Shown here piece after piece: positions 1 to 64,000 of a DNA stretch of 64,000 nucleotides; within the stretch, counting starts at the first letter, position 1, and every line of letters begins with the position of its first letter. A program made the translations under genes and the position numbers. The DNA lies in assembly GCA_947570615.1 (NCBI GenBank), contig CANOVJ010000011.1:1-64000 (forward strand). The letters are read 5' to 3'. Below the pieces are notes generated by a model. That model was not told where the DNA came from. It made no database searches and was given only the letters and a program-made list of their open reading frames with translations. Source of the stretch: an uncultured Lachnospiraceae bacterium (lineage in GTDB: Bacteria > Bacillota > Clostridia > Lachnospirales > Lachnospiraceae).

Positions 1-112
1 GTGTAGTTTTATCTTACATCAGTTTGGAGGTTTACACAAACTTTGGGATAGTCCTCTCTGTCCCTCTTGATCAAAGAGACGCTGCCACTCTCCGCAAGTC
101 GGCTTATTGATA
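1..112. other. Unassigned stretch before the terminator
   Basis: No gene is recognised here. A stretch near 30-60 reading TTTACACAAACTTTGG resembles the terminal inverted repeats of IS256/Mutator-type elements, so this could be the right end of an insertion sequence lying outside the window. That is recalled family resemblance only and no transposase is visible. Confidence 0.2.
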
Positions 113-114
113 AA

Positions 115-151
115 AAATCCGCACTTCCTTTTTATCAGAAGATGCGGATTT
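115..151 (-). terminator. Rho-independent terminator of the interrupted deacetylase gene
   Basis: Read on the minus strand, AAATCCGCA (151-143) pairs perfectly with TGCGGATTT (123-115) around a 19-base loop and is followed by a T run. It lies about 60 bases beyond the stop codon of the stranded deacetylase 3' end, which is where the terminator of the intact gene would be expected. Confidence 0.75.
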
Positions 152-212
152 CCTGTTAAATCAGCCGTTTTGAAGGATATAATTTAAATGCAGATCAGCA
201 GCCTCTTCATTC

Positions 213-347
213 TCAGTTTTTAATCTGCCTCCCCTCGTGATTCATATGATAGCCTTCCTTATAGATCAGCTCCGAAATGGGCACGAAGGTATAGCCTTCA
301 TTTTTCAGCGTGGCGATCAGGGTGTCCAGGGCCTGAGCCGTAAATTT
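213..347 (-). pseudogene. Stranded 3' end of the polysaccharide deacetylase gene (44 codons)
   Basis: The minus strand encodes KFTAQALDTLIATLKNEG followed by YTFVPISELIYKEGYHMNHE and GRQIKN, then a stop. This is the usual last helix and strand of a NodB-fold (PdaA/PdaB-like) polysaccharide deacetylase. It has no start of its own. Its upstream edge is the prophage attachment core at 349-357, and it continues in frame from residue 248 of the truncated gene at 42862-43632. Excision of the prophage would restore a protein of about 292 residues. As it stands it is probably not translated. Confidence 0.85.
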
Positions 348-380
348 GGCTCCATTGGGTGCCATATAGTTAGTATGTTT
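345..380. other. attL, left prophage attachment site
   Basis: The core GCTCCATTG at 349-357 is repeated exactly at 42890-42898. Host coding sequence lies to the left. The phage half to the right carries GTTAGTATGT (369-378), the inverted complement of ACATACTAAC (42874-42883) in attR. Serine-integrase attP sites typically have such inverted arms around a short core. Confidence 0.85.
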
Positions 381-416
381 TCAATCCACACTCTCCTTCA
401 CTGGGATTGACATGTC

Positions 417-444
417 GCTCCATTGAGCGCCATATAAAGTATGG
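417..444. repeat. Second attachment-like sequence 68 bp inside attL
   Basis: GCTCCATTG recurs at 417-425, followed by GCCATATA and AGTATG with nearly the spacing found in attL (349-378). It lacks the left arm found in attR. It may be a remnant of a second related integration or a duplicated integrase half-site. Confidence 0.55.
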
Positions 445-496
445 AAATAGCTCTTTGTCCATTTTTCATGATTATATCATACTCTTTCAACAGAGA

Positions 497-523
497 AAAG
501 GGCAGCCCTTCTGACCGCCCTTT
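497..523 (-). terminator. Terminator after the lysis genes
   Basis: On the minus strand AAAGGGC (523-517) pairs with GCCCTTT (503-497), followed by TCTC. It begins five bases beyond the endolysin stop codon and would end the late operon just inside attL. Confidence 0.7.
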
Positions 524-527
524 CTTA

Positions 528-1235
528 CTATTGTAAAGCTTTCCATGTTTTCGCGCCCACAATCCCGTCCACAGCCAGTCCATTGTCTGCCTGGAACGCC
601 CTTACAGCTTCCAGCGTTTTTATACCAAAGATTCCATCAATGGTGCCCAGCCCATAGCCTTTAGCTGTAAGGTTCTGTTGCAGGTAGGTGACGTCTGCTC
701 CACGGCTTCCCATTCTGAGAGTAGGCCTGCTGCCGGTCACAATGGTGTCATACTGTGTCAGGTTGTACTGATTGATCTTACTGAGGCAATTCTGGACATA
801 TGTACTGCTTGTACAGTATCCGGCTGACTTGATCGCCTGCATATATGCTTCCGGTGTGGCGGCATTCTTTACACTGGCATATCTGCTCATTGACAGGAAA
901 TCATAGTAACCCTTAAGGCCTGATTCCAGATCGGGGAATACCCGGAAATAATCCGTGATCTGTGTGATCACGCCGACTTTATACTCCTCCCCGGTCTTAA
1001 GCGAGATGGAAGGCCTGCCTTGGCTCAGCCAGTACTGGCCGCATTTCATCCCATGGTAATTGTGGTACTTTTCCGCCAGCTGGCTAATGCCGCTCGCGCT
1101 CTTTCCGGACAGTGATTCCTGCAGAGCCTGTGCAATTGCAGGGGAAACCACCTTATACTCTCTGGTCTTTGCTTCCCTCTGCAGGATGGGAGCGATCTGC
1201 CCGATAAATCCACTGATCTGTGTTTTTGTTGCCAT
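528..1235 (-). CDS. Phage endolysin: glucosaminidase plus peptidoglycan-binding domain
   Basis: A peptidoglycan hydrolase for lysis at the end of the phage cycle. Residues about 5-165 resemble the GH73 N-acetylglucosaminidase family, with a candidate catalytic Glu near residue 40 in QALQESLSG. Residues about 170-235 form a PG_binding_1 repeat (RMGSRGADVTYLQQNL, FGIKTLEAVRAFQ). No signal peptide is visible, so export should depend on the holin encoded just upstream. I chose the ATG at 1235 because a GGAAGGTG site lies about 9 bases before it; an in-frame GTG four codons earlier overlaps that site. A strong terminator follows the stop. Confidence 0.85.
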   Translation of the reverse strand: MATKTQISGFIGQIAPILQREAKTREYKVVSPAIAQALQESLSGKSASGISQLAEKYHNYHGMKCGQYWLSQGRPSISLKTGEEYKVGVITQITDYFRVFPDLESGLKGYYDFLSMSRYASVKNAATPEAYMQAIKSAGYCTSSTYVQNCLSKINQYNLTQYDTIVTGSRPTLRMGSRGADVTYLQQNLTAKGYGLGTIDGIFGIKTLEAVRAFQADNGLAVDGIVGAKTWKALQ

Positions 1236-1262
1236 TTCTTTTATCACCTTCCTTCAAATTTT

Positions 1263-1463
1263 TTAATATCCTCCAAATCCGCCCTGTATTATGGTTTCGC
1301 CCCGGATCTGCTCCTCCACGCCTGCCGGCTCCAGAGTCTCAATGTCCAGTCTCCCGGTAATGACGCCCCAGGCGGTTACGGCAGGGGCGGCCAGCAGGAA
1401 AAATGAAAGTACCGCCAGAATGATTCCTGCAAGTATCCAGTCTATCCTGTCCTGATTTTTCAT
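1263..1463 (-). CDS. Small single-pass membrane protein of the lysis cassette
   Basis: A 66-residue protein with one long hydrophobic segment (residues about 10-32, ILAGIILAVLSFFLLAAPAV) and an acidic tail. It overlaps the upstream holin gene by 4 bases and precedes the endolysin, so it belongs to the lysis module. It could be an accessory or second holin, or an antiholin. No family is recognised, so the role is inferred from position and topology only. Confidence 0.7.
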   Translation of the reverse strand: MKNQDRIDWILAGIILAVLSFFLLAAPAVTAWGVITGRLDIETLEPAGVEEQIRGETIIQGGFGGY

Positions 1464-1780
1464 ATCCTCTTCTCTTCATTTTTCATGATGTATACCGCGG
1501 ATTCGATCAGTGTTTCAAGCTGTTCATCCGAAATGGATATTTTTTTCTGCAGGAGCTGCTGCCTGATAAACTCTGTCACAATGGCCTTCTTTTCCGGCCC
1601 GGTCTTATCTCCCAGTATTGTCTGCTCCGCCGACCTGACCGCCAGCTCCACCCACCTGATCACCCATTCATACTTCGTGTTCTCTGCCTTCTGCCTGATA
1701 AAGGGTACTGCATATCTCATCACAAGGATGATCAGCAGAATAAGCGCCGCCCTTAAAACCTCAAATAAAATTTCGTTCAT
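1460..1780 (-). CDS. Phage holin, LLH-type
   Basis: A 106-residue protein with an N-terminal membrane segment (residues about 5-25, LFEVLRAALILLIILVMRYA) followed by a charged amphipathic region, the layout of the LLH holin family (Phage_holin_6). Holins form the membrane lesions that release endolysin. It overlaps the genes on both sides by 4 bases, indicating translational coupling. The function is well supported by sequence style and position, although no search was run. Confidence 0.75.
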   Translation of the reverse strand: MNEILFEVLRAALILLIILVMRYAVPFIRQKAENTKYEWVIRWVELAVRSAEQTILGDKTGPEKKAIVTEFIRQQLLQKKISISDEQLETLIESAVYIMKNEEKRI

Positions 1781-2052
1781 ATCTCCATCTCCTCCAGTTC
1801 TTTTAATTTTGAAAAGTCCTTATTCTTCCTGCAGTTTTCCACCTTGGCCTTCCAGACGATAAATCCGGTATGTATACCCAGCTCCGTGAAGGCGGCAGGG
1901 ATCCCGTATACAATAACGGGAAGCTCCGCCACTCCCAGATACCCGCTGATGGCGTTCAGTACAAGGCAGGCCGCCGTGAATATCCATACCGCCCGGAAAT
2001 TGTAGTAATACAGCCTGTCTGAAAAACCGCGCCTTAACAGCATCCTCCCCAT
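1777..2052 (-). CDS. Hypothetical membrane protein upstream of the holin
   Basis: About 91 residues with two hydrophobic stretches (around VWIFTAACLVLNAISGYLG and VIVYGIPAAFTELGIHTGFI) and a highly charged C-terminus (KNKDFSKLKELEEMEI). The ATG at 2052 overlaps the preceding stop (TGAGATG), which suggests reinitiation; a TTG eight codons earlier is the alternative. It sits with the lysis genes and may be an additional holin-like component. No family is recognised. Confidence 0.65.
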   Translation of the reverse strand: MGRMLLRRGFSDRLYYYNFRAVWIFTAACLVLNAISGYLGVAELPVIVYGIPAAFTELGIHTGFIVWKAKVENCRKNKDFSKLKELEEMEI

Positions 2053-2053
2053 C

Positions 2054-2308
2054 TCAGCCACCGCCTGCCCTCTCAAGGTCGTCTATGCGGTGATTGGCCA
2101 CCCTGATTTTTTCATCCTGCAGGGCCGCTGTCTCCTCCAGCCGGTAGGTGCGCTCAATCACGTTATTGTGTTTGTCCACTTTCTCCTCCAGCATCTTAAT
2201 GCGGTACTCGATCAGGTTCCTTGTGGAATTATTCTGATAATGGTTGTTCACCATACATACAATCAGTGTTGCCGCCGATGATATCATTGCCGCTATGACT
2301 GTTTCCAT
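2054..2308 (-). CDS. XhlA-like small membrane/coiled-coil protein
   Basis: An 84-residue protein with one N-terminal membrane helix (ETVIAAMISSAATLIVCMV) followed by a heptad-rich charged segment (residues about 27-80) that should form a coiled coil. This topology is like that of phage XhlA/haemolysin-type lysis accessory proteins. The ATG at 2308 was chosen for its AAGGAGA site nine bases upstream; longer frames reaching 2389 lack a good site. It overlaps the next gene by one stop/start junction. Confidence 0.7.
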   Translation of the reverse strand: METVIAAMISSAATLIVCMVNNHYQNNSTRNLIEYRIKMLEEKVDKHNNVIERTYRLEETAALQDEKIRVANHRIDDLERAGGG

Positions 2309-2345
2309 CTTACCGTCTCCTTTAAATATTTCTCCTTGATCAACT

Positions 2346-2405
2346 TTACGATCTATACAGTGCTCGTCCATCAGGCGCCCTGGCTGCATAATATGTATAT
2401 CCCAT
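2346..2405 (-). CDS. Possible 19-residue peptide MGYTYYAARAPDGRALYRS
   Basis: A very short frame with a strong GGAGG site eight bases before its ATG, in the gap between the XkdX gene and the XhlA-like gene. It could be a translated leader that couples the two modules, or chance. No homologue is known to me. Confidence 0.3.
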   Translation of the reverse strand: MGYTYYAARAPDGRALYRS

Positions 2406-2476
2406 CTGTCCTGCCTCCTCTTTATACTCCGGCTGGCTAATATTGGTCCTTCATATTTGATTAGTTATTACACTCT

Positions 2477-2617
2477 CTATTCAAATTCTTTTCCGGTAAT
2501 TTCCTCATACTCCTCTGCGGTTATCCATTTCCCCACTGCCGACGCCACCTTTGTAAGGCTCCAGAGTTTTCTGTCGTAATACTGTTTTACTTTACTGAAA
2601 TTCTTTGAATAATTCAT
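2477..2617 (-). CDS. xkdX: XkdX family small phage protein
   Basis: A 46-residue protein (MNYSKNFSKVKQYYDRKLWS ... WITAEEYEEITGKEFE). The spacing of tyrosine, tryptophan and the WITxEEYxxITG motif is the signature of the XkdX family, found after tail-fibre genes of many Firmicutes siphophages and PBSX. Its molecular role is unknown. It has an excellent AAGGAGG site, starts 14 bases downstream of the preceding gene's stop codon, and sits between tail and lysis genes as usual. Confidence 0.85.
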   Translation of the reverse strand: MNYSKNFSKVKQYYDRKLWSLTKVASAVGKWITAEEYEEITGKEFE

Positions 2618-2628
2618 AACCCGCCTCC

Positions 2629-3039
2629 TTACAGTTCAATTCCGGTTTCCATAGCCAGATAATCAATATTGGCTGTGTTCTGCGCGGCTTGGCCGGCCAC
2701 AGATACCAGCATGGAAACCCTTTTCATGGTAACAATACATTTATCTGCTGTTTCTTCTGCAAATCCGCTTTCTGTCGTCGGATCCTCCGCGGTATAGTTG
2801 ATGTCTGTAACCACATCTGGAGTAAATACCACGTCATGCAGTTTGGTAAATCCTGCGTATCCACGGATAAGATCAAGGCCTGCATAATACCTCATAACAG
2901 AAGTTCTGGTACTCTCCTGGAATTTCCCAATAACAGAATTTACATCAGAAGATTCAATTGTAATGGCCAGTGTGTCTCCTGATTGTGTAACTCCTGTAAT
3001 CTGAATCTCCGTGTTGTCTGAAAATACAATTTTGTTCAT
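2629..3039 (-). CDS. Hypothetical phage tail-region protein
   Basis: A 136-residue soluble protein starting MNKIVFSDNTEIQITGVTQ, with no membrane segment and an acidic composition. Similar proteins accompany XkdX in clostridial phages, where they are thought to belong to the tail tip or fibre, but no function is established. Its ribosome-binding site (AGAAAGGAA) lies just outside the left end of the putative invertible segment at 3073, so it would stay in place if that segment flips. Confidence 0.7.
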   Translation of the reverse strand: MNKIVFSDNTEIQITGVTQSGDTLAITIESSDVNSVIGKFQESTRTSVMRYYAGLDLIRGYAGFTKLHDVVFTPDVVTDINYTAEDPTTESGFAEETADKCIVTMKRVSMLVSVAGQAAQNTANIDYLAMETGIEL

Positions 3040-3071
3040 TTTTTTATTTCCTTTCTTATAATTTTGGTTGG

Positions 3072-3521
3072 CTAAATAATAATTTAACCGCTCTGGGTGG
3101 CTTCGTCCCTGTCATTGACCCCGCCACTGGAAAAATCACCGGCTACAAAACTGCAGTAGGGGGTGCCGATACAGTGTTCCCTTTTAGTTCCTTCGAGGAA
3201 TTATTAAGCAGTACGATTTACACAAACAGTAACTCTGTAGGAAAGCCTACATATCCTACATCGAACTACCATTTTAATTTCCTTTTTCCTGAGTCCAAAT
3301 ACGCCTTTGTAGGACTACAGGACGGCGGATCAACCAGAATGGTTGATATATTGGATCTGAGGCAGGGAAAAGGAATATGTGTCGCGGGTTCTTTAGTCAG
3401 GCATGTGTCCGGGGACGCTACGTCTCTGGGAGGTTTTAAAAGCATTTCCTGGAGCCCGACGAACATATCATATTATTGGAGCGGTAATAATGTAGGGGCT
3501 GTTTATGTACAAACAGTTTAA
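3072..3521 (+). pseudogene. Silent, inverted alternative 3' end of the tail-fibre gene
   Basis: An open plus-strand frame of 149 codons without a plausible start, among genes that all run minus. It reads NNNLTALGGFVPVIDPATGK then ITGYKTAVGGADTVFPF, a motif common in the C-terminal parts of clostridial phage tail proteins, and ends 4 bases before the convergent stop of the expressed tail gene. Its first codons (LNNNLTAL) align with the expressed gene at VNNKLVTQL, and both sides share the block TAAATAATAA in inverted orientation. Inversion would attach this end to the constant N-terminus. Confidence 0.75.
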
Positions 3522-3959
3522 TAAATCAAACCAGATAGACTTTGGCAGTACAAACAAGTACAGCTTTTCCGTAGTTGGCGGCATTTCCTGCCATCAAACT
3601 GTAATTAAGCCCGGAAACAGACAGCAGACCTGTACTTGAGTTGTATGATTTACTTATATTACAAGTACCCGCTGTACTGGCCCCTTCACCTGTTCCTACT
3701 CGGTGATAGGATGCTGTAACATGAATCGAAGTTATTTCTACGATAAAGTCATTGGAATTTAACTTGTTGTAACCACTTATCCCTGCACAGGACACCGATC
3801 CATTACCTGTTATTGTCCCGATTAATTTGGCCCGCCTACCCAATTGTTTTTTTGATGCTGTATCAGCACCCAACTGGACGTAGTATGTTGCACCCGCGCC
3901 GCTCCCTTCCGTAATGAGTTTTACATCATTCGGCAATTGCGTTACTAATTTATTATTTA
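3073..3959. repeat. Putative invertible segment bounded by TAAATAATAA inverted repeats
   Basis: TAAATAATAA occurs at 3073-3082 on the plus strand and at 3959-3950 on the minus strand; including the flanking G, 11 of 12 positions match. Each copy lies at the same point of the reading frame (..NN..) of two convergent tail-fibre 3' ends. Inversion of the 887-bp segment would exchange them in frame. Confidence 0.6.
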
Positions 3960-4164
3960 CCTCCTCAATTCCATCCGCGATTCGTTGCTCCAGATCGTTC
4001 ATATTGGCGGCAGAAAACGCATCTCCCGCCTGTGAAACCGTTCCCTCACTACGTGCCACATCAACTACAATCTGACTGTCCGCAGATCCGGATACTTTGG
4101 TCAGTATCCGTCTCCCTGCAAATTCAGCCAGTCTGTCCTTCCATGTTTTTTGTTGAAATGCCAT
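3526..4164 (-). CDS. Tail fibre / receptor-binding tail protein (currently expressed version)
   Basis: A 212-residue protein. The N-terminal part (residues 1 to about 70, AFQQKTWKDRLAEFAGRRIL ... NMNDLEQRIADGIEEVNN) is the conserved attachment portion seen in clostridial phage tail proteins. The remainder is a Gly/Ser/Thr-rich fibre or receptor-binding region. The ATG at 4164 overlaps the upstream stop (TGATG). The variable part begins at the repeat that also starts the inverted fragment at 3072, suggesting the C-terminus can be swapped. Function is inferred from composition and position. Confidence 0.75.
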   Translation of the reverse strand: MAFQQKTWKDRLAEFAGRRILTKVSGSADSQIVVDVARSEGTVSQAGDAFSAANMNDLEQRIADGIEEVNNKLVTQLPNDVKLITEGSGAGATYYVQLGADTASKKQLGRRAKLIGTITGNGSVSCAGISGYNKLNSNDFIVEITSIHVTASYHRVGTGEGASTAGTCNISKSYNSSTGLLSVSGLNYSLMAGNAANYGKAVLVCTAKVYLV

Positions 4165-4655
4165 CACAAATCACCAATCCCTTCCCCTGCGTATGTTTCT
4201 GATCCGCAGTAATAATAACTGTTCTGCAATCTTACATAAACGTAAAACACATCATGAAGAATCCGTTCTATGTCATTCCATTTCTGGAAAGTATTTAAAG
4301 GCTGATCCGGAACCTGTGGTGTATCCGATAAAACCATCAGAGAATTTTTAATCTTCTGCACATTGTTCCTGATCCGCTGGTAATCACTTACTCTCGGGAT
4401 ATCTCCATACTCCCATCCCTTCACGCTGACCGTGGCGGCGACCAGCCCGCCGATAACCTGTGTGTTGCCTTCCACCCTCTGCAAATCGGACAGGTTAAAT
4501 GCCCCTTTCAGCCCAAGGCTCCCGTTTATGCCGGTACCCCATTCCCGCCTTTCTTTTTCCGTTATGGTGCCGTCAAGATATCTCCTGTTCAGTTCCTTTA
4601 CCCTGTCAACATCTGCCTGTGTACGGTCATAGACAAAACTCAGTCCTCCCACCAT
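4164..4655 (-). CDS. Tail-tip associated protein with C-terminal YAGEGIG motif
   Basis: A 163-residue protein beginning MVGGLSFVYDRTQADVDRVK, a helical N-terminus followed by SDYQRIRNNVQKIKNSL, a pattern I associate with clostridial phage proteins next to tail fibres. It ends SYYYCGSETYAGEGIGDL, matching motifs in the neighbouring 593-residue protein. It is coupled to both neighbours by overlapping stop/start codons. It is likely a structural component of the tail tip; no enzymatic motif is seen. Confidence 0.7.
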   Translation of the reverse strand: MVGGLSFVYDRTQADVDRVKELNRRYLDGTITEKERREWGTGINGSLGLKGAFNLSDLQRVEGNTQVIGGLVAATVSVKGWEYGDIPRVSDYQRIRNNVQKIKNSLMVLSDTPQVPDQPLNTFQKWNDIERILHDVFYVYVRLQNSYYYCGSETYAGEGIGDL

Positions 4656-6436
4656 CAGATGACACCACCCAACCCTTCATCCGCATACAGCTCACCATCT
4701 GCAAAATAGTAATCCGTAACTGCCTTAAAATACCCGCGACACTTTGACGTACTTATGAACCCGCCAGTCAGATCCGTGGAAAGGGATTCCACCGCTGCCA
4801 CGAAGTTTGCGTGCTCCAGCACCGTATTCTCAATTTCTGCCCAGTCCCCCGCTTTTTCATCTTCCGCAAGGTGCTTTGTCCTGATGATCTGCTGTAGCTG
4901 ATAATAATCAAGGATATTGTCTGCCACACGCTTTGCGGCTTCAAAGTCAAGCAGCGTGCCCGAAAACGTCTTTGTGTTCCGCACCTCACCTGACTTTATA
5001 TGCTCAATGCTGGACAGCACAGCTAATTCCTCACCTATATATTTCCGTCCGGATATTATGACTTCGGACGCGTTTGTGACCTTAAGCACCACATAATACG
5101 GCATCTGCTCCAATATCTGCCCCGCGCTTGCTGTCATGTTCGCTGCAGGATTTGTCAGCTGTATTGTATGGACACCCGCCCCATAAGTGCCCTTGGTTAT
5201 CTGGCTCACATTAGTATCAAGCCGCCATGTTTTATACTTTACGTTCACGTCAGATACGTAGTGATCCGTCTTCAGGGTCGTGGAAAACTTGCGGTGCCTT
5301 TCCACTTTTACGGTCACATTCCTCGTGTTCTTGTGTATCTCGATGCCAACCCTGTGCGAAGTGTTTATGATGCTCCCGCAGGCAAAGAGAACTTCCCGAA
5401 GCGCCTTCTGGCAGGACTGGATTTTCAGTGTCCCATACAGCGGTGTGTTTGCCGTTTCCTCATCCACCTCATAGTCCGTGATGCCGGCCGCCGCCATGAT
5501 CCCATCAATGATCCCGCCAGCAAGGTCACCGTCATAGATCCTGCCATCCTTAAAATCTGTGTTAGTCAGCATCCCCTTATAATCGATCGCAGAAATCCTG
5601 CTGATATTTTTTGTGGTGCTGTTTGTGTCAAGGAAGAAAGTCCCCAAAGGTATCTTTTTTCCCTTCACCATTTCATAAGGAAACATCTGCTGACGCTTCT
5701 GGAAAGTTCTGTGCAGCCCGTCAGCGTTTCCGATATTAAAATCATCTTCCCTGTCAACGAAATCGAAAGTGAGCTTGTCCGTCTTGATCTTATCGCCTAT
5801 TGGATCAGTGTCGTTCACCAGCTTCCCGGATTTGATGGAATCTGCGCCCCACGTAATTTTAGTGCCGTACTCAATATACTGAAGTTTCGCATTATGGTAA
5901 GGCAGGGCACGCAGGAATACGATCTCAATCCGCCCATACTCCTCGACCTGATTTTTGCAGAAATAAATCGGTGAATCCGGGTAAAAGTGCTTTCGTGATT
6001 TCAGGATCCCGAAAAGGTCGTACCATATGATTTCTATCTCCAGCGGATAATCCCTCAGGAAGTAAAGGGTAATCCCATAGCTGGTATGGTTTTCTGTAAA
6101 TTGCACCGTCACAGACTGTCTGGGGCTGATTTCTTCAACGGCCCCGCCCAGCTCATCCCCGGCATACATTTCGCCGCCGGCATACTGGTAATTACTGTCT
6201 GACTGGATAAAATTTCTGGAATAATACACAAGATTATCCGGCTCATCCGGAAACTCCTCCATGCTCCCGTCCAGCACAAAGAAATTATGCTCCAGCGTCC
6301 CATAATCGGGGGCAGAGATGCTTTTCTTAATCCTGCTTAAATCAGCAAATGAAGAATTGCTTTCCGTACTCTCCTGCGCATCCTGTAATGCAGTTGTGTC
6401 AAACAGATCATACTCAACAAAAAATTCTGTCTTCAT
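4655..6436 (-). CDS. Tail-associated / baseplate hub protein
   Basis: A 593-residue protein placed where siphophages encode the tail tip hub (Tal or gp44-like protein). The middle (residues about 190-420) has features of a phage tail hub fold, including GKKIPLGTFFLDTNSTTKNI and ISAIDYKGMLTNTDFKDG. Residues about 84-98 and the last 15 residues contain two related motifs (GGEMYAGDELGG and DGELYADEGLGG). No peptidoglycan-hydrolase motif is obvious. The start overlaps the preceding gene by 4 bases. Assignment rests on order, size and partial motif resemblance. Confidence 0.75.
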   Translation of the reverse strand: MKTEFFVEYDLFDTTALQDAQESTESNSSFADLSRIKKSISAPDYGTLEHNFFVLDGSMEEFPDEPDNLVYYSRNFIQSDSNYQYAGGEMYAGDELGGAVEEISPRQSVTVQFTENHTSYGITLYFLRDYPLEIEIIWYDLFGILKSRKHFYPDSPIYFCKNQVEEYGRIEIVFLRALPYHNAKLQYIEYGTKITWGADSIKSGKLVNDTDPIGDKIKTDKLTFDFVDREDDFNIGNADGLHRTFQKRQQMFPYEMVKGKKIPLGTFFLDTNSTTKNISRISAIDYKGMLTNTDFKDGRIYDGDLAGGIIDGIMAAAGITDYEVDEETANTPLYGTLKIQSCQKALREVLFACGSIINTSHRVGIEIHKNTRNVTVKVERHRKFSTTLKTDHYVSDVNVKYKTWRLDTNVSQITKGTYGAGVHTIQLTNPAANMTASAGQILEQMPYYVVLKVTNASEVIISGRKYIGEELAVLSSIEHIKSGEVRNTKTFSGTLLDFEAAKRVADNILDYYQLQQIIRTKHLAEDEKAGDWAEIENTVLEHANFVAAVESLSTDLTGGFISTSKCRGYFKAVTDYYFADGELYADEGLGGVI

Positions 6437-6825
6437 GGTTTCCTCGCCGGGCTCCTTGCCGTGAACTTGCAGGTAAATCCTGTAAATCTGACATCGCCAT
6501 CCAATATTTTCTCGTATTCATCCGAAACGCTGGATATGTATGCCCTGAAAACGTAATAACCATTGGCGGTAGGAATGGAAATATCATGAAACTCTGCAGG
6601 TTCCGTCATTTTATCCCAGAACACCTCATAATCCGTATCGCCAAATTCATCACTGCTCCCCACTGTCAGGGTGTAATTGTAATACACCCCGATCAGCTCC
6701 CTCTCAAGATCACCGGACTCTACACGTTCCGCGTATTTATCAAGAAAATTCGCATTCCGTTTCAGAGACACCATGGGAATATCAAAATAAGTATTACCTA
6801 CTTTTATACCCTTCTCAAATTTCAT
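6433..6825 (-). CDS. Phage tail protein, distal-tail (Dit) position
   Basis: A 130-residue protein (MKFEKGIKVGNTYFDIPMVS) between tape measure and hub, where a distal-tail component is usual, but shorter than typical Dit proteins. The composition is beta-rich with no membrane segments. The ATG at 6825 overlaps the tape-measure stop (TGATG); a GTG one codon earlier is less likely. Probably structural. The exact family is not recognised. Confidence 0.65.
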   Translation of the reverse strand: MKFEKGIKVGNTYFDIPMVSLKRNANFLDKYAERVESGDLERELIGVYYNYTLTVGSSDEFGDTDYEVFWDKMTEPAEFHDISIPTANGYYVFRAYISSVSDEYEKILDGDVRFTGFTCKFTARSPARKP

Positions 6826-9800
6826 CACGTTACCCCCAGTACATCCACGTCATATCCCTGCCTGATCATTTCATCAATGATATAAGGTACCAGAAGCCGC
6901 CCTACCGTCTCGCCATCAAGTGTCAGGTCTGCGTTAAGGCTGCCGGTTCCAAAGTTCATCCCGGACATTTCTTCCCTTACCGCCTGCCGGATGGTATCGA
7001 GCGGTGCCTCAATATTTGTCTGACCACGTGGCTGATCCCCCAGAATTGCCATAAAGGGATTCCCACCGCGGATCACAGCACCGGATGCAAGGGCCGGAAT
7101 ATTGTCAAAGCTGTACGACGCCATATACGGGGCCGCTGAGCGCCCGCCAAAGAATGCGCCGCCTCCGCCGCCCGAGCCTCCGCCACCACCAGAGAATATA
7201 CTCTTTATGGTGGATCCTATACTCCCGATGGTCTGTAAAACTGCAGACACCATCTCGGCTACCCAGTCAAAGAAGGCCTGCAGGAGATCACGGATGGCGT
7301 TAACGATTTCGCTTACTTTGGATTTAAAGGTTTCGAATATCCTTTTGGCGTTCTCCCATGCGTTTTTCCAGTTGATTTTCACAGTATTGTTGACAAATTT
7401 CTGGAAAAATTCTGTAAACAGTGTCTTTATTAAATTGACTGTGTTGGTCAGAAATTCACGGAACGTCTGAAAAATATTCTGCGCCGTAAGCCAGGACTGT
7501 TGCCAGATCGGCAGTACCACGGTGGTCAGGAACTCTGTAAAATTATTGAACAGAAGCTGGATCTGCTCCCAGCTTTCCATAAAAAACAGGACGATATTAT
7601 TCCAGGTCTCTGACAGCGACTCTGTGAACAGGAGCCAGTATTCGGTGAACCATTCCTGAATTTCTGTCCATTTTTCGATAAATGCCAGTTTAATATTTTC
7701 GCCCAGTTCCAGCCATCTTTCTATAGAAAACCAGGGAACTATGTATGTCTCCCACCATTCCAGAAGAACCTCTGCAAAATAAGAAAATGCTTCTCTGAAT
7801 CCTTCTACAACTCCAAGAAGGATATATGTTCCAATCGGCTTCATATTTTCTGCAGGGCTATGAATCCCAAACAAATTACAGAATTCATCATAAACGGCTG
7901 TAAATAAATCTTGAATCGGTTCGAGCACAAACTGTATCGCCCCCAGAATGCCCTGCGCAAGCCCTTCCAGTATATGAATACCACCTTTTTCAAAACTGTC
8001 TCTGGCCTCGTCGAAGATAGCCTGTGTAGCGTCGAAATTAAATATATCTGAGATAATCTGCGTCAGAATATCGCCAAGCCCGGTGAAAACAGTATCTATG
8101 AAATTCATGATGCCGTCGTACACGGTATTGGCCAGTTCTCCCAGCCATCCGTCCCATTCTCTGGGATCCAGAAAACTCCCTGTAAGCAGGTCACCAATTT
8201 TTATTCCCAGCTCGCCGATCATTCCGGGACTCATCATCTGGAGAATTCCGAACAGCCCCTCAATGCCCACTTTGGCTACAGCTATAACCTCCCCGATCTT
8301 TTCAAATCCCTTAAATGCAAGTTTCAGGGCTTCTATGGCCGCAACAAATTCCAGAAGCGCTGTCGCCCATTGTCTTACTTTTTCCGGATCTCCGTATGCA
8401 AGTGCATCGGCCAGCTTCTGTATGGGCCCCGGAAGGGAGTTCAGGACATCTACGCCGATATTTTTCAGCTTTTCTATGAAATCGATCAGCCCTTCCGCCA
8501 CAGCCTCTGCATAAGGCTCCAGCGCGGAATAAAGATTTTTGAGCGCAACCCGAAGCGCTTCCCAGTTTACCGCCTCCATGAAATCTCCGAGAAGGTTAAT
8601 CAGCCTCGGGATTCCGTTTTCAGAGATCGACCAGCTTGCCAGCGGCAACAGGAACTGTGTATAAAAATCTGCCAGCGTCCCACTCTCGAAGTCGGCGAAT
8701 GGAACCAGTGCCGCCGTCAGGCGCTCTATGGATTCCAGCAGAGGAGAGAAGTCCAGCGTTCTGCTCCACTCAACCGTAAGGTCAGCCGCTTCGCGGATAT
8801 TGTGGATGATCACCGCGAAGATATTCCGGACATTTTCAAGGATATGCAGCCCCGTCTGATTTTTGTTCCAGGCCTCGTCAAGGGCGTGCGCGATGTTCCC
8901 CACAATCAGTCCGATATCCCCAAAGATGTGCAGGATATCCGCGAGCATCCGCACGGTTTCATCCTGATTCCACATAGTCAGGAAATCCCGGCCTATATCC
9001 TTTATCAGCTTCCAGATCTCGTCAAGCGCGTATTTCCACGCTTTCATGACGAACTCGCCCTCCTGCTCCCATGCCTTTTTCAGAGGAGCAAAAAGCTGGG
9101 CAAGGATTTCTTTGAGTTTCTCTACAGCGTCAAGGATACTGTTTTCGATGGGGACTTCCTCGAACAGGTCTCCCACTCCGCCCCCGGCGCCTCCTCCTCC
9201 CAGATCCTTAAGCGCATCGTTCAGGTCTTTGATCTTATCTGCCGCCTTGTCGCTCTCTTTGTCCTGCTTTTCCAGAACATCCAGATCATCGAACGCCGCA
9301 AGCGCGCCGCGGGCCTTTTTCGCGGAATCTGCCGCATCATCCAGCGAATCAGACATATCGTCAGCCGCATCAGAGGCATCGTCCAAAGCGGACGATGTGT
9401 CTCCCAGAGACGAATTGAAAGAGTCCTGAACTTTTTTCGCCCTGAGATATGTTCTTTTTCCGGTCAGAGCCGCAACAAACTGTGACACATAGGACATGGC
9501 GGTCGCGATCATACTGATCAACTGATTCAGCCATGGAATTACTGCCTGCACAATGGGAGCAAATGCCGCGGCGATCTGGTTTCCCAGGGTACTCAGGGAA
9601 TTTTTTACAGACTGAATACTGTTCGCAAAGCTGTTTGAGTATCCCATCAGATTTGTGAACCCAGCCCTCATACTGGAAACCATGGAGCCGAAACCTTTGG
9701 ATAGCAAATTAAATACAAAGGCGGATGCCGCAAGCCCCCTGAGCCGGCTGGAAAATGCAGACAACAGGCCGGAGCTGTTTCTGGCCCCGCTTGAAACTGT

Positions 9801-10400
9801 GGAAAATGCCCGGCCAGCAGAATTTCTCAAAAAAGAAAATGCACTGCCGCTTCTGGATGCGCCCTTACTGATGGCCGAAAATGCGTTATGCGATGCACTT
9901 CCTATTTTCTTAAGCCCATCAGAAACCTTAACAGATTTATTCCCAAGCTCCTCCTGTCTGGTTACCAGCATTTGAAGCTCTGCTTTTGCCCGTGCAAGTT
10001 CTTTTGCCGTATTATTGAACTCGTCTCTGTCAGCACCTATAGTGAACGCTTTTCCCGTGTCCACAAGCTTCTGCATTTCCGCTTCGATTGCTTCAATCCC
10101 AAGCTGTGCATCCGCTTCTTTTCTGATCACATTCTCCCAGGGGGCCCCTATCGCCATCCCGGCCTGGGACAGCTTTTCCTCTTCGGCTATCAGACCGGAA
10201 AGAGTTTCCTTCGCTGATTTCAACCGGTTTTCAAGGTTCACATATCCCTGTGTAGGGATCTTCTGGTTCTTTAAATCATCATACTTTTTTGTAAGGGCCT
10301 CCACCTTGTCGACAGCCTTATCGATCTGAAGCTGGAGCTTCTGCATCTGGCTTGTCTCCACCTTGGTAGATACCCTGATTTCCGCATCATAACTTCCCAT
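6825..10400 (-). CDS. Phage tail tape measure protein
   Basis: A 1191-residue protein, the longest phage gene. It has an N-terminal coiled coil (residues about 10-150), hydrophobic helices around 225-320, a long helical Trp-rich region with repeated W-E-x-W/F segments (about 860-1010), a glycine linker (FSGGGGGSGGGGG) and a C-terminal globular part. Tape measure proteins set tail length and help DNA passage. By the usual 1.5 angstrom per residue rule the tail would be roughly 180 nm (inference). The ATG at 10400 has a GAGG site; a start 4 codons earlier is possible. Confidence 0.92.
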   Translation of the reverse strand: MGSYDAEIRVSTKVETSQMQKLQLQIDKAVDKVEALTKKYDDLKNQKIPTQGYVNLENRLKSAKETLSGLIAEEEKLSQAGMAIGAPWENVIRKEADAQLGIEAIEAEMQKLVDTGKAFTIGADRDEFNNTAKELARAKAELQMLVTRQEELGNKSVKVSDGLKKIGSASHNAFSAISKGASRSGSAFSFLRNSAGRAFSTVSSGARNSSGLLSAFSSRLRGLAASAFVFNLLSKGFGSMVSSMRAGFTNLMGYSNSFANSIQSVKNSLSTLGNQIAAAFAPIVQAVIPWLNQLISMIATAMSYVSQFVAALTGKRTYLRAKKVQDSFNSSLGDTSSALDDASDAADDMSDSLDDAADSAKKARGALAAFDDLDVLEKQDKESDKAADKIKDLNDALKDLGGGGAGGGVGDLFEEVPIENSILDAVEKLKEILAQLFAPLKKAWEQEGEFVMKAWKYALDEIWKLIKDIGRDFLTMWNQDETVRMLADILHIFGDIGLIVGNIAHALDEAWNKNQTGLHILENVRNIFAVIIHNIREAADLTVEWSRTLDFSPLLESIERLTAALVPFADFESGTLADFYTQFLLPLASWSISENGIPRLINLLGDFMEAVNWEALRVALKNLYSALEPYAEAVAEGLIDFIEKLKNIGVDVLNSLPGPIQKLADALAYGDPEKVRQWATALLEFVAAIEALKLAFKGFEKIGEVIAVAKVGIEGLFGILQMMSPGMIGELGIKIGDLLTGSFLDPREWDGWLGELANTVYDGIMNFIDTVFTGLGDILTQIISDIFNFDATQAIFDEARDSFEKGGIHILEGLAQGILGAIQFVLEPIQDLFTAVYDEFCNLFGIHSPAENMKPIGTYILLGVVEGFREAFSYFAEVLLEWWETYIVPWFSIERWLELGENIKLAFIEKWTEIQEWFTEYWLLFTESLSETWNNIVLFFMESWEQIQLLFNNFTEFLTTVVLPIWQQSWLTAQNIFQTFREFLTNTVNLIKTLFTEFFQKFVNNTVKINWKNAWENAKRIFETFKSKVSEIVNAIRDLLQAFFDWVAEMVSAVLQTIGSIGSTIKSIFSGGGGGSGGGGGAFFGGRSAAPYMASYSFDNIPALASGAVIRGGNPFMAILGDQPRGQTNIEAPLDTIRQAVREEMSGMNFGTGSLNADLTLDGETVGRLLVPYIIDEMIRQGYDVDVLGVT

Positions 10401-10419
10401 GGCAAGCCTCATAAGAGAA

Positions 10420-10460
10420 AGAGCCAGTCACTGTTAAGTGCAACTGGCTCTGAGGCTCTA
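10420..10460 (-). terminator. Tandem-AGAGCC hairpin, copy 1 (before tape measure)
   Basis: On the minus strand TAGAGCC is followed after two bases by AGAGCCAGT, which pairs perfectly with ACTGGCTCT; an inner CACT/AGTG pair extends the stem. The following TTTCTC is a weak U tract, so it may attenuate rather than stop transcription between the tail chaperone genes and the tape measure. The upstream extra AGAGCC could compete for the same partner. Confidence 0.6.
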
Positions 10461-11036
10461 CGATCTGGCTTTTCTCATTTCTTCAAATAATCTTATTGCT
10501 TCCTGCTTCTTCTCCCTGTCGGCATCCGATATCTGTTCTTCCCTCTGCTCCAGACCATATATATCTTTCGCTTTCGCAATGGCCTCTTTTTCTTCCTTCG
10601 GCATTTTGGGCTTTACCTTTCTCATCCGGATATCAATTACTCTGGTAAATGCGCACTCATCAAGTGTGGTGAGCAGGCCCATAAACTGCCAGTAGTGCAG
10701 ATCAGTCGTATTTAAATCGATTCCATACTGATTGCGGAAAGCACTGTATATCCTCCACTGGTCGATATCATAATCCAGCACACGGGCGGTATCTCTGGAT
10801 TTCCGATTCCTGTCATGATTCCAGCCGGTCAGAAACCACTTTATGGCCTCCTCCTGCTCCGATGTATCCGGGCATATGCCCGGGAAAAACAGCTCAGATA
10901 TTTTCAGGTATCTTTCTGCAACCGAAAGCTCCCTGTCCTCTATGATCTGGCATATCTGGATCCCGATCCTGAAATCAGTCTCAATGGGGAAGCCCTCCCA
11001 GCTTTCCGGGACAGGATCAAGCATGATATTAAACAT
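10458..11036 (-). CDS. Tail assembly chaperone, Gp15 family
   Basis: A 192-residue soluble protein (MFNIMLDPVPESWEGFPIET). The DFRIGIQICQIIED and FLTGWNHD segments match the bacteriophage Gp15 family, which lies directly upstream of tape measure genes and takes the role of the lambda gpG/gpT chaperones. The start overlaps the preceding gene by 8 bases, an alternative to the frameshift used in lambda. The C-terminus is highly charged. The stop codon lies within the AGAGCC hairpin. Confidence 0.8.
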   Translation of the reverse strand: MFNIMLDPVPESWEGFPIETDFRIGIQICQIIEDRELSVAERYLKISELFFPGICPDTSEQEEAIKWFLTGWNHDRNRKSRDTARVLDYDIDQWRIYSAFRNQYGIDLNTTDLHYWQFMGLLTTLDECAFTRVIDIRMRKVKPKMPKEEKEAIAKAKDIYGLEQREEQISDADREKKQEAIRLFEEMRKARS

Positions 11037-11598
11037 CCTGTTTCCTTCCGGAGTAATCCCTGATCAGCTCCTCTCTGCTTCTGTATTTATTCCGTTTCCC
11101 GCCCCTGCGGTCACGGTTATACTTAAGCGCGATCCGCCTGGAGCGATCAGCAAAGAGTTCATTCAGAACCGGGGTAATCTCCTCCATAAAATCGCTGAAG
11201 CATTCCTCATCCGGGACAAAGCCGGGGTTGATCTCGTAGAATTTCCGGAAATATTTCCGGATGGTTCCTTCACCGAAAATGGAATCGATACGCTCCGCTG
11301 CCTCCCGGTACACTTCCGTCCTCAGAGCACTGATCCGGACGAAGGCATCCACGTTGACATCCTCTACGTTCCCTTCCTCATCCAGCCTGACAATATCCTT
11401 GCCATACTGCTTTTCGATCTCTTTTTCTTTCTCTCTGACGTCTCCCTCTTTTTCCTCCAGCCATTTCATAAGGGCCGCGAATCTGTCAAAGATCGAAGCG
11501 TCCTTCTCATTGATGTAAATAAAATCATCGTTGCTGTTGAGAAATACCTTGGCAAGATTCTCCTCCTGCCGGTTGCCTGTTCTGAATTCTCTTGCCAT
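11029..11598 (-). CDS. Tail assembly chaperone partner (gpG position)
   Basis: A 189-residue, strongly charged, mostly helical protein (MAREFRTGNRQEENLAKVFL) with a long predicted coiled coil around residues 45-75. It lies between the major tail protein and Gp15, the usual place of the first tail assembly chaperone. The two chaperone genes overlap by 8 bases in different frames. No catalytic motif. Function is inferred from gene order. Confidence 0.7.
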   Translation of the reverse strand: MAREFRTGNRQEENLAKVFLNSNDDFIYINEKDASIFDRFAALMKWLEEKEGDVREKEKEIEKQYGKDIVRLDEEGNVEDVNVDAFVRISALRTEVYREAAERIDSIFGEGTIRKYFRKFYEINPGFVPDEECFSDFMEEITPVLNELFADRSRRIALKYNRDRRGGKRNKYRSREELIRDYSGRKQDV

Positions 11599-11614
11599 GC
11601 CGCTTTATCCCCCT

Positions 11615-12103
11615 TTATGCCGTCGCCACCGTAAACGCTTCCGAACCCTCGGTTACCGTAAAGGTTCCCTGAATCCCGTCTCCCACTCCGCCAAGAGTCA
11701 TGGCGCTGATCAGTTCCGCCCCGGCGTCCCCGCCGACACTGTCAAACTGATAGGTGCATCTGCGCTTTACGGCAGGATAGTCCCCGCCTGTAGTGGGAGT
11801 GTCCATAAGATTCAGGCGCACGTATTCGCTGATGGCCTTTGAGCCCGTGGGAAGGGTCTTGATCTTCTCGTTGATCCACTTCTGCAGCTCATCGCTGATA
11901 TACTCCCGCTCCACACTGATCGACGGCGTGTAGGATTTCAGTGTTGTGGTGCCGTTGGACTGGTTGATATACTGCTTCGTCTCACTTTCCGGATTGAATT
12001 CCTCCGTGAGTGAGGTGATCCCGTCGCCGAGCAACACCCATTCCGGTTCGGCAGGTGTGCCGATGTTGAAATAATGCCGGAGCACTTCTCTCATTTCACT
12101 CAT
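11615..12103 (-). CDS. Major tail protein
   Basis: About 162 residues (MSEMREVLRHYFNIGTPAEP) with the immunoglobulin-like beta composition and acidic character of siphophage tail-tube subunits; the segment GIQGTFTVTEGSEAFTVATA closes the protein. It lies between the head-tail completion genes and the chaperones, as in most siphophages. The start at 12103 has better spacing from AAGGAG than an ATG two codons earlier. Confidence 0.8.
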   Translation of the reverse strand: MSEMREVLRHYFNIGTPAEPEWVLLGDGITSLTEEFNPESETKQYINQSNGTTTLKSYTPSISVEREYISDELQKWINEKIKTLPTGSKAISEYVRLNLMDTPTTGGDYPAVKRRCTYQFDSVGGDAGAELISAMTLGGVGDGIQGTFTVTEGSEAFTVATA

Positions 12104-12105
12104 TG

Positions 12106-12525
12106 TCATTTCTCCTTCTCATATTTGATTGCCACCGTTAACTGGTAAATGCTGTTATTGGTATCAGCCTTCCCCAGATAAAACGGCGTCATTACGCTTA
12201 TGTTCTGCACTGCGGCGTCCGGTATCTGAGGGAAGTTCTTATTTCTGTTCTGTTCTGAAACCCACTCCTCCAGAGCTTCCCCAAAGCCGTTGTTCCCAAT
12301 CCTGTCCGAGTTGGTCTGACTGGAAAGCCTTGCCTGGATCATATAATGATCCGTAATGACCTTCCTTCCGGAAACATAAGTCTTTACGTTCCTGACAGGC
12401 TCTTTGACAAGGGAATAGGAATCCACTTTCGCTGACTGGATGTCCGTATCGACCTGCCTCATCTTCCAGAATTTCTCCGGATCAAATGTTTTCAGCCATT
12501 TGATAACTGCTCCTGATACCGTCAT
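12106..12525 (-). CDS. Minor capsid / tail terminator protein
   Basis: A 139-residue protein (MTVSGAVIKWLKTFDPEKFW) resembling the Minor_capsid_3 group, which occupies the tail terminator position just before the major tail protein. It would cap the tail tube and join it to the head. Start and stop overlap the neighbours by 4 bases, continuing a chain of translationally coupled connector genes. Confidence 0.7.
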   Translation of the reverse strand: MTVSGAVIKWLKTFDPEKFWKMRQVDTDIQSAKVDSYSLVKEPVRNVKTYVSGRKVITDHYMIQARLSSQTNSDRIGNNGFGEALEEWVSEQNRNKNFPQIPDAAVQNISVMTPFYLGKADTNNSIYQLTVAIKYEKEK

Positions 12526-12884
12526 TTTTTTACAATCTCCCTTGCCCCTTTTTCCAGCTCATCCAAACCGCCATCCTGTAAATACCTGTCTGCCCAATAA
12601 CCACCGCGGACAGGAGCGCCCTGAAAATTATATTCCGGATGGTAATACAGTTTGCGTGCATAAGGCGTATTCCAGACAACGTCTGTTTCATTCTCTACAT
12701 GGCAGCTGTCGATTAACCTTCCGGGATTCTCATATTTTTCCGCAATATCAAAGGGTACAAAAGGCTCCACATTCTTTGCAAATTCGCTGGTAATATACTG
12801 CTGGACTCTCCCCTTCTCCTCAAGACCGAGCGTTTTTATGCAGTCGTCCAGATTAAAATTGCAGGCATAATCATGTTTGCTCAT
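12522..12884 (-). CDS. Minor capsid protein 2-like connector
   Basis: A 120-residue protein (MSKHDYACNFNLDDCIKTLG). The segment VVWNTPYARKLYYHPEYNFQG is typical of the Minor_capsid_2 family of Firmicutes phages, with W-x-x-PYAR-x-x-YY as the key pattern. These proteins are head-tail joining components. It overlaps both neighbours by 4 bases. Confidence 0.8.
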   Translation of the reverse strand: MSKHDYACNFNLDDCIKTLGLEEKGRVQQYITSEFAKNVEPFVPFDIAEKYENPGRLIDSCHVENETDVVWNTPYARKLYYHPEYNFQGAPVRGGYWADRYLQDGGLDELEKGAREIVKK

Positions 12885-13324
12885 TTACCAACTACCTTGA
12901 TATTCTTAAGCCGCGGCCTGTTCCGATTATCCGACACTGCGGCAACCGTCACAGCATACTGGAAATCTTCTGCGAGCTTTGAAATACGGTAATCCCGTCC
13001 AATCTCGCGCTCTGATTCCCCCAGAACAAGCATATCCTGTCCAGATTTTGCATCCAGCGTCCAGTAATTTCCCCTGTCCGCATCAGGCAGCTTCGCATAC
13101 TCCTGTGGCGGCAGATAAGGCCTGTTTCCGTATTTCCGCTGAAAATCAATGGTAATTTTTTCTACCCTGTTTTCCGTCTGGACACTGCCCGATGTGCTGA
13201 TCTCGCTTTTGTTATGACTCCACTGCACTCCCCTGACTACTGACCTCGCCCAGCTCTCCTCCTCGGTGTCCGGGTCGCGGTGATGGTTATAGACTGTCAT
13301 TACATCTGTAAAAAGAACACTCAT
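12881..13324 (-). CDS. Minor capsid protein 1-like connector
   Basis: A 147-residue protein (MSVLFTDVMTVYNHHRDPDT) resembling the Minor_capsid_1 family, which precedes Minor_capsid_2 in this module. A role as head-tail stopper is inferred. It is coupled by 4-base overlaps to the genes on each side. Confidence 0.7.
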   Translation of the reverse strand: MSVLFTDVMTVYNHHRDPDTEEESWARSVVRGVQWSHNKSEISTSGSVQTENRVEKITIDFQRKYGNRPYLPPQEYAKLPDADRGNYWTLDAKSGQDMLVLGESEREIGRDYRISKLAEDFQYAVTVAAVSDNRNRPRLKNIKVVGK

Positions 13325-13704
13325 AATGCACCTGCCAGTCCGGTTCCGGAAAGCCCGCTTCTCACTGTCACGAGAAGCTGTGCTTCCCTCTCCGCCGCTG
13401 TTGTGATCTTATAAGATTCAGAATAGCCATCATTGCTGACAGACGCCACCCCAGTACCCATGCCAGAAGTTTCCTGAATATAGAGCGCGTTCATCAGTTC
13501 ACAGACGGTATTCTGTATCTGGGAATGCACCTGCTTCTGGAAATCCGTGGCCGTATCCGCATCAAAGGATGCCTCAAAGCTTTTTCCCCGCATATGCGTA
13601 TAAACATCCAGCTTTGCGGAGGCCTTTGCCAGTATCCGTTCGAAATCATCTTCCGGGACTTCGGAATAAAGGGAGCTGTAATACTCCCAGCTTATGTAAG
13701 ACAT
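13321..13704 (-). CDS. Head-tail connector protein
   Basis: A 127-residue, largely helical protein (MSYISWEYYSSLYSEVPEDD) directly after the capsid gene. The start WEYYSSLYSEVPEDDFERIL and its helical content fit head-tail connector proteins of the gp6/gp15 type that bind the portal ring. Its AGAAGGGAG site is about 8 bases upstream of the ATG. Assigned by position and general resemblance. Confidence 0.7.
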   Translation of the reverse strand: MSYISWEYYSSLYSEVPEDDFERILAKASAKLDVYTHMRGKSFEASFDADTATDFQKQVHSQIQNTVCELMNALYIQETSGMGTGVASVSNDGYSESYKITTAAEREAQLLVTVRSGLSGTGLAGAL

Positions 13705-13742
13705 ATTAAACTCCCTTCTTCATTTCAAAATCTTCTGCGGCC

Positions 13743-14762
13743 TTATTCTGTCGGATTTTGCGACGGTGTCTGTGCAGATGATGCAGTCGGTGCGATCTTG
13801 ATATCCTTCAGCATGCCGGACATTTTTGTGTTTTTCAACACAACACCGGCCACCATCTCCGCCTCGCCGGTTTTTACTGCTCCCGGAGCGTTGAGATCGG
13901 GAAGATACGATTTGATGAATGCCTTTGTTTCTACCGGGCAGATACCGTGAAACGCTTCCAGGCCAATCTTCAGTCCAATAATGGAACTGAGGCCAGTGCT
14001 GGCGTCTGTCTCAACGCATTCCTTCTCTGTAGCCCCATCATAATAGCGTCCTGCATCCACCATGGCGATGCCGCGGTAGGAAACCACCTCATGGCCAAAA
14101 TCGTTCTTATCTCTGGAAAAGTATCCCATCTTCTGGCCGATATACTGCATCACAGCAAGCATATCCCCGTTCATGAGCAGCATATCCGGACGTTCCGCCA
14201 TGGTCTGCAGCCACTTGTTGATTGTCAGTGCAAAAGAATACATATACTTGTCAATATTCTCGGCCGTAGTGAGGTCAATCGCATCCGCAGATTTCTCCGT
14301 GGATGTCCCGGCCAGCAGCTTGCGGATCCCGTCAAACTTGCACTGTACGAACCCTTTCCCGCTCTGGGTCGATCCGTTTACAACGAGATAATGGAACAGA
14401 TTTGACGCCGCCTTAATCTTCTGCTTCATCTGGAAATCGATCTCGTTAACTGCGCCGGAAGTGGACTGAATCACACGGTCCACCTTGAAGGAACCGCCGA
14501 AGATATCAAGATCCGCCGTCTTTTTCTCTCTTTTTGCCTCATTGTTGGTGTACTCCGTATTGATGTCACGTCTGGCCGCCGTGGAAGGCGTCTTCAACTG
14601 CATATACCCGTAGGTCATCGTGCTGCCGCCGGTACCCGGTGATACGGCATCGTCAAATACCAGTCTGTCCAGCAGGAAAGAATCCCTTCGGAATTCATCC
14701 ACGACCATCTGATCCACCTTATCAGCCATGCCGACTTTTGCTTCCGCTAATGTGATAGCCAT
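13743..14762 (-). CDS. Major capsid protein, HK97 fold
   Basis: About 339 residues (MAITLAEAKVGMADKVDQMV). The N-terminal segment FRRDSFLLDRLVFDDAV and the central INKWLQTMAERPDMLLMNG are characteristic of Firmicutes phage major capsid proteins with the HK97 fold. It follows a separate scaffold gene, so no built-in delta domain is expected. The ATG at 14762 sits 8 bases after AAGGAGA; another ATG two codons upstream is too close to that site. Confidence 0.85.
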   Translation of the reverse strand: MAITLAEAKVGMADKVDQMVVDEFRRDSFLLDRLVFDDAVSPGTGGSTMTYGYMQLKTPSTAARRDINTEYTNNEAKREKKTADLDIFGGSFKVDRVIQSTSGAVNEIDFQMKQKIKAASNLFHYLVVNGSTQSGKGFVQCKFDGIRKLLAGTSTEKSADAIDLTTAENIDKYMYSFALTINKWLQTMAERPDMLLMNGDMLAVMQYIGQKMGYFSRDKNDFGHEVVSYRGIAMVDAGRYYDGATEKECVETDASTGLSSIIGLKIGLEAFHGICPVETKAFIKSYLPDLNAPGAVKTGEAEMVAGVVLKNTKMSGMLKDIKIAPTASSAQTPSQNPTE

Positions 14763-14774
14763 TTTCATTCTCCT

Positions 14775-15359
14775 TTACTGTCTGTTATAGTGCTCCGCGA
14801 TAGCATCTCTTAATGTATCGCCTTTCGGTGCGTTGTCTTTCCTGACTTCGCCGATAAAACTGCCAGCTTTTACCCTGTCGGGATCCGGCTCTCCGAACAG
14901 CATCTTACTGTCTTCCGCCTCAGACAGAGCTTTCAGCGCCGCGGCAATGTCATCCTTCTGATTTTTGGATACTTTCAGCGTATCCACATCCAGAAGGGCT
15001 GCGATAGCCCTGGCATTCCTGCCCTTTGATGCAAGAATACTTTCTTTCAGAAGATCATTGAAGTCTCTGTCAGCGATCTCCTTCTGGTGATCGGCGTCCT
15101 TTGTCCTGATATCAGCCTCCAGATCCTCGATCTTCTTTTTCATCCCGCTGACGTCCGCATCCTTAAATCCTTCCAGATCTTTTTTCAGATCCCTGATTGT
15201 AGTCTCATGCGTGGATGTTTTTGCCTGCTCGTTCTTTAAATCCTCCTGTGCTGCTTCCAGATCCTTTTTGACGGGATCATACTCCTCGTGATACTTATTC
15301 AGCACCTTATCGATCTGCTCTTTGGACAGGCCAAACGCTTCCAGTTCTTCTCTTTTCAT
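14775..15359 (-). CDS. Phage scaffold protein
   Basis: A 194-residue, highly charged, helical protein (MKREELEAFGLSKEQIDKVL). The middle (residues about 30-110) is a long coiled coil with Lys/Asp/Glu repeats, and the C-terminal domain ends DTLRDAIAEHYNRQ. This is the usual form of a capsid scaffold (minor structural GP20 type). Its ATG is set by an AAGGAGA site. The open frame continues upstream only by running through the tRNA gene, so the longer version is rejected. Confidence 0.85.
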   Translation of the reverse strand: MKREELEAFGLSKEQIDKVLNKYHEEYDPVKKDLEAAQEDLKNEQAKTSTHETTIRDLKKDLEGFKDADVSGMKKKIEDLEADIRTKDADHQKEIADRDFNDLLKESILASKGRNARAIAALLDVDTLKVSKNQKDDIAAALKALSEAEDSKMLFGEPDPDRVKAGSFIGEVRKDNAPKGDTLRDAIAEHYNRQ

Positions 15360-15416
15360 TCTCTCTATCTCCTTTAACGATGATTTTTTTAACGTGGGGG
15401 AATCACCCACAGATAA

Positions 15417-15488
15417 TTGCGGAAGCAGGATTTGAACCTGCGGCCTCCGGGAAATGAACCCGGCGAGCTTCCGTTGCTCCATTCCGCA
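15417..15488 (-). tRNA. tRNA-Met (anticodon CAT) inside the prophage
   Basis: A full cloverleaf can be drawn: acceptor TGCGGAA/TTCCGCA (7 perfect pairs), D stem GAGC/GCTC, anticodon stem CCGGG/CCCGG with loop TTCATTT, five-base variable region, T stem GCAGG/CCTGC with loop TTCAAAT, discriminator A. It is 72 nt. CCA is not encoded (ATT follows). U1-A72 is paired, so it looks like an elongator rather than a typical initiator. A CAT anticodon could also be lysidine-modified to read AUA. Confidence 0.93.
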
Positions 15489-15496
15489 TAATAAAA

Positions 15497-15550
15497 AGAG
15501 CCGTCGCAGTCAATTCGCTCTGGAATGAACTGTTTCGGCTCTGGGCTCTA
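15497..15550 (-). terminator. Tandem-AGAGCC hairpin, copy 2 (before tRNA-Met)
   Basis: On the minus strand TAGAGCC is followed by AGAGCCG, which pairs with CGGCTCT and then TTTTTAT. It overlaps the last codons of the Cys-rich KTR gene and ends about ten bases before the tRNA, so it may terminate upstream transcription or mark a processing point for the tRNA. Confidence 0.6.
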
Positions 15551-15677
15551 TATTGATCAGTAATTCAGTTTTACATCGCTTGCAATACGCCGGGAAATTT
15601 GTAATCCGTGTGTCCGGCCGGATCTTGATGAAATGCGCATTTCCACAGCGTGGGCACTTACACCATCTGTCTGTCAT
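15510..15677 (-). CDS. Cysteine-rich KTR-type zinc ribbon protein
   Basis: A 55-residue protein, MTDRWCKCPRCGNAHFIKIR then PDTRITNFPAYCKRCKTELL. The CPRCG ... FPAYCKRCKTE pattern matches the Cys_rich_KTR family of tiny zinc ribbons common on clostridial phages and conjugative elements; their role is unknown. The C-terminal codons for EPRAETVHSRAN are part of the hairpin at 15497-15550, so the end of the protein and the RNA element are superimposed. A GGAG site lies just upstream. Confidence 0.75.
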   Translation of the reverse strand: MTDRWCKCPRCGNAHFIKIRPDTRITNFPAYCKRCKTELLINIEPRAETVHSRAN

Positions 15678-15728
15678 ACTTCTCCATTAACAATATTTTA
15701 ACAAATCTTCCACCTTAAAAAGCTCTTT

Positions 15729-15836
15729 CAATAAACAAGAGTTCTCCGGCAGGCGTGGCGTTCCCCTGCATCTCTTTTGACCCGTAAGGTGTGTGGCTGC
15801 CACGAAATTGACCACCTCGAAGAACTCCCTTTATTG
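15729..15836. repeat. 108-bp inverted-repeat element, possible structured RNA
   Basis: The arms 15729-15748 and 15818-15836 pair as CAATAAA/TTTATTG and GAGTTCT/AGAACTC around a small internal loop. Inside on the minus strand, AGGTG/CACCT and GCAGG/CCTGC hairpins give a three-way-junction layout. A start-less minus frame also reads through it (..GGQFRGSHTPYGSKEMQGNA ..), so a protein remnant cannot be excluded. It fills the gap between the minor head gene and the KTR gene. Confidence 0.5.
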
Positions 15837-15855
15837 TATGTATATCATAACAGAA

Positions 15856-17634
15856 TTACTCCTTTTTGTAAAGAATCTCTTTTGTCCTAAGATAACGGTT
15901 CCATCTTTTTTCGTCAATTTTAAGAAATGTGATGATAGAATTTTTATAGCCTTCCGGTTCCTTTGACGTACACAATCTAAGCACTGTCTGAAATCTTTCA
16001 TCTCCATCTGAAATCTCTTTCAAAATCACCGCTGTATCCGGCTTATTTGCTTTGATTATATAATCCGGTTCGGCAACGATCTGCCCAAAATACTTTGAAA
16101 ATCTCTCATAGTCATTCGGATGCCTGTCCTTTATATGCTGAATCTGATTATCTGTAATAACCACCTCATCCGTCACAATATCATCCGTTATACATTTATA
16201 AATATCTCTGTTAATCTTGCCGACTGTATGCACCTCAACACTTGTTTTCTCTTTCGCTGTTTCTATTTTATCATATGTTTCTGTGTCTGCAACAGCCTTC
16301 TTTTCCGTTTCACCACACTTTTCATAATTTTTCCAGGCCTGCGTCTTTTTCAGGTCAGATGTTCCGCAGTCGTAACGGAGTTTCGTAGTTGAGGACGACA
16401 CCCCGCAGGTATCGCAGAATTCCCTGTATTCTGCCGTCTTACGCCTGATTTTAGCCCTTATTTCGGTCGTGTCCATACCCAGTGCCTCAAGCGTTTCTTT
16501 TTCCCGCTTTAAGGCCCTTACGCCGCGCTCCATGGCCCTCATTTTCTGCGTCATGGCATAATAATCATAGGTTTTCCCGTCTATTGTTACCGGATCCGGC
16601 TGGGGCTGGTTACGGGGAAAAACAGAAACTCCCAGGAACCATACGTGATGATTATGACGACAGTTATATCCATACAGGCCAAGAGGATCATTTTCTTGCG
16701 TCCCATCTGCGCTGTATCCAGTCGCTTCCCACAGAGAAGTAATGCTATTCTGACTGATCCTGCGCGCCTCCTCGCTGTAATCCATTTCCTCTTTGATAAA
16801 ATATACCTTCCCCTGCCACAACTCATGGTTTGCATGGCCGGTTCCCGTATTACGTGCCCCCCAGTGACTGGACACATAGACCAGATTCTCCCCCGTCTGT
16901 ACAAGATTCGTGTCCAGTATTTTTCCTGAAAGCTGATGGCACCCGGTTCTGATCGCCAGCCTTGCCGCCGTATCCAGCTGCATGGAGCGCCCGGAAGCAA
17001 AGTCTATGGAGCGCAGGCCGCTCTGAGCAAGTCCATGCACCACATCGCGAAGCACCTTATCCTGTGAGAATGTTCCGGAGCATAGTTTTATCACAGCTTT
17101 GTCCAGTTCATTTCTGTAAGCATTCTCGATACCTTCATAACCGCTCATCAATTTAAACCCGGTAGTTTGAGTCATGTTTTTAAGCTCACCTGCAGTCTGG
17201 TCGGAAAAGGCCCTGACAAGCTGCGGGAGAAAAGAATTATCTGTAAGGGGCTTTCCCGCATCCCTCCACACTGACAGATCGCTGATCCATGCCATATCCC
17301 CCGCCCCTGCCACTATCTCATTACCGGCCTTTACAGCATCCCTTACAATTCCACTGATAATCTTCCTGACTTCTCTTTTATACTCCAGCGTATTTCTGGC
17401 TACCTGCTTTCTGAATTCCGGATCTGAATTCAATATTTTCATAGCTTCTCTGCGTATTCTTGCGGGGCTGTACCCGAGTTTTTTCATAGATAATGCCTGT
17501 AATTCCGCTGTCCGGCTGTAGGTCAGCGTCTTTTTTATTCTGCGGGCAATATCTTTAATCACTTCCTCCTCAAGATACTGGAAAAGCGGACAGAGCACGT
17601 CTGATATAATTTCCAACTGTTCATCAGATAACAT
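15856..17634 (-). CDS. Minor head protein with C-terminal PBECR-type nuclease domain
   Basis: 592 residues. Residues 1 to about 400 match phage minor capsid protein 2, including the LYGYNCRHNHHVWFLG signature near residue 320. The last 105 residues or so (VVITDNQIQHIKDRHPNDYE onward, with IKDRHP and LRLCTSKEPEGYKNSIITFL) resemble PBECR2, a Barnase/EndoU/colicin-E5/RelE-like RNase-type domain known at the ends of phage head proteins. It lies between portal and scaffold. I infer that the domain is carried in the virion and may act on RNA after entry. The start has an AGGAGA site. Confidence 0.85.
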   Translation of the reverse strand: MLSDEQLEIISDVLCPLFQYLEEEVIKDIARRIKKTLTYSRTAELQALSMKKLGYSPARIRREAMKILNSDPEFRKQVARNTLEYKREVRKIISGIVRDAVKAGNEIVAGAGDMAWISDLSVWRDAGKPLTDNSFLPQLVRAFSDQTAGELKNMTQTTGFKLMSGYEGIENAYRNELDKAVIKLCSGTFSQDKVLRDVVHGLAQSGLRSIDFASGRSMQLDTAARLAIRTGCHQLSGKILDTNLVQTGENLVYVSSHWGARNTGTGHANHELWQGKVYFIKEEMDYSEEARRISQNSITSLWEATGYSADGTQENDPLGLYGYNCRHNHHVWFLGVSVFPRNQPQPDPVTIDGKTYDYYAMTQKMRAMERGVRALKREKETLEALGMDTTEIRAKIRRKTAEYREFCDTCGVSSSTTKLRYDCGTSDLKKTQAWKNYEKCGETEKKAVADTETYDKIETAKEKTSVEVHTVGKINRDIYKCITDDIVTDEVVITDNQIQHIKDRHPNDYERFSKYFGQIVAEPDYIIKANKPDTAVILKEISDGDERFQTVLRLCTSKEPEGYKNSIITFLKIDEKRWNRYLRTKEILYKKE

Positions 17635-17660
17635 GGGCTTTCTCCTTTACGGCATACGAA

Positions 17661-19052
17661 TTAATCTTCATTGTCCCTATCAGAATCTTCTTCCTCACGC
17701 TCCTGTTTTGCCGATACCAGCGCTGTTGCTTCATTTTCAGTCAGACTGTACGCATCCATCAGATACCAGATTGTTAGCTGAGGAATATCAAAAGAAAGAG
17801 CATCATTTCTTTTTCTCTCCAGCTCTGTCTCCTTATCCGTAATATAGCTGTCATCAAAATCCACAAGTATTTCCGTATCCAGGGAGAATCCGGTACCGTT
17901 AAATGTATTTGAGAACCACATCAGCGCCTTACAGATATCCTGAATATATCTGGTCGCCTCCTGTCTCTGCCGATTCAGCTCCTGCATCTGGTCCTGACGC
18001 TCTCCTATGTACTCTGTCGCGGTTGTGATCTGCCCATTCTCGAAGCTGTATTTTTTCGTACCATACCCGAATGACATTGACAGAATTGACAGTGCCAGCT
18101 CAAAAGCCTTCGTTATCTGGTCGATCCGGATATCCGGGTTATATTCCTGGATCAGCTCTTTGTCCTTCGGAAGTTTTTCTCCCAGAAGAACAAACAGCTT
18201 TTTCTGTTCCGGTGTCAGCGCCGGTTTTCCATCCTTACCAAACTCGCAAAGCAGCTCATTGACCAGAAGAATCTTCTCCGCCTTGTCCAGATCGCTGTAC
18301 AGAACGTTGTAGCAGAGGTCAATTGCCTTTAACATCGGTATGGCGTTCCAGAGTTTAGGGAGCCCGAAGCCCTCCATATTGTCCAGATTGTTGACCTCTG
18401 CATTGCGCATCACCGCAAAAGGCTTCACATCTCCCAGCTGCAGGACCGCTTCCAGTTCTTTCAGTTCATGCCCCATATCGTCAAAGATGTGCGTCTCCGC
18501 AATATATGTGTTCCGCTCATCCAGTGTGAACATTACGAGTGTAGTCTGCTTCTTTCCCTTCTTCAACGCGCTGCCCGAGAAGGCCGCCTCCGTGACAATA
18601 TCATTTTCGACTGTGAGCGGTATGAAACAGTCTGCCTCCACATAATTAAGCCTGATCCTCCCTCCTCTGACTTTATTGTCGTTATAGAGCACGGCACGAT
18701 CCAGCCGGACATAGCAGGCTACGGTTCCATCCGCTGATGTCTTTTCCAGCTGTTTGCGGTACTGTGTGTTGAACTGGCTGTCAGAAAGAAGCGTGTTAAC
18801 AGCTTCCGCCTGTTCACCTGCCCCTGCATTGATCTCCAGTATCTCACACTGGTTCGCATCATCCGAGCAGCATCGCTTTGCAAAATTTAATCTGCTGAGC
18901 TCATACTCTACGCCCTGTATTGTCCTGCGGTCATGGAATCCTGTGATTCTTCTGTTGGAATACCAGTCGTCACAGATCTGTATGATCTCTGCCGCCTTTG
19001 TATTGATTGGATATCCCTTTTTCTCCAAAAATGTTTTAACACAACCCTCCAT
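17661..19052 (-). CDS. Phage portal protein, SPP1 Gp6-like
   Basis: A 463-residue portal protein between terminase and minor head protein. The N-terminal DDWYSNRRITGFHDRRTIQG, the central YSDLDKAEKILLVNELLCE and the acidic tail (QEREEEDSDRDNED) fit the SPP1 Gp6-like portal family, which forms the dodecameric DNA channel at one capsid vertex. The ATG follows a GGAGG site. It is separated from the large terminase gene by 8 bases. Confidence 0.9.
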   Translation of the reverse strand: MEGCVKTFLEKKGYPINTKAAEIIQICDDWYSNRRITGFHDRRTIQGVEYELSRLNFAKRCCSDDANQCEILEINAGAGEQAEAVNTLLSDSQFNTQYRKQLEKTSADGTVACYVRLDRAVLYNDNKVRGGRIRLNYVEADCFIPLTVENDIVTEAAFSGSALKKGKKQTTLVMFTLDERNTYIAETHIFDDMGHELKELEAVLQLGDVKPFAVMRNAEVNNLDNMEGFGLPKLWNAIPMLKAIDLCYNVLYSDLDKAEKILLVNELLCEFGKDGKPALTPEQKKLFVLLGEKLPKDKELIQEYNPDIRIDQITKAFELALSILSMSFGYGTKKYSFENGQITTATEYIGERQDQMQELNRQRQEATRYIQDICKALMWFSNTFNGTGFSLDTEILVDFDDSYITDKETELERKRNDALSFDIPQLTIWYLMDAYSLTENEATALVSAKQEREEEDSDRDNED

Positions 19053-19060
19053 GATTCCTC

Positions 19061-20395
19061 CTATCTGTTCAGATCTATATATTCTACAAAATCAAGCCAG
19101 GTATAACAAAAGCAGTCCCACCAGTCATTGCAGTTGCCTATATTCTTATCTTCCGGGCGATCCGGATGATCTTCATCCCACCGGAGAGACGCAATCGCTT
19201 TCCTTATTCTGGTACACCTTTTATTTATCTTAAGCCGGCCTGTATTGAGTAGCAGGTCTACCGTCTTCGGCCTTTCAGATACCTCATTTTTCAGACAGCC
19301 TTCAATATTTCTGTAAGGGAGCCCGGCCTCTTTTGCCGCGCCGATCAGAGAATTGATCATCGTCGGACTGGCACTGTCCGGAAATATCCAGTCTACACGG
19401 CCATACCTGTCTATCGCCATGCGATAGAACTCCACAAACTTTTCACATATCGCTTTTGCGTCTATATTTTCCGAAAGCGGCAGTCCACCTTCTTCCAGCA
19501 GGCGCAGGTCATGGTATCGATTTACATACCCTGTAAGGGCAAAGGTTGTCATGGAGCCGTTTCCTCCAAAGTCGATGCCCATCACCAGCTTAAAGAAAGA
19601 AATTTTCAGCTCATCCTTTTCGTTAAAAATGTTTCTGTCCTCAAACAAATATGGTGAATCGTCTTCGGCAAAATAGCGGAAAATCAGCCCCGACGCAAGC
19701 ACCCACAGTCCACGTATGAAACGATCATAGAATACCCCCTTGTACCGGCGCTCATAGCTCTCGATCACTTCCGGGGCCAGGCTAAGGTTATCGTACATGT
19801 TGAAATGAATCCGGATCAATTTCTTCTCCGTACGCTTATCGATCCATTCCGTTTTGAAATAGTGATCCGGGCCTTCCGGGTTGCAGTTGAACCAGAATTT
19901 AAAGCCTTTTTTAGAGCACCGCCCTGTAGCCTGATTGACGAATGATTCTGGCATCAGTGCCACCTCGTCAAAGAACACACCCGCCAGCGTAATCCCCTGC
20001 ACCAGATCCTGCGATCCCTCATCCTTTCCGCCAAACAGATAAAAAGTATTCTCTTTGGGTCCCTTGTGGATAATCAGGTAATTCTCAGACCGGTGTTCTT
20101 CTACTTTATATCCGCGGGACAGCAACATATTTTTAAGCTGCCGGATCACGTTCCTGCGCAGGGACTGGATCGTTTTGCCACACAGGGCAAAGTTCTCACC
20201 GTCAAAGGTCTCCATGGCCCACATGACGAATGATAATGACATCACCGTAGTCTTTCCTGATCTGATTGAACCGTCACAGATAATTCCTTCCATATCTGCG
20301 TAAGGGCTCCCAGGCATCCACCATTCCAGAACCATTTTCTGTTTGCGACTGAACGGGGTAAACTTAAACAGCGCTTTACGTTTCAACGATATCAT
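19061..20395 (-). CDS. terL: Terminase large subunit (PBSX/Terminase_3 type)
   Basis: The packaging motor ATPase and nuclease, about 444 residues. Walker A is GSIRSGKT (residues about 42-50), Walker B is GVFFDE (about 137), and the RNase-H-like nuclease acids lie in MGIDFGG (about 270), FPDSAS (about 340) and NDWWDCF (about 425). It overlaps the small terminase gene. The start is ambiguous: the ATG at 20395 has its purine-rich site very close, and a TTG at 20404 is the alternative. Confidence 0.92.
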   Translation of the reverse strand: MISLKRKALFKFTPFSRKQKMVLEWWMPGSPYADMEGIICDGSIRSGKTTVMSLSFVMWAMETFDGENFALCGKTIQSLRRNVIRQLKNMLLSRGYKVEEHRSENYLIIHKGPKENTFYLFGGKDEGSQDLVQGITLAGVFFDEVALMPESFVNQATGRCSKKGFKFWFNCNPEGPDHYFKTEWIDKRTEKKLIRIHFNMYDNLSLAPEVIESYERRYKGVFYDRFIRGLWVLASGLIFRYFAEDDSPYLFEDRNIFNEKDELKISFFKLVMGIDFGGNGSMTTFALTGYVNRYHDLRLLEEGGLPLSENIDAKAICEKFVEFYRMAIDRYGRVDWIFPDSASPTMINSLIGAAKEAGLPYRNIEGCLKNEVSERPKTVDLLLNTGRLKINKRCTRIRKAIASLRWDEDHPDRPEDKNIGNCNDWWDCFCYTWLDFVEYIDLNR

Positions 20396-21170
20396 TCCCC
20401 TCAAAGGTGGCCGCAGCCTCCCCTTTCAACGCCTCCAAGAATCCGTCTGATTCAAATTCCTGTGCCTCGCCGCCCTCTTTTTCAGCACGTCTCTTTTCAT
20501 ACTCTACCCTGTATTTGCTTTCCGGATGAATCAGGAAGTATTTAGTCAGCCAGTCTATGGCCTTTTGCCTGTCAGCCAGTTTTATGGATATGCCATTCTT
20601 CCCCTCTTTTACCTCCTGAATAAGCTGGGTATCTGTCTGGATCGATTCCTGCAGATCAACGCCCATGCCCCCAAATGAAATATAATTTCCCATATCGGCA
20701 AAGGCGATCCGCAGCTGGATTTCTACGATATCCTCTGCATCTGCAACAATCCTCTGACGCTTGATTTCCTTAAGGCGGTCTATTTCCTTTTTTACACAAG
20801 GTTTCACAAGGAGCTTATATCCTTCTGCATTTGCGACATCATAGCCGCATCCGTAGGCCTTTAAGTAACTCTGCGTGGCATTGAATGTTCTGCTGTAATA
20901 AATACAGAATATCTGCTGTTCCGGAGTCAGTTTTTCGTTCTGTAAAGTATCTTTGGTTCCATCATCTGTGCGACCCTTTTTCCTGGCTCGCAGTTTATCC
21001 GAACGTTCGCATTTTATTGCCGAACGTTCGTTATCCCATTTATAAATACTTTTCCATCTTCTTACTGTTCCAAGGGGGACTTCTAATTCGGCAGCAATAT
21101 CTGTAAGTTTCATACCGTTTTTATATAATTCATGGGCTTTATCGCTTAATGGATTTTTCTTTGCTGCCAA
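20376..21170 (-). CDS. terS: Terminase small subunit
   Basis: 264 residues. The N-terminal helix-turn-helix (residues about 8-45, AHELYKNGMKLTDIAAELEV then PLGTVRRWK) should recognise the packaging site. The middle (residues about 80-190, LTPEQQIFCIYYSRTFNATQ) is the Terminase_2 oligomerisation core. Translation most likely starts at TTG (21170) because an AGGAGG site precedes it and no ATG is near. Two identical palindromes inside the gene (21000-21030) could be its own binding site. Confidence 0.9.
   Translation of the reverse strand: MAAKKNPLSDKAHELYKNGMKLTDIAAELEVPLGTVRRWKSIYKWDNERSAIKCERSDKLRARKKGRTDDGTKDTLQNEKLTPEQQIFCIYYSRTFNATQSYLKAYGCGYDVANAEGYKLLVKPCVKKEIDRLKEIKRQRIVADAEDIVEIQLRIAFADMGNYISFGGMGVDLQESIQTDTQLIQEVKEGKNGISIKLADRQKAIDWLTKYFLIHPESKYRVEYEKRRAEKEGGEAQEFESDGFLEALKGEAAATFEGNDIVET
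21000..21030. promoter_or_regulatory. Twin CGAACGTTCG palindromes inside terS (candidate pac/binding site)
   Basis: The perfect 10-bp palindrome CGAACGTTCG occurs at 21000-21009 and 21021-21030, 21 bp apart, about two helical turns. They encode the repeated ERS in the small terminase. Phage pac sites often lie within the small terminase gene, so a recognition role is plausible but unproven. Confidence 0.4.
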
Positions 21171-21198
21171 GCCGGGGGTGCCTCCTTCCTGTAAAATA

Positions 21199-21249
21199 AA
21201 AGAGCCAGTACACAGATTGATTGCTCCATGCTTTGGCTCTATGGCTCTA
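21199..21249 (-). terminator. Tandem-AGAGCC hairpin, copy 3 (before terminase)
   Basis: On the minus strand TAGAGCC is followed after two bases by AGAGCCA, which pairs with TGGCTCT and is followed by TTTTATTTTA. It separates the early/recombinase genes from the packaging operon and looks like a good terminator or attenuator. Confidence 0.65.
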
Positions 21250-21282
21250 AAAATATGTTTTTGTTTATCTTATTATAGCAAT

Positions 21283-21582
21283 TTAAGAGAAAAATGCAAT
21301 TATTCTTTGCCGGCTACGTCGGTAAAAAAAAATGCATTCAGGGTTAACCTTGTGCATGGTTCCATCCTCATACTCTACAAGGCCATAAAGTATGGATACT
21401 TGTCCAGCTACCGTCCCAGCCAGATAACCGTTCTTTGTATGCGCTTCAACTCCCCATGTATGGAAACGGCCTTTATGAATTTTTGCTTCATTTATAACCT
21501 TAGTTTTTGATATTCCATTTGCATAGTGATGCCGTTCTGTTATTTCTCCTATTTTTACGATACAGGGGCTTAATTTTTCCAA
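21283..21582 (-). CDS. Hypothetical phage protein, 99 residues
   Basis: A soluble protein (MEKLSPCIVKIGEITERHHY) with a beta-rich middle (HTWGVEAHTKNGYLAGTVAG, VSILYGLVEYEDGTMHKVNP). The apparent start is TTG with a distant AAGGATATGG site, so the N-terminus is uncertain. No family is recognised. It lies between the recombinase region and the terminase operon. Confidence 0.5.
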   Translation of the reverse strand: MEKLSPCIVKIGEITERHHYANGISKTKVINEAKIHKGRFHTWGVEAHTKNGYLAGTVAGQVSILYGLVEYEDGTMHKVNPECIFFYRRSRQRIIAFFS

Positions 21583-21603
21583 GTCTTTATTACCATATCC
21601 TTT

Positions 21604-21969
21604 CTACATAATCTTACATCGACTCCTTGCAAGCCATCTTCTGATTTTAAAAGTAAAATTCCACCAAACGCGCATATCAAGGCCAGTGCATTTGCTGAAT
21701 ACCTTTACAATGCGGTATCTGCGTGAGGTCTGATAGTGATATGCTTCGCTTATCTGCTCAAACACCAATCTTATACTATCCACCGCTTCTAAGAGCTTTT
21801 CAACGCATACATTCCATACTTTTTGTATTTTATCATTCATATCTTTTAGAGTTTTCAATGTTTCGTCAATTCCTTTTTTCAAATTGTAAAGTCCTCGTTT
21901 AAATTCAATAATCGTAATTCCTTTAGATTCAATCACTGCCCTGTCCTTTTCTTCAAAACTAATAACCAT
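21604..21969 (-). CDS. Hypothetical helical phage protein
   Basis: About 121 residues (MVISFEEKDRAVIESKGITI) with a long helical middle and a very basic C-terminus (FKIRRWLARSRCKIM) that could bind nucleic acid. The ATG at 21969 is chosen for its AAGGAGG site 6 bases upstream; an ATG seven codons earlier overlaps the recombinase stop. It is translated directly downstream of the tyrosine recombinase and may belong to the same unit. Function unknown. Confidence 0.6.
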   Translation of the reverse strand: MVISFEEKDRAVIESKGITIIEFKRGLYNLKKGIDETLKTLKDMNDKIQKVWNVCVEKLLEAVDSIRLVFEQISEAYHYQTSRRYRIVKVFSKCTGLDMRVWWNFTFKIRRWLARSRCKIM

Positions 21970-21986
21970 TTCATCCTCCTTTATAT

Positions 21987-23015
21987 TCATGCCGCATATA
22001 ACGCCTGATACTCAATATCCTTCATGTCATCAATCAAATAATATTTTTCCGTAATAGCCGTTGATGCGTGTCCCAGCAATATGGACACCATCTTTACATC
22101 CTTTGTCTGTCTATATTTCTCCGACGCGAAAGTCTTCCGGTATACATGTACAGTAGTTTTGCAATGCACTCCCGCCCGCTCCCCGATTTGCTTCGCAATC
22201 TTTTCGATCGTTCCCTTCCCGATCTGCACATCATCCGCCAGAATGTTTCTTTCCGGTCTGAATACATATCCGGAACTTCTTTTTTTGATATACTTCCTGA
22301 TAGCATTCCGCGCCCGTATAGTAAGATACACGTCACGCTCTGCACTATCGCTCTTTCCCTCATTGATATGCAGCTTCCGGGTCTGGAAATCTATGTCTTC
22401 TATTTTAAGGGCCGCGATCTCCCCGACCCTGAGCCCGGTAGACAGCATCAGCTCCAGCAGGGCCTTTTCCCGATCCCCCTGGGCACATTCTCTGCATGCT
22501 TCCATTTCCTCCGGCGTGATACGGTCTTTTTTCTTCTGCCTGCTTTTTATCCGGTCAACATCCCGCATAATATCCTGATCAATATGATGTTTACGGTAAG
22601 CCCATTGGAAAAATATAAACATTACCCTGCAAATCCCGGCTATGTATGATTGAGAGTTTTTATTCCCGCTTATATTCGGCGTCACCTTTTTAACTGCCAG
22701 ATAGTCGACCACATGTTGCGCTGTCACCTCCATAAAATTAAGTCTGGTATAATCAAAAAACGGACGGATTATATTTATATAGGATTTGATGCTACTTTCC
22801 TTTACGCCTCTGGCCAGCATGTCTATCGTAAAGCGTTTCAAAATAAAGTCATTATTTTTTACTTCCGTGGAAGGAAGGGTATTTACCTCGTGGATATCGT
22901 ATCCCTGCATTTTAATGATAAACGTAGCCTTTACCAGATCGATCTGACCTCCGGAAAGGATCGTCACAAGGCCTGCTGCCACGTCATTGATCAGCTCATT
23001 TTTGGTCATGCACAT
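21987..23015 (-). CDS. Tyrosine recombinase (XerC/D-like)
   Basis: 342 residues with an N-terminal SAM-like core-binding domain (residues about 55-150) and a catalytic domain. Visible catalytic signatures are R in STGLRVGEIAAL (about 196), HVYRKTF (H-x-x-R, about 289-292), H in LLGHAST (about 312) and Tyr in ITEKYYLIDD (about 321). It is not next to either att site, and a serine integrase already occupies attR, so a different job such as DNA inversion or dimer resolution is likely. The ATG has a GGAGG site 6 bases upstream. Confidence 0.85.
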   Translation of the reverse strand: MCMTKNELINDVAAGLVTILSGGQIDLVKATFIIKMQGYDIHEVNTLPSTEVKNNDFILKRFTIDMLARGVKESSIKSYINIIRPFFDYTRLNFMEVTAQHVVDYLAVKKVTPNISGNKNSQSYIAGICRVMFIFFQWAYRKHHIDQDIMRDVDRIKSRQKKKDRITPEEMEACRECAQGDREKALLELMLSTGLRVGEIAALKIEDIDFQTRKLHINEGKSDSAERDVYLTIRARNAIRKYIKKRSSGYVFRPERNILADDVQIGKGTIEKIAKQIGERAGVHCKTTVHVYRKTFASEKYRQTKDVKMVSILLGHASTAITEKYYLIDDMKDIEYQALYAA

Positions 23016-23036
23016 ATGTAATCCTCCATATTTTTA

Positions 23037-23075
23037 TTGCTTAAGGATTACTCCGGTGTTATAATATCCTTAAGC
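23037..23075 (+). promoter_or_regulatory. Promoter within a perfect 10-bp inverted repeat
   Basis: GCTTAAGGAT (23039-23048) is the perfect inverted complement of ATCCTTAAGC (23066-23075). Between and overlapping them, TTGCTT (23037) and TATAAT (23060) with 17-bp spacing form a plus-strand sigma-A promoter. The dyad lies upstream of the minus-strand recombinase gene and may be an operator controlling both directions. Confidence 0.5.
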
Positions 23076-23080
23076 TATGA

Positions 23081-23118
23081 AGGCGGTACGGTTACTTTGG
23101 CGAGTTGGCGTACCGCCT
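23081..23118 (+). terminator. Strong hairpin, possible terminator of a short plus-strand RNA
   Basis: AGGCGGTACG pairs perfectly with CGTACCGCCT around an 18-base loop, followed on the plus strand by GTTTATTTGTTT. Together with the promoter at 23037 it would give a transcript of about 50 nt with no coding capacity; it could also simply isolate the recombinase gene. Confidence 0.5.
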
Positions 23119-23150
23119 GTTTATTTGTTTCAGGCCTGCTGCCATATCAG

Positions 23151-23381
23151 CTATTTTTCTTCCGGCCTCTCATAAATGTCAACTTCTTCCCATCTTTCTG
23201 CTTTCATGGCCTGTAATCTTTCACTGAATACAAGACGCATGGCTTTCCTGCACCCAAGACATCTCCCATACCCTCCGGCCTCTACACCCAATTCATGGAA
23301 TACCGATTTGCAGGCATACTGTACTTTTCCGCAATATGGGCAGATGATCTTATATCTTTTACTCATATCTCCCTTTGCCAT
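23151..23381 (-). CDS. Zinc-ribbon phage protein, 76 residues
   Basis: A small protein with CPYCGKVQYAC near residues 14-24 and CLGCR near 41-45, a likely zinc ribbon, followed by a charged helix. It probably binds nucleic acid or protein; no named family. It lies after the variant copy of the repeated linker (23394-23415), which supplies part of its leader, and has an AAGGAAGG site. Confidence 0.65.
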   Translation of the reverse strand: MAKGDMSKRYKIICPYCGKVQYACKSVFHELGVEAGGYGRCLGCRKAMRLVFSERLQAMKAERWEEVDIYERPEEK

Positions 23382-23410
23382 ATTCCTTCCTTACTCCGCT
23401 AAAGGTCAGT

Positions 23411-23866
23411 TTAACTGACTTCCCCGTTCAGTTCTTTCAATGCGGATTTGGCCTCTTCTCTGGTGAGAAAAACCGTTTTTCCAAATGAACTTAAAGGTAA
23501 TTCACTATGATATTTATTTTCATCTATTATTTCGGTCATAAAACATAACGTGAATGAATCAACAGAGAACCTGAACACTTTTGCTTTGAACATCTTGTAC
23601 TTAAGTCTTTTTGAGTCTTCATTAACTCCAGTAACCATAAGCTGGTATACTATATCTCCCACCGCACAGGGCAGTTTCAGCAGTTTCCCCTGTTCCTCCA
23701 ATTCCTCATATTCTGCCAGCTTTTTCAGAGCTTTATAGGAACTACACGCCATTTTTTCAGGGTTGCATCTATTTATACTTTCACATCCAAAACAAGGACT
23801 TCTGTATTCGCAGTCAGAATATTTCATAAAAAGCGTTCCATATTTTTGTACTGCTAATCTCTCCAT
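23411..23866 (-). CDS. Hypothetical phage protein with N-terminal cysteine cluster
   Basis: About 151 residues. The N-terminal third has CEYRSPCFGCESINRCNPEK then MACSSY, a probable metal-binding cluster. The rest is a small beta domain (KLPCAVGDIVYQLMVTG) and ends with a helix (TREEAKSALKELNGEVS). Such proteins are common in clostridial phage early regions and have no known function. The ATG at 23866 follows the GGAGG of a linker repeat; the stop is in the next, interrupted linker. Confidence 0.65.
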   Translation of the reverse strand: MERLAVQKYGTLFMKYSDCEYRSPCFGCESINRCNPEKMACSSYKALKKLAEYEELEEQGKLLKLPCAVGDIVYQLMVTGVNEDSKRLKYKMFKAKVFRFSVDSFTLCFMTEIIDENKYHSELPLSSFGKTVFLTREEAKSALKELNGEVS

Positions 23867-23888
23867 CTCCACCTCCGCTAAAGTTTAA

Positions 23889-24401
23889 TCAAATTAATAT
23901 GTATTTTGAAACTTCTACTGCTGCCCTGTATGCCAGCGCATATTTGTTGTCACCGTGAGTCTCCTGCACCTTCTCAAGGAATCTATCAGCTTTTCCAATG
24001 AAGCACCCACACCTTACTGTAATTTCATTATCCTTATCTCTAAAAAATGTAGTAAAGCCATTGCGGCTACCTATCGGCCCAATTACCAGTAAATGACTCA
24101 CCTGTGAGATCTCGGCATTACCGCAGACCCCGGCATCGCCATAGATCCTGGCATCATCGCAGACCTTGGCATTGCCGAAGACCTCGGCATTGTCGCAGAC
24201 CTTGGCATTGCCGAAGACCTCGGCATTGTCGCAGACCCAAGCTCTACCTTCCTGAGAGAGATTTTCTTCCTGCTCTATCCATCCACCCAAGTCTCCTACA
24301 TTAACCAGGCCAAATTTTACAGTTGCTCTTATCCTTCTGACAGTGATATCACCATAGAGACCTGCTTTTTTCGTTTCTCCTGTAAATTCATATTTTTTCA
24401 T
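23889..24401 (-). CDS. Left-handed beta-helix repeat protein
   Basis: 170 residues. Residues about 40-105 are repeats of the type xxNAxVxG/C (DNAEVFGNAKVCDNAEVFGN, DARIYGDAGVCGNAEI), which predict a short left-handed beta-helix like those in hexapeptide-repeat proteins. N- and C-terminal caps (GGWIEQEENLSQEGRAWVCD; GNRNG-like FTTFFRDKDNEITVRCGCF) complete the fold. Similar proteins are widespread in phage early regions, function unknown. Start and stop both lie in linker repeats. Two of the repeats are identical at DNA level (24159-24230). Confidence 0.75.
   Translation of the reverse strand: MKKYEFTGETKKAGLYGDITVRRIRATVKFGLVNVGDLGGWIEQEENLSQEGRAWVCDNAEVFGNAKVCDNAEVFGNAKVCDDARIYGDAGVCGNAEISQVSHLLVIGPIGSRNGFTTFFRDKDNEITVRCGCFIGKADRFLEKVQETHGDNKYALAYRAAVEVSKYILI
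24159..24230. repeat. Two perfect 36-bp tandem repeats in the beta-helix gene
   Basis: Units 24159-24194 and 24195-24230 are identical, with an 8-base partial third copy; each contains two related 18-bp halves. They encode one 12-residue turn pair and keep the frame, so slippage would lengthen or shorten the beta-helix. Confidence 0.9.
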
Positions 24402-24413
24402 ATCCTGCCTCCG

Positions 24414-24614
24414 CTAAAGTTTAATCCCATTGTTAAATACAGTAATTGCTATCGCTGTATTAAGTGATGCTAAACACTCATCACAAAGCATAATGGTATT
24501 CCATCCCTGGCCCACCGTGGATGCTTTTATCTCCCATATATCAATGTTTTTATTCTGTTGTTTTCCACAGTCATTACAAACGCCGTGTCTTCTACATTTC
24601 TGAATTTTTACCAC
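24414..24614 (-). CDS. Small cysteine-containing phage protein
   Basis: 66 residues (MVKIQKCRRHGVCNDCGKQQ) with CRRHGVCNDC near the N-terminus and LCDECLASLN in the middle, arranged like a zinc-binding treble-clef or ribbon. It starts at GTG six bases after the GGAGG of a linker repeat and stops in the next linker. Function unknown. Confidence 0.65.
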   Translation of the reverse strand: MVKIQKCRRHGVCNDCGKQQNKNIDIWEIKASTVGQGWNTIMLCDECLASLNTAIAITVFNNGIKL

Positions 24615-24633
24615 CCTACACCTCCGCTAAAGT

Positions 24634-24906
24634 TTAAAACTCGTCAATAGATTCCTTGATATCCTTGTAATAATTAATTTCATCATCACAATGGTTTATG
24701 ATGATTTCCACCATCTCTTTTTTAGCATCTTCTTCTGTTTCCGCCAAAAGAACATCTACCATGCCATCAATAACATATCCCCAGCCCATTTCTTCGCCAA
24801 AGTATACAACACTTCCGACATTGCACATTTCCAAATACATAATATCAATTTGGCGCTGCCAGTCCTCTTGCTGGGGTTCTACTTCTATCCACTCTATCTT
24901 ATTCAC
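24634..24906 (-). CDS. Acidic small phage protein
   Basis: 90 residues, rich in Glu and Asp (MNKIEWIEVEPQQEDWQRQI ... DDEINYYKDIKESIDEF), with no cysteine cluster or membrane segment. The high acidity recalls DNA-mimic inhibitors, but that is only a composition-based idea. It starts at GTG after a linker GGAGG and stops in the next linker. Confidence 0.6.
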   Translation of the reverse strand: MNKIEWIEVEPQQEDWQRQIDIMYLEMCNVGSVVYFGEEMGWGYVIDGMVDVLLAETEEDAKKEMVEIIINHCDDEINYYKDIKESIDEF

Positions 24907-24918
24907 TTTCCACCTCCG

Positions 24919-25122
24919 CTAAAGTTTAAAAGCCCTTCCCATTTCCGTTTTGGGAAACAGGCACCACCAGTTTTTCCCTTTGGGGCTATTCGGCTGCCTC
25001 ACAAGTAATTTCCCGGTTAATTCGGCATGGCCGAATTCGTCGCCATCTAGAGCCTTATACTTTTCTCCCTTAGCAAGAGAAAACTCTGGCCCTTTTATTG
25101 TTTTCAGCATAGTCACTTTCAC
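24919..25122 (-). CDS. Hypothetical small phage protein
   Basis: 67 residues (MKVTMLKTIKGPEFSLAKGE), beta-rich, ending NWWCLFPKTEMGRAFKL. The composition suggests a compact beta-barrel, possibly SH3-like. GTG start following a linker repeat and stop within the next one. No family recognised. Confidence 0.6.
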   Translation of the reverse strand: MKVTMLKTIKGPEFSLAKGEKYKALDGDEFGHAELTGKLLVRQPNSPKGKNWWCLFPKTEMGRAFKL

Positions 25123-25141
25123 GATCCACCTCCGCTAAAGT

Positions 25142-25423
25142 TTAATCTGCTTCGTCGTGAATATATATTCCAAGCTGATCTCCCAACCAGTCCAATCCGG
25201 CACGAGTCAGCCAGTATGTATATCCACCATGCTGATTCTTTTCTTTGTCCCGGTCAGCATATCCGGCATCTTTCATTGTTTCCCAGTCCTCGTAATTCTT
25301 ACCAGTTGCAAAAAAATTACGATACGGACGATAAAACTTCTTTCCATGTCGGATATACGGTTTCTTTCTGTCAAGCCCTATACAATGCTTTGCCAGCTCT
25401 ATGTAATGATTTATATTCTCCAT
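25142..25423 (-). CDS. Hypothetical phage protein, HTH-like end
   Basis: 93 residues (MENINHYIELAKHCIGLDRK). Aromatic- and Lys-rich N-terminus (KKPYIRHGKKFYRPYRNFFA) and a C-terminal segment YWLTRAGLDWLGDQLGI resembling the second half of a winged-helix domain. Similar proteins are scattered in phage early regions. Flanked on both sides by the linker repeat; ATG start four bases after GGTATAG. Confidence 0.65.
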   Translation of the reverse strand: MENINHYIELAKHCIGLDRKKPYIRHGKKFYRPYRNFFATGKNYEDWETMKDAGYADRDKEKNQHGGYTYWLTRAGLDWLGDQLGIYIHDEAD

Positions 25424-25445
25424 CTATACCTCCGCTAAAGTTTAA

Positions 25446-25754
25446 TCATGGTTTATACCATACCCTCATTTGCTTGTATCCCAGTTTCTCTAAATATTCG
25501 GGTTCAATCAAAATATCATCGTATCCGCGAAATTCCTCCCACGTCATACCATCATGGTACATAGGGAAATGATAGCCTTTCTCTTTCACCTCGTTTTTAG
25601 AGTAAATCTCACAATTATCTATATCACTCGTATATCCACCGAACGACCTTTCCTGTCCATCCTGTGTTCTGCTACCCCAAAATAATAAGGTTCCGCGGAA
25701 CATTCCAGAATGTTCATTGCAGACAATTACATATTTTCTTTCATTCACCGCCAT
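25446..25754 (-). CDS. Hypothetical phage protein, 102 residues
   Basis: Soluble protein (MAVNERKYVIVCNEHSGMFR) with strong beta-strand character in the first half and an acidic C-terminal half (DDILIEPEYLEKLGYKQMRV). It begins at the ATG after a linker repeat (25755-25773) and ends in another (25428-25445). No family recognised; one of the cassette-like set. Confidence 0.65.
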   Translation of the reverse strand: MAVNERKYVIVCNEHSGMFRGTLLFWGSRTQDGQERSFGGYTSDIDNCEIYSKNEVKEKGYHFPMYHDGMTWEEFRGYDDILIEPEYLEKLGYKQMRVWYKP

Positions 25755-25784
25755 CACCTCCGCTAAAGTTTAACTGCTTTCATT

Positions 25785-25964
25785 TCACTCTATCCTCACA
25801 TTTTCCAATGCCCTGGTTAAAAGCAGATCCACCAGGTATTCTCTGCTCATTCCTGTCTCGATACAGATTTCATCGATTTTCTCATATGTTTCAGGTTTCA
25901 CGACTACTGCCGCTCTGCGCTTTTTCGGCTTCTGCTCAACCCGTTTTAATATAATCTCATCCAT
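25785..25964 (-). CDS. Small ribbon-helix-helix-like protein
   Basis: 59 residues: basic N-terminus (MDEIILKRVEQKPKKRRAAV) then VVVKPETYEKIDEICIETGM and SREYLVDLLLTRALENVRI. The strand-helix-helix order with a conserved SxxYLVxxLLxxAL helix looks like an RHH (Arc/CopG) DNA-binding protein, possibly an early regulator. It lies upstream of the first linker repeat, with AAGGAAAGG as its probable ribosome-binding site. Confidence 0.6.
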   Translation of the reverse strand: MDEIILKRVEQKPKKRRAAVVVKPETYEKIDEICIETGMSREYLVDLLLTRALENVRIE

Positions 25965-26014
25965 AAATTTTACTGCCTTTCCTTACTGCGTATCTGCTGA
26001 TCTGTACAGACTGT

Positions 26015-26713
26015 TTACTGGATCCATGCCTCCTGCGGCATATTATCCAAAAGCCGGTCAAGGCTTTCCAGTGCAGGCTTTCGCCCATAAGTCCGCTTAA
26101 ATCCCTCCGTTTCCTCATTGGCCTTTTCGTATACTTCTTCGATCTGCCTGACCATCTGCAGATACCCTGTGTTCTGATCCCTCAGGATATCCAGGGCGGC
26201 CTTAATGCAGTCATATCTGTACTGCAGAGCAATATACGCCTGATAGACTCCAAAGCAGAACTGCGCCGCCTCGATGAGCTGGTCCTTCGTGAGAGCCTTC
26301 ATCTTCTTTACAGCTTCCTCGTTTGCACACCTGCTCTCAAAACTGTTTAATCCATAATAATCATGCTCGTATGTATCATACCCCAGCATTTCTCCACCTT
26401 TATCAACAGCGGCAAAAAACAGATCAAAGTATTCCGGAACATATTCATTTTCCAGGTCCTCTCTCATCTGTTCGCATTCAGCGACCAGGTCGGAAAACAT
26501 CATTCTGAACTCATGGGCATCGTCCTCATCTCCGTCCAGTGCATTGATAAGCGTATCCTCATCACTGTCCACATAATACTGCACGTTGTAACATTCTTCA
26601 GCGATGTCCCACAATGCCACGTTTATGGCATCCAGATTCAGATCCTTTGCGATCGGCTTTTTATATCTCAGGTTCCTTGCCTTTATACGCCTTGTTTCTT
26701 CTGCTTTTACCAT
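26015..26713 (-). CDS. Hypothetical phage protein, acidic helical
   Basis: About 232 residues (MVKAEETRRIKARNLRYKKP) with a basic N-terminus and long acidic helices (DSDEDTLINALDGDEDDAHE). Proteins of this kind lie beside SNF2 helicases in clostridial phage replication regions; no activity is known. The ATG at 26713 is preferred because the longer frame extends into the preceding coding sequence. It overlaps the upstream gene by 7 bases. Confidence 0.65.
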   Translation of the reverse strand: MVKAEETRRIKARNLRYKKPIAKDLNLDAINVALWDIAEECYNVQYYVDSDEDTLINALDGDEDDAHEFRMMFSDLVAECEQMREDLENEYVPEYFDLFFAAVDKGGEMLGYDTYEHDYYGLNSFESRCANEEAVKKMKALTKDQLIEAAQFCFGVYQAYIALQYRYDCIKAALDILRDQNTGYLQMVRQIEEVYEKANEETEGFKRTYGRKPALESLDRLLDNMPQEAWIQ

Positions 26714-27153
26714 AGTTCCCTCTCTTTTTCCTCCTCTGACAGGAGCCAATCTTCACGGGATATTCCCTGCGCCTTTGCCTTCTCCCAGCGTTCATTTTTT
26801 TGCTGTTCCAGCAGAGCCCTGCGCTCCAGATCAGAAATCTCCGTGTTCTGGATTTTAATCAGATTTTCCAGTATCCGGAGTACCCTCTCGCTTTGGGTTA
26901 ACCGGCCCTTCTGTCCCGCCTGCGCCTGCTTATCTCTGAGTCTGTCGATATATCTGTCTGCCTGAGAAGCACTGATCCGGTCAGCTTCGATAAATTCATC
27001 TATTTCAGCGGCCGTATAGCACTTTTCCCCCTGGATAGTGATATAAACATCGTTAACTTTCGCCCTTTCCTTATCCGCTCTCTGCCTGTATTTCTCCTCA
27101 AGTTTGGATAGTTCACTTCTTACTGTTTCCAGCGCTTTTAATTCTTCCTGCAT
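26707..27153 (-). CDS. Coiled-coil phage protein
   Basis: 148 residues, Glu/Lys/Arg-rich and predicted to be almost entirely helical (MQEELKALETVRSELSKLEE; ILENLIKIQNTEISDLERRA). It is the gene immediately after the SNF2 helicase, separated by three bases, and may be an accessory to it. No family recognised. Confidence 0.65.
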   Translation of the reverse strand: MQEELKALETVRSELSKLEEKYRQRADKERAKVNDVYITIQGEKCYTAAEIDEFIEADRISASQADRYIDRLRDKQAQAGQKGRLTQSERVLRILENLIKIQNTEISDLERRALLEQQKNERWEKAKAQGISREDWLLSEEEKERELW

Positions 27154-27156
27154 GCC

Positions 27157-28581
27157 TTAACCCCTCTCTTTCCCATCCTGCTGAAAATATTTCTCCACTC
27201 TGGCCTTAAGCGCCTCCAGAAGCGCCGCCTGACAGTCTCCTTTTCTCCGCAGAGCCGCCATCACGTCCTCATCCACGGTGCCCGCGGCCAGAAGATGGTG
27301 GATATACACTGTATGCTTCTGACCCTGCCGGTGCAGCCTCGCATTTGCCTGCTGATACAGCTCCAGGTTCCAGTTCAGGCCAAACCAGATCACGTCGCTG
27401 CCTCCCTCCTGCAGGTTCAGGCCATATGCCACGCTGGCCGGATGCGCAAGCAGGATGTCAGTCTGTCCCGCATTCCAGTCCGCGATGTCCGCGGCCCCTC
27501 TCAGCTCGCGCACGGTCAGCCCTGTCTTCGCCAGCACCCTGTGCAGCCGGTCAAGGTCATGCTGGAAGTTATAAAAGACAAGCGCATGTTTCCCGTTCAG
27601 TTCCTCCACAAGTTCCATGAATCCCTCCAGCTTGTTGTCGTGGATCTCCACCACTTTCCGGCTCCCGGCTGCCCCGCCATCTGCCGTGGCCTCCGTCGTA
27701 TGATAGACCGCCCCGTTCGCCAGCTGCAGGAGCTTTCCCGACAGCACGGCAGCGCTCCCCGCGTCTAATATCCCGTCAGGCAGTTCCAGGATCCTCTCAC
27801 GCTCCATTTCGTCATAGGCCTTCCGTGCTTTCGGATCCAGCCGGATGTATCTGACATTGTCGATTCTGTCCGGCAGCGTCAGGTAGTCTTTTGCGGACAG
27901 GCTGATACAGATATCCCGGATGAGCTCCTGTACCGCCTCATCCGCTCCCGGCCGCGGCTCATAGGAGAAGACCGTAGTCGCATTCCGCGAAGCAGGGACG
28001 AAATAATTATTCCGGTATTCCGTCAGGGTCCGCCCCAGCCTCCGCCCTCCGTCAAGCAGGTACAGCTGCGCCCACAGGTCGGTCAGTCCGTTCGGGGACG
28101 GCGTGCCTGTCAGTTCTATTAGGCGGCGGATATGCCGGCGGATATTTTTCAAAGCCCTGAACCGTTTCGCCTGGTGGCTTTTAAAGCTGCTCGATTCGTC
28201 GATAACCACCATGTCAAAGGGCCAGTCATTCCGGTAATGATCCACGAGCCAGGGGACATTTTCCCGGTTGATCACGAAGATATTCCCCGGGCTGTTCAGC
28301 GCCCGGATCCGCTTATCCTTCGCGCCAAGTACCGGCTGTATCTTAAGCAGCCGCAGATGATCCCATTTATCCTGTTCCCTCGTCCAGGTGTCTTCGGCTA
28401 CCTTTTTCGGCGCGATCACCAGGCACCGGCCGACAAGAAACCGGTTGAAGATCAGATCGCACACTGCCGTCAGTGTTATGACCGTTTTTCCCAGCCCCAT
28501 ATCCAGAAACAGGGCCAGGGCCTCTTCCTGGATGATGCGGGTAATGCAGTACCGCTGGTAATCATGCGGAATGAACTTCAC
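27157..28581 (-). CDS. SNF2-family DEAD/DEAH-box helicase
   Basis: 474 residues. Motif I LFLDMGLGKTVIT (residues about 21-33), motif II VIDESS (about 126), and C-terminal motifs ALVFYNFQHDLDR (about 329) and QQANARLHRQGQKH (about 412), the SNF2 motif VI. ATP-driven DNA translocase, probably in phage replication or recombination. Starts at GTG overlapping the stop of the VRR-NUC gene (GTGA), the usual partner in clostridial phages. Confidence 0.92.
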   Translation of the reverse strand: MKFIPHDYQRYCITRIIQEEALALFLDMGLGKTVITLTAVCDLIFNRFLVGRCLVIAPKKVAEDTWTREQDKWDHLRLLKIQPVLGAKDKRIRALNSPGNIFVINRENVPWLVDHYRNDWPFDMVVIDESSSFKSHQAKRFRALKNIRRHIRRLIELTGTPSPNGLTDLWAQLYLLDGGRRLGRTLTEYRNNYFVPASRNATTVFSYEPRPGADEAVQELIRDICISLSAKDYLTLPDRIDNVRYIRLDPKARKAYDEMERERILELPDGILDAGSAAVLSGKLLQLANGAVYHTTEATADGGAAGSRKVVEIHDNKLEGFMELVEELNGKHALVFYNFQHDLDRLHRVLAKTGLTVRELRGAADIADWNAGQTDILLAHPASVAYGLNLQEGGSDVIWFGLNWNLELYQQANARLHRQGQKHTVYIHHLLAAGTVDEDVMAALRRKGDCQAALLEALKARVEKYFQQDGKERG

Positions 28582-28940
28582 AGTACCACCCCTTTCTGCC
28601 CGGCGGAACGCCGGTTTATCGTTTCTGCGGACAACGGATCATGTGCATGCGTCACGGGCGTCTGCTTTTTCAGTTCGTCTATGGCCGCTTCCGCGCTTTC
28701 TGCGCTGTCCACCACGGCGGTATAGCACCCGAGCCCTGACAGTTCCTCCTGCCTGAACCGCTGCAGCTTCCCCGGCGTCTCCCCCGGCCTCTTCAGCTCG
28801 ATAAAACCGATCCTGCCGCCGGGAAGCACCACAATCCTGTCCGGCATGCCCGCATTCCCCGGAGACACAAACTTATACGCCCTGCCGCCCATGCGTTCTA
28901 CGATCCTGCGGAATCTCCTCTCCAGTTCACTTTCCCTCAT
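28578..28940 (-). CDS. VRR-NUC domain nuclease
   Basis: About 120 residues. GNAGMPDRIVVLPGGRIGFI then ELKRPGETPGKLQRFRQEEL contains the PD..E-x-K nuclease motif (D in MPDR, E and K in IELK) of the VRR-NUC family, structure-specific DNA nucleases often adjacent to phage SNF2 helicases. The ATG at 28940 has a strong AGGAGGAG site; a start six codons earlier lacks one. Acts with the helicase in DNA processing (inference). Confidence 0.88.
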   Translation of the reverse strand: MRESELERRFRRIVERMGGRAYKFVSPGNAGMPDRIVVLPGGRIGFIELKRPGETPGKLQRFRQEELSGLGCYTAVVDSAESAEAAIDELKKQTPVTHAHDPLSAETINRRSAGQKGVVL

Positions 28941-28958
28941 GCTCTCCTCCTGTTCCAA

Positions 28959-29186
28959 AACATTCTCCGTTTTTCCCCTTTATATACCCGTATATAAGGG
29001 TACAGGGGTATATATATACCTTATTTCCCCTGTATTTTTATTTCATATATAAAAATGTTTACATGTTCACATATGCCCTTCTGCCCGGTGTTTATCAGCT
29101 TTCCGGAGTTAACATCAGAATGTTGCCCGCTGTCTACATGTTTACAGCCCCTCTGTAAACATTTTCTCCAAAACAGAATGTTTACA
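28959..29186. other. Intergenic region with ATGTTTACA repeats; candidate replication origin
   Basis: ATGTTTACA occurs at 29055-29063, 29138-29146 and 29178-29186, and inverted at 29154-29162. The middle pair also forms a perfect 10-bp hairpin. Farther left is very AT-rich DNA with TATATACCC/GGGTATATA symmetry (28981-29019). It follows the primase/helicase gene directly. Iterons next to replication genes suggest an origin, but a terminator and operator are alternatives. Confidence 0.4.
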
Positions 29187-31614
29187 GATCGGATGTTGCC
29201 CTTACAAATCCTCTCTGAGATCCGTATTCGCCGCCAAACCTGACCGCGCCCCTCTGTCGGTCCCACCCGGGCAGCCTCTCCAGAATACTGTTGATCTCCT
29301 TCGAGTCTGACTTCTTCATCCGGGTGTATCCCGGCATCCTGAAGCACTCGTTCCAGATCTCCCATGCGCAGATCCGGTCCCTGTACATCAGCTGGCTCTC
29401 ATCAGCCTGTTTCTGATCAAAGCCGGAGTCGAGCCAGCTCCGCCGCCCGTGCAGATCCCTCCTGTACCAGTCCCTTGGTACTTTTTTCTCCAGGAACTCC
29501 ACGATCGCCCCCTCAGAATAAGACGCCTCCCTGTGCTCCTCCTGCGCATGCTCAGCCATTTTCTCCGCGCCCTCTGAAAGTATTAACGGTTCTCCCAGCC
29601 GGTACAGCGCCACGGCCTCCGCCCATATCTGCGGCACCTCTGCAGGCAGATCACGCCAGATATTTTTCCGGTGCCTCTCCCCTGTCAGGTCTACCGGCCA
29701 GAACCGTCTGTTGCCCGTATAATCTTTCAGGAATTCTGTTTCGTTCGTCGTACCCACGATGATGCACTGCCGCAGGTATTTCTCTGTCCTCCTGCCATAC
29801 GCCGCACGGTACACATCCTCGCATTTACTCAGAAACTGCTTGACCGTGTTCATCTCTGACTTCGTCATGCCCGTCAGCTCCCCGGCTTCTATAATCCAGT
29901 AGCCCTGCAGGAGCTCCGCCGCGTCCTTCCCTTCAAAGGTACAGAGGGAATCGGAATACCAGCCCATCCCCAGATATCGGAAGAAGGTGCTCTTACCAAT
30001 GCCCTGCCGTCCCGCAAGGATCAGCATGGTGTCAAACTTGACGCCCGGATGGAAAATCCTTGCCACGGCGCCCACAAGTGTCTTTCTGATGGCTTCCCGG
30101 GCGTAGATACTGTCCTCCGCGCCGAAATAATCAATCAGCAGGGTGTCGATCCGCGCCACACCGTCCCAGACCTGCCCTGTCAGATAATCCCGCAGCTTAT
30201 GTACTCTGTGGTTCAACGCGTATACTGCGAACCCGTCCAGTATCTTTTCCTTTCCGGTAATCTTATACACAGACTCCATGTAGCCCCGCAGTCCGGAATC
30301 ATCTGCATCCTTCCACTGCCTCACGCCGCAGGCCTGCCCGGCCGGCTCCCAGGGAAGCGGCGATATGGCCGCAGGCCTGCCCGACATCTCGTCGTGATAT
30401 ACGCGCCCCTTCAGCCCCGGGTCATTCTCCAGGACAATCTGCACGTTCTGGATCGTGTTAAGCGGTTCCCCGGTTTTGGGATGTACCTGCAGCTTTATCA
30501 CCCAGCCGGCATCCGTCTGTTCCTGTCCGGGCGACATACCGGAGAAACTCTGTACCGCCGCTTCATACCGTTCCTTTGCCATCAGCTCTGCCACTGCAGG
30601 CAGGCCGGAGGCAAACTCACACATCTTTTTGAAAGACGGCAGGTTGGCCGCCGGTGTGTCCGGCTTCGCGTCGTTATCCTCGTCCCTGAACAGGTGCAGG
30701 CGCACCATATCAAAGGCGTTTACCAGCCTGCCGGAACACGGATCCGTCGCATGATGGCTGTAAAGGAACTTCCCATCCTCATACAGGACCGCTCCGCCTA
30801 CCGTACTGCCCTCCGTATATGTAAATCTGCCGGGATCAGCGCACGGTTCATAAGTCCCCGGAATAAACTGTTCCATGGCATACTCTATGGAAAAGTTCCT
30901 GCAGAACGCCCCGACGATGCCTTTCTTATCCAGCGGGTCTCCCTGCTTCTTTGCCGACCTGTCCCGGATCCGCGCCGCACCCGGCACCTCCGGCCATTCT
31001 GATACATCCCTCCAGTCCCGGTAGCTGTTCAGCATTCCCGTTTTTGACAGGAACGGCTTATCTTCATACAGGAACACGTACTGGCTGTCCCTGCTGCAGC
31101 CGGGCCAGTACATCAGCCTGACCGGCTCAAAGGTAGTCGGGTCGAAAATATTCATCCCGATAAAACCGGCTGCCCTGCGGGCGATCGGTTCGTATTCATC
31201 CGCAGAACAGGGCTCATCCAGTGGCAGTATGATGCGCAGCCGCGGCGCCGCCCCTTCATGCTTCCTCGTGGAATACACGGCATAGGCGCATCCCAGCGCC
31301 GACACAGTGTTCAGCACCTTCTGTGTGCCGCCCGGCTCAATCGTATCCGCATCCAGCGTAACCAGATACCTGTCCCCGGCGTTCTCATTCTTCCGGCGCT
31401 GTCCCTTCAGCGTCCCGCCTACAAAGCCGCCGATGTCTTTCAATGTATCCTGCTCCGGCCTTGATAATGCCTTATATTCCTCAAAGCTTTCCTGCGTCCT
31501 GACAGGCTGTGACAGCCTCTGCAGGAACTCCGACCAGTACAGTTCCTGCCCGATCCACTGCGTGGACTTTCTGCTCATCCCTGTGGTAATCTTAATGATC
31601 CGGTCATTCTGCAT
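29182..31614 (-). CDS. VapE-type primase/helicase
   Basis: 810 residues. The N-terminal half (about 70-200) resembles the primase-like part of phage replication proteins (DADTIEPGGTQKVLNTVSAL, LRIILPLDEPCSADEYEPIA, VRLMYWPG). The C-terminal half (about 490-740) is the virulence-associated E helicase domain with Walker A GRQGIGKST (about 535) and Walker B-like GYWIIEAGEL (about 570), then TNETEFLKDYTGNRRFWPVD, a family hallmark. It would prime and unwind phage DNA together with the polymerase encoded next. The ATG follows GGAGG. Confidence 0.9.
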   Translation of the reverse strand: MQNDRIIKITTGMSRKSTQWIGQELYWSEFLQRLSQPVRTQESFEEYKALSRPEQDTLKDIGGFVGGTLKGQRRKNENAGDRYLVTLDADTIEPGGTQKVLNTVSALGCAYAVYSTRKHEGAAPRLRIILPLDEPCSADEYEPIARRAAGFIGMNIFDPTTFEPVRLMYWPGCSRDSQYVFLYEDKPFLSKTGMLNSYRDWRDVSEWPEVPGAARIRDRSAKKQGDPLDKKGIVGAFCRNFSIEYAMEQFIPGTYEPCADPGRFTYTEGSTVGGAVLYEDGKFLYSHHATDPCSGRLVNAFDMVRLHLFRDEDNDAKPDTPAANLPSFKKMCEFASGLPAVAELMAKERYEAAVQSFSGMSPGQEQTDAGWVIKLQVHPKTGEPLNTIQNVQIVLENDPGLKGRVYHDEMSGRPAAISPLPWEPAGQACGVRQWKDADDSGLRGYMESVYKITGKEKILDGFAVYALNHRVHKLRDYLTGQVWDGVARIDTLLIDYFGAEDSIYAREAIRKTLVGAVARIFHPGVKFDTMLILAGRQGIGKSTFFRYLGMGWYSDSLCTFEGKDAAELLQGYWIIEAGELTGMTKSEMNTVKQFLSKCEDVYRAAYGRRTEKYLRQCIIVGTTNETEFLKDYTGNRRFWPVDLTGERHRKNIWRDLPAEVPQIWAEAVALYRLGEPLILSEGAEKMAEHAQEEHREASYSEGAIVEFLEKKVPRDWYRRDLHGRRSWLDSGFDQKQADESQLMYRDRICAWEIWNECFRMPGYTRMKKSDSKEINSILERLPGWDRQRGAVRFGGEYGSQRGFVRATSDL

Positions 31615-31625
31615 CAGCCCGCCTC

Positions 31626-33590
31626 CTAATCTTTTTTGTAATAGTGTGACTCAAAGCCGTCTGCGTTCAGCGGCAGCCCTGCCGCCCACACGGGAAGGTG
31701 GCACATACAGCTGACTGCCTCTTCCAGTGTCCTGCCGGAACCCTCCGGCACTTCCAGTATCACCTCGTCATGGATATGGAAATTAATCACAAATCCTGCA
31801 CGGTGCAGGTTCATCAGGGAGTTGGCCAGCAGGTCCCGGGCCACCGCCTGTACGATGTTCTCCGTCAGCTTGCCGCCGTAGGTGGATATCACTCCCCATT
31901 TTTTTGTCTTCTGGTCAACGCCCCGGAAATGGATTGCGTCCCTGCCCAGGTCATTCTGCCTGATCTCCGGTTTATAGTAATGGAGACGCCTGCCGCCCGG
32001 AAGGATGATGGACAGATAGTCCTCATCGCGCTCAAAAGCTACCCCGCGGGGCATGTATCCTGTCGTGCCGTGCCTGACCGCGTCCAGCGCGTACCTCTCC
32101 ACCGCATACCAGAAGTCTACGATCCGCTGGTTGCTCCCGCGCCACCGCCGCACGATGTCCGGCAGTTCTTCTTCAGCAAGCCCCATGTTCAGGGCTCCCA
32201 TCGATACCAGGGACCCTTTACCACCCTGATAGCCCAGCGCCAGCTCTGCGATCTTCCCCTTGCCGCGCAGGGCATACTCGGGGTTCCCTTTTCTGATCAG
32301 ATCCATATCCACGCCGAACATGGCAGAAGCAGAGGCCTCATAAATTTTTCCATGCGTCTTAAAAACATCCAGCCGCCACTGCTCCCCCGCCAGCCACGAC
32401 AGCACACGCGCTTCGATGGCGGAGAAATCGGCTACCAGGAATTTATTTCCACTCCCGGGAATAAACGCGGTACGGATCAGCTGGGAGAGGATGTCAGGCA
32501 CGTTCCCATAGATGGCTTTCAGCGCCTCAGTCTGCCTTTTCTTTACCAGTTCCCTCGCTGTATCCAGTGTCCCGATGTAGTTCCGCGGCAGATTCTGGAT
32601 CTGTACCAGTCGGCCGGCCCAGCGTCCTGTCCGGTTGGCTCCATAGAACTGCAGCAGTCCCCGGATCCTGCCGTCTTCACACACACAGGCGTTCATAGCC
32701 TCATATTTTTTTACCGATGTCTTCCCCAGTTCCTTCCGGATCCGGAGCACTTCCTTTATAAGCTCATCGCCAGACTTGTCCGCCAGCAATTCCGCCACGG
32801 TCTGCATCTTTAAATCTTCCAGCTCAAGATCCGAATTTTCCCGGATCCACTGTTTAAGCTGCGCCACACTGTTTGGATTTTCAAGGCCGGTGATCCTCTT
32901 CGCCCGCCCCGACAGCTCGCCCTGGATCTGATCAGAGATGGCCAGCGCTCCGCTGATCAGCTCCTGATCAACCGCTGCTCCGTTTAAGTTAATGTACTGA
33001 TCCAGCACCCAGTTAAAATGTTCCGCATCCGGGAAAGGGTGCCTCTCCAGTATCTTATGGATATCCATCTCCGTCTCCACATCCCGGATGCAGTAAGATT
33101 TGAACAGTTCCCACTTCTGCCTGTCGTGATACCAGCAGTTCCTCGTCCGGCCATGATTATTCTTTGAAGGCGTACAGGGCACACAGAAATATTTTATAAG
33201 CTGCTTCCCCACGGCCATCTTCTGGCGGCTCTCCGGCAGCCCCAGCGCTTTTCCAAGCTGACCGAGCTGCCCCGGGAGGCCGCAGTACCAGGCGTGTACC
33301 ATTGTGCAGTGCCACTGACTGATTTCCGTGGAGAAGTATCTTTTCAGGCAATTTATTTCAAAAGCCGCATTGTGGGCCGTTTTTTTCACATCCGGGTCAT
33401 TCAGATCCCGCACAATATCCGCGGGTATCTGTTCACCTGCTGCCAGATCGATAATCCGGACAGGTTCGTAATCATAAGAATACGCGAAAAGCAGTATTTC
33501 GAATGTCGGGGACTGTACATATCTGTACAGCCCGGCCTTTGTTATGTCGATGTCTGAAAATGTCTCAAGATCTATATGCAGTGTCCTCAT
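31626..33590 (-). CDS. Phage DNA polymerase, family A
   Basis: 654 residues. N-terminal 3'-5' exonuclease with HIDLETFSD (Exo I, D7/E9) and NAAFEINCL (Exo II); polymerase domain with GANRTGRWAGRLVQIQNLPR (about 325), motif A VADFSAIEARVLSWLAG (about 385), motif B region KGKIAELALGYQGGKGSLVS and motif C HIHDEVILEV (about 612). Replicates phage DNA. The start codon overlaps the stop of the DUF2815 gene (ATGA), so the replication genes form one coupled operon. Confidence 0.95.
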   Translation of the reverse strand: MRTLHIDLETFSDIDITKAGLYRYVQSPTFEILLFAYSYDYEPVRIIDLAAGEQIPADIVRDLNDPDVKKTAHNAAFEINCLKRYFSTEISQWHCTMVHAWYCGLPGQLGQLGKALGLPESRQKMAVGKQLIKYFCVPCTPSKNNHGRTRNCWYHDRQKWELFKSYCIRDVETEMDIHKILERHPFPDAEHFNWVLDQYINLNGAAVDQELISGALAISDQIQGELSGRAKRITGLENPNSVAQLKQWIRENSDLELEDLKMQTVAELLADKSGDELIKEVLRIRKELGKTSVKKYEAMNACVCEDGRIRGLLQFYGANRTGRWAGRLVQIQNLPRNYIGTLDTARELVKKRQTEALKAIYGNVPDILSQLIRTAFIPGSGNKFLVADFSAIEARVLSWLAGEQWRLDVFKTHGKIYEASASAMFGVDMDLIRKGNPEYALRGKGKIAELALGYQGGKGSLVSMGALNMGLAEEELPDIVRRWRGSNQRIVDFWYAVERYALDAVRHGTTGYMPRGVAFERDEDYLSIILPGGRRLHYYKPEIRQNDLGRDAIHFRGVDQKTKKWGVISTYGGKLTENIVQAVARDLLANSLMNLHRAGFVINFHIHDEVILEVPEGSGRTLEEAVSCMCHLPVWAAGLPLNADGFESHYYKKD

Positions 33591-34366
33591 TGTAACCCCA
33601 TCACGCCTCCTGTGAGCATCGGCCGGCCCGTGATCGGGTCGATCTGCCCTCCCGCCTGCTGCGGATATCCTGCCGGTACGGGCTGCTGAAATGCCATCGG
33701 TGCCGGCGCGGCCTGTGTCGGATATGCCGCAGGTCCCGGCTGCTGGTAACCTCCCGCGGGGGTCTGTGGATACTGGATGCCCGCCGGGTATGGCGCTGCA
33801 GGCCCAGCTCCCGGACAGGGCATCACGGGTGCGGCGTTATAGGCATTGCTGCCGCCGAAGGCTTCCTCCGCCGATACCCTTGCCGTCAGGGGCTCGCCGT
33901 CCTCGATCTTCTGTACGGCGTTCAGGCCGCAGCCGATCCCACAGTTGCCATTTGTTTTATACGCAAAGAAATTAATATTTGCCCTGATATAGCATCCACT
34001 GTACACTTCTGCGGGGTTGATGATATTTTGCATATCCAGCCCGACGATAGACGGTTGCAGTCTTGCCGATGCCGTCATTACCAGATGTCCCCTACACTCT
34101 TCCCCAAATGGCTCGCCGGAGGCTCTCGGCCCATCGCCATCGCGGATAGGTATCTTACAAACTGGCGGAATATTACCTCCAAACTTTTTCTGTGCTCCTT
34201 CCTGTTTGGCCCTCTCGATCTCGGCGTAGATACCGTGTATTGTCGCCGTATCACTCTTAGGGATCAGCAACGTTACCGAATATTTAGGCTCCCCGCCACC
34301 CTGTGGCGTACTGGGCTGAAAGATGCTGACATAACTCGCCCTGACTTTTCCTGTTGTGATCGCCAT
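33587..34366 (-). CDS. DUF2815 protein, probable single-strand DNA-binding protein
   Basis: 259 residues. Residues 1 to about 160 match DUF2815 (GKVRASYVSIFQP, YSVTLLIPKSD, YIRANINFFAYK), an OB-fold-like phage protein always near DNA polymerase and thought to bind single-stranded DNA. The rest is a Pro/Gly/Gln-rich flexible tail, as in SSBs. At the junction is RVSAEEAFGGSNAY, almost the same peptide that closes the next protein. The ATG has an AAGGAGG site. Confidence 0.85.
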   Translation of the reverse strand: MAITTGKVRASYVSIFQPSTPQGGGEPKYSVTLLIPKSDTATIHGIYAEIERAKQEGAQKKFGGNIPPVCKIPIRDGDGPRASGEPFGEECRGHLVMTASARLQPSIVGLDMQNIINPAEVYSGCYIRANINFFAYKTNGNCGIGCGLNAVQKIEDGEPLTARVSAEEAFGGSNAYNAAPVMPCPGAGPAAPYPAGIQYPQTPAGGYQQPGPAAYPTQAAPAPMAFQQPVPAGYPQQAGGQIDPITGRPMLTGGVMGLQ

Positions 34367-34367
34367 C

Positions 34368-35618
34368 TCATTTTCCTCCTTCCGAATAGGTGTTGCCCCC
34401 GCCGAAGGCCTCCTGGGCAGATACCCTCTGCAACGTCATTGCCGGCCTTGCATCATCCTCCGGAGCCAGTGTCGGCTTTCCCTGCGGCTTTACGATATAT
34501 TTTGACAGGATGGCCTGCCGGTCCTCACTGCTGAGCATCTTTTCAAGCTCTCCCAGGGCCAGAGGCTTCCGTTCATACAGGGCTGCCTCCTCATACCCGG
34601 CCTTCTCCAGCTCCGCCAGGGCCGCATCCGCATCTGAGAGCTTTCGGTTGCTCCGCCCATCAATGATCTTCCAGCCCGGGACGTCGCCGCCTGACAGGAT
34701 CCGGTTAAGGGATACCTTTTCAAGATTTTCCACCCAGCTTTTTAAGAACATGGCCTTTTTTAAAAGGCTTCCCACCTCCTCCCAGGAGAGCAGCGGCGGC
34801 ACCTTTCTCTGATTTTTCTCCGCGTCCCATGCAGAGTCAAAAAGAGCCATGTTCTGTTCCATGGTAGCCCGGCATCTTCCATATGCCTTACAGAAGCCGC
34901 TTCTGCAGTAATTCTCCTTATCTCCCCTGCAGTAATCCGCGGGCCGGAACTCCCCCTCCCCCTTCCAGGCTTTTTCGGCTGCCGGCTTTACCACAGCTTC
35001 TCCCCAGGCGAGCAGTTCCTTCAGACCTGTAGACCACGAGGAGTTGTTTGCTATTCGCGGCTGTACGATGTGCAGGTGGATATCTTCTATCGGGAACAGC
35101 ACCCCGTATTCGTGATAAGCTCCCAGGGCATACAGCGCAAGCTGGCAGTTCCCCTCCGCCTTTACCGGAACCCCTTTTCCGTATTTGAAATCAATAACAT
35201 GCAGTTCCTTCCCGTAGATGATCACACAGTCTCCCGTTCCGAAGCCTTCCGGGGCCCATGGGCTGTAGTCAAGCTTCTTTTCGACCGCTATGAACGGCGC
35301 AGCCGGAAAGCTGAATGCGATCCCGGACACAAAGTCGACATACCCGTCTGTAAACCCCTCCATTTCCGGAGAGTAACCCTCTTCCTGCTGCAGTTTTTTC
35401 ATCCGGCCTTTATATGTCCGCTCTGTCATGTTCTTATCTGTGAACAGCCTGCGCAGCTTCAGCTCGCAGATACTGTGTGCAAGTGTTCCCTCTCTGGCAT
35501 AGGCAGACTCTTCTTCCGGTACGCTCTCCTCCAGCCTCGCAGAAGGTGTGCAGTAAAGCCACTTCTTCGCGCTCGATGCTGATAGCACGGCGTGATCCCG
35601 TTCTTTCTTCTTCTCCAT
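34368..35618 (-). CDS. DUF2800 protein, PD-(D/E)XK nuclease-like
   Basis: 416 residues. LSASSAKKWLYCTPSARLEE at the N-terminus, HVIDFKYGKGVPV (D and K of the nuclease core, about residue 137-150), and a cysteine cluster YCRGDKENYCRSGFCKAYGR C (about 235-250) are the RecB/Cas4-like signature of DUF2800, here probably with an iron-sulfur cluster. A role in recombination or end processing is inferred. The C-terminus carries RVSAQEAFGGGNTY, shared with the DUF2815 protein. The start overlaps the upstream stop by one base. Confidence 0.85.
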   Translation of the reverse strand: MEKKKERDHAVLSASSAKKWLYCTPSARLEESVPEEESAYAREGTLAHSICELKLRRLFTDKNMTERTYKGRMKKLQQEEGYSPEMEGFTDGYVDFVSGIAFSFPAAPFIAVEKKLDYSPWAPEGFGTGDCVIIYGKELHVIDFKYGKGVPVKAEGNCQLALYALGAYHEYGVLFPIEDIHLHIVQPRIANNSSWSTGLKELLAWGEAVVKPAAEKAWKGEGEFRPADYCRGDKENYCRSGFCKAYGRCRATMEQNMALFDSAWDAEKNQRKVPPLLSWEEVGSLLKKAMFLKSWVENLEKVSLNRILSGGDVPGWKIIDGRSNRKLSDADAALAELEKAGYEEAALYERKPLALGELEKMLSSEDRQAILSKYIVKPQGKPTLAPEDDARPAMTLQRVSAQEAFGGGNTYSEGGK

Positions 35619-36079
35619 CAGATCTGCGCACCTGCCTCTCTGAGGGCGACAGCAAAATCACCATAACGTTCCCTTGGGAGCTCCGTCATTGCCTGTATGC
35701 CGAACTGCTGGAGTATCCCCAGCACCTGCGGCATCTTTCCCATGCTGGAAAGTCCCGCAGCCGCTACCTGCAGCTGTTCAATCGTGTATCCCTGTGCCAT
35801 CGCCGTAACAGGCACTGCCGCCCCTGTCGGCAGCTGCCCGCCGCCCTGTGCCGGCGGCTGTACCGTGGTGCCCCCCATCACAGCAGAGGGCTGGCCGAAA
35901 GTATAAGCAGCCTGAACTGTCCCGGCCTGCTGCGGTGCTGCCGGGAGAGATGTCTGTGCGGATACACCTGCCTGTGCCGTCATGCCCGCCCCCGACCCGG
36001 CCAGAGATGCCGCCAGTCTGTTTACAGCCTCTGTCAGTTCCCTGACTCCGTCGATTGTAATTCTGAATTCATTATTCAT
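35618..36079 (-). CDS. Phage replication-region protein with Ala/Gln/Gly-rich middle
   Basis: 153 residues. Short ordered ends (FRITIDGVRELTEAVNRLAA; EQLQVAAAGLSSMGKMPQVL then GILQQFGIQAMTELPRERYG) flank a low-complexity Ala/Gln/Pro/Gly segment (about 35-95). Similar proteins precede DUF2800 genes in clostridial phages. The C-terminal helical motif is likely a protein-protein contact. No activity known. ATG with AAAAGGAG site; stop overlaps the next start. Confidence 0.7.
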   Translation of the reverse strand: MNNEFRITIDGVRELTEAVNRLAASLAGSGAGMTAQAGVSAQTSLPAAPQQAGTVQAAYTFGQPSAVMGGTTVQPPAQGGGQLPTGAAVPVTAMAQGYTIEQLQVAAAGLSSMGKMPQVLGILQQFGIQAMTELPRERYGDFAVALREAGAQI

Positions 36080-36480
36080 TGCCGTTCTCCTTTTTCTGTG
36101 ATATAATAAATACCGTCAGTAACATTTTCTGAGCCTGTATGGTCCCCACCGGCAGGCTCGTTTTCTTTCTGCGACGTCGCAATCCCGTCCCTGCAGTCGC
36201 ATCTCTCATCCGGATCCAGAGAGGCTCCGCAGTATGGGCAGATCCTGTACCCCATCGTTCTGTCCTCCTTTCCCTGCACCATAATGACTGCGCAGATATT
36301 TATATTCTGAGACCGGGCCTGTCCCGCATGCCCTTCTCTCTCCCCGGCCATCCACAGAAGGGCCAGCCCCGATAATATACAGATGGTCCCGGGAATGAAT
36401 ACCGTATCACTGTCCATAAATCCCATGGACAGCATGAGCAATATAAAGGCTACTCCCTCCCTGATGCTGCATCCCCGCAT
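36076..36480 (-). CDS. Two-segment membrane protein in frame with a zinc-ribbon protein
   Basis: 134 codons read as one frame. The first part has two membrane segments (VAFILLMLSMGFM; VFIPGTICILSGLALLWM). The second (from MGYRICPYCGASLDPDERCD, ATG at 36255) is a small zinc ribbon with its own strong AAGGAGG site eight bases upstream. Either two formerly separate genes have fused by loss of a stop, or the zinc ribbon is made as an independent 59-residue product from an internal start. The ATG at 36480 is set by AGGAGG. Confidence 0.6.
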   Translation of the reverse strand: MRGCSIREGVAFILLMLSMGFMDSDTVFIPGTICILSGLALLWMAGEREGHAGQARSQNINICAVIMVQGKEDRTMGYRICPYCGASLDPDERCDCRDGIATSQKENEPAGGDHTGSENVTDGIYYITEKGERQ

Positions 36481-36581
36481 TCCTTCCTCCTCCTGAGATG
36501 GATCCCCACCGCAACAGCCACCAGCGCCACTTCGATCATGACCGTGGCCAGCATCCCGCAGACAAACTCCGGTATGTACAT
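36450..36581 (-). CDS. Small single-pass membrane protein
   Basis: 43 residues: MYIPEFVCGMLATVMIEVAL then VAVAVGIHLRRRKECGDAAS. One membrane helix followed by a positive stop-transfer RRRK. The MYIPEFxCG opening is common in tiny proteins of clostridial phages, function unknown. AAGGAAGG site upstream; its 3' end overlaps the next gene's start. Confidence 0.65.
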   Translation of the reverse strand: MYIPEFVCGMLATVMIEVALVAVAVGIHLRRRKECGDAASGRE

Positions 36582-36598
36582 CCCTGTCACCTTCCTTC

Positions 36599-36775
36599 TT
36601 AAATTTCGTAAACAGGATACAACACATCTTCCCATGTCCCTGTCTCCTGATTTAACTTCTGGATGGCCGTTTCGGTCCGGCTGTCGTAAAACTCCTGCGC
36701 CTGATCCATGGTGTCAAACTCTCTGACATGTCCCCTGCCATCCTTTTCTGTAAAAACTGCCCTGTATTCTTTCAT
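36599..36775 (-). CDS. Hypothetical phage protein, 58 residues
   Basis: MKEYRAVFTEKDGRGHVREF then DTMDQAQEFYDSRTETAIQK, acidic and soluble, with strand-strand-helix character. It has a very good AGAAGGGAGG site six bases upstream, and its codon use is like that of its neighbours. No family recognised. It lies among small early genes between the regulators and the replication operon. Confidence 0.6.
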   Translation of the reverse strand: MKEYRAVFTEKDGRGHVREFDTMDQAQEFYDSRTETAIQKLNQETGTWEDVLYPVYEI

Positions 36776-36832
36776 TTAGCCTCCCTTCTAAGATGGTCTT
36801 TTCCCATACCCGGCCTGTCCACCGGTAACCGC

Positions 36833-36946
36833 CTAAGCGGTTTTATCTGCAGATGCTTCCTGATCTTCCAGATGATACCTGATCTCCACACCTTCCTGTT
36901 CTTCCAGCAGACGTATTAATACTTCATAAATCTTATCTATTCCCAT
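36833..36946 (-). CDS. Very small acidic phage protein, 37 residues
   Basis: MGIDKIYEVLIRLLEEQEGV then EIRYHLEDQEASADKTA, one amphipathic helix and an acidic tail. A strong AGGAGGG site lies nine bases upstream. Too short to assign, but the ribosome-binding site and position make translation likely. Confidence 0.55.
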   Translation of the reverse strand: MGIDKIYEVLIRLLEEQEGVEIRYHLEDQEASADKTA

Positions 36947-37007
36947 AGCCTACCCTCCTGCTTAAGTCTATGTCTGACTGGTTGTACAACTTTCTGTTCA
37001 ATGAAAA

Positions 37008-37199
37008 CTAACCTTCATTTATAGTGACAGATCTGGTGTCAGGATCATACGCCAATATCAGAGTGTCATTATTCCTGTCTGTCAGTTCTCCTTTATTACC
37101 TTCCATGGAAAGTGAAAAACACTCCATGGCAAAGCCCTGTTCAAGAAGCCATCTTCTGATTGCGTATTCAGCTATGGTCTTTGCTCCTTTGATCGCCAT
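37008..37199 (-). CDS. Hypothetical phage protein, 63 residues
   Basis: MAIKGAKTIAEYAIRRWLLE then QGFAMECFSLSMEGNKGELT, helical N-terminus with a C-terminal beta hairpin (DTLILAYDPDTRSVTINEG). The ATG at 37199 lies nine bases after AAGGAGG; a GTG four codons upstream overlaps that site. Small early gene of unknown role just downstream of the 219-bp inverted-repeat element. Confidence 0.65.
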   Translation of the reverse strand: MAIKGAKTIAEYAIRRWLLEQGFAMECFSLSMEGNKGELTDRNNDTLILAYDPDTRSVTINEG

Positions 37200-37225
37200 T
37201 AAAACTTTCACCTCCTTTTTCCATC

Positions 37226-37444
37226 AGCAGCCCTTTTATAAAAATTGTCTATTGTCAGCACCCTGTAAAACTTCGGGAAGGTCTTGCCCTATCAGATTTC
37301 GCCCTAAAATCTGCAAACCTGCCAGATGACAAAGGGATTTTTCAGACGTTGGTTCCCTTAAACCGCCACCCCGTTTTCTCATTAAAAACCGGGCGAAAAC
37401 CTGTTGACCAGCACACGATAGACAATGTTTATAAAAGGACTGCT
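37226..37444. repeat. 219-bp element bounded by 27-bp inverted repeats; candidate structured RNA or MITE-like unit
   Basis: The arms 37226-37252 and 37418-37444 match at 25 of 27 positions when one is reversed and complemented (both contain CCTTTTATAAA and ATTGTCTAT). Between them are further hairpins, such as CAGATTT/AAATCTG (37293-37313) and CCCG..CGGG around 37369-37393. No open frame of note. This occupies the only large gene-free gap of the early region. It may be a non-coding RNA, a mobile miniature element or a replication structure. Confidence 0.6.
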
Positions 37445-37528
37445 ACTGTTTATTTTCCGTCACTCTGCATTTCACGGGCTTGTGACCGTCCACGGCTGCA
37501 TTAACGGCGGGCCTTGCGGCCCTTATGG
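37445..37528. other. Gene-free stretch with a GGGCC/GGCCC hairpin
   Basis: The gap between the inverted-repeat element and the next gene holds GGGCCTTGCGGCCC at 37514-37527 (stem GGGCC/GGCCC with a short loop). It may be the terminator or the 5' part of the adjacent RNA element. Nothing else is recognised. Confidence 0.35.
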
Positions 37529-37705
37529 TCAGTCAACAAATGTGTGGCGGGAAAAATCATAAATCCCTATTGTTAAGTGACCGCTGTAAATTACTTTGCA
37601 CCTGACCTGATCGACAGGTTCCAGTTCAATGTGCTCTGTGATGTACCCTAAGGATTTCATTGCTGTTCTGACTTCCTGAAACTGCTTTTCTGTATATTTC
37701 ATCAT
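37529..37705 (-). CDS. Hypothetical phage protein, 58 residues
   Basis: MMKYTEKQFQEVRTAMKSLG then YITEHIELEPVDQVRCKVIY, ending SGHLTIGIYDFSRHTFVD. A helix followed by a small beta sheet. Two adjacent ATGs with GGGGGA just upstream; a longer frame starting at the previous gene's stop is possible. No family recognised. Confidence 0.6.
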   Translation of the reverse strand: MMKYTEKQFQEVRTAMKSLGYITEHIELEPVDQVRCKVIYSGHLTIGIYDFSRHTFVD

Positions 37706-37719
37706 GCTTCCCCCGTCCT

Positions 37720-37935
37720 TTACCATCCAGCCATAGCGGCCTGTTCACGTTCCTCTGCCTTGTAAAGCCTGAATGTCTGCAGGGCCTTTGTTTTTGTCAT
37801 TGCCCCAAACTCTTTTACATAAAAATCAAATTGCCGCTGATCCCAGCACTCCACCACAACATCCCCGCCCCTGCTGTAGTTTTCTTTCGCCAGTGCAATA
37901 AATTCTTCATAGGTCAACGCTTTCCCTCTTGCCAT
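37720..37935 (-). CDS. Hypothetical phage protein, 71 residues
   Basis: MARGKALTYEEFIALAKENY then SRGGDVVVECWDQRQFDFYV, ending in a helix (TFRLYKAEEREQAAMAGW). Proteins with this TYEEFIxLAxxNYxxGGDxxxECW pattern are common and uncharacterised in clostridial phages. AGAAAGGAA site before the ATG; the stop abuts the next start. Confidence 0.7.
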   Translation of the reverse strand: MARGKALTYEEFIALAKENYSRGGDVVVECWDQRQFDFYVKEFGAMTKTKALQTFRLYKAEEREQAAMAGW

Positions 37936-37983
37936 AATTTCCTTCTTTCTCCCCGGCTTTACCCTGCCGGGAAAGGGATAGCG

Positions 37984-38202
37984 TCATGCTATTTGAAACT
38001 CTGTTCTTCCAACCTTAATGGTTTTGATGATAATGTCGCTGTCATGGGGTACGCGCGGCAAAACCTGCTGTTCAAATTTTTTTATCATACCGCCCACATC
38101 GTAAGTTTCAAAATCCTTCTCGCTTATATTTATTGAATAAGTCCACTGCTTTCTGCTCTGGAGCCTCCTGTTTACTTCTATAAACCTGACCTTTGCTTTC
38201 AT
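37984..38202 (-). CDS. Hypothetical basic phage protein
   Basis: 72 residues (MKAKVRFIEVNRRLQSRKQW), mixed alpha/beta with many basic residues in the first third. ATG at 38202 chosen for its AGGACGCAGGA site; the frame extends 25 codons further without a good site. It is divergent from the plus-strand gene at 38308. Confidence 0.6.
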   Translation of the reverse strand: MKAKVRFIEVNRRLQSRKQWTYSINISEKDFETYDVGGMIKKFEQQVLPRVPHDSDIIIKTIKVGRTEFQIA

Positions 38203-38254
38203 TTTCCTGCGTCCTCTCCGATATTTGTTGAAAACATATCCTTTGTCTCCTATA

Positions 38255-38266
38255 CTGTAAGTACAG
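38255..38266. promoter_or_regulatory. CTGTA-N2-TACAG palindrome in a divergent intergenic region
   Basis: The symmetric site CTGTAAGTACAG lies between the minus gene starting at 38202 and the plus gene starting at 38308. It could be an operator for a phage regulator; no second copy was noticed. Confidence 0.35.
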
Positions 38267-38307
38267 GCCACTGCCATGACCGAGTACAGAAGAAAGGAGA
38301 ATTCCCT

Positions 38308-38607
38308 ATGGCATTGATTGATGACACGCTGAGGTTCCTGGGGCCGCCCTATTGTATCCGGAGTATAGACCTTGAGCCTGTGATATACCGCTCAACAGGG
38401 CAATACGAATTCGAGGTTTCCGGTCTTCACGACAAGAGAATGGACTGCACCCTCTATGTCTGGCGTACATCTCCGCAAGAGCTGGTTGGCATTTACAGCG
38501 GTATCAGGACTATGGAAGACCTGAAGGACCTCATGGGCTACTGCGCGGTCAGATACCAAAATCTTCTTTCCCGAATCCAGATCGAACGCGAAGACCGAAC
38601 AGTATGA
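38308..38607 (+). CDS. Plus-strand hypothetical phage protein, 99 residues
   Basis: MALIDDTLRFLGPPYCIRSI then DLEPVIYRSTGQYEFEVSGL; beta-rich, with a helical C-terminus (MEDLKDLMGYCAVRYQNLLS). It has a clear AGAAAGGAG site and is transcribed against all its neighbours, so it probably has its own promoter and could be expressed from the prophage. No family recognised. Its last 59 bases overlap the end of the minus gene 38549-38728. Confidence 0.65.
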   Translation: MALIDDTLRFLGPPYCIRSIDLEPVIYRSTGQYEFEVSGLHDKRMDCTLYVWRTSPQELVGIYSGIRTMEDLKDLMGYCAVRYQNLLSRIQIEREDRTV

Positions 38608-38728
38608 CTGCCAGGTCCTGTCTGGAAAGGCTTTTTTCTGTAACCAGCCTTTCCAGGCGGCTCTCTTCAGCTTCGTCTTCTGTAAGCGGCTCAAAACGCC
38701 TCCAGTCCATCTTTGCATCTGTTACCAT
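38549..38728 (-). CDS. Hypothetical acidic phage protein, 59 residues
   Basis: MVTDAKMDWRRFEPLTEDEA then EESRLERLVTEKSLSRQDLA, ending VILFGLRVRSGFGKEDFGI. The first 40 residues look like a real acidic helical protein, and AAAGGGAAG precedes the ATG. The 3' third overlaps the convergent gene at 38308-38607. It fills an otherwise empty gap in the minus operon. Confidence 0.5.
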   Translation of the reverse strand: MVTDAKMDWRRFEPLTEDEAEESRLERLVTEKSLSRQDLAVILFGLRVRSGFGKEDFGI

Positions 38729-38922
38729 CTTCCCTTTACCTCCTCTCCGATATTTCCGGAATCAGCTTCCAAAGATCCGTCGCGCCCGATTCTGACTAAT
38801 GCGTAGCGCGTGCTATACGGCTCACGCACTAAGACAAACTTATCGGAAGGCTCCAGGTTCTTATTGATGATCTGGAGTTCTTTTCTGATCGCCACCAGCT
38901 CATGGTATATTTTCCTCAGCAC
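38722..38922 (-). CDS. Hypothetical phage protein downstream of Cro
   Basis: About 66 residues (LRKIYHELVAIRKELQIINK), an N-terminal coiled-coil helix and a beta-rich second half. Probably begins at GTG 38922, seven bases after AGGAGG; a GTG three codons earlier is inside that site. The coding start overlaps the 3' end of the Cro-like gene, and its leader is a near copy of the leader of that gene. Confidence 0.6.
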   Translation of the reverse strand: MLRKIYHELVAIRKELQIINKNLEPSDKFVLVREPYSTRYALVRIGRDGSLEADSGNIGEEVKGRW

Positions 38923-39160
38923 CTCTCTCACCTCCTTGTGTTGATTTTAATTCACTATCTGTGGCAAAAAAAATGGCATCTCTTTCATCTCTAGATAAAT
39001 TTAGCACTTGAGACAAAGCACTTATTTCCGAAATTTTAAAATCACCTGTTTTCATGCGATTATACAATGTTTCACGTAGAATACCGCTTTTTTCTGCCAC
39101 AAATGTTATTGACATTCCATGGTTTGATATGCATTCTTTTAATGCATCTACATTTGTCAT
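38900..39160 (-). CDS. Cro-like helix-turn-helix regulator
   Basis: 86 residues. The HTH at about 10-45 (ISNHGMSITFVAEKSGILRE then TLYNRMKTGDF) is of the Cro/C1 type that lets lytic genes be expressed and counters the divergent repressor. Transcribed from a near-consensus promoter (TTGACA-N17-TATAGT on the minus strand, 39216-39188). AGGAGG site before the ATG. Acts on the shared operator region at 39161-39284. Confidence 0.85.
   Translation of the reverse strand: MTNVDALKECISNHGMSITFVAEKSGILRETLYNRMKTGDFKISEISALSQVLNLSRDERDAIFFATDSELKSTQGGERGAEENIP
38929..38964 (-). repeat. Near copy of the Cro leader inside the Cro 3' end
   Basis: The stretch 38929-38964 matches 39165-39197, apart from a two-base insertion and a few substitutions (both contain TTCACTAT, TTGATTT and CACCTCCTTG on the plus strand). 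It supplies the ribosome-binding site of the next gene and one half operator. This is the same gene-boundary duplication theme seen at 23.4-25.8 kb. Confidence 0.6.
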
Positions 39161-39284
39161 CCTACACCTCCTTGTTGATTTACATTCACTATATCACTCG
39201 TGTGAATTATTGTCAACATTTTTAAATAATTTTGTTGAATATTTTTCACATTCATGTTACTATTTCATTATGGGAGGTGATTAA
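39161..39284. promoter_or_regulatory. Divergent cI/cro promoter and operator region
   Basis: Minus strand: TTGACA (39216-39211), 17 bp, TATAGT (39193-39188) drives the Cro-like gene. Plus strand: TTGAAT (39235-39240), 17 bp, TACTAT (39258-39263) drives the repressor. ATTCAC (39184-39189) and GTGAAT (39202-39207) form a dyad over the Cro promoter, and TTCAC recurs at 39245-39249, suggesting repressor half-sites. Confidence 0.7.
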
Positions 39285-39902
39285 ATGCTTGAATTATATA
39301 AAAACATAAAACGTTTACGAGAAGAAAAAGGACTTTCCCAAGATGCCCTTGCAAAGCTAACCGGATACTCTGACCGTTCTTCTATTACTAAAATTGAAAA
39401 AGGGCAAGTTGATTTACAACAATCTAAAATAGAGTTATTTGCCAAGGCTTTAGGTACTACCTCACGGGACCTTGTCGGAGATATGGATTCTTCATTGCCT
39501 GTGAAAAAGGGAATAGCTATCAATGTTCTTGGTCGTGTAGCTGCTGGCATTCCTATTGAAGCCATAGAAAACATAATTGATACAGAAGAAATATCAGAGG
39601 AAATGGCAAAAACCGGAGATTTTTTTGGGCTGCAAATACATGGCGACAGTATGGAACCCAAAATATCTGAAGGGGATATAGTCATAGTTCGGAAACAGGA
39701 AGATGCCGAGAATGGTCAGATTATTATTGCCACTGTCAACGGAACTGATGCTACTTGTAAGAGACTTCGAAAATATCGTGACGGAATAGAACTTATATCA
39801 AATAATCCGTCTTACTCTCCAATGTTTTTCAGTAATGAAGAAATTGAAAGTAAGCCTGTGAAAATTATTGGCCGAGTTGTCGAGTTACGATCGAAATTCT
39901 AA
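39285..39902 (+). CDS. CI-like phage repressor, LexA/S24 peptidase type
   Basis: 205 residues. N-terminal HTH_3 domain (residues about 5-60, IKRLREEKGLSQDALAKLTG) and C-terminal S24 peptidase-like domain. The self-cleavage elements are present: Ala87-Gly88 (RVAAGIP), Ser122 (HGDSMEP) and Lys159 (ATCKRL). RecA-dependent cleavage after DNA damage would therefore induce the prophage, which is well known for this family. GGAGG site five bases upstream. Divergent from the Cro-like gene. Confidence 0.93.
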   Translation: MLELYKNIKRLREEKGLSQDALAKLTGYSDRSSITKIEKGQVDLQQSKIELFAKALGTTSRDLVGDMDSSLPVKKGIAINVLGRVAAGIPIEAIENIIDTEEISEEMAKTGDFFGLQIHGDSMEPKISEGDIVIVRKQEDAENGQIIIATVNGTDATCKRLRKYRDGIELISNNPSYSPMFFSNEEIESKPVKIIGRVVELRSKF

Positions 39903-39933
39903 TACATAAATCTTACTAAGAAAAGAAAACGAT

Positions 39934-40059
39934 ATGTTACTTATAAATTGTCCGGAATGCAGAAAAGAAATTAATTTCAGGGGTTGGAATAGCATCATTT
40001 TTAATAGATTATTTACTACTCGTATTACTTTAACAAAACTCAACCGGAAGGGAGAATAA
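39934..40059 (+). CDS. 41-residue protein with half a zinc ribbon
   Basis: MLLINCPECRKEINFRGWNS then IIFNRLFTTRITLTKLNRKG. It begins with one CPEC knuckle followed by a basic hydrophobic stretch, much like the first part of the following zinc-ribbon gene but lacking the second knuckle. It may be a degenerate relative of that gene. The ribosome-binding site (AAGAAAAG) is moderate. Confidence 0.4.
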   Translation: MLLINCPECRKEINFRGWNSIIFNRLFTTRITLTKLNRKGE

Positions 40060-40063
40060 GAAA

Positions 40064-40543
40064 ATGGCACTAATTTATTGCAGAGAATGCGGGAAGGAAA
40101 TTTCTGATAAGGCTGAAAAATGCCCCCACTGTGGATTTCCATTACAAGCAAAACCACCTGTAAAGATTAAAAAAGAAAAGGGATTCTGGTCTGCTGGAAG
40201 ATTAACAATAGGAATAATCTCTATGGTGTTATTCTTTTTAATCAGTTTACAGTCATGCGCAGTGGGGCTTGGCAATGCTATTACAGAAAATGGCTCTACA
40301 AGCGGAACATCCGGGGCACTTTTAGCTTTAATGATGTTAATTGCTGGAATAGTAGGAGTTTGCACTAGAAATTCTAAGAGCAAAGGCGGAGCTATCACTT
40401 CAACGATTTTCTATTTATTTGGAGCAGTATCATCAATGGGACCTCAGGATACTTATGGTGATTTGCCTATATGGGGAATTGTATCGTTTTGTTTTGGTAT
40501 TGTATTTTTAATATCCGCGATTAAAACTCAAAAAGAAAGATAA
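40064..40543 (+). CDS. Zinc-ribbon membrane protein
   Basis: 159 residues. N-terminal zinc ribbon (YCRECGKEISDKAEKCPHCG, residues 5-24), a basic linker, then about four membrane segments (LTIGIISMVLFFLISLQ; LLALMMLIAGIVGVC; SSMGPQD-flanked TIFYLFGAV; IWGIVSFCFGIVFLISAI). It sits on the plus strand between repressor and integrase, the usual place for genes expressed in the lysogen. A superinfection-exclusion role is possible but unproven. Confidence 0.75.
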   Translation: MALIYCRECGKEISDKAEKCPHCGFPLQAKPPVKIKKEKGFWSAGRLTIGIISMVLFFLISLQSCAVGLGNAITENGSTSGTSGALLALMMLIAGIVGVCTRNSKSKGGAITSTIFYLFGAVSSMGPQDTYGDLPIWGIVSFCFGIVFLISAIKTQKER

Positions 40544-40545
40544 TT

Positions 40546-40743
40546 ATGGGGCTATCTAATAAATATGCAAAAATTCTGGGAGCCGATGAAGACGAGCTTC
40601 TTGAAATGGTTAACGAGCTGACCGAGGAAGAAATAAAAGAGCTTTTGACACTACTTATATCAGCCAGAAACAGGGAATGTAAACTTGAAATAGAGCTTAT
40701 TAAGATGAAGCCCCATTGCTACACCAGCACCCTGCCAGCTTAA
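40546..40743 (+). CDS. Hypothetical helical protein, 65 residues
   Basis: MGLSNKYAKILGADEDELLE then MVNELTEEEIKELLTLLISA, an acidic helical protein with no signature. Follows the membrane protein by 2 bases and is probably co-transcribed. Ribosome-binding site weak (AAGAAAG). Confidence 0.5.
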   Translation: MGLSNKYAKILGADEDELLEMVNELTEEEIKELLTLLISARNRECKLEIELIKMKPHCYTSTLPA

Positions 40744-40759
40744 CCGAAAGGAGGCCAAT

Positions 40760-41302
40760 ATGGCATTACATCAGGAAAAAACTTATACAATTGAAGACAT
40801 CTACGCCCTCCCGGACGGCCAGCGGGCGGAGTTGATCGACGGCCAGATTTACGACATGGCACCGCCAAACCGGATCCACCAGAGGCTCGTCAACCGTCTT
40901 TCACAGACAATTACAAACCACATTGATGCGAATCACGGCGACTGCGAAGTATACCCTGCCCCATTCGCTGTTTTCCTGAATGAGGATGACAGGAATTATG
41001 TGGAGCCTGACATTTCTGTGGTCTGTGACCAGAATAAGCTGAATGACAAAGGGTGCAACGGGGCTCCGGACTGGATTATTGAGATCGTTTCGCCGAGTAC
41101 GGAACGCATGGACTACGGAATTAAGCTTTTCAAATACCGTTCTGCAGGCGTCCGGGAATATTGGATCGTCAATCCAAAGACCCGCACTGTAAATGTTTTT
41201 GATTTTGAACATGACCAGGAATCCGCACAATACAGCTTTGATGATGAAGTCCCTGTCTGCATTTATTCTGATCTGACTATCGGGATTTCTGGTCTGCTTT
41301 AA
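40760..41302 (+). CDS. Uma2-family putative restriction endonuclease
   Basis: 180 residues. The full Uma2/DUF820 pattern is visible: YTIEDIYALPDGQRAELIDG near the N-terminus, YVEPDISVVCDQ (D near residue 83), PDWIIEIVSPSTERMD (E near 103) and IKLFKYRSAGVREYWIVNPK (K near 117), a PD-(D/E)XK nuclease core. The family is common but of uncertain role. Its position in a prophage suggests a lysogeny-expressed function, possibly defence (inference). AAAGGAGG site upstream. Confidence 0.88.
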   Translation: MALHQEKTYTIEDIYALPDGQRAELIDGQIYDMAPPNRIHQRLVNRLSQTITNHIDANHGDCEVYPAPFAVFLNEDDRNYVEPDISVVCDQNKLNDKGCNGAPDWIIEIVSPSTERMDYGIKLFKYRSAGVREYWIVNPKTRTVNVFDFEHDQESAQYSFDDEVPVCIYSDLTIGISGLL

Positions 41303-41310
41303 ATAAAATA

Positions 41311-41340
41311 AAACCGTCCCTGCGCCAACAGGAACGGTTT
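41311..41340 (+). terminator. Terminator after the Uma2 gene
   Basis: AAACCGT..CCTG pairs with CAGG..ACGGTTT around a short loop, beginning 8 bases beyond the stop. A rich A tract precedes it, so it can act in both directions. It isolates the lysogeny genes from the integrase. Confidence 0.75.
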
Positions 41341-41472
41341 CAACATCCCCGAAGGTGATGCTTACGAGTACACAGTTATAGTATCATCTTCAGGAGCAGC
41401 CTGCAAGCGTTAAATGCGCTGGCTGTTATTTTTATACCTTAAAATCCATAGATTGTACTGGAGGATGATGCT

Positions 41473-42870
41473 ATGAACAAAATACCAAGATGCGCTATTT
41501 ATATCCGTGTTTCTTCCGCGGAACAGGTAATGCACGGGAAAAGCCTTGATGCCCAGCTTCGCTTTCTGACAGATTATGCCGCAAACAAAGGCTGGAAGCT
41601 GATCGGGCACTTTGCCGATGAGGGAAAAACAGCCAGAAAAGAACTGAAACGTCGGAAGGCCATCAAAGAACTTTTAGAGTGCGTTAAGCGTGATGAGGTT
41701 GATATTATCCTGTTCTGGAAGATGGACCGCTGGTTTCGAAACGTGGCTGATTTTTATAAAGTCCAGGATATCCTTGACGCCCATAACTGTAAATGGGTGG
41801 CCGCCGCTGAGCCCGGCATGAACCTTGAGACGCGCGAAGGCCGGCTTAATGTAAATATTATGCTCTCCATTAATCAGAATGAGACCGACACTACCAGTGA
41901 ACGGATCAGGTTTGTCAATGAATCTTCTGTCCGTCAGGGCAAGGCCATTTTCGGGACGCCATCAGTACCCTTTGGCTATATGGTCCAGCTGACAGACGGG
42001 GTAAAGCGCATTGTAAAGGATCCGGACAGAGAACCCCTGGTAAATGAAATATTTGAATACTATTTCGCCCACCAGAGCAAGAACGGCACGGTCAAATACA
42101 TGAATGAAAAATATGGAGAAGTGCTGACGATCAATGTTATGCTTAATATGTGTGTCAACACCTTTTATTATGGTTACTATCGTGGTAATGATAATTACTG
42201 TCCCGCTTATATCACCCGTGAACAGTATGAGTGGATGCAGGATATCAATCACAGAAATATAAAGGTCAAACGGCAACAGCACAAACAGGATCCCTATCTG
42301 TTCACCGGATTATTTATATGCCCGCTCTGTGGCCGGCGCCTGGCGTCCGCAAGGAAGAAATCAAGAAACGGTGAAAGCTATTACCGCTATTATCGGTGTG
42401 TCAACCATTATTCAAACCGGATTTGTTCTTATGGTAAGGTTCTTAATGAAAATACTTCCGAGGCTTTCTTACTCAGTAATATAACGACCATCTATGAAAA
42501 CAAAAAAATTATTATCGAGCAGATTGCTGATCATAAAGCCTTACCCAAAAAGACTGATGTGGAGAAGTATAAAAAGGAATTAGAACGCCTGAATAATATG
42601 TATCAGAAGGGGCGTATCGAAGAAGAACGATATGACTCAGAATACCTGAGAATCAGCACAATTATAAGAGAACAGGAACAGGAAATGTCTTTTGTTCCGG
42701 CTGTGAGGAAGTCTTTTGAAAAAATAGATCAGGCACTTTCCGGAGACTGGATCAATATATACCAGAGCCTTGACCGGGAAAATAAACGGTCTTTCTGGCG
42801 CAGTATCATTGAGAGCATTGAATGTAATGCCGATTCCGGCACTATTAAGACCGTCAATTTTTTACTCTGA
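41473..42870 (+). CDS. Large serine recombinase, the phage integrase
   Basis: 465 residues. N-terminal resolvase domain with catalytic Ser14 in YIRVSSAEQ and the expected Arg-rich motif (FWKMDRWFRN, about 78-87); recombinase domain about 165-270; zinc ribbon with CPLCGRR (about 283) and CVNHYSNRIC (about 312); C-terminal coiled coil (about 350-430). Large serine integrases act on short attP/attB sites, and this gene ends four bases before the attR arm. It should both insert the phage into the deacetylase gene and, with a directionality factor, excise it. Confidence 0.93.
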   Translation: MNKIPRCAIYIRVSSAEQVMHGKSLDAQLRFLTDYAANKGWKLIGHFADEGKTARKELKRRKAIKELLECVKRDEVDIILFWKMDRWFRNVADFYKVQDILDAHNCKWVAAAEPGMNLETREGRLNVNIMLSINQNETDTTSERIRFVNESSVRQGKAIFGTPSVPFGYMVQLTDGVKRIVKDPDREPLVNEIFEYYFAHQSKNGTVKYMNEKYGEVLTINVMLNMCVNTFYYGYYRGNDNYCPAYITREQYEWMQDINHRNIKVKRQQHKQDPYLFTGLFICPLCGRRLASARKKSRNGESYYRYYRCVNHYSNRICSYGKVLNENTSEAFLLSNITTIYENKKIIIEQIADHKALPKKTDVEKYKKELERLNNMYQKGRIEEERYDSEYLRISTIIREQEQEMSFVPAVRKSFEKIDQALSGDWINIYQSLDRENKRSFWRSIIESIECNADSGTIKTVNFLL

Positions 42871-43632
42871 TTTACATACTAACCATAGCGCTCCATTGTG
42901 GCACAGAATGATGCTTCCATTCCCCAGGTGTTTGTGTTTCGTCACGGTTTTGATGATGGAGTCCACACCGTAGTCCTTCCAGTCAAGAGAATCCACGTCC
43001 CACTGGATTGTATAGTACCCGCAGTCCCTGGCCACATTCACCACCGCGTTGTCATAATCCCCGTAGGGTGGTCGGAACAGGAACATTTCATAACCGGTCA
43101 GCTCCTGCACCTTTGTATGTACCTTCATGAGCTCTTCCTTCTTCTCCCCGTCCGAAAGCTGGCTCATGTTTTTGTGGTTCTCGCTGTGATTGCCCAGGTC
43201 GTGTCCTGCCGCCAGGATGGCCTTAACATCGTCGGGATAGCTCTCCACCCACCCCCCTGTCATAAAAAACGTCACGTGTACATCCTGTTTTTCCAGGATC
43301 TCCAGGATCTTACCGGTGTCCTCATTCCCCCACGCCGCGTCGAAGCTCAGCGCAACCTTCTTCTCCGGCGTATCCACGCAGTAGATGGGCAGCTCGCGGC
43401 CGTCCACGCTGCTGCTCACCGTGATCCCCGCCCCGGCGCTCACCAGCACGCCACGCAGCAGGGCAAAGGCGGTCAGCAGGAACACGCCGTATTTCACTCC
43501 TGTCAGGAGCCTTTGCCTGGCATACTCCTCCCTGCTCTGTCCGCTTTCTCTCCCTGGGAATTTTCCGGGAGATACTCTCCCAAAAGAGAAAGGTCTGATC
43601 TTCTGTCTGAGTTTTTCTATGTATCCTTTCAT
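42862..43632 (-). pseudogene. Polysaccharide deacetylase (PdaB-like), 3' end cut off by the prophage
   Basis: 256 codons: 248 host residues followed by eight foreign ones (LWLVCKSE) encoded by attR. A cytoplasmic basic N-terminus and one membrane anchor (about 45-65) precede a NodB domain with SFDAAWGNEDT, HSENHKN (metal histidines), RPPYGDY and ILCHNGA. It lacks the last 44 residues, which remain at 213-347. The fold closest in motif pattern is spore PdaB/PdaA, enzymes that remove acetyl groups from peptidoglycan. The catalytic residues remain, but without the final helix and strand the protein is probably unstable. Confidence 0.9.
42874..42898. other. attR, right prophage attachment site
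   Basis: Core GCTCCATTG at 42890-42898 with the phage arm ACATACTAAC (42874-42883) on its left and host deacetylase sequence on its right. Together with attL it rebuilds an attP whose arms are inverted complements, and an attB inside the deacetylase gene. Confidence 0.85.
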
Positions 43633-43738
43633 ATTATATAATCACCCGTGCGGATTATTGTTACAGTTTATGACGGATAAGTTTGGCCATATGTCTTTCG
43701 TCCATCCGTCAGTCCGCACAAAACTTCCGCCTTTTATT

Positions 43739-43767
43739 TTGACTTTATATCCCGGAAGTGATATAGT
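43739..43767 (+). promoter_or_regulatory. Sigma-A promoter for the histidine kinase
   Basis: TTGACT (43739-43744), 17 bp, TATAGT (43762-43767), about 50 bases before the kinase start. Confidence 0.7.
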
Positions 43768-43816
43768 AAAAACAGAATGAAAACGTTTTTTACAGTTACC
43801 AGGATTGGATCATCAA

Positions 43817-46417
43817 ATGGAAGCAAAACTGAAAAAAAGCGGGCCGGGACGCGGCCTCATCTTCATTAGTCTCATCATACTGGTCTTTTTCATCCTTGGC
43901 GCGGTGGTCTTCTCTGTAGCCCGAAAAATATCCCGTGAAATGTCCGAATCTGCTATCGTAAATCTCAGCGAATCCCTGGGGCTGATCGGTGGGACGATGG
44001 AAACCATTCTGGACAGGGAAGCCGAATTTCAGCAGCTCATCGCCGACAGAGTGGCCGAGTCCGACGACCCCGCCGGGCTGGTTCTCTCCTACAGCCGCAA
44101 TAAAACCATGATAAAGGTCTCTCTGGTGCTCTGCGGGCAGAGCGAGGGGATCTCCAACACGGGGGAGCCCTTTTATCCGCAGGAGCTGGATTTCTCCAAT
44201 GAAAAGACGGCAGGCTCTCTGCCCGTGTCCAGATCCTATCTGAATTCCCTGGGAACCTGGGCTTATACCATGAAGTGTCCCCTCATAAAGGAGGATACCG
44301 TCACAGGGGATCTGTATATCGAGTATATTTACGATTCCTTTGACGAGGCGCTGCCGGACACCTTTTATAACACCAACGCCACCCTGTATCTTATGGATTC
44401 CATCAGCGAGCGGCTCGTCTTAAAGCCCAAGGGGCTTGGAGAGCGGGATGCCGGCCATCTGAACCTGGAGGATTTTTACCGTTCCAACAACATCCTGGAG
44501 AAGGATATCCTGGAGGAGGTTGGAGATACCATCCGGGACGGAAAAAACATGATGTTTTATCATGATATCCGTGGCCGTGAGTCCCTGATCTATGTCTGGG
44601 CCGTGAACGGAGGCTCCCTCTATCTTATCGGGTATGTCCCCACCGAAGCCATCCAGCGGGAGGGCAAGGCGGTCAACCAGAATATTCTCGTCGTTGTGGT
44701 GGTGATGCTGACAGCCTTTGTGATCTGCTGCCTTCTGTACTTTCTCACGGATAAACAGCAGCGCAGAATCCGCAGGGAACGGGAGAAGGAACGGGAAATC
44801 CACAACAGACAGCTTGCGGAGGCCCTGGAGGCGGCCCAGATCGCCAACCGCTCCAAGACCACCTTTCTCTCCAATATGTCCCACGACATCCGCACCCCCA
44901 TGAACGCCATTTTAGGTTTTACCACCCTTCTGGCAAAGGACGCCGAAAATCCCGTGAAGGTCAGGGAATACACCCGCAAGATCACCGCCTCCGGGCAGCA
45001 TCTGCTGGGCCTGATCAACGACGTGCTGGATGTCTCCAAGATCGAGAGCGGAAAGATGGCGCTCTCCATCGCAGAGTTTACCTTAAGCGATCTGCTCTCC
45101 TCCCTGGATGCCATCATCCGCCCGGCGGCCAGGGCCAGAAAGCAGACCTTCGACATTTCCGTGACGGGGATCCGGCATGAATACCTGATGGGCGACGAGA
45201 CCAGGCTCAGCCAGGTTCTGATCAATCTTCTCTCCAACGCCGTAAAGTACACCCCGGAGGGCGGAAATATCTGGCTTCGCATTATCGGCCTTGAACAGCA
45301 CGCCAGCCAGTTTGAGCATATCCGCATCGAGGTTGAGGATAATGGATACGGCATGACCCCGGAATACCTCAGGGTGATCTTCGACGCCTTCACCCGGGCG
45401 GAGAACAGCACCACCAACAAGGTACAGGGAACCGGTCTTGGCATGGCCATCACCAAAAATATTGTGGAGCTTATGGGCGGAACGATTCAGGTTTTCAGCG
45501 AGGTGGATAAGGGAAGCCTTTTCAGGGTAGATCTGGAGCTTCGCATTCAGGAGGGGCATGCGGATAAACAGTTCTGGAAGGAGCATGGTATTTTCCGCCT
45601 TCTGGCAGTGGACAGCGATCCGGACCTGTGCGGGAATCTGAAAGCGCTCGTGGAGGAGGCCGGCGTTGCGGCGGATACCGCCTTAAGCGGCGAGGCCGCT
45701 CTTTCCCTTGTCGGGCAGACAGACGGCCAGGGCTCTGCCTATGATGTCATTCTGCTGGAGCAGAATCTGCCCGGTATGGACGGAATCGAGACCGCGAAGA
45801 GGCTTCGCGCGCTGGTTGGGGAGCAGACGCTGATTCTGCTGCTGACCTCCTGCGACTGTGAGGAGGTCGCCCCGGAGTCCGAAAAGGCCGGAGTCTACAG
45901 CCGTATTACAAAGCCCTTCTTTATATCCGCATTAAAGGAAAAGATTCTGGAGTTCCAGGCTTCCCGCACCAGGGGGCAGGCCGACCTCATTTCTGATGGG
46001 GCAAAGCGCTCTGCTCAGGAAGCGGAAGGGATTCTTGACGGACGGCATTTCCTGGTGGCGGAGGACAATGTGATCAACGCGGAAATCCTCTCGGAGCTTC
46101 TGGGTATGGAAGGCGCGGACTGTAAGATTGCAGAAAACGGCCAGATCGTCCTGGAATGGTTCAGGCAGGCCCCGCCGGATACCTGGGATGCGATTCTGAT
46201 GGATGTACAGATGCCGGTGATGAACGGCTATGAGGCCACCAGAGCCATCCGCGCCCTGCCGCGTGAGGATGCGGTCCTGATCCCCATCATCGCCATGACA
46301 GCCAACGCCTTTGCCGAGGATGTAAAGGACGCACTGGCGGCCGGTATGAACGCCCATGTGGCAAAACCTGTGGATATGGAGCTGCTTAAGAGAACGTTGG
46401 CCAGATTCCTGAAATAA
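43817..46417 (+). CDS. Hybrid sensor histidine kinase with two receiver domains
   Basis: About 866 residues: membrane helix (about 11-35), extracytoplasmic sensor (about 36-280), second helix (about 285-310), HisKA with His356 in NMSHDIRTPMNA, HATPase with NLLSNAVKYTPEGG, DNGYGM and GTGLGMAI, then receiver 1 (about 590-710) and receiver 2 (about 735-866). Receiver 2 has the normal phospho-acceptor Asp796 (LMDVQMP). In receiver 1 the equivalent position is Glu648 (LLEQNLPGMDG), so it is probably not phosphorylated. The solute-binding lipoprotein encoded next may present its ligand. The ATG is preferred over a TTG at 43805. Confidence 0.92.
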   Translation: MEAKLKKSGPGRGLIFISLIILVFFILGAVVFSVARKISREMSESAIVNLSESLGLIGGTMETILDREAEFQQLIADRVAESDDPAGLVLSYSRNKTMIKVSLVLCGQSEGISNTGEPFYPQELDFSNEKTAGSLPVSRSYLNSLGTWAYTMKCPLIKEDTVTGDLYIEYIYDSFDEALPDTFYNTNATLYLMDSISERLVLKPKGLGERDAGHLNLEDFYRSNNILEKDILEEVGDTIRDGKNMMFYHDIRGRESLIYVWAVNGGSLYLIGYVPTEAIQREGKAVNQNILVVVVVMLTAFVICCLLYFLTDKQQRRIRREREKEREIHNRQLAEALEAAQIANRSKTTFLSNMSHDIRTPMNAILGFTTLLAKDAENPVKVREYTRKITASGQHLLGLINDVLDVSKIESGKMALSIAEFTLSDLLSSLDAIIRPAARARKQTFDISVTGIRHEYLMGDETRLSQVLINLLSNAVKYTPEGGNIWLRIIGLEQHASQFEHIRIEVEDNGYGMTPEYLRVIFDAFTRAENSTTNKVQGTGLGMAITKNIVELMGGTIQVFSEVDKGSLFRVDLELRIQEGHADKQFWKEHGIFRLLAVDSDPDLCGNLKALVEEAGVAADTALSGEAALSLVGQTDGQGSAYDVILLEQNLPGMDGIETAKRLRALVGEQTLILLLTSCDCEEVAPESEKAGVYSRITKPFFISALKEKILEFQASRTRGQADLISDGAKRSAQEAEGILDGRHFLVAEDNVINAEILSELLGMEGADCKIAENGQIVLEWFRQAPPDTWDAILMDVQMPVMNGYEATRAIRALPREDAVLIPIIAMTANAFAEDVKDALAAGMNAHVAKPVDMELLKRTLARFLK

Positions 46418-46489
46418 AATAGAATATAAAGGGAAGAATACCGTCAAAAGGCATCTTCCCATGCAGATACGATACAGAGAGGTAACAAA

Positions 46490-47794
46490 ATGCCAAAAAC
46501 ATATATCCGTCTGTCAGCCCTTCTGCTGACAGGAATTGCAGCCCTTGCGCTGGCCGCATGCTCGGGCAGGGAGGATGGCTCCCACAATCTGATCTCCAAT
46601 GACGATACGGAGAAAAGGAGCGTCCAGCTGTTCTCACCCATGGAGAAATCCAGACCCGACGCCAGTAATGTGGCCAGAACCGCCTTTGACCGGACAGTGA
46701 TCCTTGCAGAGGAAAAGCTGGGGCTTGACGTGGAGTTTCGAACCTATACGGCGGAAAATTATCAGGAGAAAACATATGACGACGTGACCCTGGACCGGGC
46801 CAGGAATGCAATGGACGATTTCTATCTTCTCAATCCCGATACCATCCAGATTCTGGGAAGTGAGGGACGGCTGGCGGATCTCTCCTCGCTGGAGAACGCG
46901 GAAAACCTCCGGGAGGTAGTCAGAACCGCCAACACGATAGACGGAAAGCTTGTGGCTATCCCCCAGGAGGTGGTGGCTCACGGTCTGTTTGTAAATAAGG
47001 ATCTGTTCGACAAGTATGGTCTGAAGCTTCCCCGGACCCCGGAGGATTTCCTCATGTGCTGCCGGGTGTTTAAGGAAAACGGAATCGAAACCCCGGTAGG
47101 AGCCAACCGCTGGTGGCTGGAGAACTTTGTCCTGGCACAGGCATACGCGGACCTCTACAATGGCGGGAATACGCAGGCGGAGATTGACGCCCTCAACAGG
47201 GGGCAGGCACGCTACAGCGACTATATGCGGCCCGGTTTTGAGTTTCTGAAGGAACTGATCGACCAGGGATACGTGGATGCTGAGACCGCCCTCACCTACG
47301 AGGCCATCGAAGGTGAAGGCCCCGACTTTCTGGCGCAGAAGACCCCCATCGTCATGGCCTACTGGGGAGCCGCCAATGCGGATACCGCCTACGGGAGAGC
47401 AGATTTTAACCTGCAGGTCATCGGTTTTCCCAGCAGCAGGGGCCAGATGCCTGTGATCTCCATGACCGGATTCGGCGTTCTGGCTCAGGCGGAGAATCTG
47501 GAGGACACCATGAATGTGATGAATGTCATCCTTTCCGATGAAGCCCTTCAGATCTTCGCGGACACCAACCAGGTGATCTCCCCCTCCAAAAATGTAGATG
47601 TTGACTGTAAGGACGCCTTAAAGCCTCTCAGGGAAAGAATATACGAAAATGTTTATGTGCTGGGCTCCAACGCCGGTATGAACGTGGAGCAGTGGGGCAA
47701 CACCTGCCTGATCGTGCGCGATCTGATGGGCGGCGCTTCGGTGGACGAGTGCATGGCGGCGTTCGACCGGCTGCAGGACGAATCGCTTAAATAG
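46490..47794 (+). CDS. Extracellular solute-binding lipoprotein (sugar ABC transporter type)
   Basis: 434 residues with a lipoprotein signal (residues 1-24, LLLTGIAALALAAC with lipobox LAAC) and a family 1 solute-binding fold (GRLADLSSLENAENLR, VVAHGLFVNKDLFDKYGLKL, IVMAYWGAAN). No permease or ATPase genes adjoin, so it may be a sensor component for the histidine kinase encoded 72 bp upstream, as in kinases that use periplasmic-type binding partners (inference). The ligand is likely a sugar or oligosaccharide. AGAGAGG ribosome-binding site. Confidence 0.85.
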   Translation: MPKTYIRLSALLLTGIAALALAACSGREDGSHNLISNDDTEKRSVQLFSPMEKSRPDASNVARTAFDRTVILAEEKLGLDVEFRTYTAENYQEKTYDDVTLDRARNAMDDFYLLNPDTIQILGSEGRLADLSSLENAENLREVVRTANTIDGKLVAIPQEVVAHGLFVNKDLFDKYGLKLPRTPEDFLMCCRVFKENGIETPVGANRWWLENFVLAQAYADLYNGGNTQAEIDALNRGQARYSDYMRPGFEFLKELIDQGYVDAETALTYEAIEGEGPDFLAQKTPIVMAYWGAANADTAYGRADFNLQVIGFPSSRGQMPVISMTGFGVLAQAENLEDTMNVMNVILSDEALQIFADTNQVISPSKNVDVDCKDALKPLRERIYENVYVLGSNAGMNVEQWGNTCLIVRDLMGGASVDECMAAFDRLQDESLK

Positions 47795-47803
47795 ATATCC
47801 CTT

Positions 47804-50800
47804 TTACCAGACCAGCTCGCTGTCCCAGACATCGATATCGCTGTCCTGGAACACCTCCTTAAGCCGCTCGTGGAGTCTTTCCCGGCTCACACCTTTTTTC
47901 AGGATCACCTGCAAAAATCCGCCTCCTCCGGCCCCACAGATCATGCGGCCGTCGATCAGGCCGGAGATACTGTCAAAAATCTGGTCGATCAGGATATTGG
48001 TACTGCCCGCGTCGATCATTTTGGAAAGCTCCCAGTGGCGGCCAAGGAGCCGTGCAAAATCATCCACATGTCCCCGCCGCAGCTCAAAGGCCATCAGGGC
48101 CGCCACCCGCTGGATCTCATTTAAGGCGCTGACCGTGTCCGGCTCATTTCCGATGTAGTTCCCCACCACGTCCCGCAAAAGGTTCCTGGCCAGCCTGCGC
48201 TGCCCTGTGTAGATCAGGGCGAATCTCTCTCGCAGCTCCTCTCTCGTCTCCTGTGAGAGCTGAACATGCTCCACCTTAATCTCCTGTCTCATGCCCGGCG
48301 CGGAAGTGGTGTATTTGATTCCCTCCGTGATGCCGCCCACCTGGTCCTGCCAGCCGCCTCCCGTGGACATGATCTGCTCCATACACAGCACCGTGCTGTA
48401 GAGCTGATCCTGGCTGTGCTCCATACCGGTAAATTCAAGCAAAGCCTTCACGCAGGCCGCCGCCAGAATACTGCTGGTGCCAAGCCCGCTCCCCTTGGGA
48501 ACTCCCGTCACCTCGGAGCGCATGAGAAAACCGCCGCCCATGCGTTCCAGGATCTTCTTCAGGTTTCCTCCCTTCATGGGAAGGATCCCGCAGGCTAAAA
48601 GGGCCGCCTTCTGCAGGGCAAAGGGATCGTAGGGATCTCCCGTCTTCTGCAGGGGGCCGATCTCATCAAACTCCCCGTGTACGTCCATATCCCGGCTGTC
48701 AAAGATAATCTTCCGCTCCGAAAGGCGCTCCAGGGTCACCTCCACCGGTCTCTTTCCGTTCAGGAGGATGGCGGCGTTCAACACCGTTCCTCCCTTTTCA
48801 TTGCAATAAGGAGGGGTGTCGCTCCAGCCGCCTCCCCAGTTCACCCGAAGGGGAAGCGTAACCCGATGCCTGTCCATGACAATACGGCAGTCCTCATTGA
48901 CCCGCAGATTCTCCAGGGTGGCCGCGAGCACAGCCTGCCCGATACACCGGAAGCACTCCGCGATGTGCGCATCCCCCATACCGCCTCCCAGGGCCGTCCC
49001 CACAAAATAGTGAAGCCGTATCTTCTCGCCGAACTCTGCCCGGCTCACATGCTTTTCAAACCACTGCTTCTGGATGGGGGAAAGCTCCCCGCTGCCCAGA
49101 ATCTGAGCGCTTTTCGACGCCTGCGCTCCCGTGCGGATCATTTTGGAGAGCCTGTCCATCCGCACCAGCTCCTCCATCCGTTTTTCCCAGGCGATGAGCG
49201 CACAGGGATCCGCCTCGTTGAAACCGGAGCAGAGGCTTTTCCTGTCATGTGCGCGCCACTGCTCCACACTTCCCTCTCCCCTGCTCAGGGCATACAGATT
49301 CAGGGCCTGTCCCAGCGCCTGCTTTATGGTTGTGCAGGCGGGATAGAGCTTCGCGTTCCACAGAGTCCTCTCCTCTCCATCCTCCCAGAGCTCCTCCCGC
49401 CGGATGCCGCCGCTTTCAAGAAGCCTCCCCAGGGGAATCCCCAGAAACAGGCAGGAATCCTTCCCGGACGCCTCCTGCTCCCTCCCCTCAAAAAGCGCCT
49501 TGGGATTGTCGTGGATCCCATAGATACGCACCACGAATCTTCCATTCTCCTGCTTAAGCCCGTGTACCACCACGTCGGAGGGAATTCTCTCGTCTGTCAC
49601 CTCGATACAGGAGAGCAGTACATTGTCCCCCAGCACCGCCCCGTGATGGACATAGCTCACCTCCAGATAGCAGTTTTTTCCGCACAGGGCGTGACTGGAG
49701 AGAACGCTGTTGTAGCCCGCCGCGGGGCCCTCGAAGCTGCATCCCACCTGCCTGCTCCAGCCCAGATCCTCATAGTCCTTCACGCCCTCGCTCATCAGAC
49801 GCAGGATTTCGCCGGTGGTTCCGAAGTGAATAAACTTTGCGGGCACCAGCCGCAGCAGCTTCATGCGGAAGGGGCGAAGCGTCTCCCAGACCTTCCTTCT
49901 GGCCGCCGTAAGCTCCGGGCAGAACTCTCCCTCGGGTTTTTCCTTCAGAAAGTCCTCCAGGGTGGAATCCTGTGCCAGAGGATAGAGAAAATCCCCGTAG
50001 AGGGAAAGGCGCGTCTTTTCATTGACAAGGGATACGAACAGCTCCTCCGAGATCCGGCCGTCCCGGGAGATCATGCCGTAGAGGGCGCCGAGCATCTCCC
50101 GGGAAAAAATAACCGCTCCTGTATCGATATCCACGCAGTCCTGCTCATTCACCGCCCCCTGCGCCCGCAGCTCCTCCACACTCTGCTTGTGCAGAAAGCG
50201 CTTTACATTTCCGTCCTCCCCCCGCAGGAACACGCCGTGATCCTTTCCGGTCTCCACATGCTCCTTGAAGGAGATGGCGGCGGCATTGCCGCCGGAGTAG
50301 TCGATCAGAAGAGGATTAAACAAAAGCAGCACGTCCCCGGAGAGCAGCAGCATCCCCTCCCGGACCCGGGACGGCACGGTGGCCATGGCGATCATAAACT
50401 CGTCGAAGAGCGTGGAGGAGCGTCCCCCCGAAAGCTCGTGGGGCACCGGGGAGAAGAGCTTTCCCAGGGCGGAATACTGGGGAACCCGCCTGCTGTCCCC
50501 TCCGGAATGAATCACCAGGATCCGCAGACCCGCAAAATTGCCGTCGCTGCGCTGCGCCACATATTTCAGCGCCCCCAGCGTCGCTCCGCCGCTTCCCACC
50601 CGTTTTCCCTCCGGATCCGGAATCACCGCAAAATGCGTCTGACGGGGAAGGAATCCCGCCTGCCGGCGCTCTGAGAGCTGGGCCCGGAACCCCTGGGCCT
50701 GCCGCTCGTTTGACGCCGTTAAAATCACATAATCCCAATGCACGAACTGGGGGCTTACCAGGGAACGGCTGTAATCCGCCCAGGCGTCCTGACAGGATTG

Positions 50801-50830
50801 GGAGAGAAATAAGGATGATATTGGATGCAT
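47804..50830 (-). CDS. fkp: Bifunctional L-fucokinase / fucose-1-phosphate guanylyltransferase
   Basis: About 1008 residues. The N-terminal half (to about 480) is the fucose-1-phosphate pyrophosphorylase domain (VGSGGATLGAL near residue 85, FGTTGEILRLMSEG, YLEVSYVHHGAVLGDNVLLS). The C-terminal half is a GHMP kinase (RVNWGGGWSDTPPYCNEKGG; ATP loop PKGSGLGTSSILAAAC near 780; GAGGGGFLQV at the end). Together they convert L-fucose to GDP-fucose by salvage, as in Bacteroides Fkp, for fucosylating surface glycans. The ATG at 50830 has a GAAGGGA site; a longer frame lacks one. It converges with the lipoprotein gene. Confidence 0.92.
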   Translation of the reverse strand: MHPISSLFLSQSCQDAWADYSRSLVSPQFVHWDYVILTASNERQAQGFRAQLSERRQAGFLPRQTHFAVIPDPEGKRVGSGGATLGALKYVAQRSDGNFAGLRILVIHSGGDSRRVPQYSALGKLFSPVPHELSGGRSSTLFDEFMIAMATVPSRVREGMLLLSGDVLLLFNPLLIDYSGGNAAAISFKEHVETGKDHGVFLRGEDGNVKRFLHKQSVEELRAQGAVNEQDCVDIDTGAVIFSREMLGALYGMISRDGRISEELFVSLVNEKTRLSLYGDFLYPLAQDSTLEDFLKEKPEGEFCPELTAARRKVWETLRPFRMKLLRLVPAKFIHFGTTGEILRLMSEGVKDYEDLGWSRQVGCSFEGPAAGYNSVLSSHALCGKNCYLEVSYVHHGAVLGDNVLLSCIEVTDERIPSDVVVHGLKQENGRFVVRIYGIHDNPKALFEGREQEASGKDSCLFLGIPLGRLLESGGIRREELWEDGEERTLWNAKLYPACTTIKQALGQALNLYALSRGEGSVEQWRAHDRKSLCSGFNEADPCALIAWEKRMEELVRMDRLSKMIRTGAQASKSAQILGSGELSPIQKQWFEKHVSRAEFGEKIRLHYFVGTALGGGMGDAHIAECFRCIGQAVLAATLENLRVNEDCRIVMDRHRVTLPLRVNWGGGWSDTPPYCNEKGGTVLNAAILLNGKRPVEVTLERLSERKIIFDSRDMDVHGEFDEIGPLQKTGDPYDPFALQKAALLACGILPMKGGNLKKILERMGGGFLMRSEVTGVPKGSGLGTSSILAAACVKALLEFTGMEHSQDQLYSTVLCMEQIMSTGGGWQDQVGGITEGIKYTTSAPGMRQEIKVEHVQLSQETREELRERFALIYTGQRRLARNLLRDVVGNYIGNEPDTVSALNEIQRVAALMAFELRRGHVDDFARLLGRHWELSKMIDAGSTNILIDQIFDSISGLIDGRMICGAGGGGFLQVILKKGVSRERLHERLKEVFQDSDIDVWDSELVW

Positions 50831-50930
50831 GATAAAGATTCCCTTCTCTGGCTTTTGCAAAAGCTTGATAATGTATTAAGTCTATCATACTTGCGGGTAC
50901 TTTACCATATGGGAAGGGCGAAAAATCCTG

Positions 50931-51671
50931 TTATCGCAGGCGCAGGGAAGCAGGGAGCCGCGCAAAGGCGCTGGCTCCGATCCCGAAGGCCACCGCCAGA
51001 TTAAGAGAATCCACCTCCCTGTTGTGAACGATACGGACACTTGTTCCATAGCTGTGGAAAACAGCGGGAAGCCCCGATCCCTCATTTCCAAACACCAGGG
51101 AAAAAGCACGCTGCGGCGGGCTGCTGATCTCATCCAGCCGCAGCGCCCCGTCCAGCATGAAGGAAAAAATTTCGCGCTCCAAAAACTCCTGCCGGTACCG
51201 CTCAAAGGAATCATAATAAGCGTACCGCACATGAAAAAGCGCTCCCATGGAGGAACGCACGGTTTTGGGATCAAAGAGATCAGCCCCCGGCCTTATGACA
51301 ATATAGTCCCTGAATTCAAAACCAAGCCCCGTGCGCAGGATCGTCCCCAGATTTCCGCAGTCCCCGGGGTTGACCAGCACGATATGCGGCCCGTTTTTGT
51401 CCACCCCCGCGGGAAATTTGTCAAAGATACCGATCACCCAGGTGTTCCCCTTCGCGGCCAGGCGGCTGAATATTTTCCGGTTGATCTCCAGCGGCACCCG
51501 CTCCCTTTCGCAGATCCTGAACAGATCGCCCGACTCCTCCCCGGGCCTGTAGTCCGGATGCACGTACACCCTGCGCGCCAGTTCTCTCCTGCGCCGGATC
51601 AGTTCAATCGTAAGCGCTGCCCCCAGCGTACAGGACCAGCCGTCCTCATGTCTGTATCGATTCAGCTCCAT
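50931..51671 (-). CDS. TrmH/SpoU-family RNA methyltransferase
   Basis: About 246 residues. N-terminal part (1-90) resembles the substrate-binding extension; the SPOUT domain has the knot motifs NPGDCGNLGTILRTG (motif 1), SLVFGNEGSGL (motif 2) and EVDSLNLAVAFGIGASAF (motif 3). Methylates ribose 2'-OH in rRNA or tRNA using SAM; the target is not evident. Start at 51671 with GGAGGG. Upstream of fkp in the same direction with a gap of 100 bases. Confidence 0.9.
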   Translation of the reverse strand: MELNRYRHEDGWSCTLGAALTIELIRRRRELARRVYVHPDYRPGEESGDLFRICERERVPLEINRKIFSRLAAKGNTWVIGIFDKFPAGVDKNGPHIVLVNPGDCGNLGTILRTGLGFEFRDYIVIRPGADLFDPKTVRSSMGALFHVRYAYYDSFERYRQEFLEREIFSFMLDGALRLDEISSPPQRAFSLVFGNEGSGLPAVFHSYGTSVRIVHNREVDSLNLAVAFGIGASAFARLPASLRLR

Positions 51672-51776
51672 TTTTATCCCTCCGCAGACCATCTTACCCG
51701 GACTCCGGCGACAGGGGCAAGCAAAAGAACGGTTCTATCTGTTTTTTCCAGGAATCCCCGGATTTTCCTCCGCCGA

Positions 51777-51805
51777 TTGACGGCCCCCGTTTTGCTCTGT
51801 ATATT
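51777..51805 (+). promoter_or_regulatory. Promoter of the AraC-type regulator
   Basis: TTGACG (51777-51782), 17 bp, TATATT (51800-51805), about 50 bases before the start codon. Confidence 0.6.
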
Positions 51806-51855
51806 AGATATAAGAATAACGGATAACCTGCTTCGCCGGAAAGGATCCCAAAACC

Positions 51856-52767
51856 ATGAAAACCATAGAAAAGATTGAATTCCATGCCGGGAGCAGACAG
51901 GAGCTGCTTCCGAATTTTGCAGACGACTTTCCCTACATCGCCTCATGGGTTGAGCTTGACCTGCACATCGGGCGGTTTGTCCCCTGGCACTGGCACAGAG
52001 CAGTGGAAATCTTTTATATTGAGAGCGGCGCGCCGGAGTGCTGCACACCCGGCAAAAAAGTGCGTTTTCCCGCGGGAAGCGGCGGCATGGTGAACTCAAA
52101 CATCCTCCACATGAGCAGAGCCCTCTCCCGGAGCGAAAAAAATATTTCGCTGGTTCATCTGCTCGATCCCTCCCTGCTCGCAGGAGAACAGGGCAGCCGG
52201 ATAGAACAAAAATATATCACTCCGCTGATTGCGGCTCCTCAGATCGAAATCATACCTCTTTTCCCGGAAAATACATCCCAAAGGAACATACTGGAGCTGA
52301 TCCGCCAGGCGTTTCGTATCCCCGAAAATGAATTTGGCTGCGAAATAAAGCTGCGAAGATCCCTGTCGGAAATCTGGCTGATGCTCCTTGAGCTGTGTCT
52401 TCCCCTGCCGGATCAGAAGGGCGGCTCCAACAAAAACAACGACAAAATCAAGCAGATGATGGTGTATGTCCACGAGCATTATCCCGAAAAATTTTCCATA
52501 TCGCAGCTTGCGGCATCGGCGTTTTTGAGCGAACGGGAATGCTTCCGGGTGTTCCGTCAGGCGCTGCACATGACGCCCGTGGAATATGTCAGAAGCTACC
52601 GCCTCCAGGCGGCCTGCCAGATGCTTGCCAGAGGAGAGAAGTCCGTCACCAGGATCGGACAGGCCTGCGGCCTGGGAAGCAGCAGCTACTTTGGAAAAAT
52701 CTTCCGGGAGTACGCAGGCTGTACTCCCTCCCAGTACCGCGCCAGATGGCAGGATTGTGATAATTAA
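51856..52767 (+). CDS. AraC-family transcriptional regulator
   Basis: 303 residues. N-terminal cupin-like ligand domain (about 25-110, FVPWHWHRAVEIFYIESG). Two HTH motifs at about 200-300 (FSISQLAASAFLSERECFRV; VTRIGQACGLGSSSYFGKIF), ending GCTPSQYRARW, the AraC signature. Probably senses a sugar or small metabolite. No obvious operon partner; the next gene lies 97 bp downstream. Target unknown. Confidence 0.9.
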   Translation: MKTIEKIEFHAGSRQELLPNFADDFPYIASWVELDLHIGRFVPWHWHRAVEIFYIESGAPECCTPGKKVRFPAGSGGMVNSNILHMSRALSRSEKNISLVHLLDPSLLAGEQGSRIEQKYITPLIAAPQIEIIPLFPENTSQRNILELIRQAFRIPENEFGCEIKLRRSLSEIWLMLLELCLPLPDQKGGSNKNNDKIKQMMVYVHEHYPEKFSISQLAASAFLSERECFRVFRQALHMTPVEYVRSYRLQAACQMLARGEKSVTRIGQACGLGSSSYFGKIFREYAGCTPSQYRARWQDCDN

Positions 52768-52863
52768 TGGCGCAAATGAGATATTTCTCCGCTGCGGATT
52801 GCACTATAATGATATCTGTAAAACGAAAAAATTTGCAGAACATATCACAGGGAGGGATCCGTA

Positions 52864-53103
52864 ATGATCAGACTCAATATTCTGAACATGAACAATTTTC
52901 TTGAAACCGTCAACGCCTGCAAAGGCAGTGTGCAGATGCTCTGTGCGGATGGCAGAAGAGTGAACATCCACAGGGCGGACGCCGTACAGAAAGACCTGCC
53001 GGAACAATTCCGCCAGAACAGAAACTCTCTGCGGATTGCTCTTGAAATCCCCAACCCCCGGGATTATATGAGCATCGTTTCATACTATGCCGGGGACTGC
53101 TGA
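52864..53103 (+). CDS. Small conserved protein of unknown function
   Basis: 79 residues: MIRLNILNMNNFLETVNACK, then VNIHRADAVQKDLPEQF and a conserved end LRIALEIPNPRDYMSIVSYY. I recall closely similar short proteins across Lachnospiraceae, without known function. A TATAAT at 52805 and GGGAGG before the ATG suggest its own promoter. Confidence 0.7.
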   Translation: MIRLNILNMNNFLETVNACKGSVQMLCADGRRVNIHRADAVQKDLPEQFRQNRNSLRIALEIPNPRDYMSIVSYYAGDC

Positions 53104-53191
53104 GCAGTCTGCGCCGCGTATCACAACAACGGACGGCACGCTTCGCGGACCGGCCGTTTTCTGACATATTGCCTGAAAAAGGAGAACAGAC

Positions 53192-53761
53192 ATGTATTAT
53201 GAGGAAAGTGATTTTGTAGAAACGGCAGACCGGGAAACTCTGGAGGTGATCGCCCGCGCCAGGGAGCTGACCCGGGAGTATTATTTCTCGGACTACACAG
53301 ATACCGAAAAAAGAGCCTCCATCCTCCGTGAGCTTCTTGGCAGTGTGGGGGAAAATGTGGCCGTCGACACCCCCTTTCACTGCGATCACGGAAAAAATAT
53401 CTTTCTGGGAAATGATGTGATCATCAACATGAACTGCACCTTTGTGGACAACGCCCCCATCCATATCGGCAACAGGGTGCTGATCGCCTCAAACGTACAG
53501 CTTTACACCAGCTCCCACCCGGTTCTGCCAAAGGAGCGGCTGATTCCGGACTGGAAGGGGAAAAACACCACCTTTTTCAGAAGCTTCGCGCGTCCCATCG
53601 AGATTAAGGACAACGCCTGGATTGGAGGCGGCAGCATTATCCTGCCTGGCGTCACCGTCGGGGAAAACAGCGTCATCGGCGCTGGTAGTCTGGTGAATCG
53701 TTCCATTCCGGATAACTGTGTGGCGGTTGGGAATCCATGCCGGGTGATTCGTCGTATATAA
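53192..53761 (+). CDS. Sugar O-acetyltransferase (maltose/galactoside type)
   Basis: 189 residues. N-terminal helical Mac domain (residues about 5-55, TREYYFSDYTDTEKRASILR) and a left-handed beta-helix (60-185) with hexapeptide repeats; active-site His in SSHPV (about 109) and DNAWIGGGSIILPGVTVG. Transfers acetyl from acetyl-CoA to sugars, cytoplasmic. AAAAGGAG site. Its last 89 bases overlap, tail to tail, the end of the M56 peptidase gene. Confidence 0.92.
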   Translation: MYYEESDFVETADRETLEVIARARELTREYYFSDYTDTEKRASILRELLGSVGENVAVDTPFHCDHGKNIFLGNDVIINMNCTFVDNAPIHIGNRVLIASNVQLYTSSHPVLPKERLIPDWKGKNTTFFRSFARPIEIKDNAWIGGGSIILPGVTVGENSVIGAGSLVNRSIPDNCVAVGNPCRVIRRI

Positions 53762-55745
53762 GGCTTACCTCTGAGGGTCTGGCGATCAGCACAATCTCAC
53801 AGACGGCGATTTTACCTTTTACAATATCAGAGGATTCTTTGAGGTAACCTGTTTTTATCCGGTCGCCCAGCTGCGCTCCCGCCACATACGTGGCTGTATC
53901 AGGCTCAGCCAGATCCTCCATGTCGATCCGCATGCTTCCCCCGGCTTTGCGCTCCAGAGTTTCCTGCGCTGGCTCCACAATCAGGGTGTTGCCCTCCTTT
54001 CCCAGTACAGTGGCCTCGAAGGTCACTTTGGTTGCAATGTTATCGCCGGTTATGGCTCCTTCATCAATATCTGCGCCGTCCTGCCCATCCGGACTTTGCA
54101 GATAGATCAGCTTCCCCAGCATGGAAACGTCCAGCTGCACCACGCACGGACAGGGCTCCTGGTTCTCCACGCCCCAGATGTTAACGTACATCAGAAGATC
54201 CTCCCCGTCGATGGGCCGGTCCGGCTTATTCGCCCGAAAGACTGCCGCAAGTCTGTCATACTCCTCCCGGGGCAGCCCGCTCAGCCGCCAGTCCTCGCAA
54301 AAATGCGTTTCGTTGAAATACCCCGGCACTCCCTGACGAAGCTGCGCCTCCATCTGGGTTGAGCCGCCCTGCGGGGAAAGCTCCCCGTAGAAATCGCTTA
54401 TTTTCTCCAGCATCTCCTCCCGGCCGGTCTGCTCGATGGTCATCATAAGACCGCAGAGCCCGGTGGAAAATTTCTCCCCGGCAGCATTCTCCGCGTCGAA
54501 GGCCCCGTCGACTGTGGCCGCGCCTTCTGCCTCCGGCGCATCCTCGTCTCCCCGGGCTCCCGGCTCTGTCAGGTTATTAATTCCCACATATAATGTCAAC
54601 TGAGAACAGTCCCCCAGCTCTGTAGCCCGCTGCGTATCCCAGGTCAGCGCAACGCCGCCCTCGATCTCCTCCACCAGGTCGGGCTCCCCCAACGCCCTCT
54701 CGATCTCCTCCCGGCTCATTCCCCAGGAAAGAGCGCCGTCACCCAGAGGAATCTCATAGCAGGTAAAAGGGGGCTTCTCCCTCCCCGCCGGGTTTGCCAG
54801 AAACACAATGACCGCCAGGGCACAGACCGCCCCCAGCGCTGCGGCCGCCCTTTTTCCTACACCGTTATAATGGAAAAGATTCCGGATCCTGCCCCCTGTC
54901 TGTCCTTCCCCGAAAGCCAGAGGAAGACCAGGCACGATCCGTCTGCCGCAGGACATGGCAAGAAGCAGAGCGCAGTAGCCCTTTTTCATGCGATTTCCCA
55001 TTTTTCTCACCACCGCCTCGTCGCAGGACATCTCCATATCCCTTCCGCTTAAGAAAAACGCGGCCCAGACCAGGGGATTGAACCAGTGTATACAGAGGGC
55101 CAGATAGCCCAGGGCCCGCCAGAGCGGGTCGCCTCGGCGAATGTGGATCCGCTCATGAAGCAGGATCTGCTCCCTCTCCACCCCTGACAGAGCGGCGGGC
55201 AGATAGATCCGCGGCCGCAAAAGGCCGCACACAAAGGGCATTTCCACCTGGTCAGTGCAGTAAACTCTGCCCTCTGCATCCTCCCGCAGCGCCCCCCGCA
55301 GCCTTCTTTTCAACCTTCCAAAGGATACCAGCGCGTATCCCGCCATGACCGCAATCCCTGCCAGCCAGAGAAGAACGCCCACAGCCAGAATCCCCTGCAT
55401 GGGATTCATGGAATTCTCAGGCGTCGCCGCCGGCAGAGAAGAATTGACCGCATCAGTCAGATTATCCCCCGGCAGATCCGCCCCGGGCTGCGCCATGAGC
55501 CCGATCTCCTCCGGAATGTAGACGATCTCCCCCCGCTGCGCACTGGGCGCGTTCACAAGCCCCGGCAGGGAAAACTCCATGGAAAAGGAAACGGGACACA
55601 GCAGCCGAAACAATACGGCCAGCCACAGCCCATATGAAAAAATCTTCGGAGCCCTGCGCAGCAGAACCCTTGCGCAGATCACCCCCAGAATTGTGATCCC
55701 CGCCGTGAGACTCATATTCAAAACCCTGATCAGCATCTGTTCCAT
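53673..55745 (-). CDS. BlaR1-type M56 membrane peptidase
   Basis: 690 residues. Several N-terminal membrane helices (1-25, 35-55, 110-135, 300-320), with zinc-protease motif HERIH (HEXXH, about residue 198) and CSDEAVV-like SCDEAVVRK (about 240). Beyond about 330 is a large extracytoplasmic region of unknown type rather than a penicillin-binding domain, so the signal is probably not a beta-lactam. It would inactivate the BlaI-type repressor encoded 12 bases upstream. The C-terminus reads 89 bases into the convergent acetyltransferase gene. Confidence 0.88.
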   Translation of the reverse strand: MEQMLIRVLNMSLTAGITILGVICARVLLRRAPKIFSYGLWLAVLFRLLCPVSFSMEFSLPGLVNAPSAQRGEIVYIPEEIGLMAQPGADLPGDNLTDAVNSSLPAATPENSMNPMQGILAVGVLLWLAGIAVMAGYALVSFGRLKRRLRGALREDAEGRVYCTDQVEMPFVCGLLRPRIYLPAALSGVEREQILLHERIHIRRGDPLWRALGYLALCIHWFNPLVWAAFFLSGRDMEMSCDEAVVRKMGNRMKKGYCALLLAMSCGRRIVPGLPLAFGEGQTGGRIRNLFHYNGVGKRAAAALGAVCALAVIVFLANPAGREKPPFTCYEIPLGDGALSWGMSREEIERALGEPDLVEEIEGGVALTWDTQRATELGDCSQLTLYVGINNLTEPGARGDEDAPEAEGAATVDGAFDAENAAGEKFSTGLCGLMMTIEQTGREEMLEKISDFYGELSPQGGSTQMEAQLRQGVPGYFNETHFCEDWRLSGLPREEYDRLAAVFRANKPDRPIDGEDLLMYVNIWGVENQEPCPCVVQLDVSMLGKLIYLQSPDGQDGADIDEGAITGDNIATKVTFEATVLGKEGNTLIVEPAQETLERKAGGSMRIDMEDLAEPDTATYVAGAQLGDRIKTGYLKESSDIVKGKIAVCEIVLIARPSEVSLIYDESPGMDSQPPHSYPEWNDSPDYQRR

Positions 55746-55757
55746 TCCTGTCCCCCT

Positions 55758-56114
55758 TCACTCCATCCTCTCAATCAGATGTTTCAGCTCCTCGATCTCC
55801 CCGGGGCTCATCCTCTTTCTTTGGGCAAAAGCCGCCAGAAAACGGGGCAGCGATCCCTCGAACACCTCGTTGAGGAACTGCTCTCCCTGTGCCGCCTGAA
55901 ATTCCTCTCTGGACATCAGCACCCTCACCATACCGTCCTCATTGGCAAAAAGCTTCCTGTCGCAGAGTCTTTTCAGCATGGTGTAGGCCGTCGTCCTTTT
56001 CCATCCGAAGGCCTCCCCGCACTGCCTGGCAAGCTGACCGGAGGAGATGGGCGCGTCCCTCCATATCATATCCGCAAAACGTCCTTCCATTTCACCTAAT
56101 CTGAATTGTTCCAT
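55758..56114 (-). CDS. BlaI/MecI-family repressor
   Basis: 118 residues. Winged helix (about 5-75, GEMEGRFADMIWRDAPISSG, QLARQCGEAFGWKRTTAYTM, LKRLCDRKL) with a C-terminal dimerisation helix. Partners the M56 protein and probably autoregulates the pair through the two dyads at 56132-56180. The ATG at 56114 follows GGAGA; an ATG four codons upstream lacks a site. Confidence 0.9.
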   Translation of the reverse strand: MEQFRLGEMEGRFADMIWRDAPISSGQLARQCGEAFGWKRTTAYTMLKRLCDRKLFANEDGMVRVLMSREEFQAAQGEQFLNEVFEGSLPRFLAAFAQRKRMSPGEIEELKHLIERME

Positions 56115-56131
56115 ATTGATCTCCATGTCCT

Positions 56132-56191
56132 GTCTAACGTTGTTCGACTACTCTTTGTATTCAGTCTAACATTATTAGACATCTTTGTCAA
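56132..56191 (-). promoter_or_regulatory. blaI promoter with two operator dyads
   Basis: Minus-strand promoter TTGACA (56191-56186), 17 bp, TAGACT (56168-56163). The perfect dyad GTCTAACATTATTAGAC (56164-56180) covers spacer and -10, and the related GTCTAACGTTGTTCGAC (56132-56148) lies 32 bp downstream, about three helical turns. This is a typical arrangement for BlaI-type autoregulation. Confidence 0.8.
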
Positions 56192-56283
56192 CCGGATTGA
56201 GCGGCTACGGATTGTAATTCTCACTGTTTATGGTATAATACAAATATCAACGGTAAACCGGCATCAGGGAGGGGACCCCCGAT

Positions 56284-57195
56284 ATGGCGATTCTTTTACT
56301 TCTGGCGTTTATCTTTTTTACTGTTATCTGGATCCGGAAAACGCAGTACGAAAAAACACCGTATTATATCCAGACGAAGAACTCCTGGTGGAAAGTACAT
56401 TCCGACAAGGGACTTGCCGGTAAATTTGCTGCCTTTCAGTGTCTGAGGACACTTAAGGGTTACAAACGCTTCCTTTTTAACCTGTATGTGCCAAAGGAAA
56501 ATGGTGAGACCACGGAAGCAGATCTTGTTCTTCTGCACGAATCCGGCATATATGTACTTGAATCCAAGAACTACAGCGGATGGATTTTCGGAACCGAAAC
56601 TCAGACATACTGGACCCAGACTCTCCGGTCCGGAAGAGGAAAAGCAAAGAAAGAACAGTTTTATAACCCCATTTTACAAAATAAAGGGCATTTAAAATGG
56701 CTTCAGTCATTTCTGGCCGATCAGACGCTGCCCTTTTATTCCTGTATTGTTTTCAGCGACCACTGCACGCTTAAAAATATTACCCTGACCAGCGGGAAGC
56801 ATTGTGTTGTGAATCAGAGCGGTCTTCTTCATGCCGTCAGGCAGAACATCGGAAAAACAGGCCCGGCGCTCTCCCCTGCCAGAATTGACGCTCTCTATAC
56901 AAAGCTGTATCCGCTTACCCAGGCCGATGCGGCCCAAAAAGCGTTACATATCAAAAATATCGAGCAAAAGAAGCAGTCGATCACCTCCTGCCCCCGCTGC
57001 GGCGGAAAACTGATCCTGCGCACGGCCTCCACAGGAAGCCGTCAGGGGAAAAGGTTCATCGGCTGCTCCAATTATCCCGGATGCAGATACATTCAGAATC
57101 TGGCAGACTCTGAAGATTTACACAGACTCCCCTCCGCTTCCCAGGAAACAAGTTTCCGGGAAACAAGATCAGATAACGTAATGCCGTCGAAATAA
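56284..57195 (+). CDS. NERD-domain protein with C-terminal zinc ribbon
   Basis: 303 residues. N-terminal membrane anchor (1-17), NERD nuclease-related domain (about 38-160; EADLVLLHESGIYVLESKNY with conserved D, E and K), and a topoisomerase-type zinc ribbon (CPRCGGKLILRTASTGSRQG ... FIGCSNYPGCRYIQ, about 238-275). Predicted DNA processing at the membrane; biological role unknown. GGAGGGG site before the ATG. Its end overlaps the Rrf2 gene by about 100 bases. Confidence 0.88.
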   Translation: MAILLLLAFIFFTVIWIRKTQYEKTPYYIQTKNSWWKVHSDKGLAGKFAAFQCLRTLKGYKRFLFNLYVPKENGETTEADLVLLHESGIYVLESKNYSGWIFGTETQTYWTQTLRSGRGKAKKEQFYNPILQNKGHLKWLQSFLADQTLPFYSCIVFSDHCTLKNITLTSGKHCVVNQSGLLHAVRQNIGKTGPALSPARIDALYTKLYPLTQADAAQKALHIKNIEQKKQSITSCPRCGGKLILRTASTGSRQGKRFIGCSNYPGCRYIQNLADSEDLHRLPSASQETSFRETRSDNVMPSK

Positions 57196-57557
57196 TCGTT
57201 TGTCATTTTATAAAACGCTTTCCACATGGGCAGTGTTTTACAATATCCGGCGCGCTCGCAGGCCTTTGCTTCACAGCCAAGACAGGCAACGGGCGCCAGA
57301 TTCCCCTCGGTAATCCGCAGGATATCTCCCACCCGATATTCATCCGGTTCGCCGGTCAGCCTGTATCCTCCCCCTTTCCGCTGCAGACCTTCAATCATGC
57401 CGCTTCTGGTCAGTGACGGAAGGATCTGCTCTAAATATTTCAGGGAAATGTTCTGCCTCCCGGCAATTATCTTCATAGGAATGTATCCGTCGCGGTAATG
57501 CTCCGCCAAATCGATCATTACGCGCAACGCATACCTCCCTCTCGTTGAAATCATCAT
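57093..57557 (-). CDS. Rrf2-family regulator of sulfur metabolism (CymR/IscR-like)
   Basis: 154 residues. Winged helix (ISTRGRYALRVMIDLAEHYR, then NISLKYLEQILPSLTRSGMI and GKGGGYRL-like RKGGGYRL) and a cysteine set CLGCEAKACERAGYC at about 97-111, like cluster-binding Rrf2 proteins. Directly downstream of metY and cysK, 10 bases from the cysK stop, so most likely the operon's own regulator, CymR-like. The ATG at 57557 is set by GAAGGAA. The 3' end overlaps the convergent NERD gene. Confidence 0.88.
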   Translation of the reverse strand: MMISTRGRYALRVMIDLAEHYRDGYIPMKIIAGRQNISLKYLEQILPSLTRSGMIEGLQRKGGGYRLTGEPDEYRVGDILRITEGNLAPVACLGCEAKACERAGYCKTLPMWKAFYKMTNDYFDGITLSDLVSRKLVSWEAEGSLCKSSESARF

Positions 57558-57567
57558 ATTATTCCTT

Positions 57568-58500
57568 CTATTCCGCAAACAGTGGTGTGGACAGATATCT
57601 ATCGCCCGTATCAGGAAGCAGCACAACGATTGTCTTTCCCTCGTTTTCCGGGCGTCTGGCAAGCTCGATGGCCGCAAATGCGGCTGCGCCGGAGGAAATA
57701 CCCACAAGAACGCCCTCCCTTTTGCCAATCAGCCTGCCCGTGGAAAACGCGTCCTCATCAGAAACCGGGATGATCTCGTCGCAGATCTCCCTATTCAGGA
57801 CTTTCGGGATAAAGCCTGCGCCAATCCCCTGAATCCCGTGGGAACCCGCAGCGCCGCCAGAAAGAACCGCAGAGGAGGCGGGCTCAACGGCAACGACTCT
57901 GATCGCCGGATTTCGGGATTTAAGGTATTCGCCTGTGCCGGTTATGGTTCCGCCGGTTCCTGCTCCGGCCACAAAAATGTCCACCGCGCCGTCCAGATCC
58001 TCATAAATCTCCGGCCCGGTATTTTCTCTGTGGGCTTTCGGATTGGCTGGATTCACGAACTGGCCGGGAATAAAGCTGCCGGGAATTTCGCCGGCAAGCT
58101 CTTCGGCCTTCTCGATAGCGCCCTTCATGCCTTTCGCGCCTTCGGTAAGCACGAGCTCAGCCCCATAGGCCTTCATCAGCTGTCTGCGCTCCAGGGACAT
58201 GGTTTCGGGCATTACGATGATGATACGGTAGCCTCTTGCCGCGGCCACGGACGCAAGGCCGATACCGGTGTTTCCGCTTGTGGGTTCGATGATCACGGAG
58301 GAGGGAACGAGTTTGCCTGCCGCCTCGGCTTCATCTAACATTTCTCTTGCAATGCGGTCCTTAACGGAACCTGCCGGATTAAATAATTCCAGCTTGGCCA
58401 CAAGCCTGGCTTTGAGATGAAACGCTTTTTCAATATGTGTCAGCTCCAGAAGCGGGGTTTTGCCAATCAGCTGATCGGCAGATGTATAAATATTGCTCAT
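57568..58500 (-). CDS. cysK: Cysteine synthase (O-acetylserine sulfhydrylase)
   Basis: 310 residues, PLP enzyme making cysteine from O-acetylserine and sulfide. PLP lysine K47 in NPAGSVKDR, substrate loop [10 protein letters not shown], phosphate loop [12 protein letters not shown], and [11 protein letters not shown] near the C-terminus. AGGAGG site; it begins two bases after the metY stop, so the two are co-transcribed. Confidence 0.96.
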
Positions 58501-58502
58501 TG

Positions 58503-59792
58503 TCAGACCTCCTTAACTGCGTCAAAGCCCCTTTGCAGATCAGCGATAATATCGTCGATATGCTCGGTACCGATGGAAAGACGGATGGTATTGGGTTTGA
58601 TATCCTGCCCGGCCAGCTCCTCCTGGCTGAGCTGGCTGTGAGTGGTGGTTGCGGGATGAATGACAAGGCTCTTGACATCCGCCACATTGGCAAGCAGGGA
58701 AAAAAGCTGCAGGCTGTCAATAAACCTGTGGGCCTGCTTTACGCCGCCTTTTATCTCGAAGGTGAAGATGGAGCCGCCGCCCTCCGGAAAATACTTCCGG
58801 TACAGTCGGTGATCGGGATGCTCCGGCAGGGAGGGATGGTTAACCTTCTCAACCTGCGGATGATTTTTCAGGAATTCGACTACTTTTTTTGTATTCTCCG
58901 CGTGACGTTCCAGGCGCAGCGAAAGCGTTTCAATCCCCTGCAAAAGCAGGAAGGCCGCAAAAGGAGAGATGGTGGCGCCCATATCCCGGAGCAGGATCGC
59001 ACGGATATAGGTGACAAACGCCGCAGGACCGGCTGCACTTACAAAGGATATGCCGTGATAGCCGGGATTGGCCTCTGTCAGAGCCGGATATTTTCCGCCT
59101 GCGGCCCAGTCAAATCGCCCGCCGTCCACGATCAGACCGCCAAGGGTGGTGCCGTGACCGCCAAGGAACTTTGTCGCGGAATGCACTACGATATCTGCAC
59201 CGTGCTCGAAGGGGCGGATCAGGCAGGGTGTGCCGAACGTATTGTCTGCCACCAGAGGAAGACCGTGTCTGTGCGCAAGCTCTGCCAGCGCGTCGATATC
59301 CGGAATATCGCTGTTGGGATTTCCCAGTGTCTCGATGTAAATCGCTCTGGTATTGTCCTTAATGGCGGCTTCTGTCTCAGCGAGATCATGTATATTTACA
59401 AAGCTGGCTGTAATGCCGAAGTTCGCAAGGGTGTGGGCCAGAAGATTGTAGCTGCCTCCGTAGATCGTTTTCTGAGCCACGAAATGGCCGCCGTTCTGAC
59501 CAAGCGCTTCCAGCGTATAGGTAATCGCCGCCGCACCGGATGCGAGGGCCAGGGCAGCAACGCCCCCTTCAAGGGCAGCCACCCGCTGCTCGAGCACCTC
59601 CTGCGTGGAGTTAGTCAGTCTGCCGTAAATATTCCCGGCATCGGCAAGGCCAAACCGTGCAGCGGCGTGTTCGCAGTTGCGAAAAACGTAAGAGGCAGTT
59701 GCGTAGATTGGCACAGCGCGGGCGTCGGTGGCAGGGTCGGGATTCTCCTGGCCGGCGTGGAGCTGCAGCGTTTCAAACCTGTAATCAGACAT
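58503..59792 (-). CDS. metY: O-acetylhomoserine sulfhydrylase (Cys/Met metabolism PLP enzyme)
   Basis: 429 residues. Cys_Met_Meta_PP family: [38 protein letters not shown], and the PLP lysine in [18 protein letters not shown] (about 205-210). Converts O-acetylhomoserine and sulfide to homocysteine. First gene of metY-cysK-Rrf2, with a promoter and dyad just upstream and an AGAAAGGA site. Confidence 0.95.
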
Positions 59793-59820
59793 GGTCGTTA
59801 TTTCCTTTCTGTTTTATTCG

Positions 59821-59869
59821 CCTATTAATATGATAGGTGAATATTACCACTTATTACCTACTGTGTCAA
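59821..59869 (-). promoter_or_regulatory. Promoter and dyad of the metY-cysK operon
   Basis: Minus strand: TTGACA (59869-59864), 17 bp, TAATAT (59846-59841). Immediately downstream is CCTAT-N7-ATAGG (59821-59837), a dyad over the probable transcription start and a good candidate for the Rrf2 site. The -35 overlaps the stop codon of trpA. Confidence 0.75.
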
Positions 59870-60639
59870 TAGGTAATCGCGTCCTTCATGGATTTAACAT
59901 ATGCGCCGATATGGTCAGGCGCATTACGTCCATATTTTTCCAGAAGCTTTATGATGGCGGAGCCCACAATAACGCCGTCCGAGAGAGCCGCCATTTTTCC
60001 CGCCTGTTCGGGGGTGGAAATACCAAAGCCAATGGCGCAGGGAATGTCCGTATTTTGTCTTACCACCTCTACGATGGAGGCAAGGTCGGTCCTGATTTCG
60101 CTGCGTGTGCCGGTAACCCCAAGGCTGGAGACAATGTACAGAAAGCCTTCGGCTTCCCGGGCGATCATGGCGATTCGGTTCTCAGAGGTAGGCGCAACCA
60201 GAGACACCAGATCCACACCGTACCGCCGGCAAAGGGGATGAAAATCCTCCTTTTCTTCAAAGGGCAGGTCGGGCAGGATCAGCCCGTCGATTTCAATCTC
60301 TCTGCAGGCGGAAATAAATCTTTCCGCACCATAAGAAAACACCACATTCGCATAGGTCATAAATACCATGGGTACGTGGACATCGCGGCGGAGCTCCTTC
60401 ACAAAAGCAAATATCTTATCTGTCGTTACGCCGCCCTTTAACGCCCGCAGATTCGCGCCTTGGATGACGGGGCCTTCGGCGGTGGGATCCGAGAAGGGGA
60501 TCCCAAGCTCAATGAGATCTGCGCCGTTTTCGACAGCGGCACGGACGGCGGCGGCAGTGGTTTCCAGGTCAGGATCCCCGCAGGTGATGAATGCAATAAA
60601 GGCCTTTCCCTTTTCGAACGCTTCTTTTATCTTACTCAT
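59866..60639 (-). CDS. trpA: Tryptophan synthase alpha chain
   Basis: 257 residues. TIM barrel cleaving indole-3-glycerol phosphate. Catalytic Glu44 (IELGIPFSD, equivalent to E49 of E. coli); the E. coli D60 position is Glu55 here (PTAEGP), a variant I recall in other Firmicutes. Phosphate loop GFGIS and DGVIVGSAI present. ATG 60639 with GGGAGG; eight bases of overlap with trpB. Last gene of the operon. Confidence 0.95.
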
Positions 60640-61822
60640 GAATATCCTCCCCTCTGTAACGGGCAATGGCGGCGCAGTCCTTGTCTCCCCTGCCTGAAAT
60701 GGTGACCGTGATGATCCGGTCTCTGTCCATGTCCGGCGCGATTTTCATGGCATGGGCGATGGCATGGGCCGATTCGATTGCCGGAATGATTCCCTCCGTC
60801 CTGGCCAGGTATTCAAAGGCGTTTACGGCTTCCTCATCCGTTACGGGCACATATTCCGCCCTGCCCATATCATGCAGATGAGCGTGCTCAGGACCAATGC
60901 CCGGGTAGTCGAGCCCTGCCGAAATCGAATAAACGGGTGCGATCTGGCCGTATTGATCCTGACAGAAGTAGGACTTCATTCCGTGGAAAATGCCCGGTTT
61001 TCCTGTGGCGATGGTGGCCGCCGTCTCCTGGGTGTCAACGCCTCTGCCTGCCGCCTCGCATCCGATAAGTCTGACGCCCTTATCTTCAATGAAGTGCCAG
61101 AAGCTGCCGATGGCGTTCGACCCGCCGCCAACGCAGGCGATAACCACGTCCGGAAGCCGGCCCTCCTTCTGCATAAGCTGCCATCTGATCTCCTTTGAGA
61201 TCACGGCCTGAAAATCACGGACAATGACCGGAAAAGGGTGCGGGCCCATAACCGAGCCAAGGCAGTAGTGGGCGTCATCGACACGGGAGGTCCATTCCCG
61301 CAGCGCTTCGGATACGGCGTCCTTTAAGGTGGCCGTGCCCGTCATAACCGGGACGACCTGTGCCCCGAGCAGCCGCATACGGTACACATTAAGCGCCTGG
61401 CGGAGGGTATCCTCCTTTCCCATGAACACAACGCATTCCATCCCCATGAGTGCGGCGGCGGTAGCCGTGGCAACGCCGTGCTGTCCTGCTCCGGTCTCGG
61501 CGATCAGACGTTTCTTTCCCATCTTTTTTGCCAGAAGCGCCTGGCCCAGCACATTGTTGATCTTGTGCGCTCCGGTGTGGTTTAAGTCCTCGCGCTTGAG
61601 ATAAATTCTGGCGCCGCCCAGGTCCCCTGTCATTTTCTCCGCATAATAAAGGCGTGAGGGCCTGCCGGCGTATTCGTTGAAAAGTTCGGTCAGTTCTCGG
61701 TTAAAGGCAGGATCCTTTTTGTAATGGTTATATGCTTTTTCCAGTTCAATCACCGCATTCATCAGCGTTTCAGGGATATACTGACCGCCGTGAATGCCAA
61801 ATCGTCCGTCAGGATTGGTCAT
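60632..61822 (-). CDS. trpB: Tryptophan synthase beta chain
   Basis: 396 residues. PLP lysine K87 in [22 protein letters not shown], the serine/PLP phosphate loop [12 protein letters not shown], and the alpha-subunit contact region. Joins indole with serine to give tryptophan, in complex with TrpA. Overlaps trpF by 14 bases. Confidence 0.97.
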
Positions 61823-62426
61823 GTTCGTCTTCCTTTCTGACGGCGGCCACGAATGCCGCCATCTTACGTTTATCTTTTATCCCGTCAGTCTCAATGCCTG
61901 AGCTGACGTCCACCCCGTAAGGGGCCAGCCGCCTCAGCGCATCCTTCACATTGTCAGGATTCAGTCCTCCGGCAAGGAAATAAGGCCTGGGGAAATTCTG
62001 CGCCAGCTTCCAGTCAAAGCTCCCTCCCGAGCCGGAACCGGAATCGAGCAGAATGTAATCGGCACCGCTTCGCCCTGCCCTGGCAATATCCCTTTCCGTT
62101 TCGATGCGGAAGGCTCTGATGAGAGGTCTGCCTGTCAGGGCGCGCAGCCTTTGAATGTATTCTTCGTCCTCACTGCCGTGAAGCTGGGCGATATCGATGA
62201 TGCCGCCGTTTAAAAAGGCGGCGACGGCCTGGGCGGTCTCATTTACAAATACGCCCACCGCTCTGATCCGGGGATCAAGGGCCTGTTTCAGCTCCGCTGC
62301 CCTTTGAGGCGTGACATACCGGCGGCTTCTGGGGGCAAACACAAATCCCACACAGTCGGGCCCCAGTTCATTTGCCGCCCTTATATCCTCAGGCCGGGTC
62401 AGACCGCAGAGCTTTATCCTTGTCAC
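61809..62426 (-). CDS. trpF: Phosphoribosylanthranilate isomerase
   Basis: 205 residues. (beta/alpha)8 enzyme with [11 protein letters not shown] (catalytic Cys7), LDSGSGSGG (catalytic Asp) and [11 protein letters not shown] (phosphate). Isomerises PRA to CdRP. A separate gene here, not fused to trpC. Overlaps trpC by 4 bases. Confidence 0.96.
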
Positions 62427-63208
62427 AGGCGGCCCCGCAGTTCTGCCAGCAGAGCTTTTCTGTCAGGCGCTCTCATCAGCATTTCGCCGATCAGCACGGC
62501 GTCCGCGCCGATTTCCCGAAGCTGATCTATGTCCTGCGCGCTGCTGATGCCGCTTTCGGAGACAAACAGGACATCCCGGGGAATCAGCTCCCGGAGTCTG
62601 CGGCTGTTGTCCGTATCCACGGAAAAATCCTTAAGATTGCGGTTGTTGACCCCGATGACGCGCCCCCCTGCCCTGAGCGCCATTTCCACTTCGGCTTCAT
62701 CATGTACCTCTATCAGGGCGGAAAGCTCCAGCTCATCGCAGATATGGAGGTATTCCCTGATTTCCTCCTGCGTCAGGACAGAACAGATCAGAAGCACCGC
62801 CGAGGCCCCCAGCGTCCTGGCCTGATAGATCATGTATTCATCCACCGTGAAATCCTTGCGAAGGCACGGAACTTTAACCGTATCCGCGATCTCGCAGAGG
62901 TACGCATCGCTGCCCAGAAACCATTTCGGCTCGGTAAGCACGGAGATGCAGTCGGCTCCCGCCGCCTCATAATCCCTGGCAATCTGCAGATAAGGAAAAT
63001 CAGGGGCAATCAGACCTTTGGAGGGGGACGCCTTTTTGCACTCGCAGATGAAGGAAATACCCGGTTTTTTCAGAGCGTTTTCAAAAGCGAAGCCGCCTCC
63101 GGGAAGGGAGAGGGCCTGGCGCCGGATCTCCTCGAAGGGGATCCTCTGTCTGGCCAGTCTGGCACGTTCCCGGGCATGGCCGGCGAGCTGATCCAGGATG
63201 GTGGTCAT
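62423..63208 (-). CDS. trpC: Indole-3-glycerol phosphate synthase
   Basis: 261 residues. [13 protein letters not shown] (substrate lysines), [27 protein letters not shown] (catalytic Lys), [13 protein letters not shown] and FVSESGISS cover the full TrpC signature. Forms indole-3-glycerol phosphate. Overlaps trpD by 4 bases. Confidence 0.96.
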
Positions 63209-64000
63209 ACTTCCACCTCCGGACGGTTGCTGACCTCAATCAGCTTATTTAATACGTCAAGGGCCTTTCCGGAATCGATGAGCCGGGCGGCGAGATCGAT
63301 GCCGTTTTTCATGGTGTCGGCCCTGCCTCCGATATACAGCGCCGCGCCTGCATTCATCAGAACGGCGTTTCTTTTGTGCCCCTTTTCTCCTCTCAGGATA
63401 TCCAGGGTAATCCGGGCGTTTTCCTCCGGTGCAGCGCCCCTTAAATCCTCTCTGGCGCAGCGCTCAAAGCCGAAATCCTCGGGCGTAATCACATAAGATC
63501 TGAACCAGCCGTCGCGGATCTCGCTGATCGTGGTGGGCGCGCTCAGAGAAATCTCATCCAGCTTATCCTGCCCGTAAACCACCATCCCCCGTTTCACCCC
63601 GAGATTGATCAGCACCTGCGCCAGCGGCTTTACAAGATATTCGTCATACACGCCCAGAAGCTGCATGGAGGGGCTGCCGGGGTTGGTGAGGGGACCGAGG
63701 ATATTAAATACGGTGCGAAAGCCCAGTTCCCTGCGGATCGCGCCCACGTATTTCATTGAGGCATGGTATTCCTGTGCAAAAAAGAAGCACATCCCTGCCT
63801 CGCGCAGCAGCTCCCGGCATTTTGCGGGGCTCTGCCGGATATTCACGCCCAGGGCTTCCAGGCAGTCCGCAGTCCCGCACCGGGAGGAGGCCGCACGGTT
63901 GCCGTGTTTGGCCACCTTCATGCCCCCGGCCGCCGCTACCAGGGCGGAGGTGGTGGAAATGTTGAAGCTGTGCGCGTTGTCGCCGCCGGTTCCCACAATC
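63205..64000 (-). CDS. trpD: Anthranilate phosphoribosyltransferase, partial (5' end beyond the window)
   Basis: About 264 C-terminal residues. [20 protein letters not shown] is the PRPP-binding loop, [20 protein letters not shown] the anthranilate site. Joins anthranilate and PRPP. The reading frame is open to the window edge, so the N-terminal helical domain (about 70 residues) lies outside. The operon presumably continues with trpG and trpE beyond the edge. Confidence 0.95.

Follow-up and report, generated by a model that had tools for sequence, protein, structure and literature searches.

A host polysaccharide deacetylase gene of an uncultured Lachnospiraceae bacterium is interrupted, at a 9-bp core, by a complete-looking prophage of approximately 42.5 kb that carries a large serine recombinase (LSR). 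This is not a single case: LSR elements split the deacetylase at several sites in 21 of 37 genomes of the source genus. We consider it probable that this sporulation deacetylase is a common insertion target of LSR elements from different lineages, which would be excised in the mother cell. Coordinates are those of the window, i.e. the whole stretch of DNA analysed (64,000 nucleotides; Table 1).

The earlier note had claimed that the prophage splits the deacetylase and that excision would restore it exactly; the site-specific LSR prophage, the 9-bp cores and the joined frame bear this out. The core (GCTCCATTG) was found by exact match, being below the length setting of the whole-window direct-repeat search, and a third copy lies within the phage (417-425). 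On the minus strand, the N-terminal part of the gene runs from 43632 down to the core, ends in ..SIILCHNGA and continues into 8 residues of phage coding (ORF 42862-43632, 256 aa). The C-terminal part restarts at KFTAQALDTLIATLKN.. and has its stop codon at 213-215. Joining the flanks by script gave a single open frame of 292 aa. A natural uninterrupted homologue keeps the identical frame over the junction (..ILCHNGAKYTAQALDTL..), so the joined frame is not due to chance. In the relative G013, both window flanks adjoin (84% DNA identity), with an overlap of precisely the 9 bases of the core (L066, 5028-5036). The left flank comprises only 348 bp because the contig itself starts at window base 1. 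Only attL and attR forms, and no excised junctions (attB or attP forms), were present in the window's assembly.

The deacetylase matched PF01522 (polysaccharide deacetylase) with 123.1 bits, against a gathering score of 23.1. TIGR02764 (PdaB) was the closest NCBI family, and its HMM matched both gene pieces in the window genome (profile positions 1-159 and 159-191). The label 'PdaB-like' used in the earlier note is right as to the closest family, but the cut-off of 237.4 bits was missed both by the truncated protein, with 181 bits, and by a natural whole one, with 223. B. subtilis likewise fell below this cut-off in the genome search.

The sample comprised 37 genomes of the source genus, one of them Parablautia muri. 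The uninterrupted allele expected in related genomes was present: the gene was whole in 14 genomes, and the flanks are contiguous in G013. The breaks in the 21 split genomes fall at five positions, namely A at FDAAWGN, B before HSENH, C at TGGWV, D at DSLDW and E at LCHNG, and three genomes have two insertions in one deacetylase gene. In 19 of the 21 split genomes the distance from a break to an LSR is about 0.35 kb or less; in G006 and G008 it is up to about 2.3 kb. Measured element sizes range from 2.3 to 84 kb, phage nature being shown for the window element only. The relatives' junctions were in register in 20 of 22 cases (19 genomes), 2 by eye; the G002 and G006 cores were read in this way because the C-side register was off in the script, the tblastn alignment bridging into the element. 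The N-terminal part in G012 (55% identity) was also read by eye. Identical runs in class D are 3-5 nt long, two of them being chance triplets, with no defined core, and the two copies of the class E core in G020 show two mismatches. Cultured members with a split gene are P. muri D42-62 and isolate 1xD8-48, the latter with inverted junctions. As controls, SpoIVA was above cut-off in 36 of the 37 genomes, the remaining one being cut by a contig end, and a sigma-K-type gene was uninterrupted in 34 of 37. Additional deacetylase copies are mostly fragments, and the second tandem copy in G035 contains a stop. Paralogue backup was rejected as the cause of the splits (5 of the 21 split and 6 of the 14 whole genomes have one, p 0.28); no such paralogue was listed in the window genome.

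Table 1. Features of the split deacetylase locus and its prophage in the 64,000-nucleotide window.
Feature	Position	Strand	Details
Deacetylase C-terminal part + core	213..357	-	44 codons + stop after core
Left attachment core GCTCCATTG	349..357	+	exact match
Prophage between cores	358..42889	.	G+C 0.479 vs. right flank 0.556
Phage endolysin (glucosaminidase + PG-binding)	528..1247	-	
Tail tape measure protein	6825..10412	-	
Major head protein	13743..14768	-	
Minor head protein	15856..17634	-	
Portal protein	17661..19052	-	
Terminase large subunit	19061..20404	-	
Primase-helicase	29182..31614	-	
DNA polymerase	31626..33590	-	
HTH + S24 peptidase protein, probable phage repressor	39285..39902	+	role inferred
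Large serine recombinase, 465 aa, insertion class E	41473..42870	+	antisense to deacetylase; Resolvase + Zn ribbon + Recombinase; PHROG integrase
Right attachment core GCTCCATTG	42890..42898	+	exact match
Deacetylase N-terminal part	42890..43632	-	248 host codons, last shared with core; PF01522 E 8.5e-36; ORF runs on to 42862 in phage
Sigma-E-like deacetylase promoter	43665..43694	-	ACATATG, 15 nt, CATAAACT; ends 32 nt ahead of start codon

The deacetylase is sporulation-linked, as had been proposed. In a sample of 120 family genomes it was present in 53, all of them with SpoIVA (53 of 82 genomes with SpoIVA, 0 of 38 without; Fisher p 2.9e-13). A sigma-E-like promoter, so called by comparison with the sigma-E consensus, was found in 28 of the 28 deacetylase alleles examined, 18 of which are split. 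When the region ahead of an LSR or LSR operon was scanned, mother-cell-like promoters were detected in 4 of 25 tests (at most 15 of 200 shuffles as high); the other 21 tests were unremarkable, both class E LSRs included, and a mother-cell promoter before LSRs was therefore rejected as a general claim. For the window LSR, the best upstream match was equalled by 73 of 200 shuffles. Sigma-factor control, which the earlier note proposed to look for in deacetylase and recombinase alike, is probable for the former and found no support in the latter. The class E LSR is antisense to the deacetylase, so there is no read-through from the gene's promoter. In C. difficile, three polysaccharide deacetylases are placed under sigma-E control in the accessible text of PMC3789822.

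The window LSR ends 19 bases from the core and shares 80% amino-acid identity with the LSR occupying the same site in G020. A directionality factor was not identified in the window phage. Among viral contigs, the window LSR had two relatives (45-46%); searches with one class A LSR, one class D LSR and the deacetylase gave none, which excludes close relatives only, and the attP pattern had 0 matches. The tree of 36 LSR rows, for which the tool gave a warning of long branches, places class A in a single group (14 rows, support 92/99) and does the same for classes C, D and E; class B comprised three lineages and one stray long-branched row. One LSR examined from each of classes A, B, C and D had Resolvase, Recombinase and zinc ribbon domains, the class D zinc ribbon being just below cut-off. 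In class A, 9 of the 10 elements examined have a conserved ORF of 48-79 aa immediately before the LSR, a candidate recombination directionality factor.

LSR identity reached 90% between genera, and the G022/G017 LSR pair had a dS of 0.20 vs. a saturated host gene. Mapped on the gene tree, the split state requires a minimum of 11 changes; 321 of 500 label shuffles gave a count as low, so it is not clustered beyond chance. Many insertions appear to be recent or to have moved horizontally, so that an unbroken gene in those genomes is weak evidence. Vertical inheritance as the rule was ruled out by the LSR tree, the G022/G017 dS and the scattered splits, with G028/G029 as the exception. For the gene tree and dN/dS, each gene piece was cut at its junction. 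Among 20 split main copies, the codons recovered included no stop, and the median dN/dS of the C-region was 0.033 in split-split and 0.024 in intact-intact comparisons. The sister species G028 and G029 have a collinear 12-kb element in common (dS 0.96 [0.85-1.05]); their deacetylase has a dS of 1.09 [0.77-1.78] and a dN/dS of 0.033 [0.016-0.058]. By this one species pair, the element is inherited in place and the split gene is under strong purifying selection. Such selection on a long-split gene indicates that the deacetylase is probably reassembled in vivo. G012 and G018, which are sister alleles with a chemoreceptor-like ORF in common, may be a second inherited pair.

The best explanation of these comparisons would be mother-cell excision, as with skin and SPbeta. 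The deacetylase would most likely be read by sigma-E in the mother cell, where the LSR and a directionality factor would excise the element and restore the gene; in one genome the LSR would invert the element instead. The forespore would keep it, and loss would be costless in the mother cell, since that cell dies. Induction of the window prophage would restore the deacetylase too. A bolder extension, to which we give slightly less than even credence, is a 'DNA-spliced' gene, in which recombinase elements of different lineages at or near catalytic motifs, up to two per gene, would all leave the mother-cell DNA ahead of enzyme synthesis. Some would have been reduced to about 2-4 kb, coding for hardly more than the recombinase, one strain would possibly have an inversion switch, and the spore program would be a general refuge selecting LSRs for this gene.

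Plain lysogeny or parasitism, in which LSRs use the gene for its conserved catalytic-motif DNA, its loss is tolerated, and excision occurs at induction or transfer outside sporulation, would fit elements that cross species and genera, insertions scattered over the gene tree, a window element resembling a complete phage and the lack of a consistent mother-cell promoter ahead of LSRs. LSRs are also known to converge on conserved target genes, according to the accessible part of PMC10083194. We nevertheless regard it as unlikely, given the old insertion common to G028 and G029 with dN/dS still at 0.033, the promoter retained in 18 split alleles, and the contrast between extra copies (mostly fragments, the G035 stop) and the 20 split main copies, which have no stop.

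Less likely still, the class E truncation could leave a working enzyme, with the prophage nearly silent for the gene. The break falls after the ILCHN motif, and the 256-aa product keeps all five NodB motifs. However, the part past the break contains 12 residues that do not vary among 22 natural homologues, solved relatives align through this region (e.g. 6hm9 to query residue 278), and classes A-D, cut before the last motif, would be unexplained. Elements wrongly joined to the gene in metagenome bins are extremely improbable. Many genomes are indeed bins, and among the 20 genomes in which both the N- and the C-terminal part were found, 5 (G020, G017, G001, G003 and G033) have them on separate contigs. 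In 15 of these 20, however, a single contig spans both junctions of one element or more, and independent genomes, among them the cultured P. muri D42-62 and 1xD8-48, repeatedly show the same insertion positions with the LSRs specific to each class.

Mother-cell excision would add to a kind of system already known, with intervening elements in sigK, spsM, gerE, yabG, spoVFB and spoVR. In the sources as accessible, named cases of sporulation-timed reassembly are few, with one element in one gene each; here a spore-linked gene is split by at least five LSR lineages in over half of a gut genus, which makes the elements' choice of mother-cell genes testable by comparison. The splits also provide a natural collection of LSR/att pairs for which attB is known, and they would account for broken annotation of the deacetylase gene. 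The literature searched gave no report of the deacetylase as a target or of many-site convergence on it. The further skin/SPbeta-type case proposed in the earlier note stands as regards an LSR element in a coding sequence, exact frame restoration and a sporulation-linked gene; the window LSR's upstream region, matched by shuffles, does not speak for it.

In skin (sigK of B. subtilis, C. difficile and others), an LSR element splits a mother-cell gene and excision restores it, as it would the probable mother-cell gene here, but the target in our case is a deacetylase, the sigma-K-type gene being uninterrupted in the 34 genomes mentioned, and several sites in one gene are used instead of one. SPbeta in spsM (PMC4191935) is likewise an LSR prophage, within a spore-envelope gene as the deacetylase would be; gene and phage differ, and developmental excision has been shown for SPbeta, whereas our case is a sequence comparison. 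The gin element in gerE (PMC5595907) is non-phage; its core is 9 bp long and it carries three serine recombinases, and class B elements also have three LSRs; these lie side by side, whereas girC lies apart from girA-girB, and the target is different. As far as the accessible texts describe them, yin in yabG (PMC10747680), vfbin in spoVFB and vrin in spoVR are intervening elements in mother-cell genes, as those in the deacetylase probably are, with one element per gene as opposed to at least five LSR lineages in one gene here. Many LSR clusters likewise share one target gene in the magnesium chelatase and prolyl isomerase cases (PMC10083194); the accessible part of that source states no sporulation link, whereas here five sites lie in a sporulation-linked gene.

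The host polysaccharide deacetylase gene of the window is present as two separated parts (table). Joined over the core GCTCCATTG, these parts give a single 292 aa frame; the unjoined first part reads into phage DNA and ends after 256 aa. An empty site was found in the compared genome G013, where both window flanks adjoin with an overlap of the 9 core bases. The earlier note had claimed that a prophage splits this gene and that excision would restore the frame exactly, and both the joined frame and the G013 site bear this out. Only the integrated form is present in the assembly of the window's genome. A third core copy with phage-arm-like sequence, located 68 bp in from the left end, may be the trace of an earlier integration.

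The DNA between the cores is a complete-looking prophage. Scanning of 20 proteins revealed the major and minor head, scaffold, portal, terminase and tape measure proteins, an endolysin, and a DNA polymerase, primase-helicase and exonuclease; a repressor is probably encoded as well. A large serine recombinase (LSR) of 465 aa sits at the prophage edge, and a tyrosine-integrase-like ORF was observed inside the prophage. An 18-nt block containing a stop and a ribosome-site-like end occurs seven times, spaced among small phage genes. Tandem 18-nt repeats lie within a 170-aa phage ORF; its relative in the G020 element is longer, at 242 aa.

The first gene part was searched in 60 genomes, including the window's own, and the natural whole gene then in all 37 genomes of the genus. 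The uninterrupted gene that the note proposed looking for in relatives was whole in 14 of the 37, and the natural G023 protein reads straight through the junction. The gene was split in 21, with both parts recovered in 20 and the first part alone in G019; G060 harboured a paralogue only, and G015 gave no close match to the natural whole gene. Of the 21 split genomes, 19 had an LSR no more than about 0.35 kb from a break; in G006 and G008 it was at most about 2.3 kb away. Outside the genus, the gene appeared incomplete in 6 of the other 52 genomes that gave a match in a family sample; four of these (G150, G106, G082 and G079) had a class A break with a nearby LSR, G079 a class D break as well, and no LSR was found in G167 and G127. 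Partial extra copies were observed in eight genomes (L038, L042/L119, L060/L117, L070, L113, L114, L116 and L118, all stretches from compared genomes), six of them near the main copy. In G035, which has the whole gene, a second tandem copy contains a stop. A longer deacetylase-domain paralogue, whose N-terminus resembles a lipoprotein signal in the copies read, was present in 12/37 genus genomes (L125, L126 and ten other genomes).

We placed 22 junctions from 19 genomes on gene coordinates, and they clustered at five places (sites A-E), with two insertions each in G018, G030 and G027. Gene coordinates run on in register over 20 junctions, so the frame would be kept on excision; the remaining two were read by eye. 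Elements with both junctions on one contig measured 2.3 to 84 kb. A second G019 copy of the deacetylase breaks off after FRPPY, adjoining yet another LSR. In G021 (isolate 1xD8-48) the N- and C-parts face each other, so the route to an intact gene would be inversion of about 2.6 kb by recombination, not excision. Class B elements (L043, L044 and L050) carry three adjacent LSR genes each, and varied cargo was observed (table).

Coordinates of the window features, insertion sites and element features (G, compared genomes; L, DNA stretches from them)
Feature	Location	Position	Details
Deacetylase, first part	window, minus strand	start codon at 43632	break at core GCTCCATTG, 42890-42898
Deacetylase, second part	window, minus strand	resumes at identical core, 349-357	stop 213-215
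Third core copy with phage-arm-like sequence	window	417-446	
Tyrosine-integrase-like ORF	window	21987-23015	
18-nt block, seven copies	window, minus strand	23860-25776	TTAAACTTTAGCGGAGGT
18-nt tandem repeats	window	24107-24250	
Site A	gene	near nt 269-279	codons of FDAAWGN; G002, G029, G028, G021, G022, G006, G017, G018, G030; additional to the 22 placed junctions: G012, G019 first part
Site B	gene	nt 394-398	G014, G025, G008, G027
Site C	gene	nt 352-356	G001, G027, G030
Site D	gene	near nt 610-617	G003, G033, G005, G018
Site E	gene	nt 705-713	window, G020
Facing gene parts, class A att-like arms	L118 (G021)	2693-6901	
Mrr-type restriction endonuclease	L058	9016-10014	cargo
Chemoreceptor	L045	764-2164	cargo
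AraC regulator, sugar-isomerase-like and oxidoreductase genes	L040	9870-12896	cargo

The 36 LSRs placed in a tree came from the genus (31) and from other genera (5); the class A LSR of G030 was found but left out. Classes A, C, D and E formed one group each, and class B formed three lineages plus one stray long-branched row (the tree tool warns of long branches). This grouping by site class indicates that different LSR lineages reached one gene, with a separate site for each. On the gene tree, no fewer than 11 changes are needed to account for the split state, and elements have clearly moved between hosts in several cases. LSRs are common in the genus, as there were 374 PF07508 matches in the 37 genomes. 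A conserved ORF of 48-79 aa, a candidate directionality factor, lies directly upstream of the LSR in nine of the ten class A elements examined; no candidate was found in the window phage.

Among 20 split genes, no stop occurs in the codons that were recovered (258-282 of 282). Recent insertion could explain these unbroken frames, which is why the G028/G029 pair (G029 is Parablautia muri D42-62) matters. Both have in common one collinear 12-kb class A element, whose ten ORF pairs (3077 codons) gave a dS of 0.96 (0.85-1.05) vs. 1.09 (0.77-1.78) for the deacetylase gene; judged from these sequences, the element has most likely been resident since the two diverged. Over aa 25-282 their split gene had a dN/dS of 0.033 (0.016-0.058), and over aa 91-282 the value was 0.017; its first 90 codons evolved faster (0.157), as in whole genes (median 0.174, codons 25-89). 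Selection thus acts on both parts of a gene in which the class A break lies between the first catalytic motif and the remaining ones. Consequently, reassembly of the split gene is the most likely reading of this one species pair.

The family sample took one genome from each genus, 120 in all, with a completeness of 90% or more. Of these, 82 had SpoIVA (E <= 1e-20) and 53 the deacetylase (E <= 1e-38); comparison of the lists by eye placed every one of the 53 inside the 82 (Fisher p 2.9e-13); SpoIVA matches were found in 37/37 genus genomes. Upstream of the start, all 28 alleles examined (18 split and 10 whole, from 27 of the 35 gene-bearing genomes) harboured an (A/G)CATATG-like box, 15 nt and a CATAAACTG-like box, the former varying more than the latter. 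This pattern resembles the sigma-E consensus. In C. difficile, sigma-E controls the deacetylases CD3257, CD3248 and CD1319 (PMC3789822). The note also proposed looking for sigma control of the recombinase, but among the LSR genes such promoters are not general: at most 15 of 200 shuffles scored as high in only 4 of the 25 LSR upstream stretches (G022, 3; B_G025, 5; G017, 7; C_G001, 15), neither class E LSR (window and G020) among them. The sigma-K-type gene was unbroken from profile position about 24 onward in 34/37 genus genomes (no match exceeded NCBI's cut-off); sigK is thus not the interrupted gene here.

Interrupted sporulation genes are already known, those named in PMC5595907, PMC4191935 and PMC10747680 being sigK, spsM, spoVFB, spoVR, gerE and yabG; the word 'deacetylase' is absent from their main texts. 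No interrupted-deacetylase paper was recognised by title and abstract start in the open-access library searched. Other genes are already known as targets on which many LSRs converge (PMC10083194). What is new relative to this literature is therefore the target, the five sites, the several LSR lineages and the whole-genus scale.
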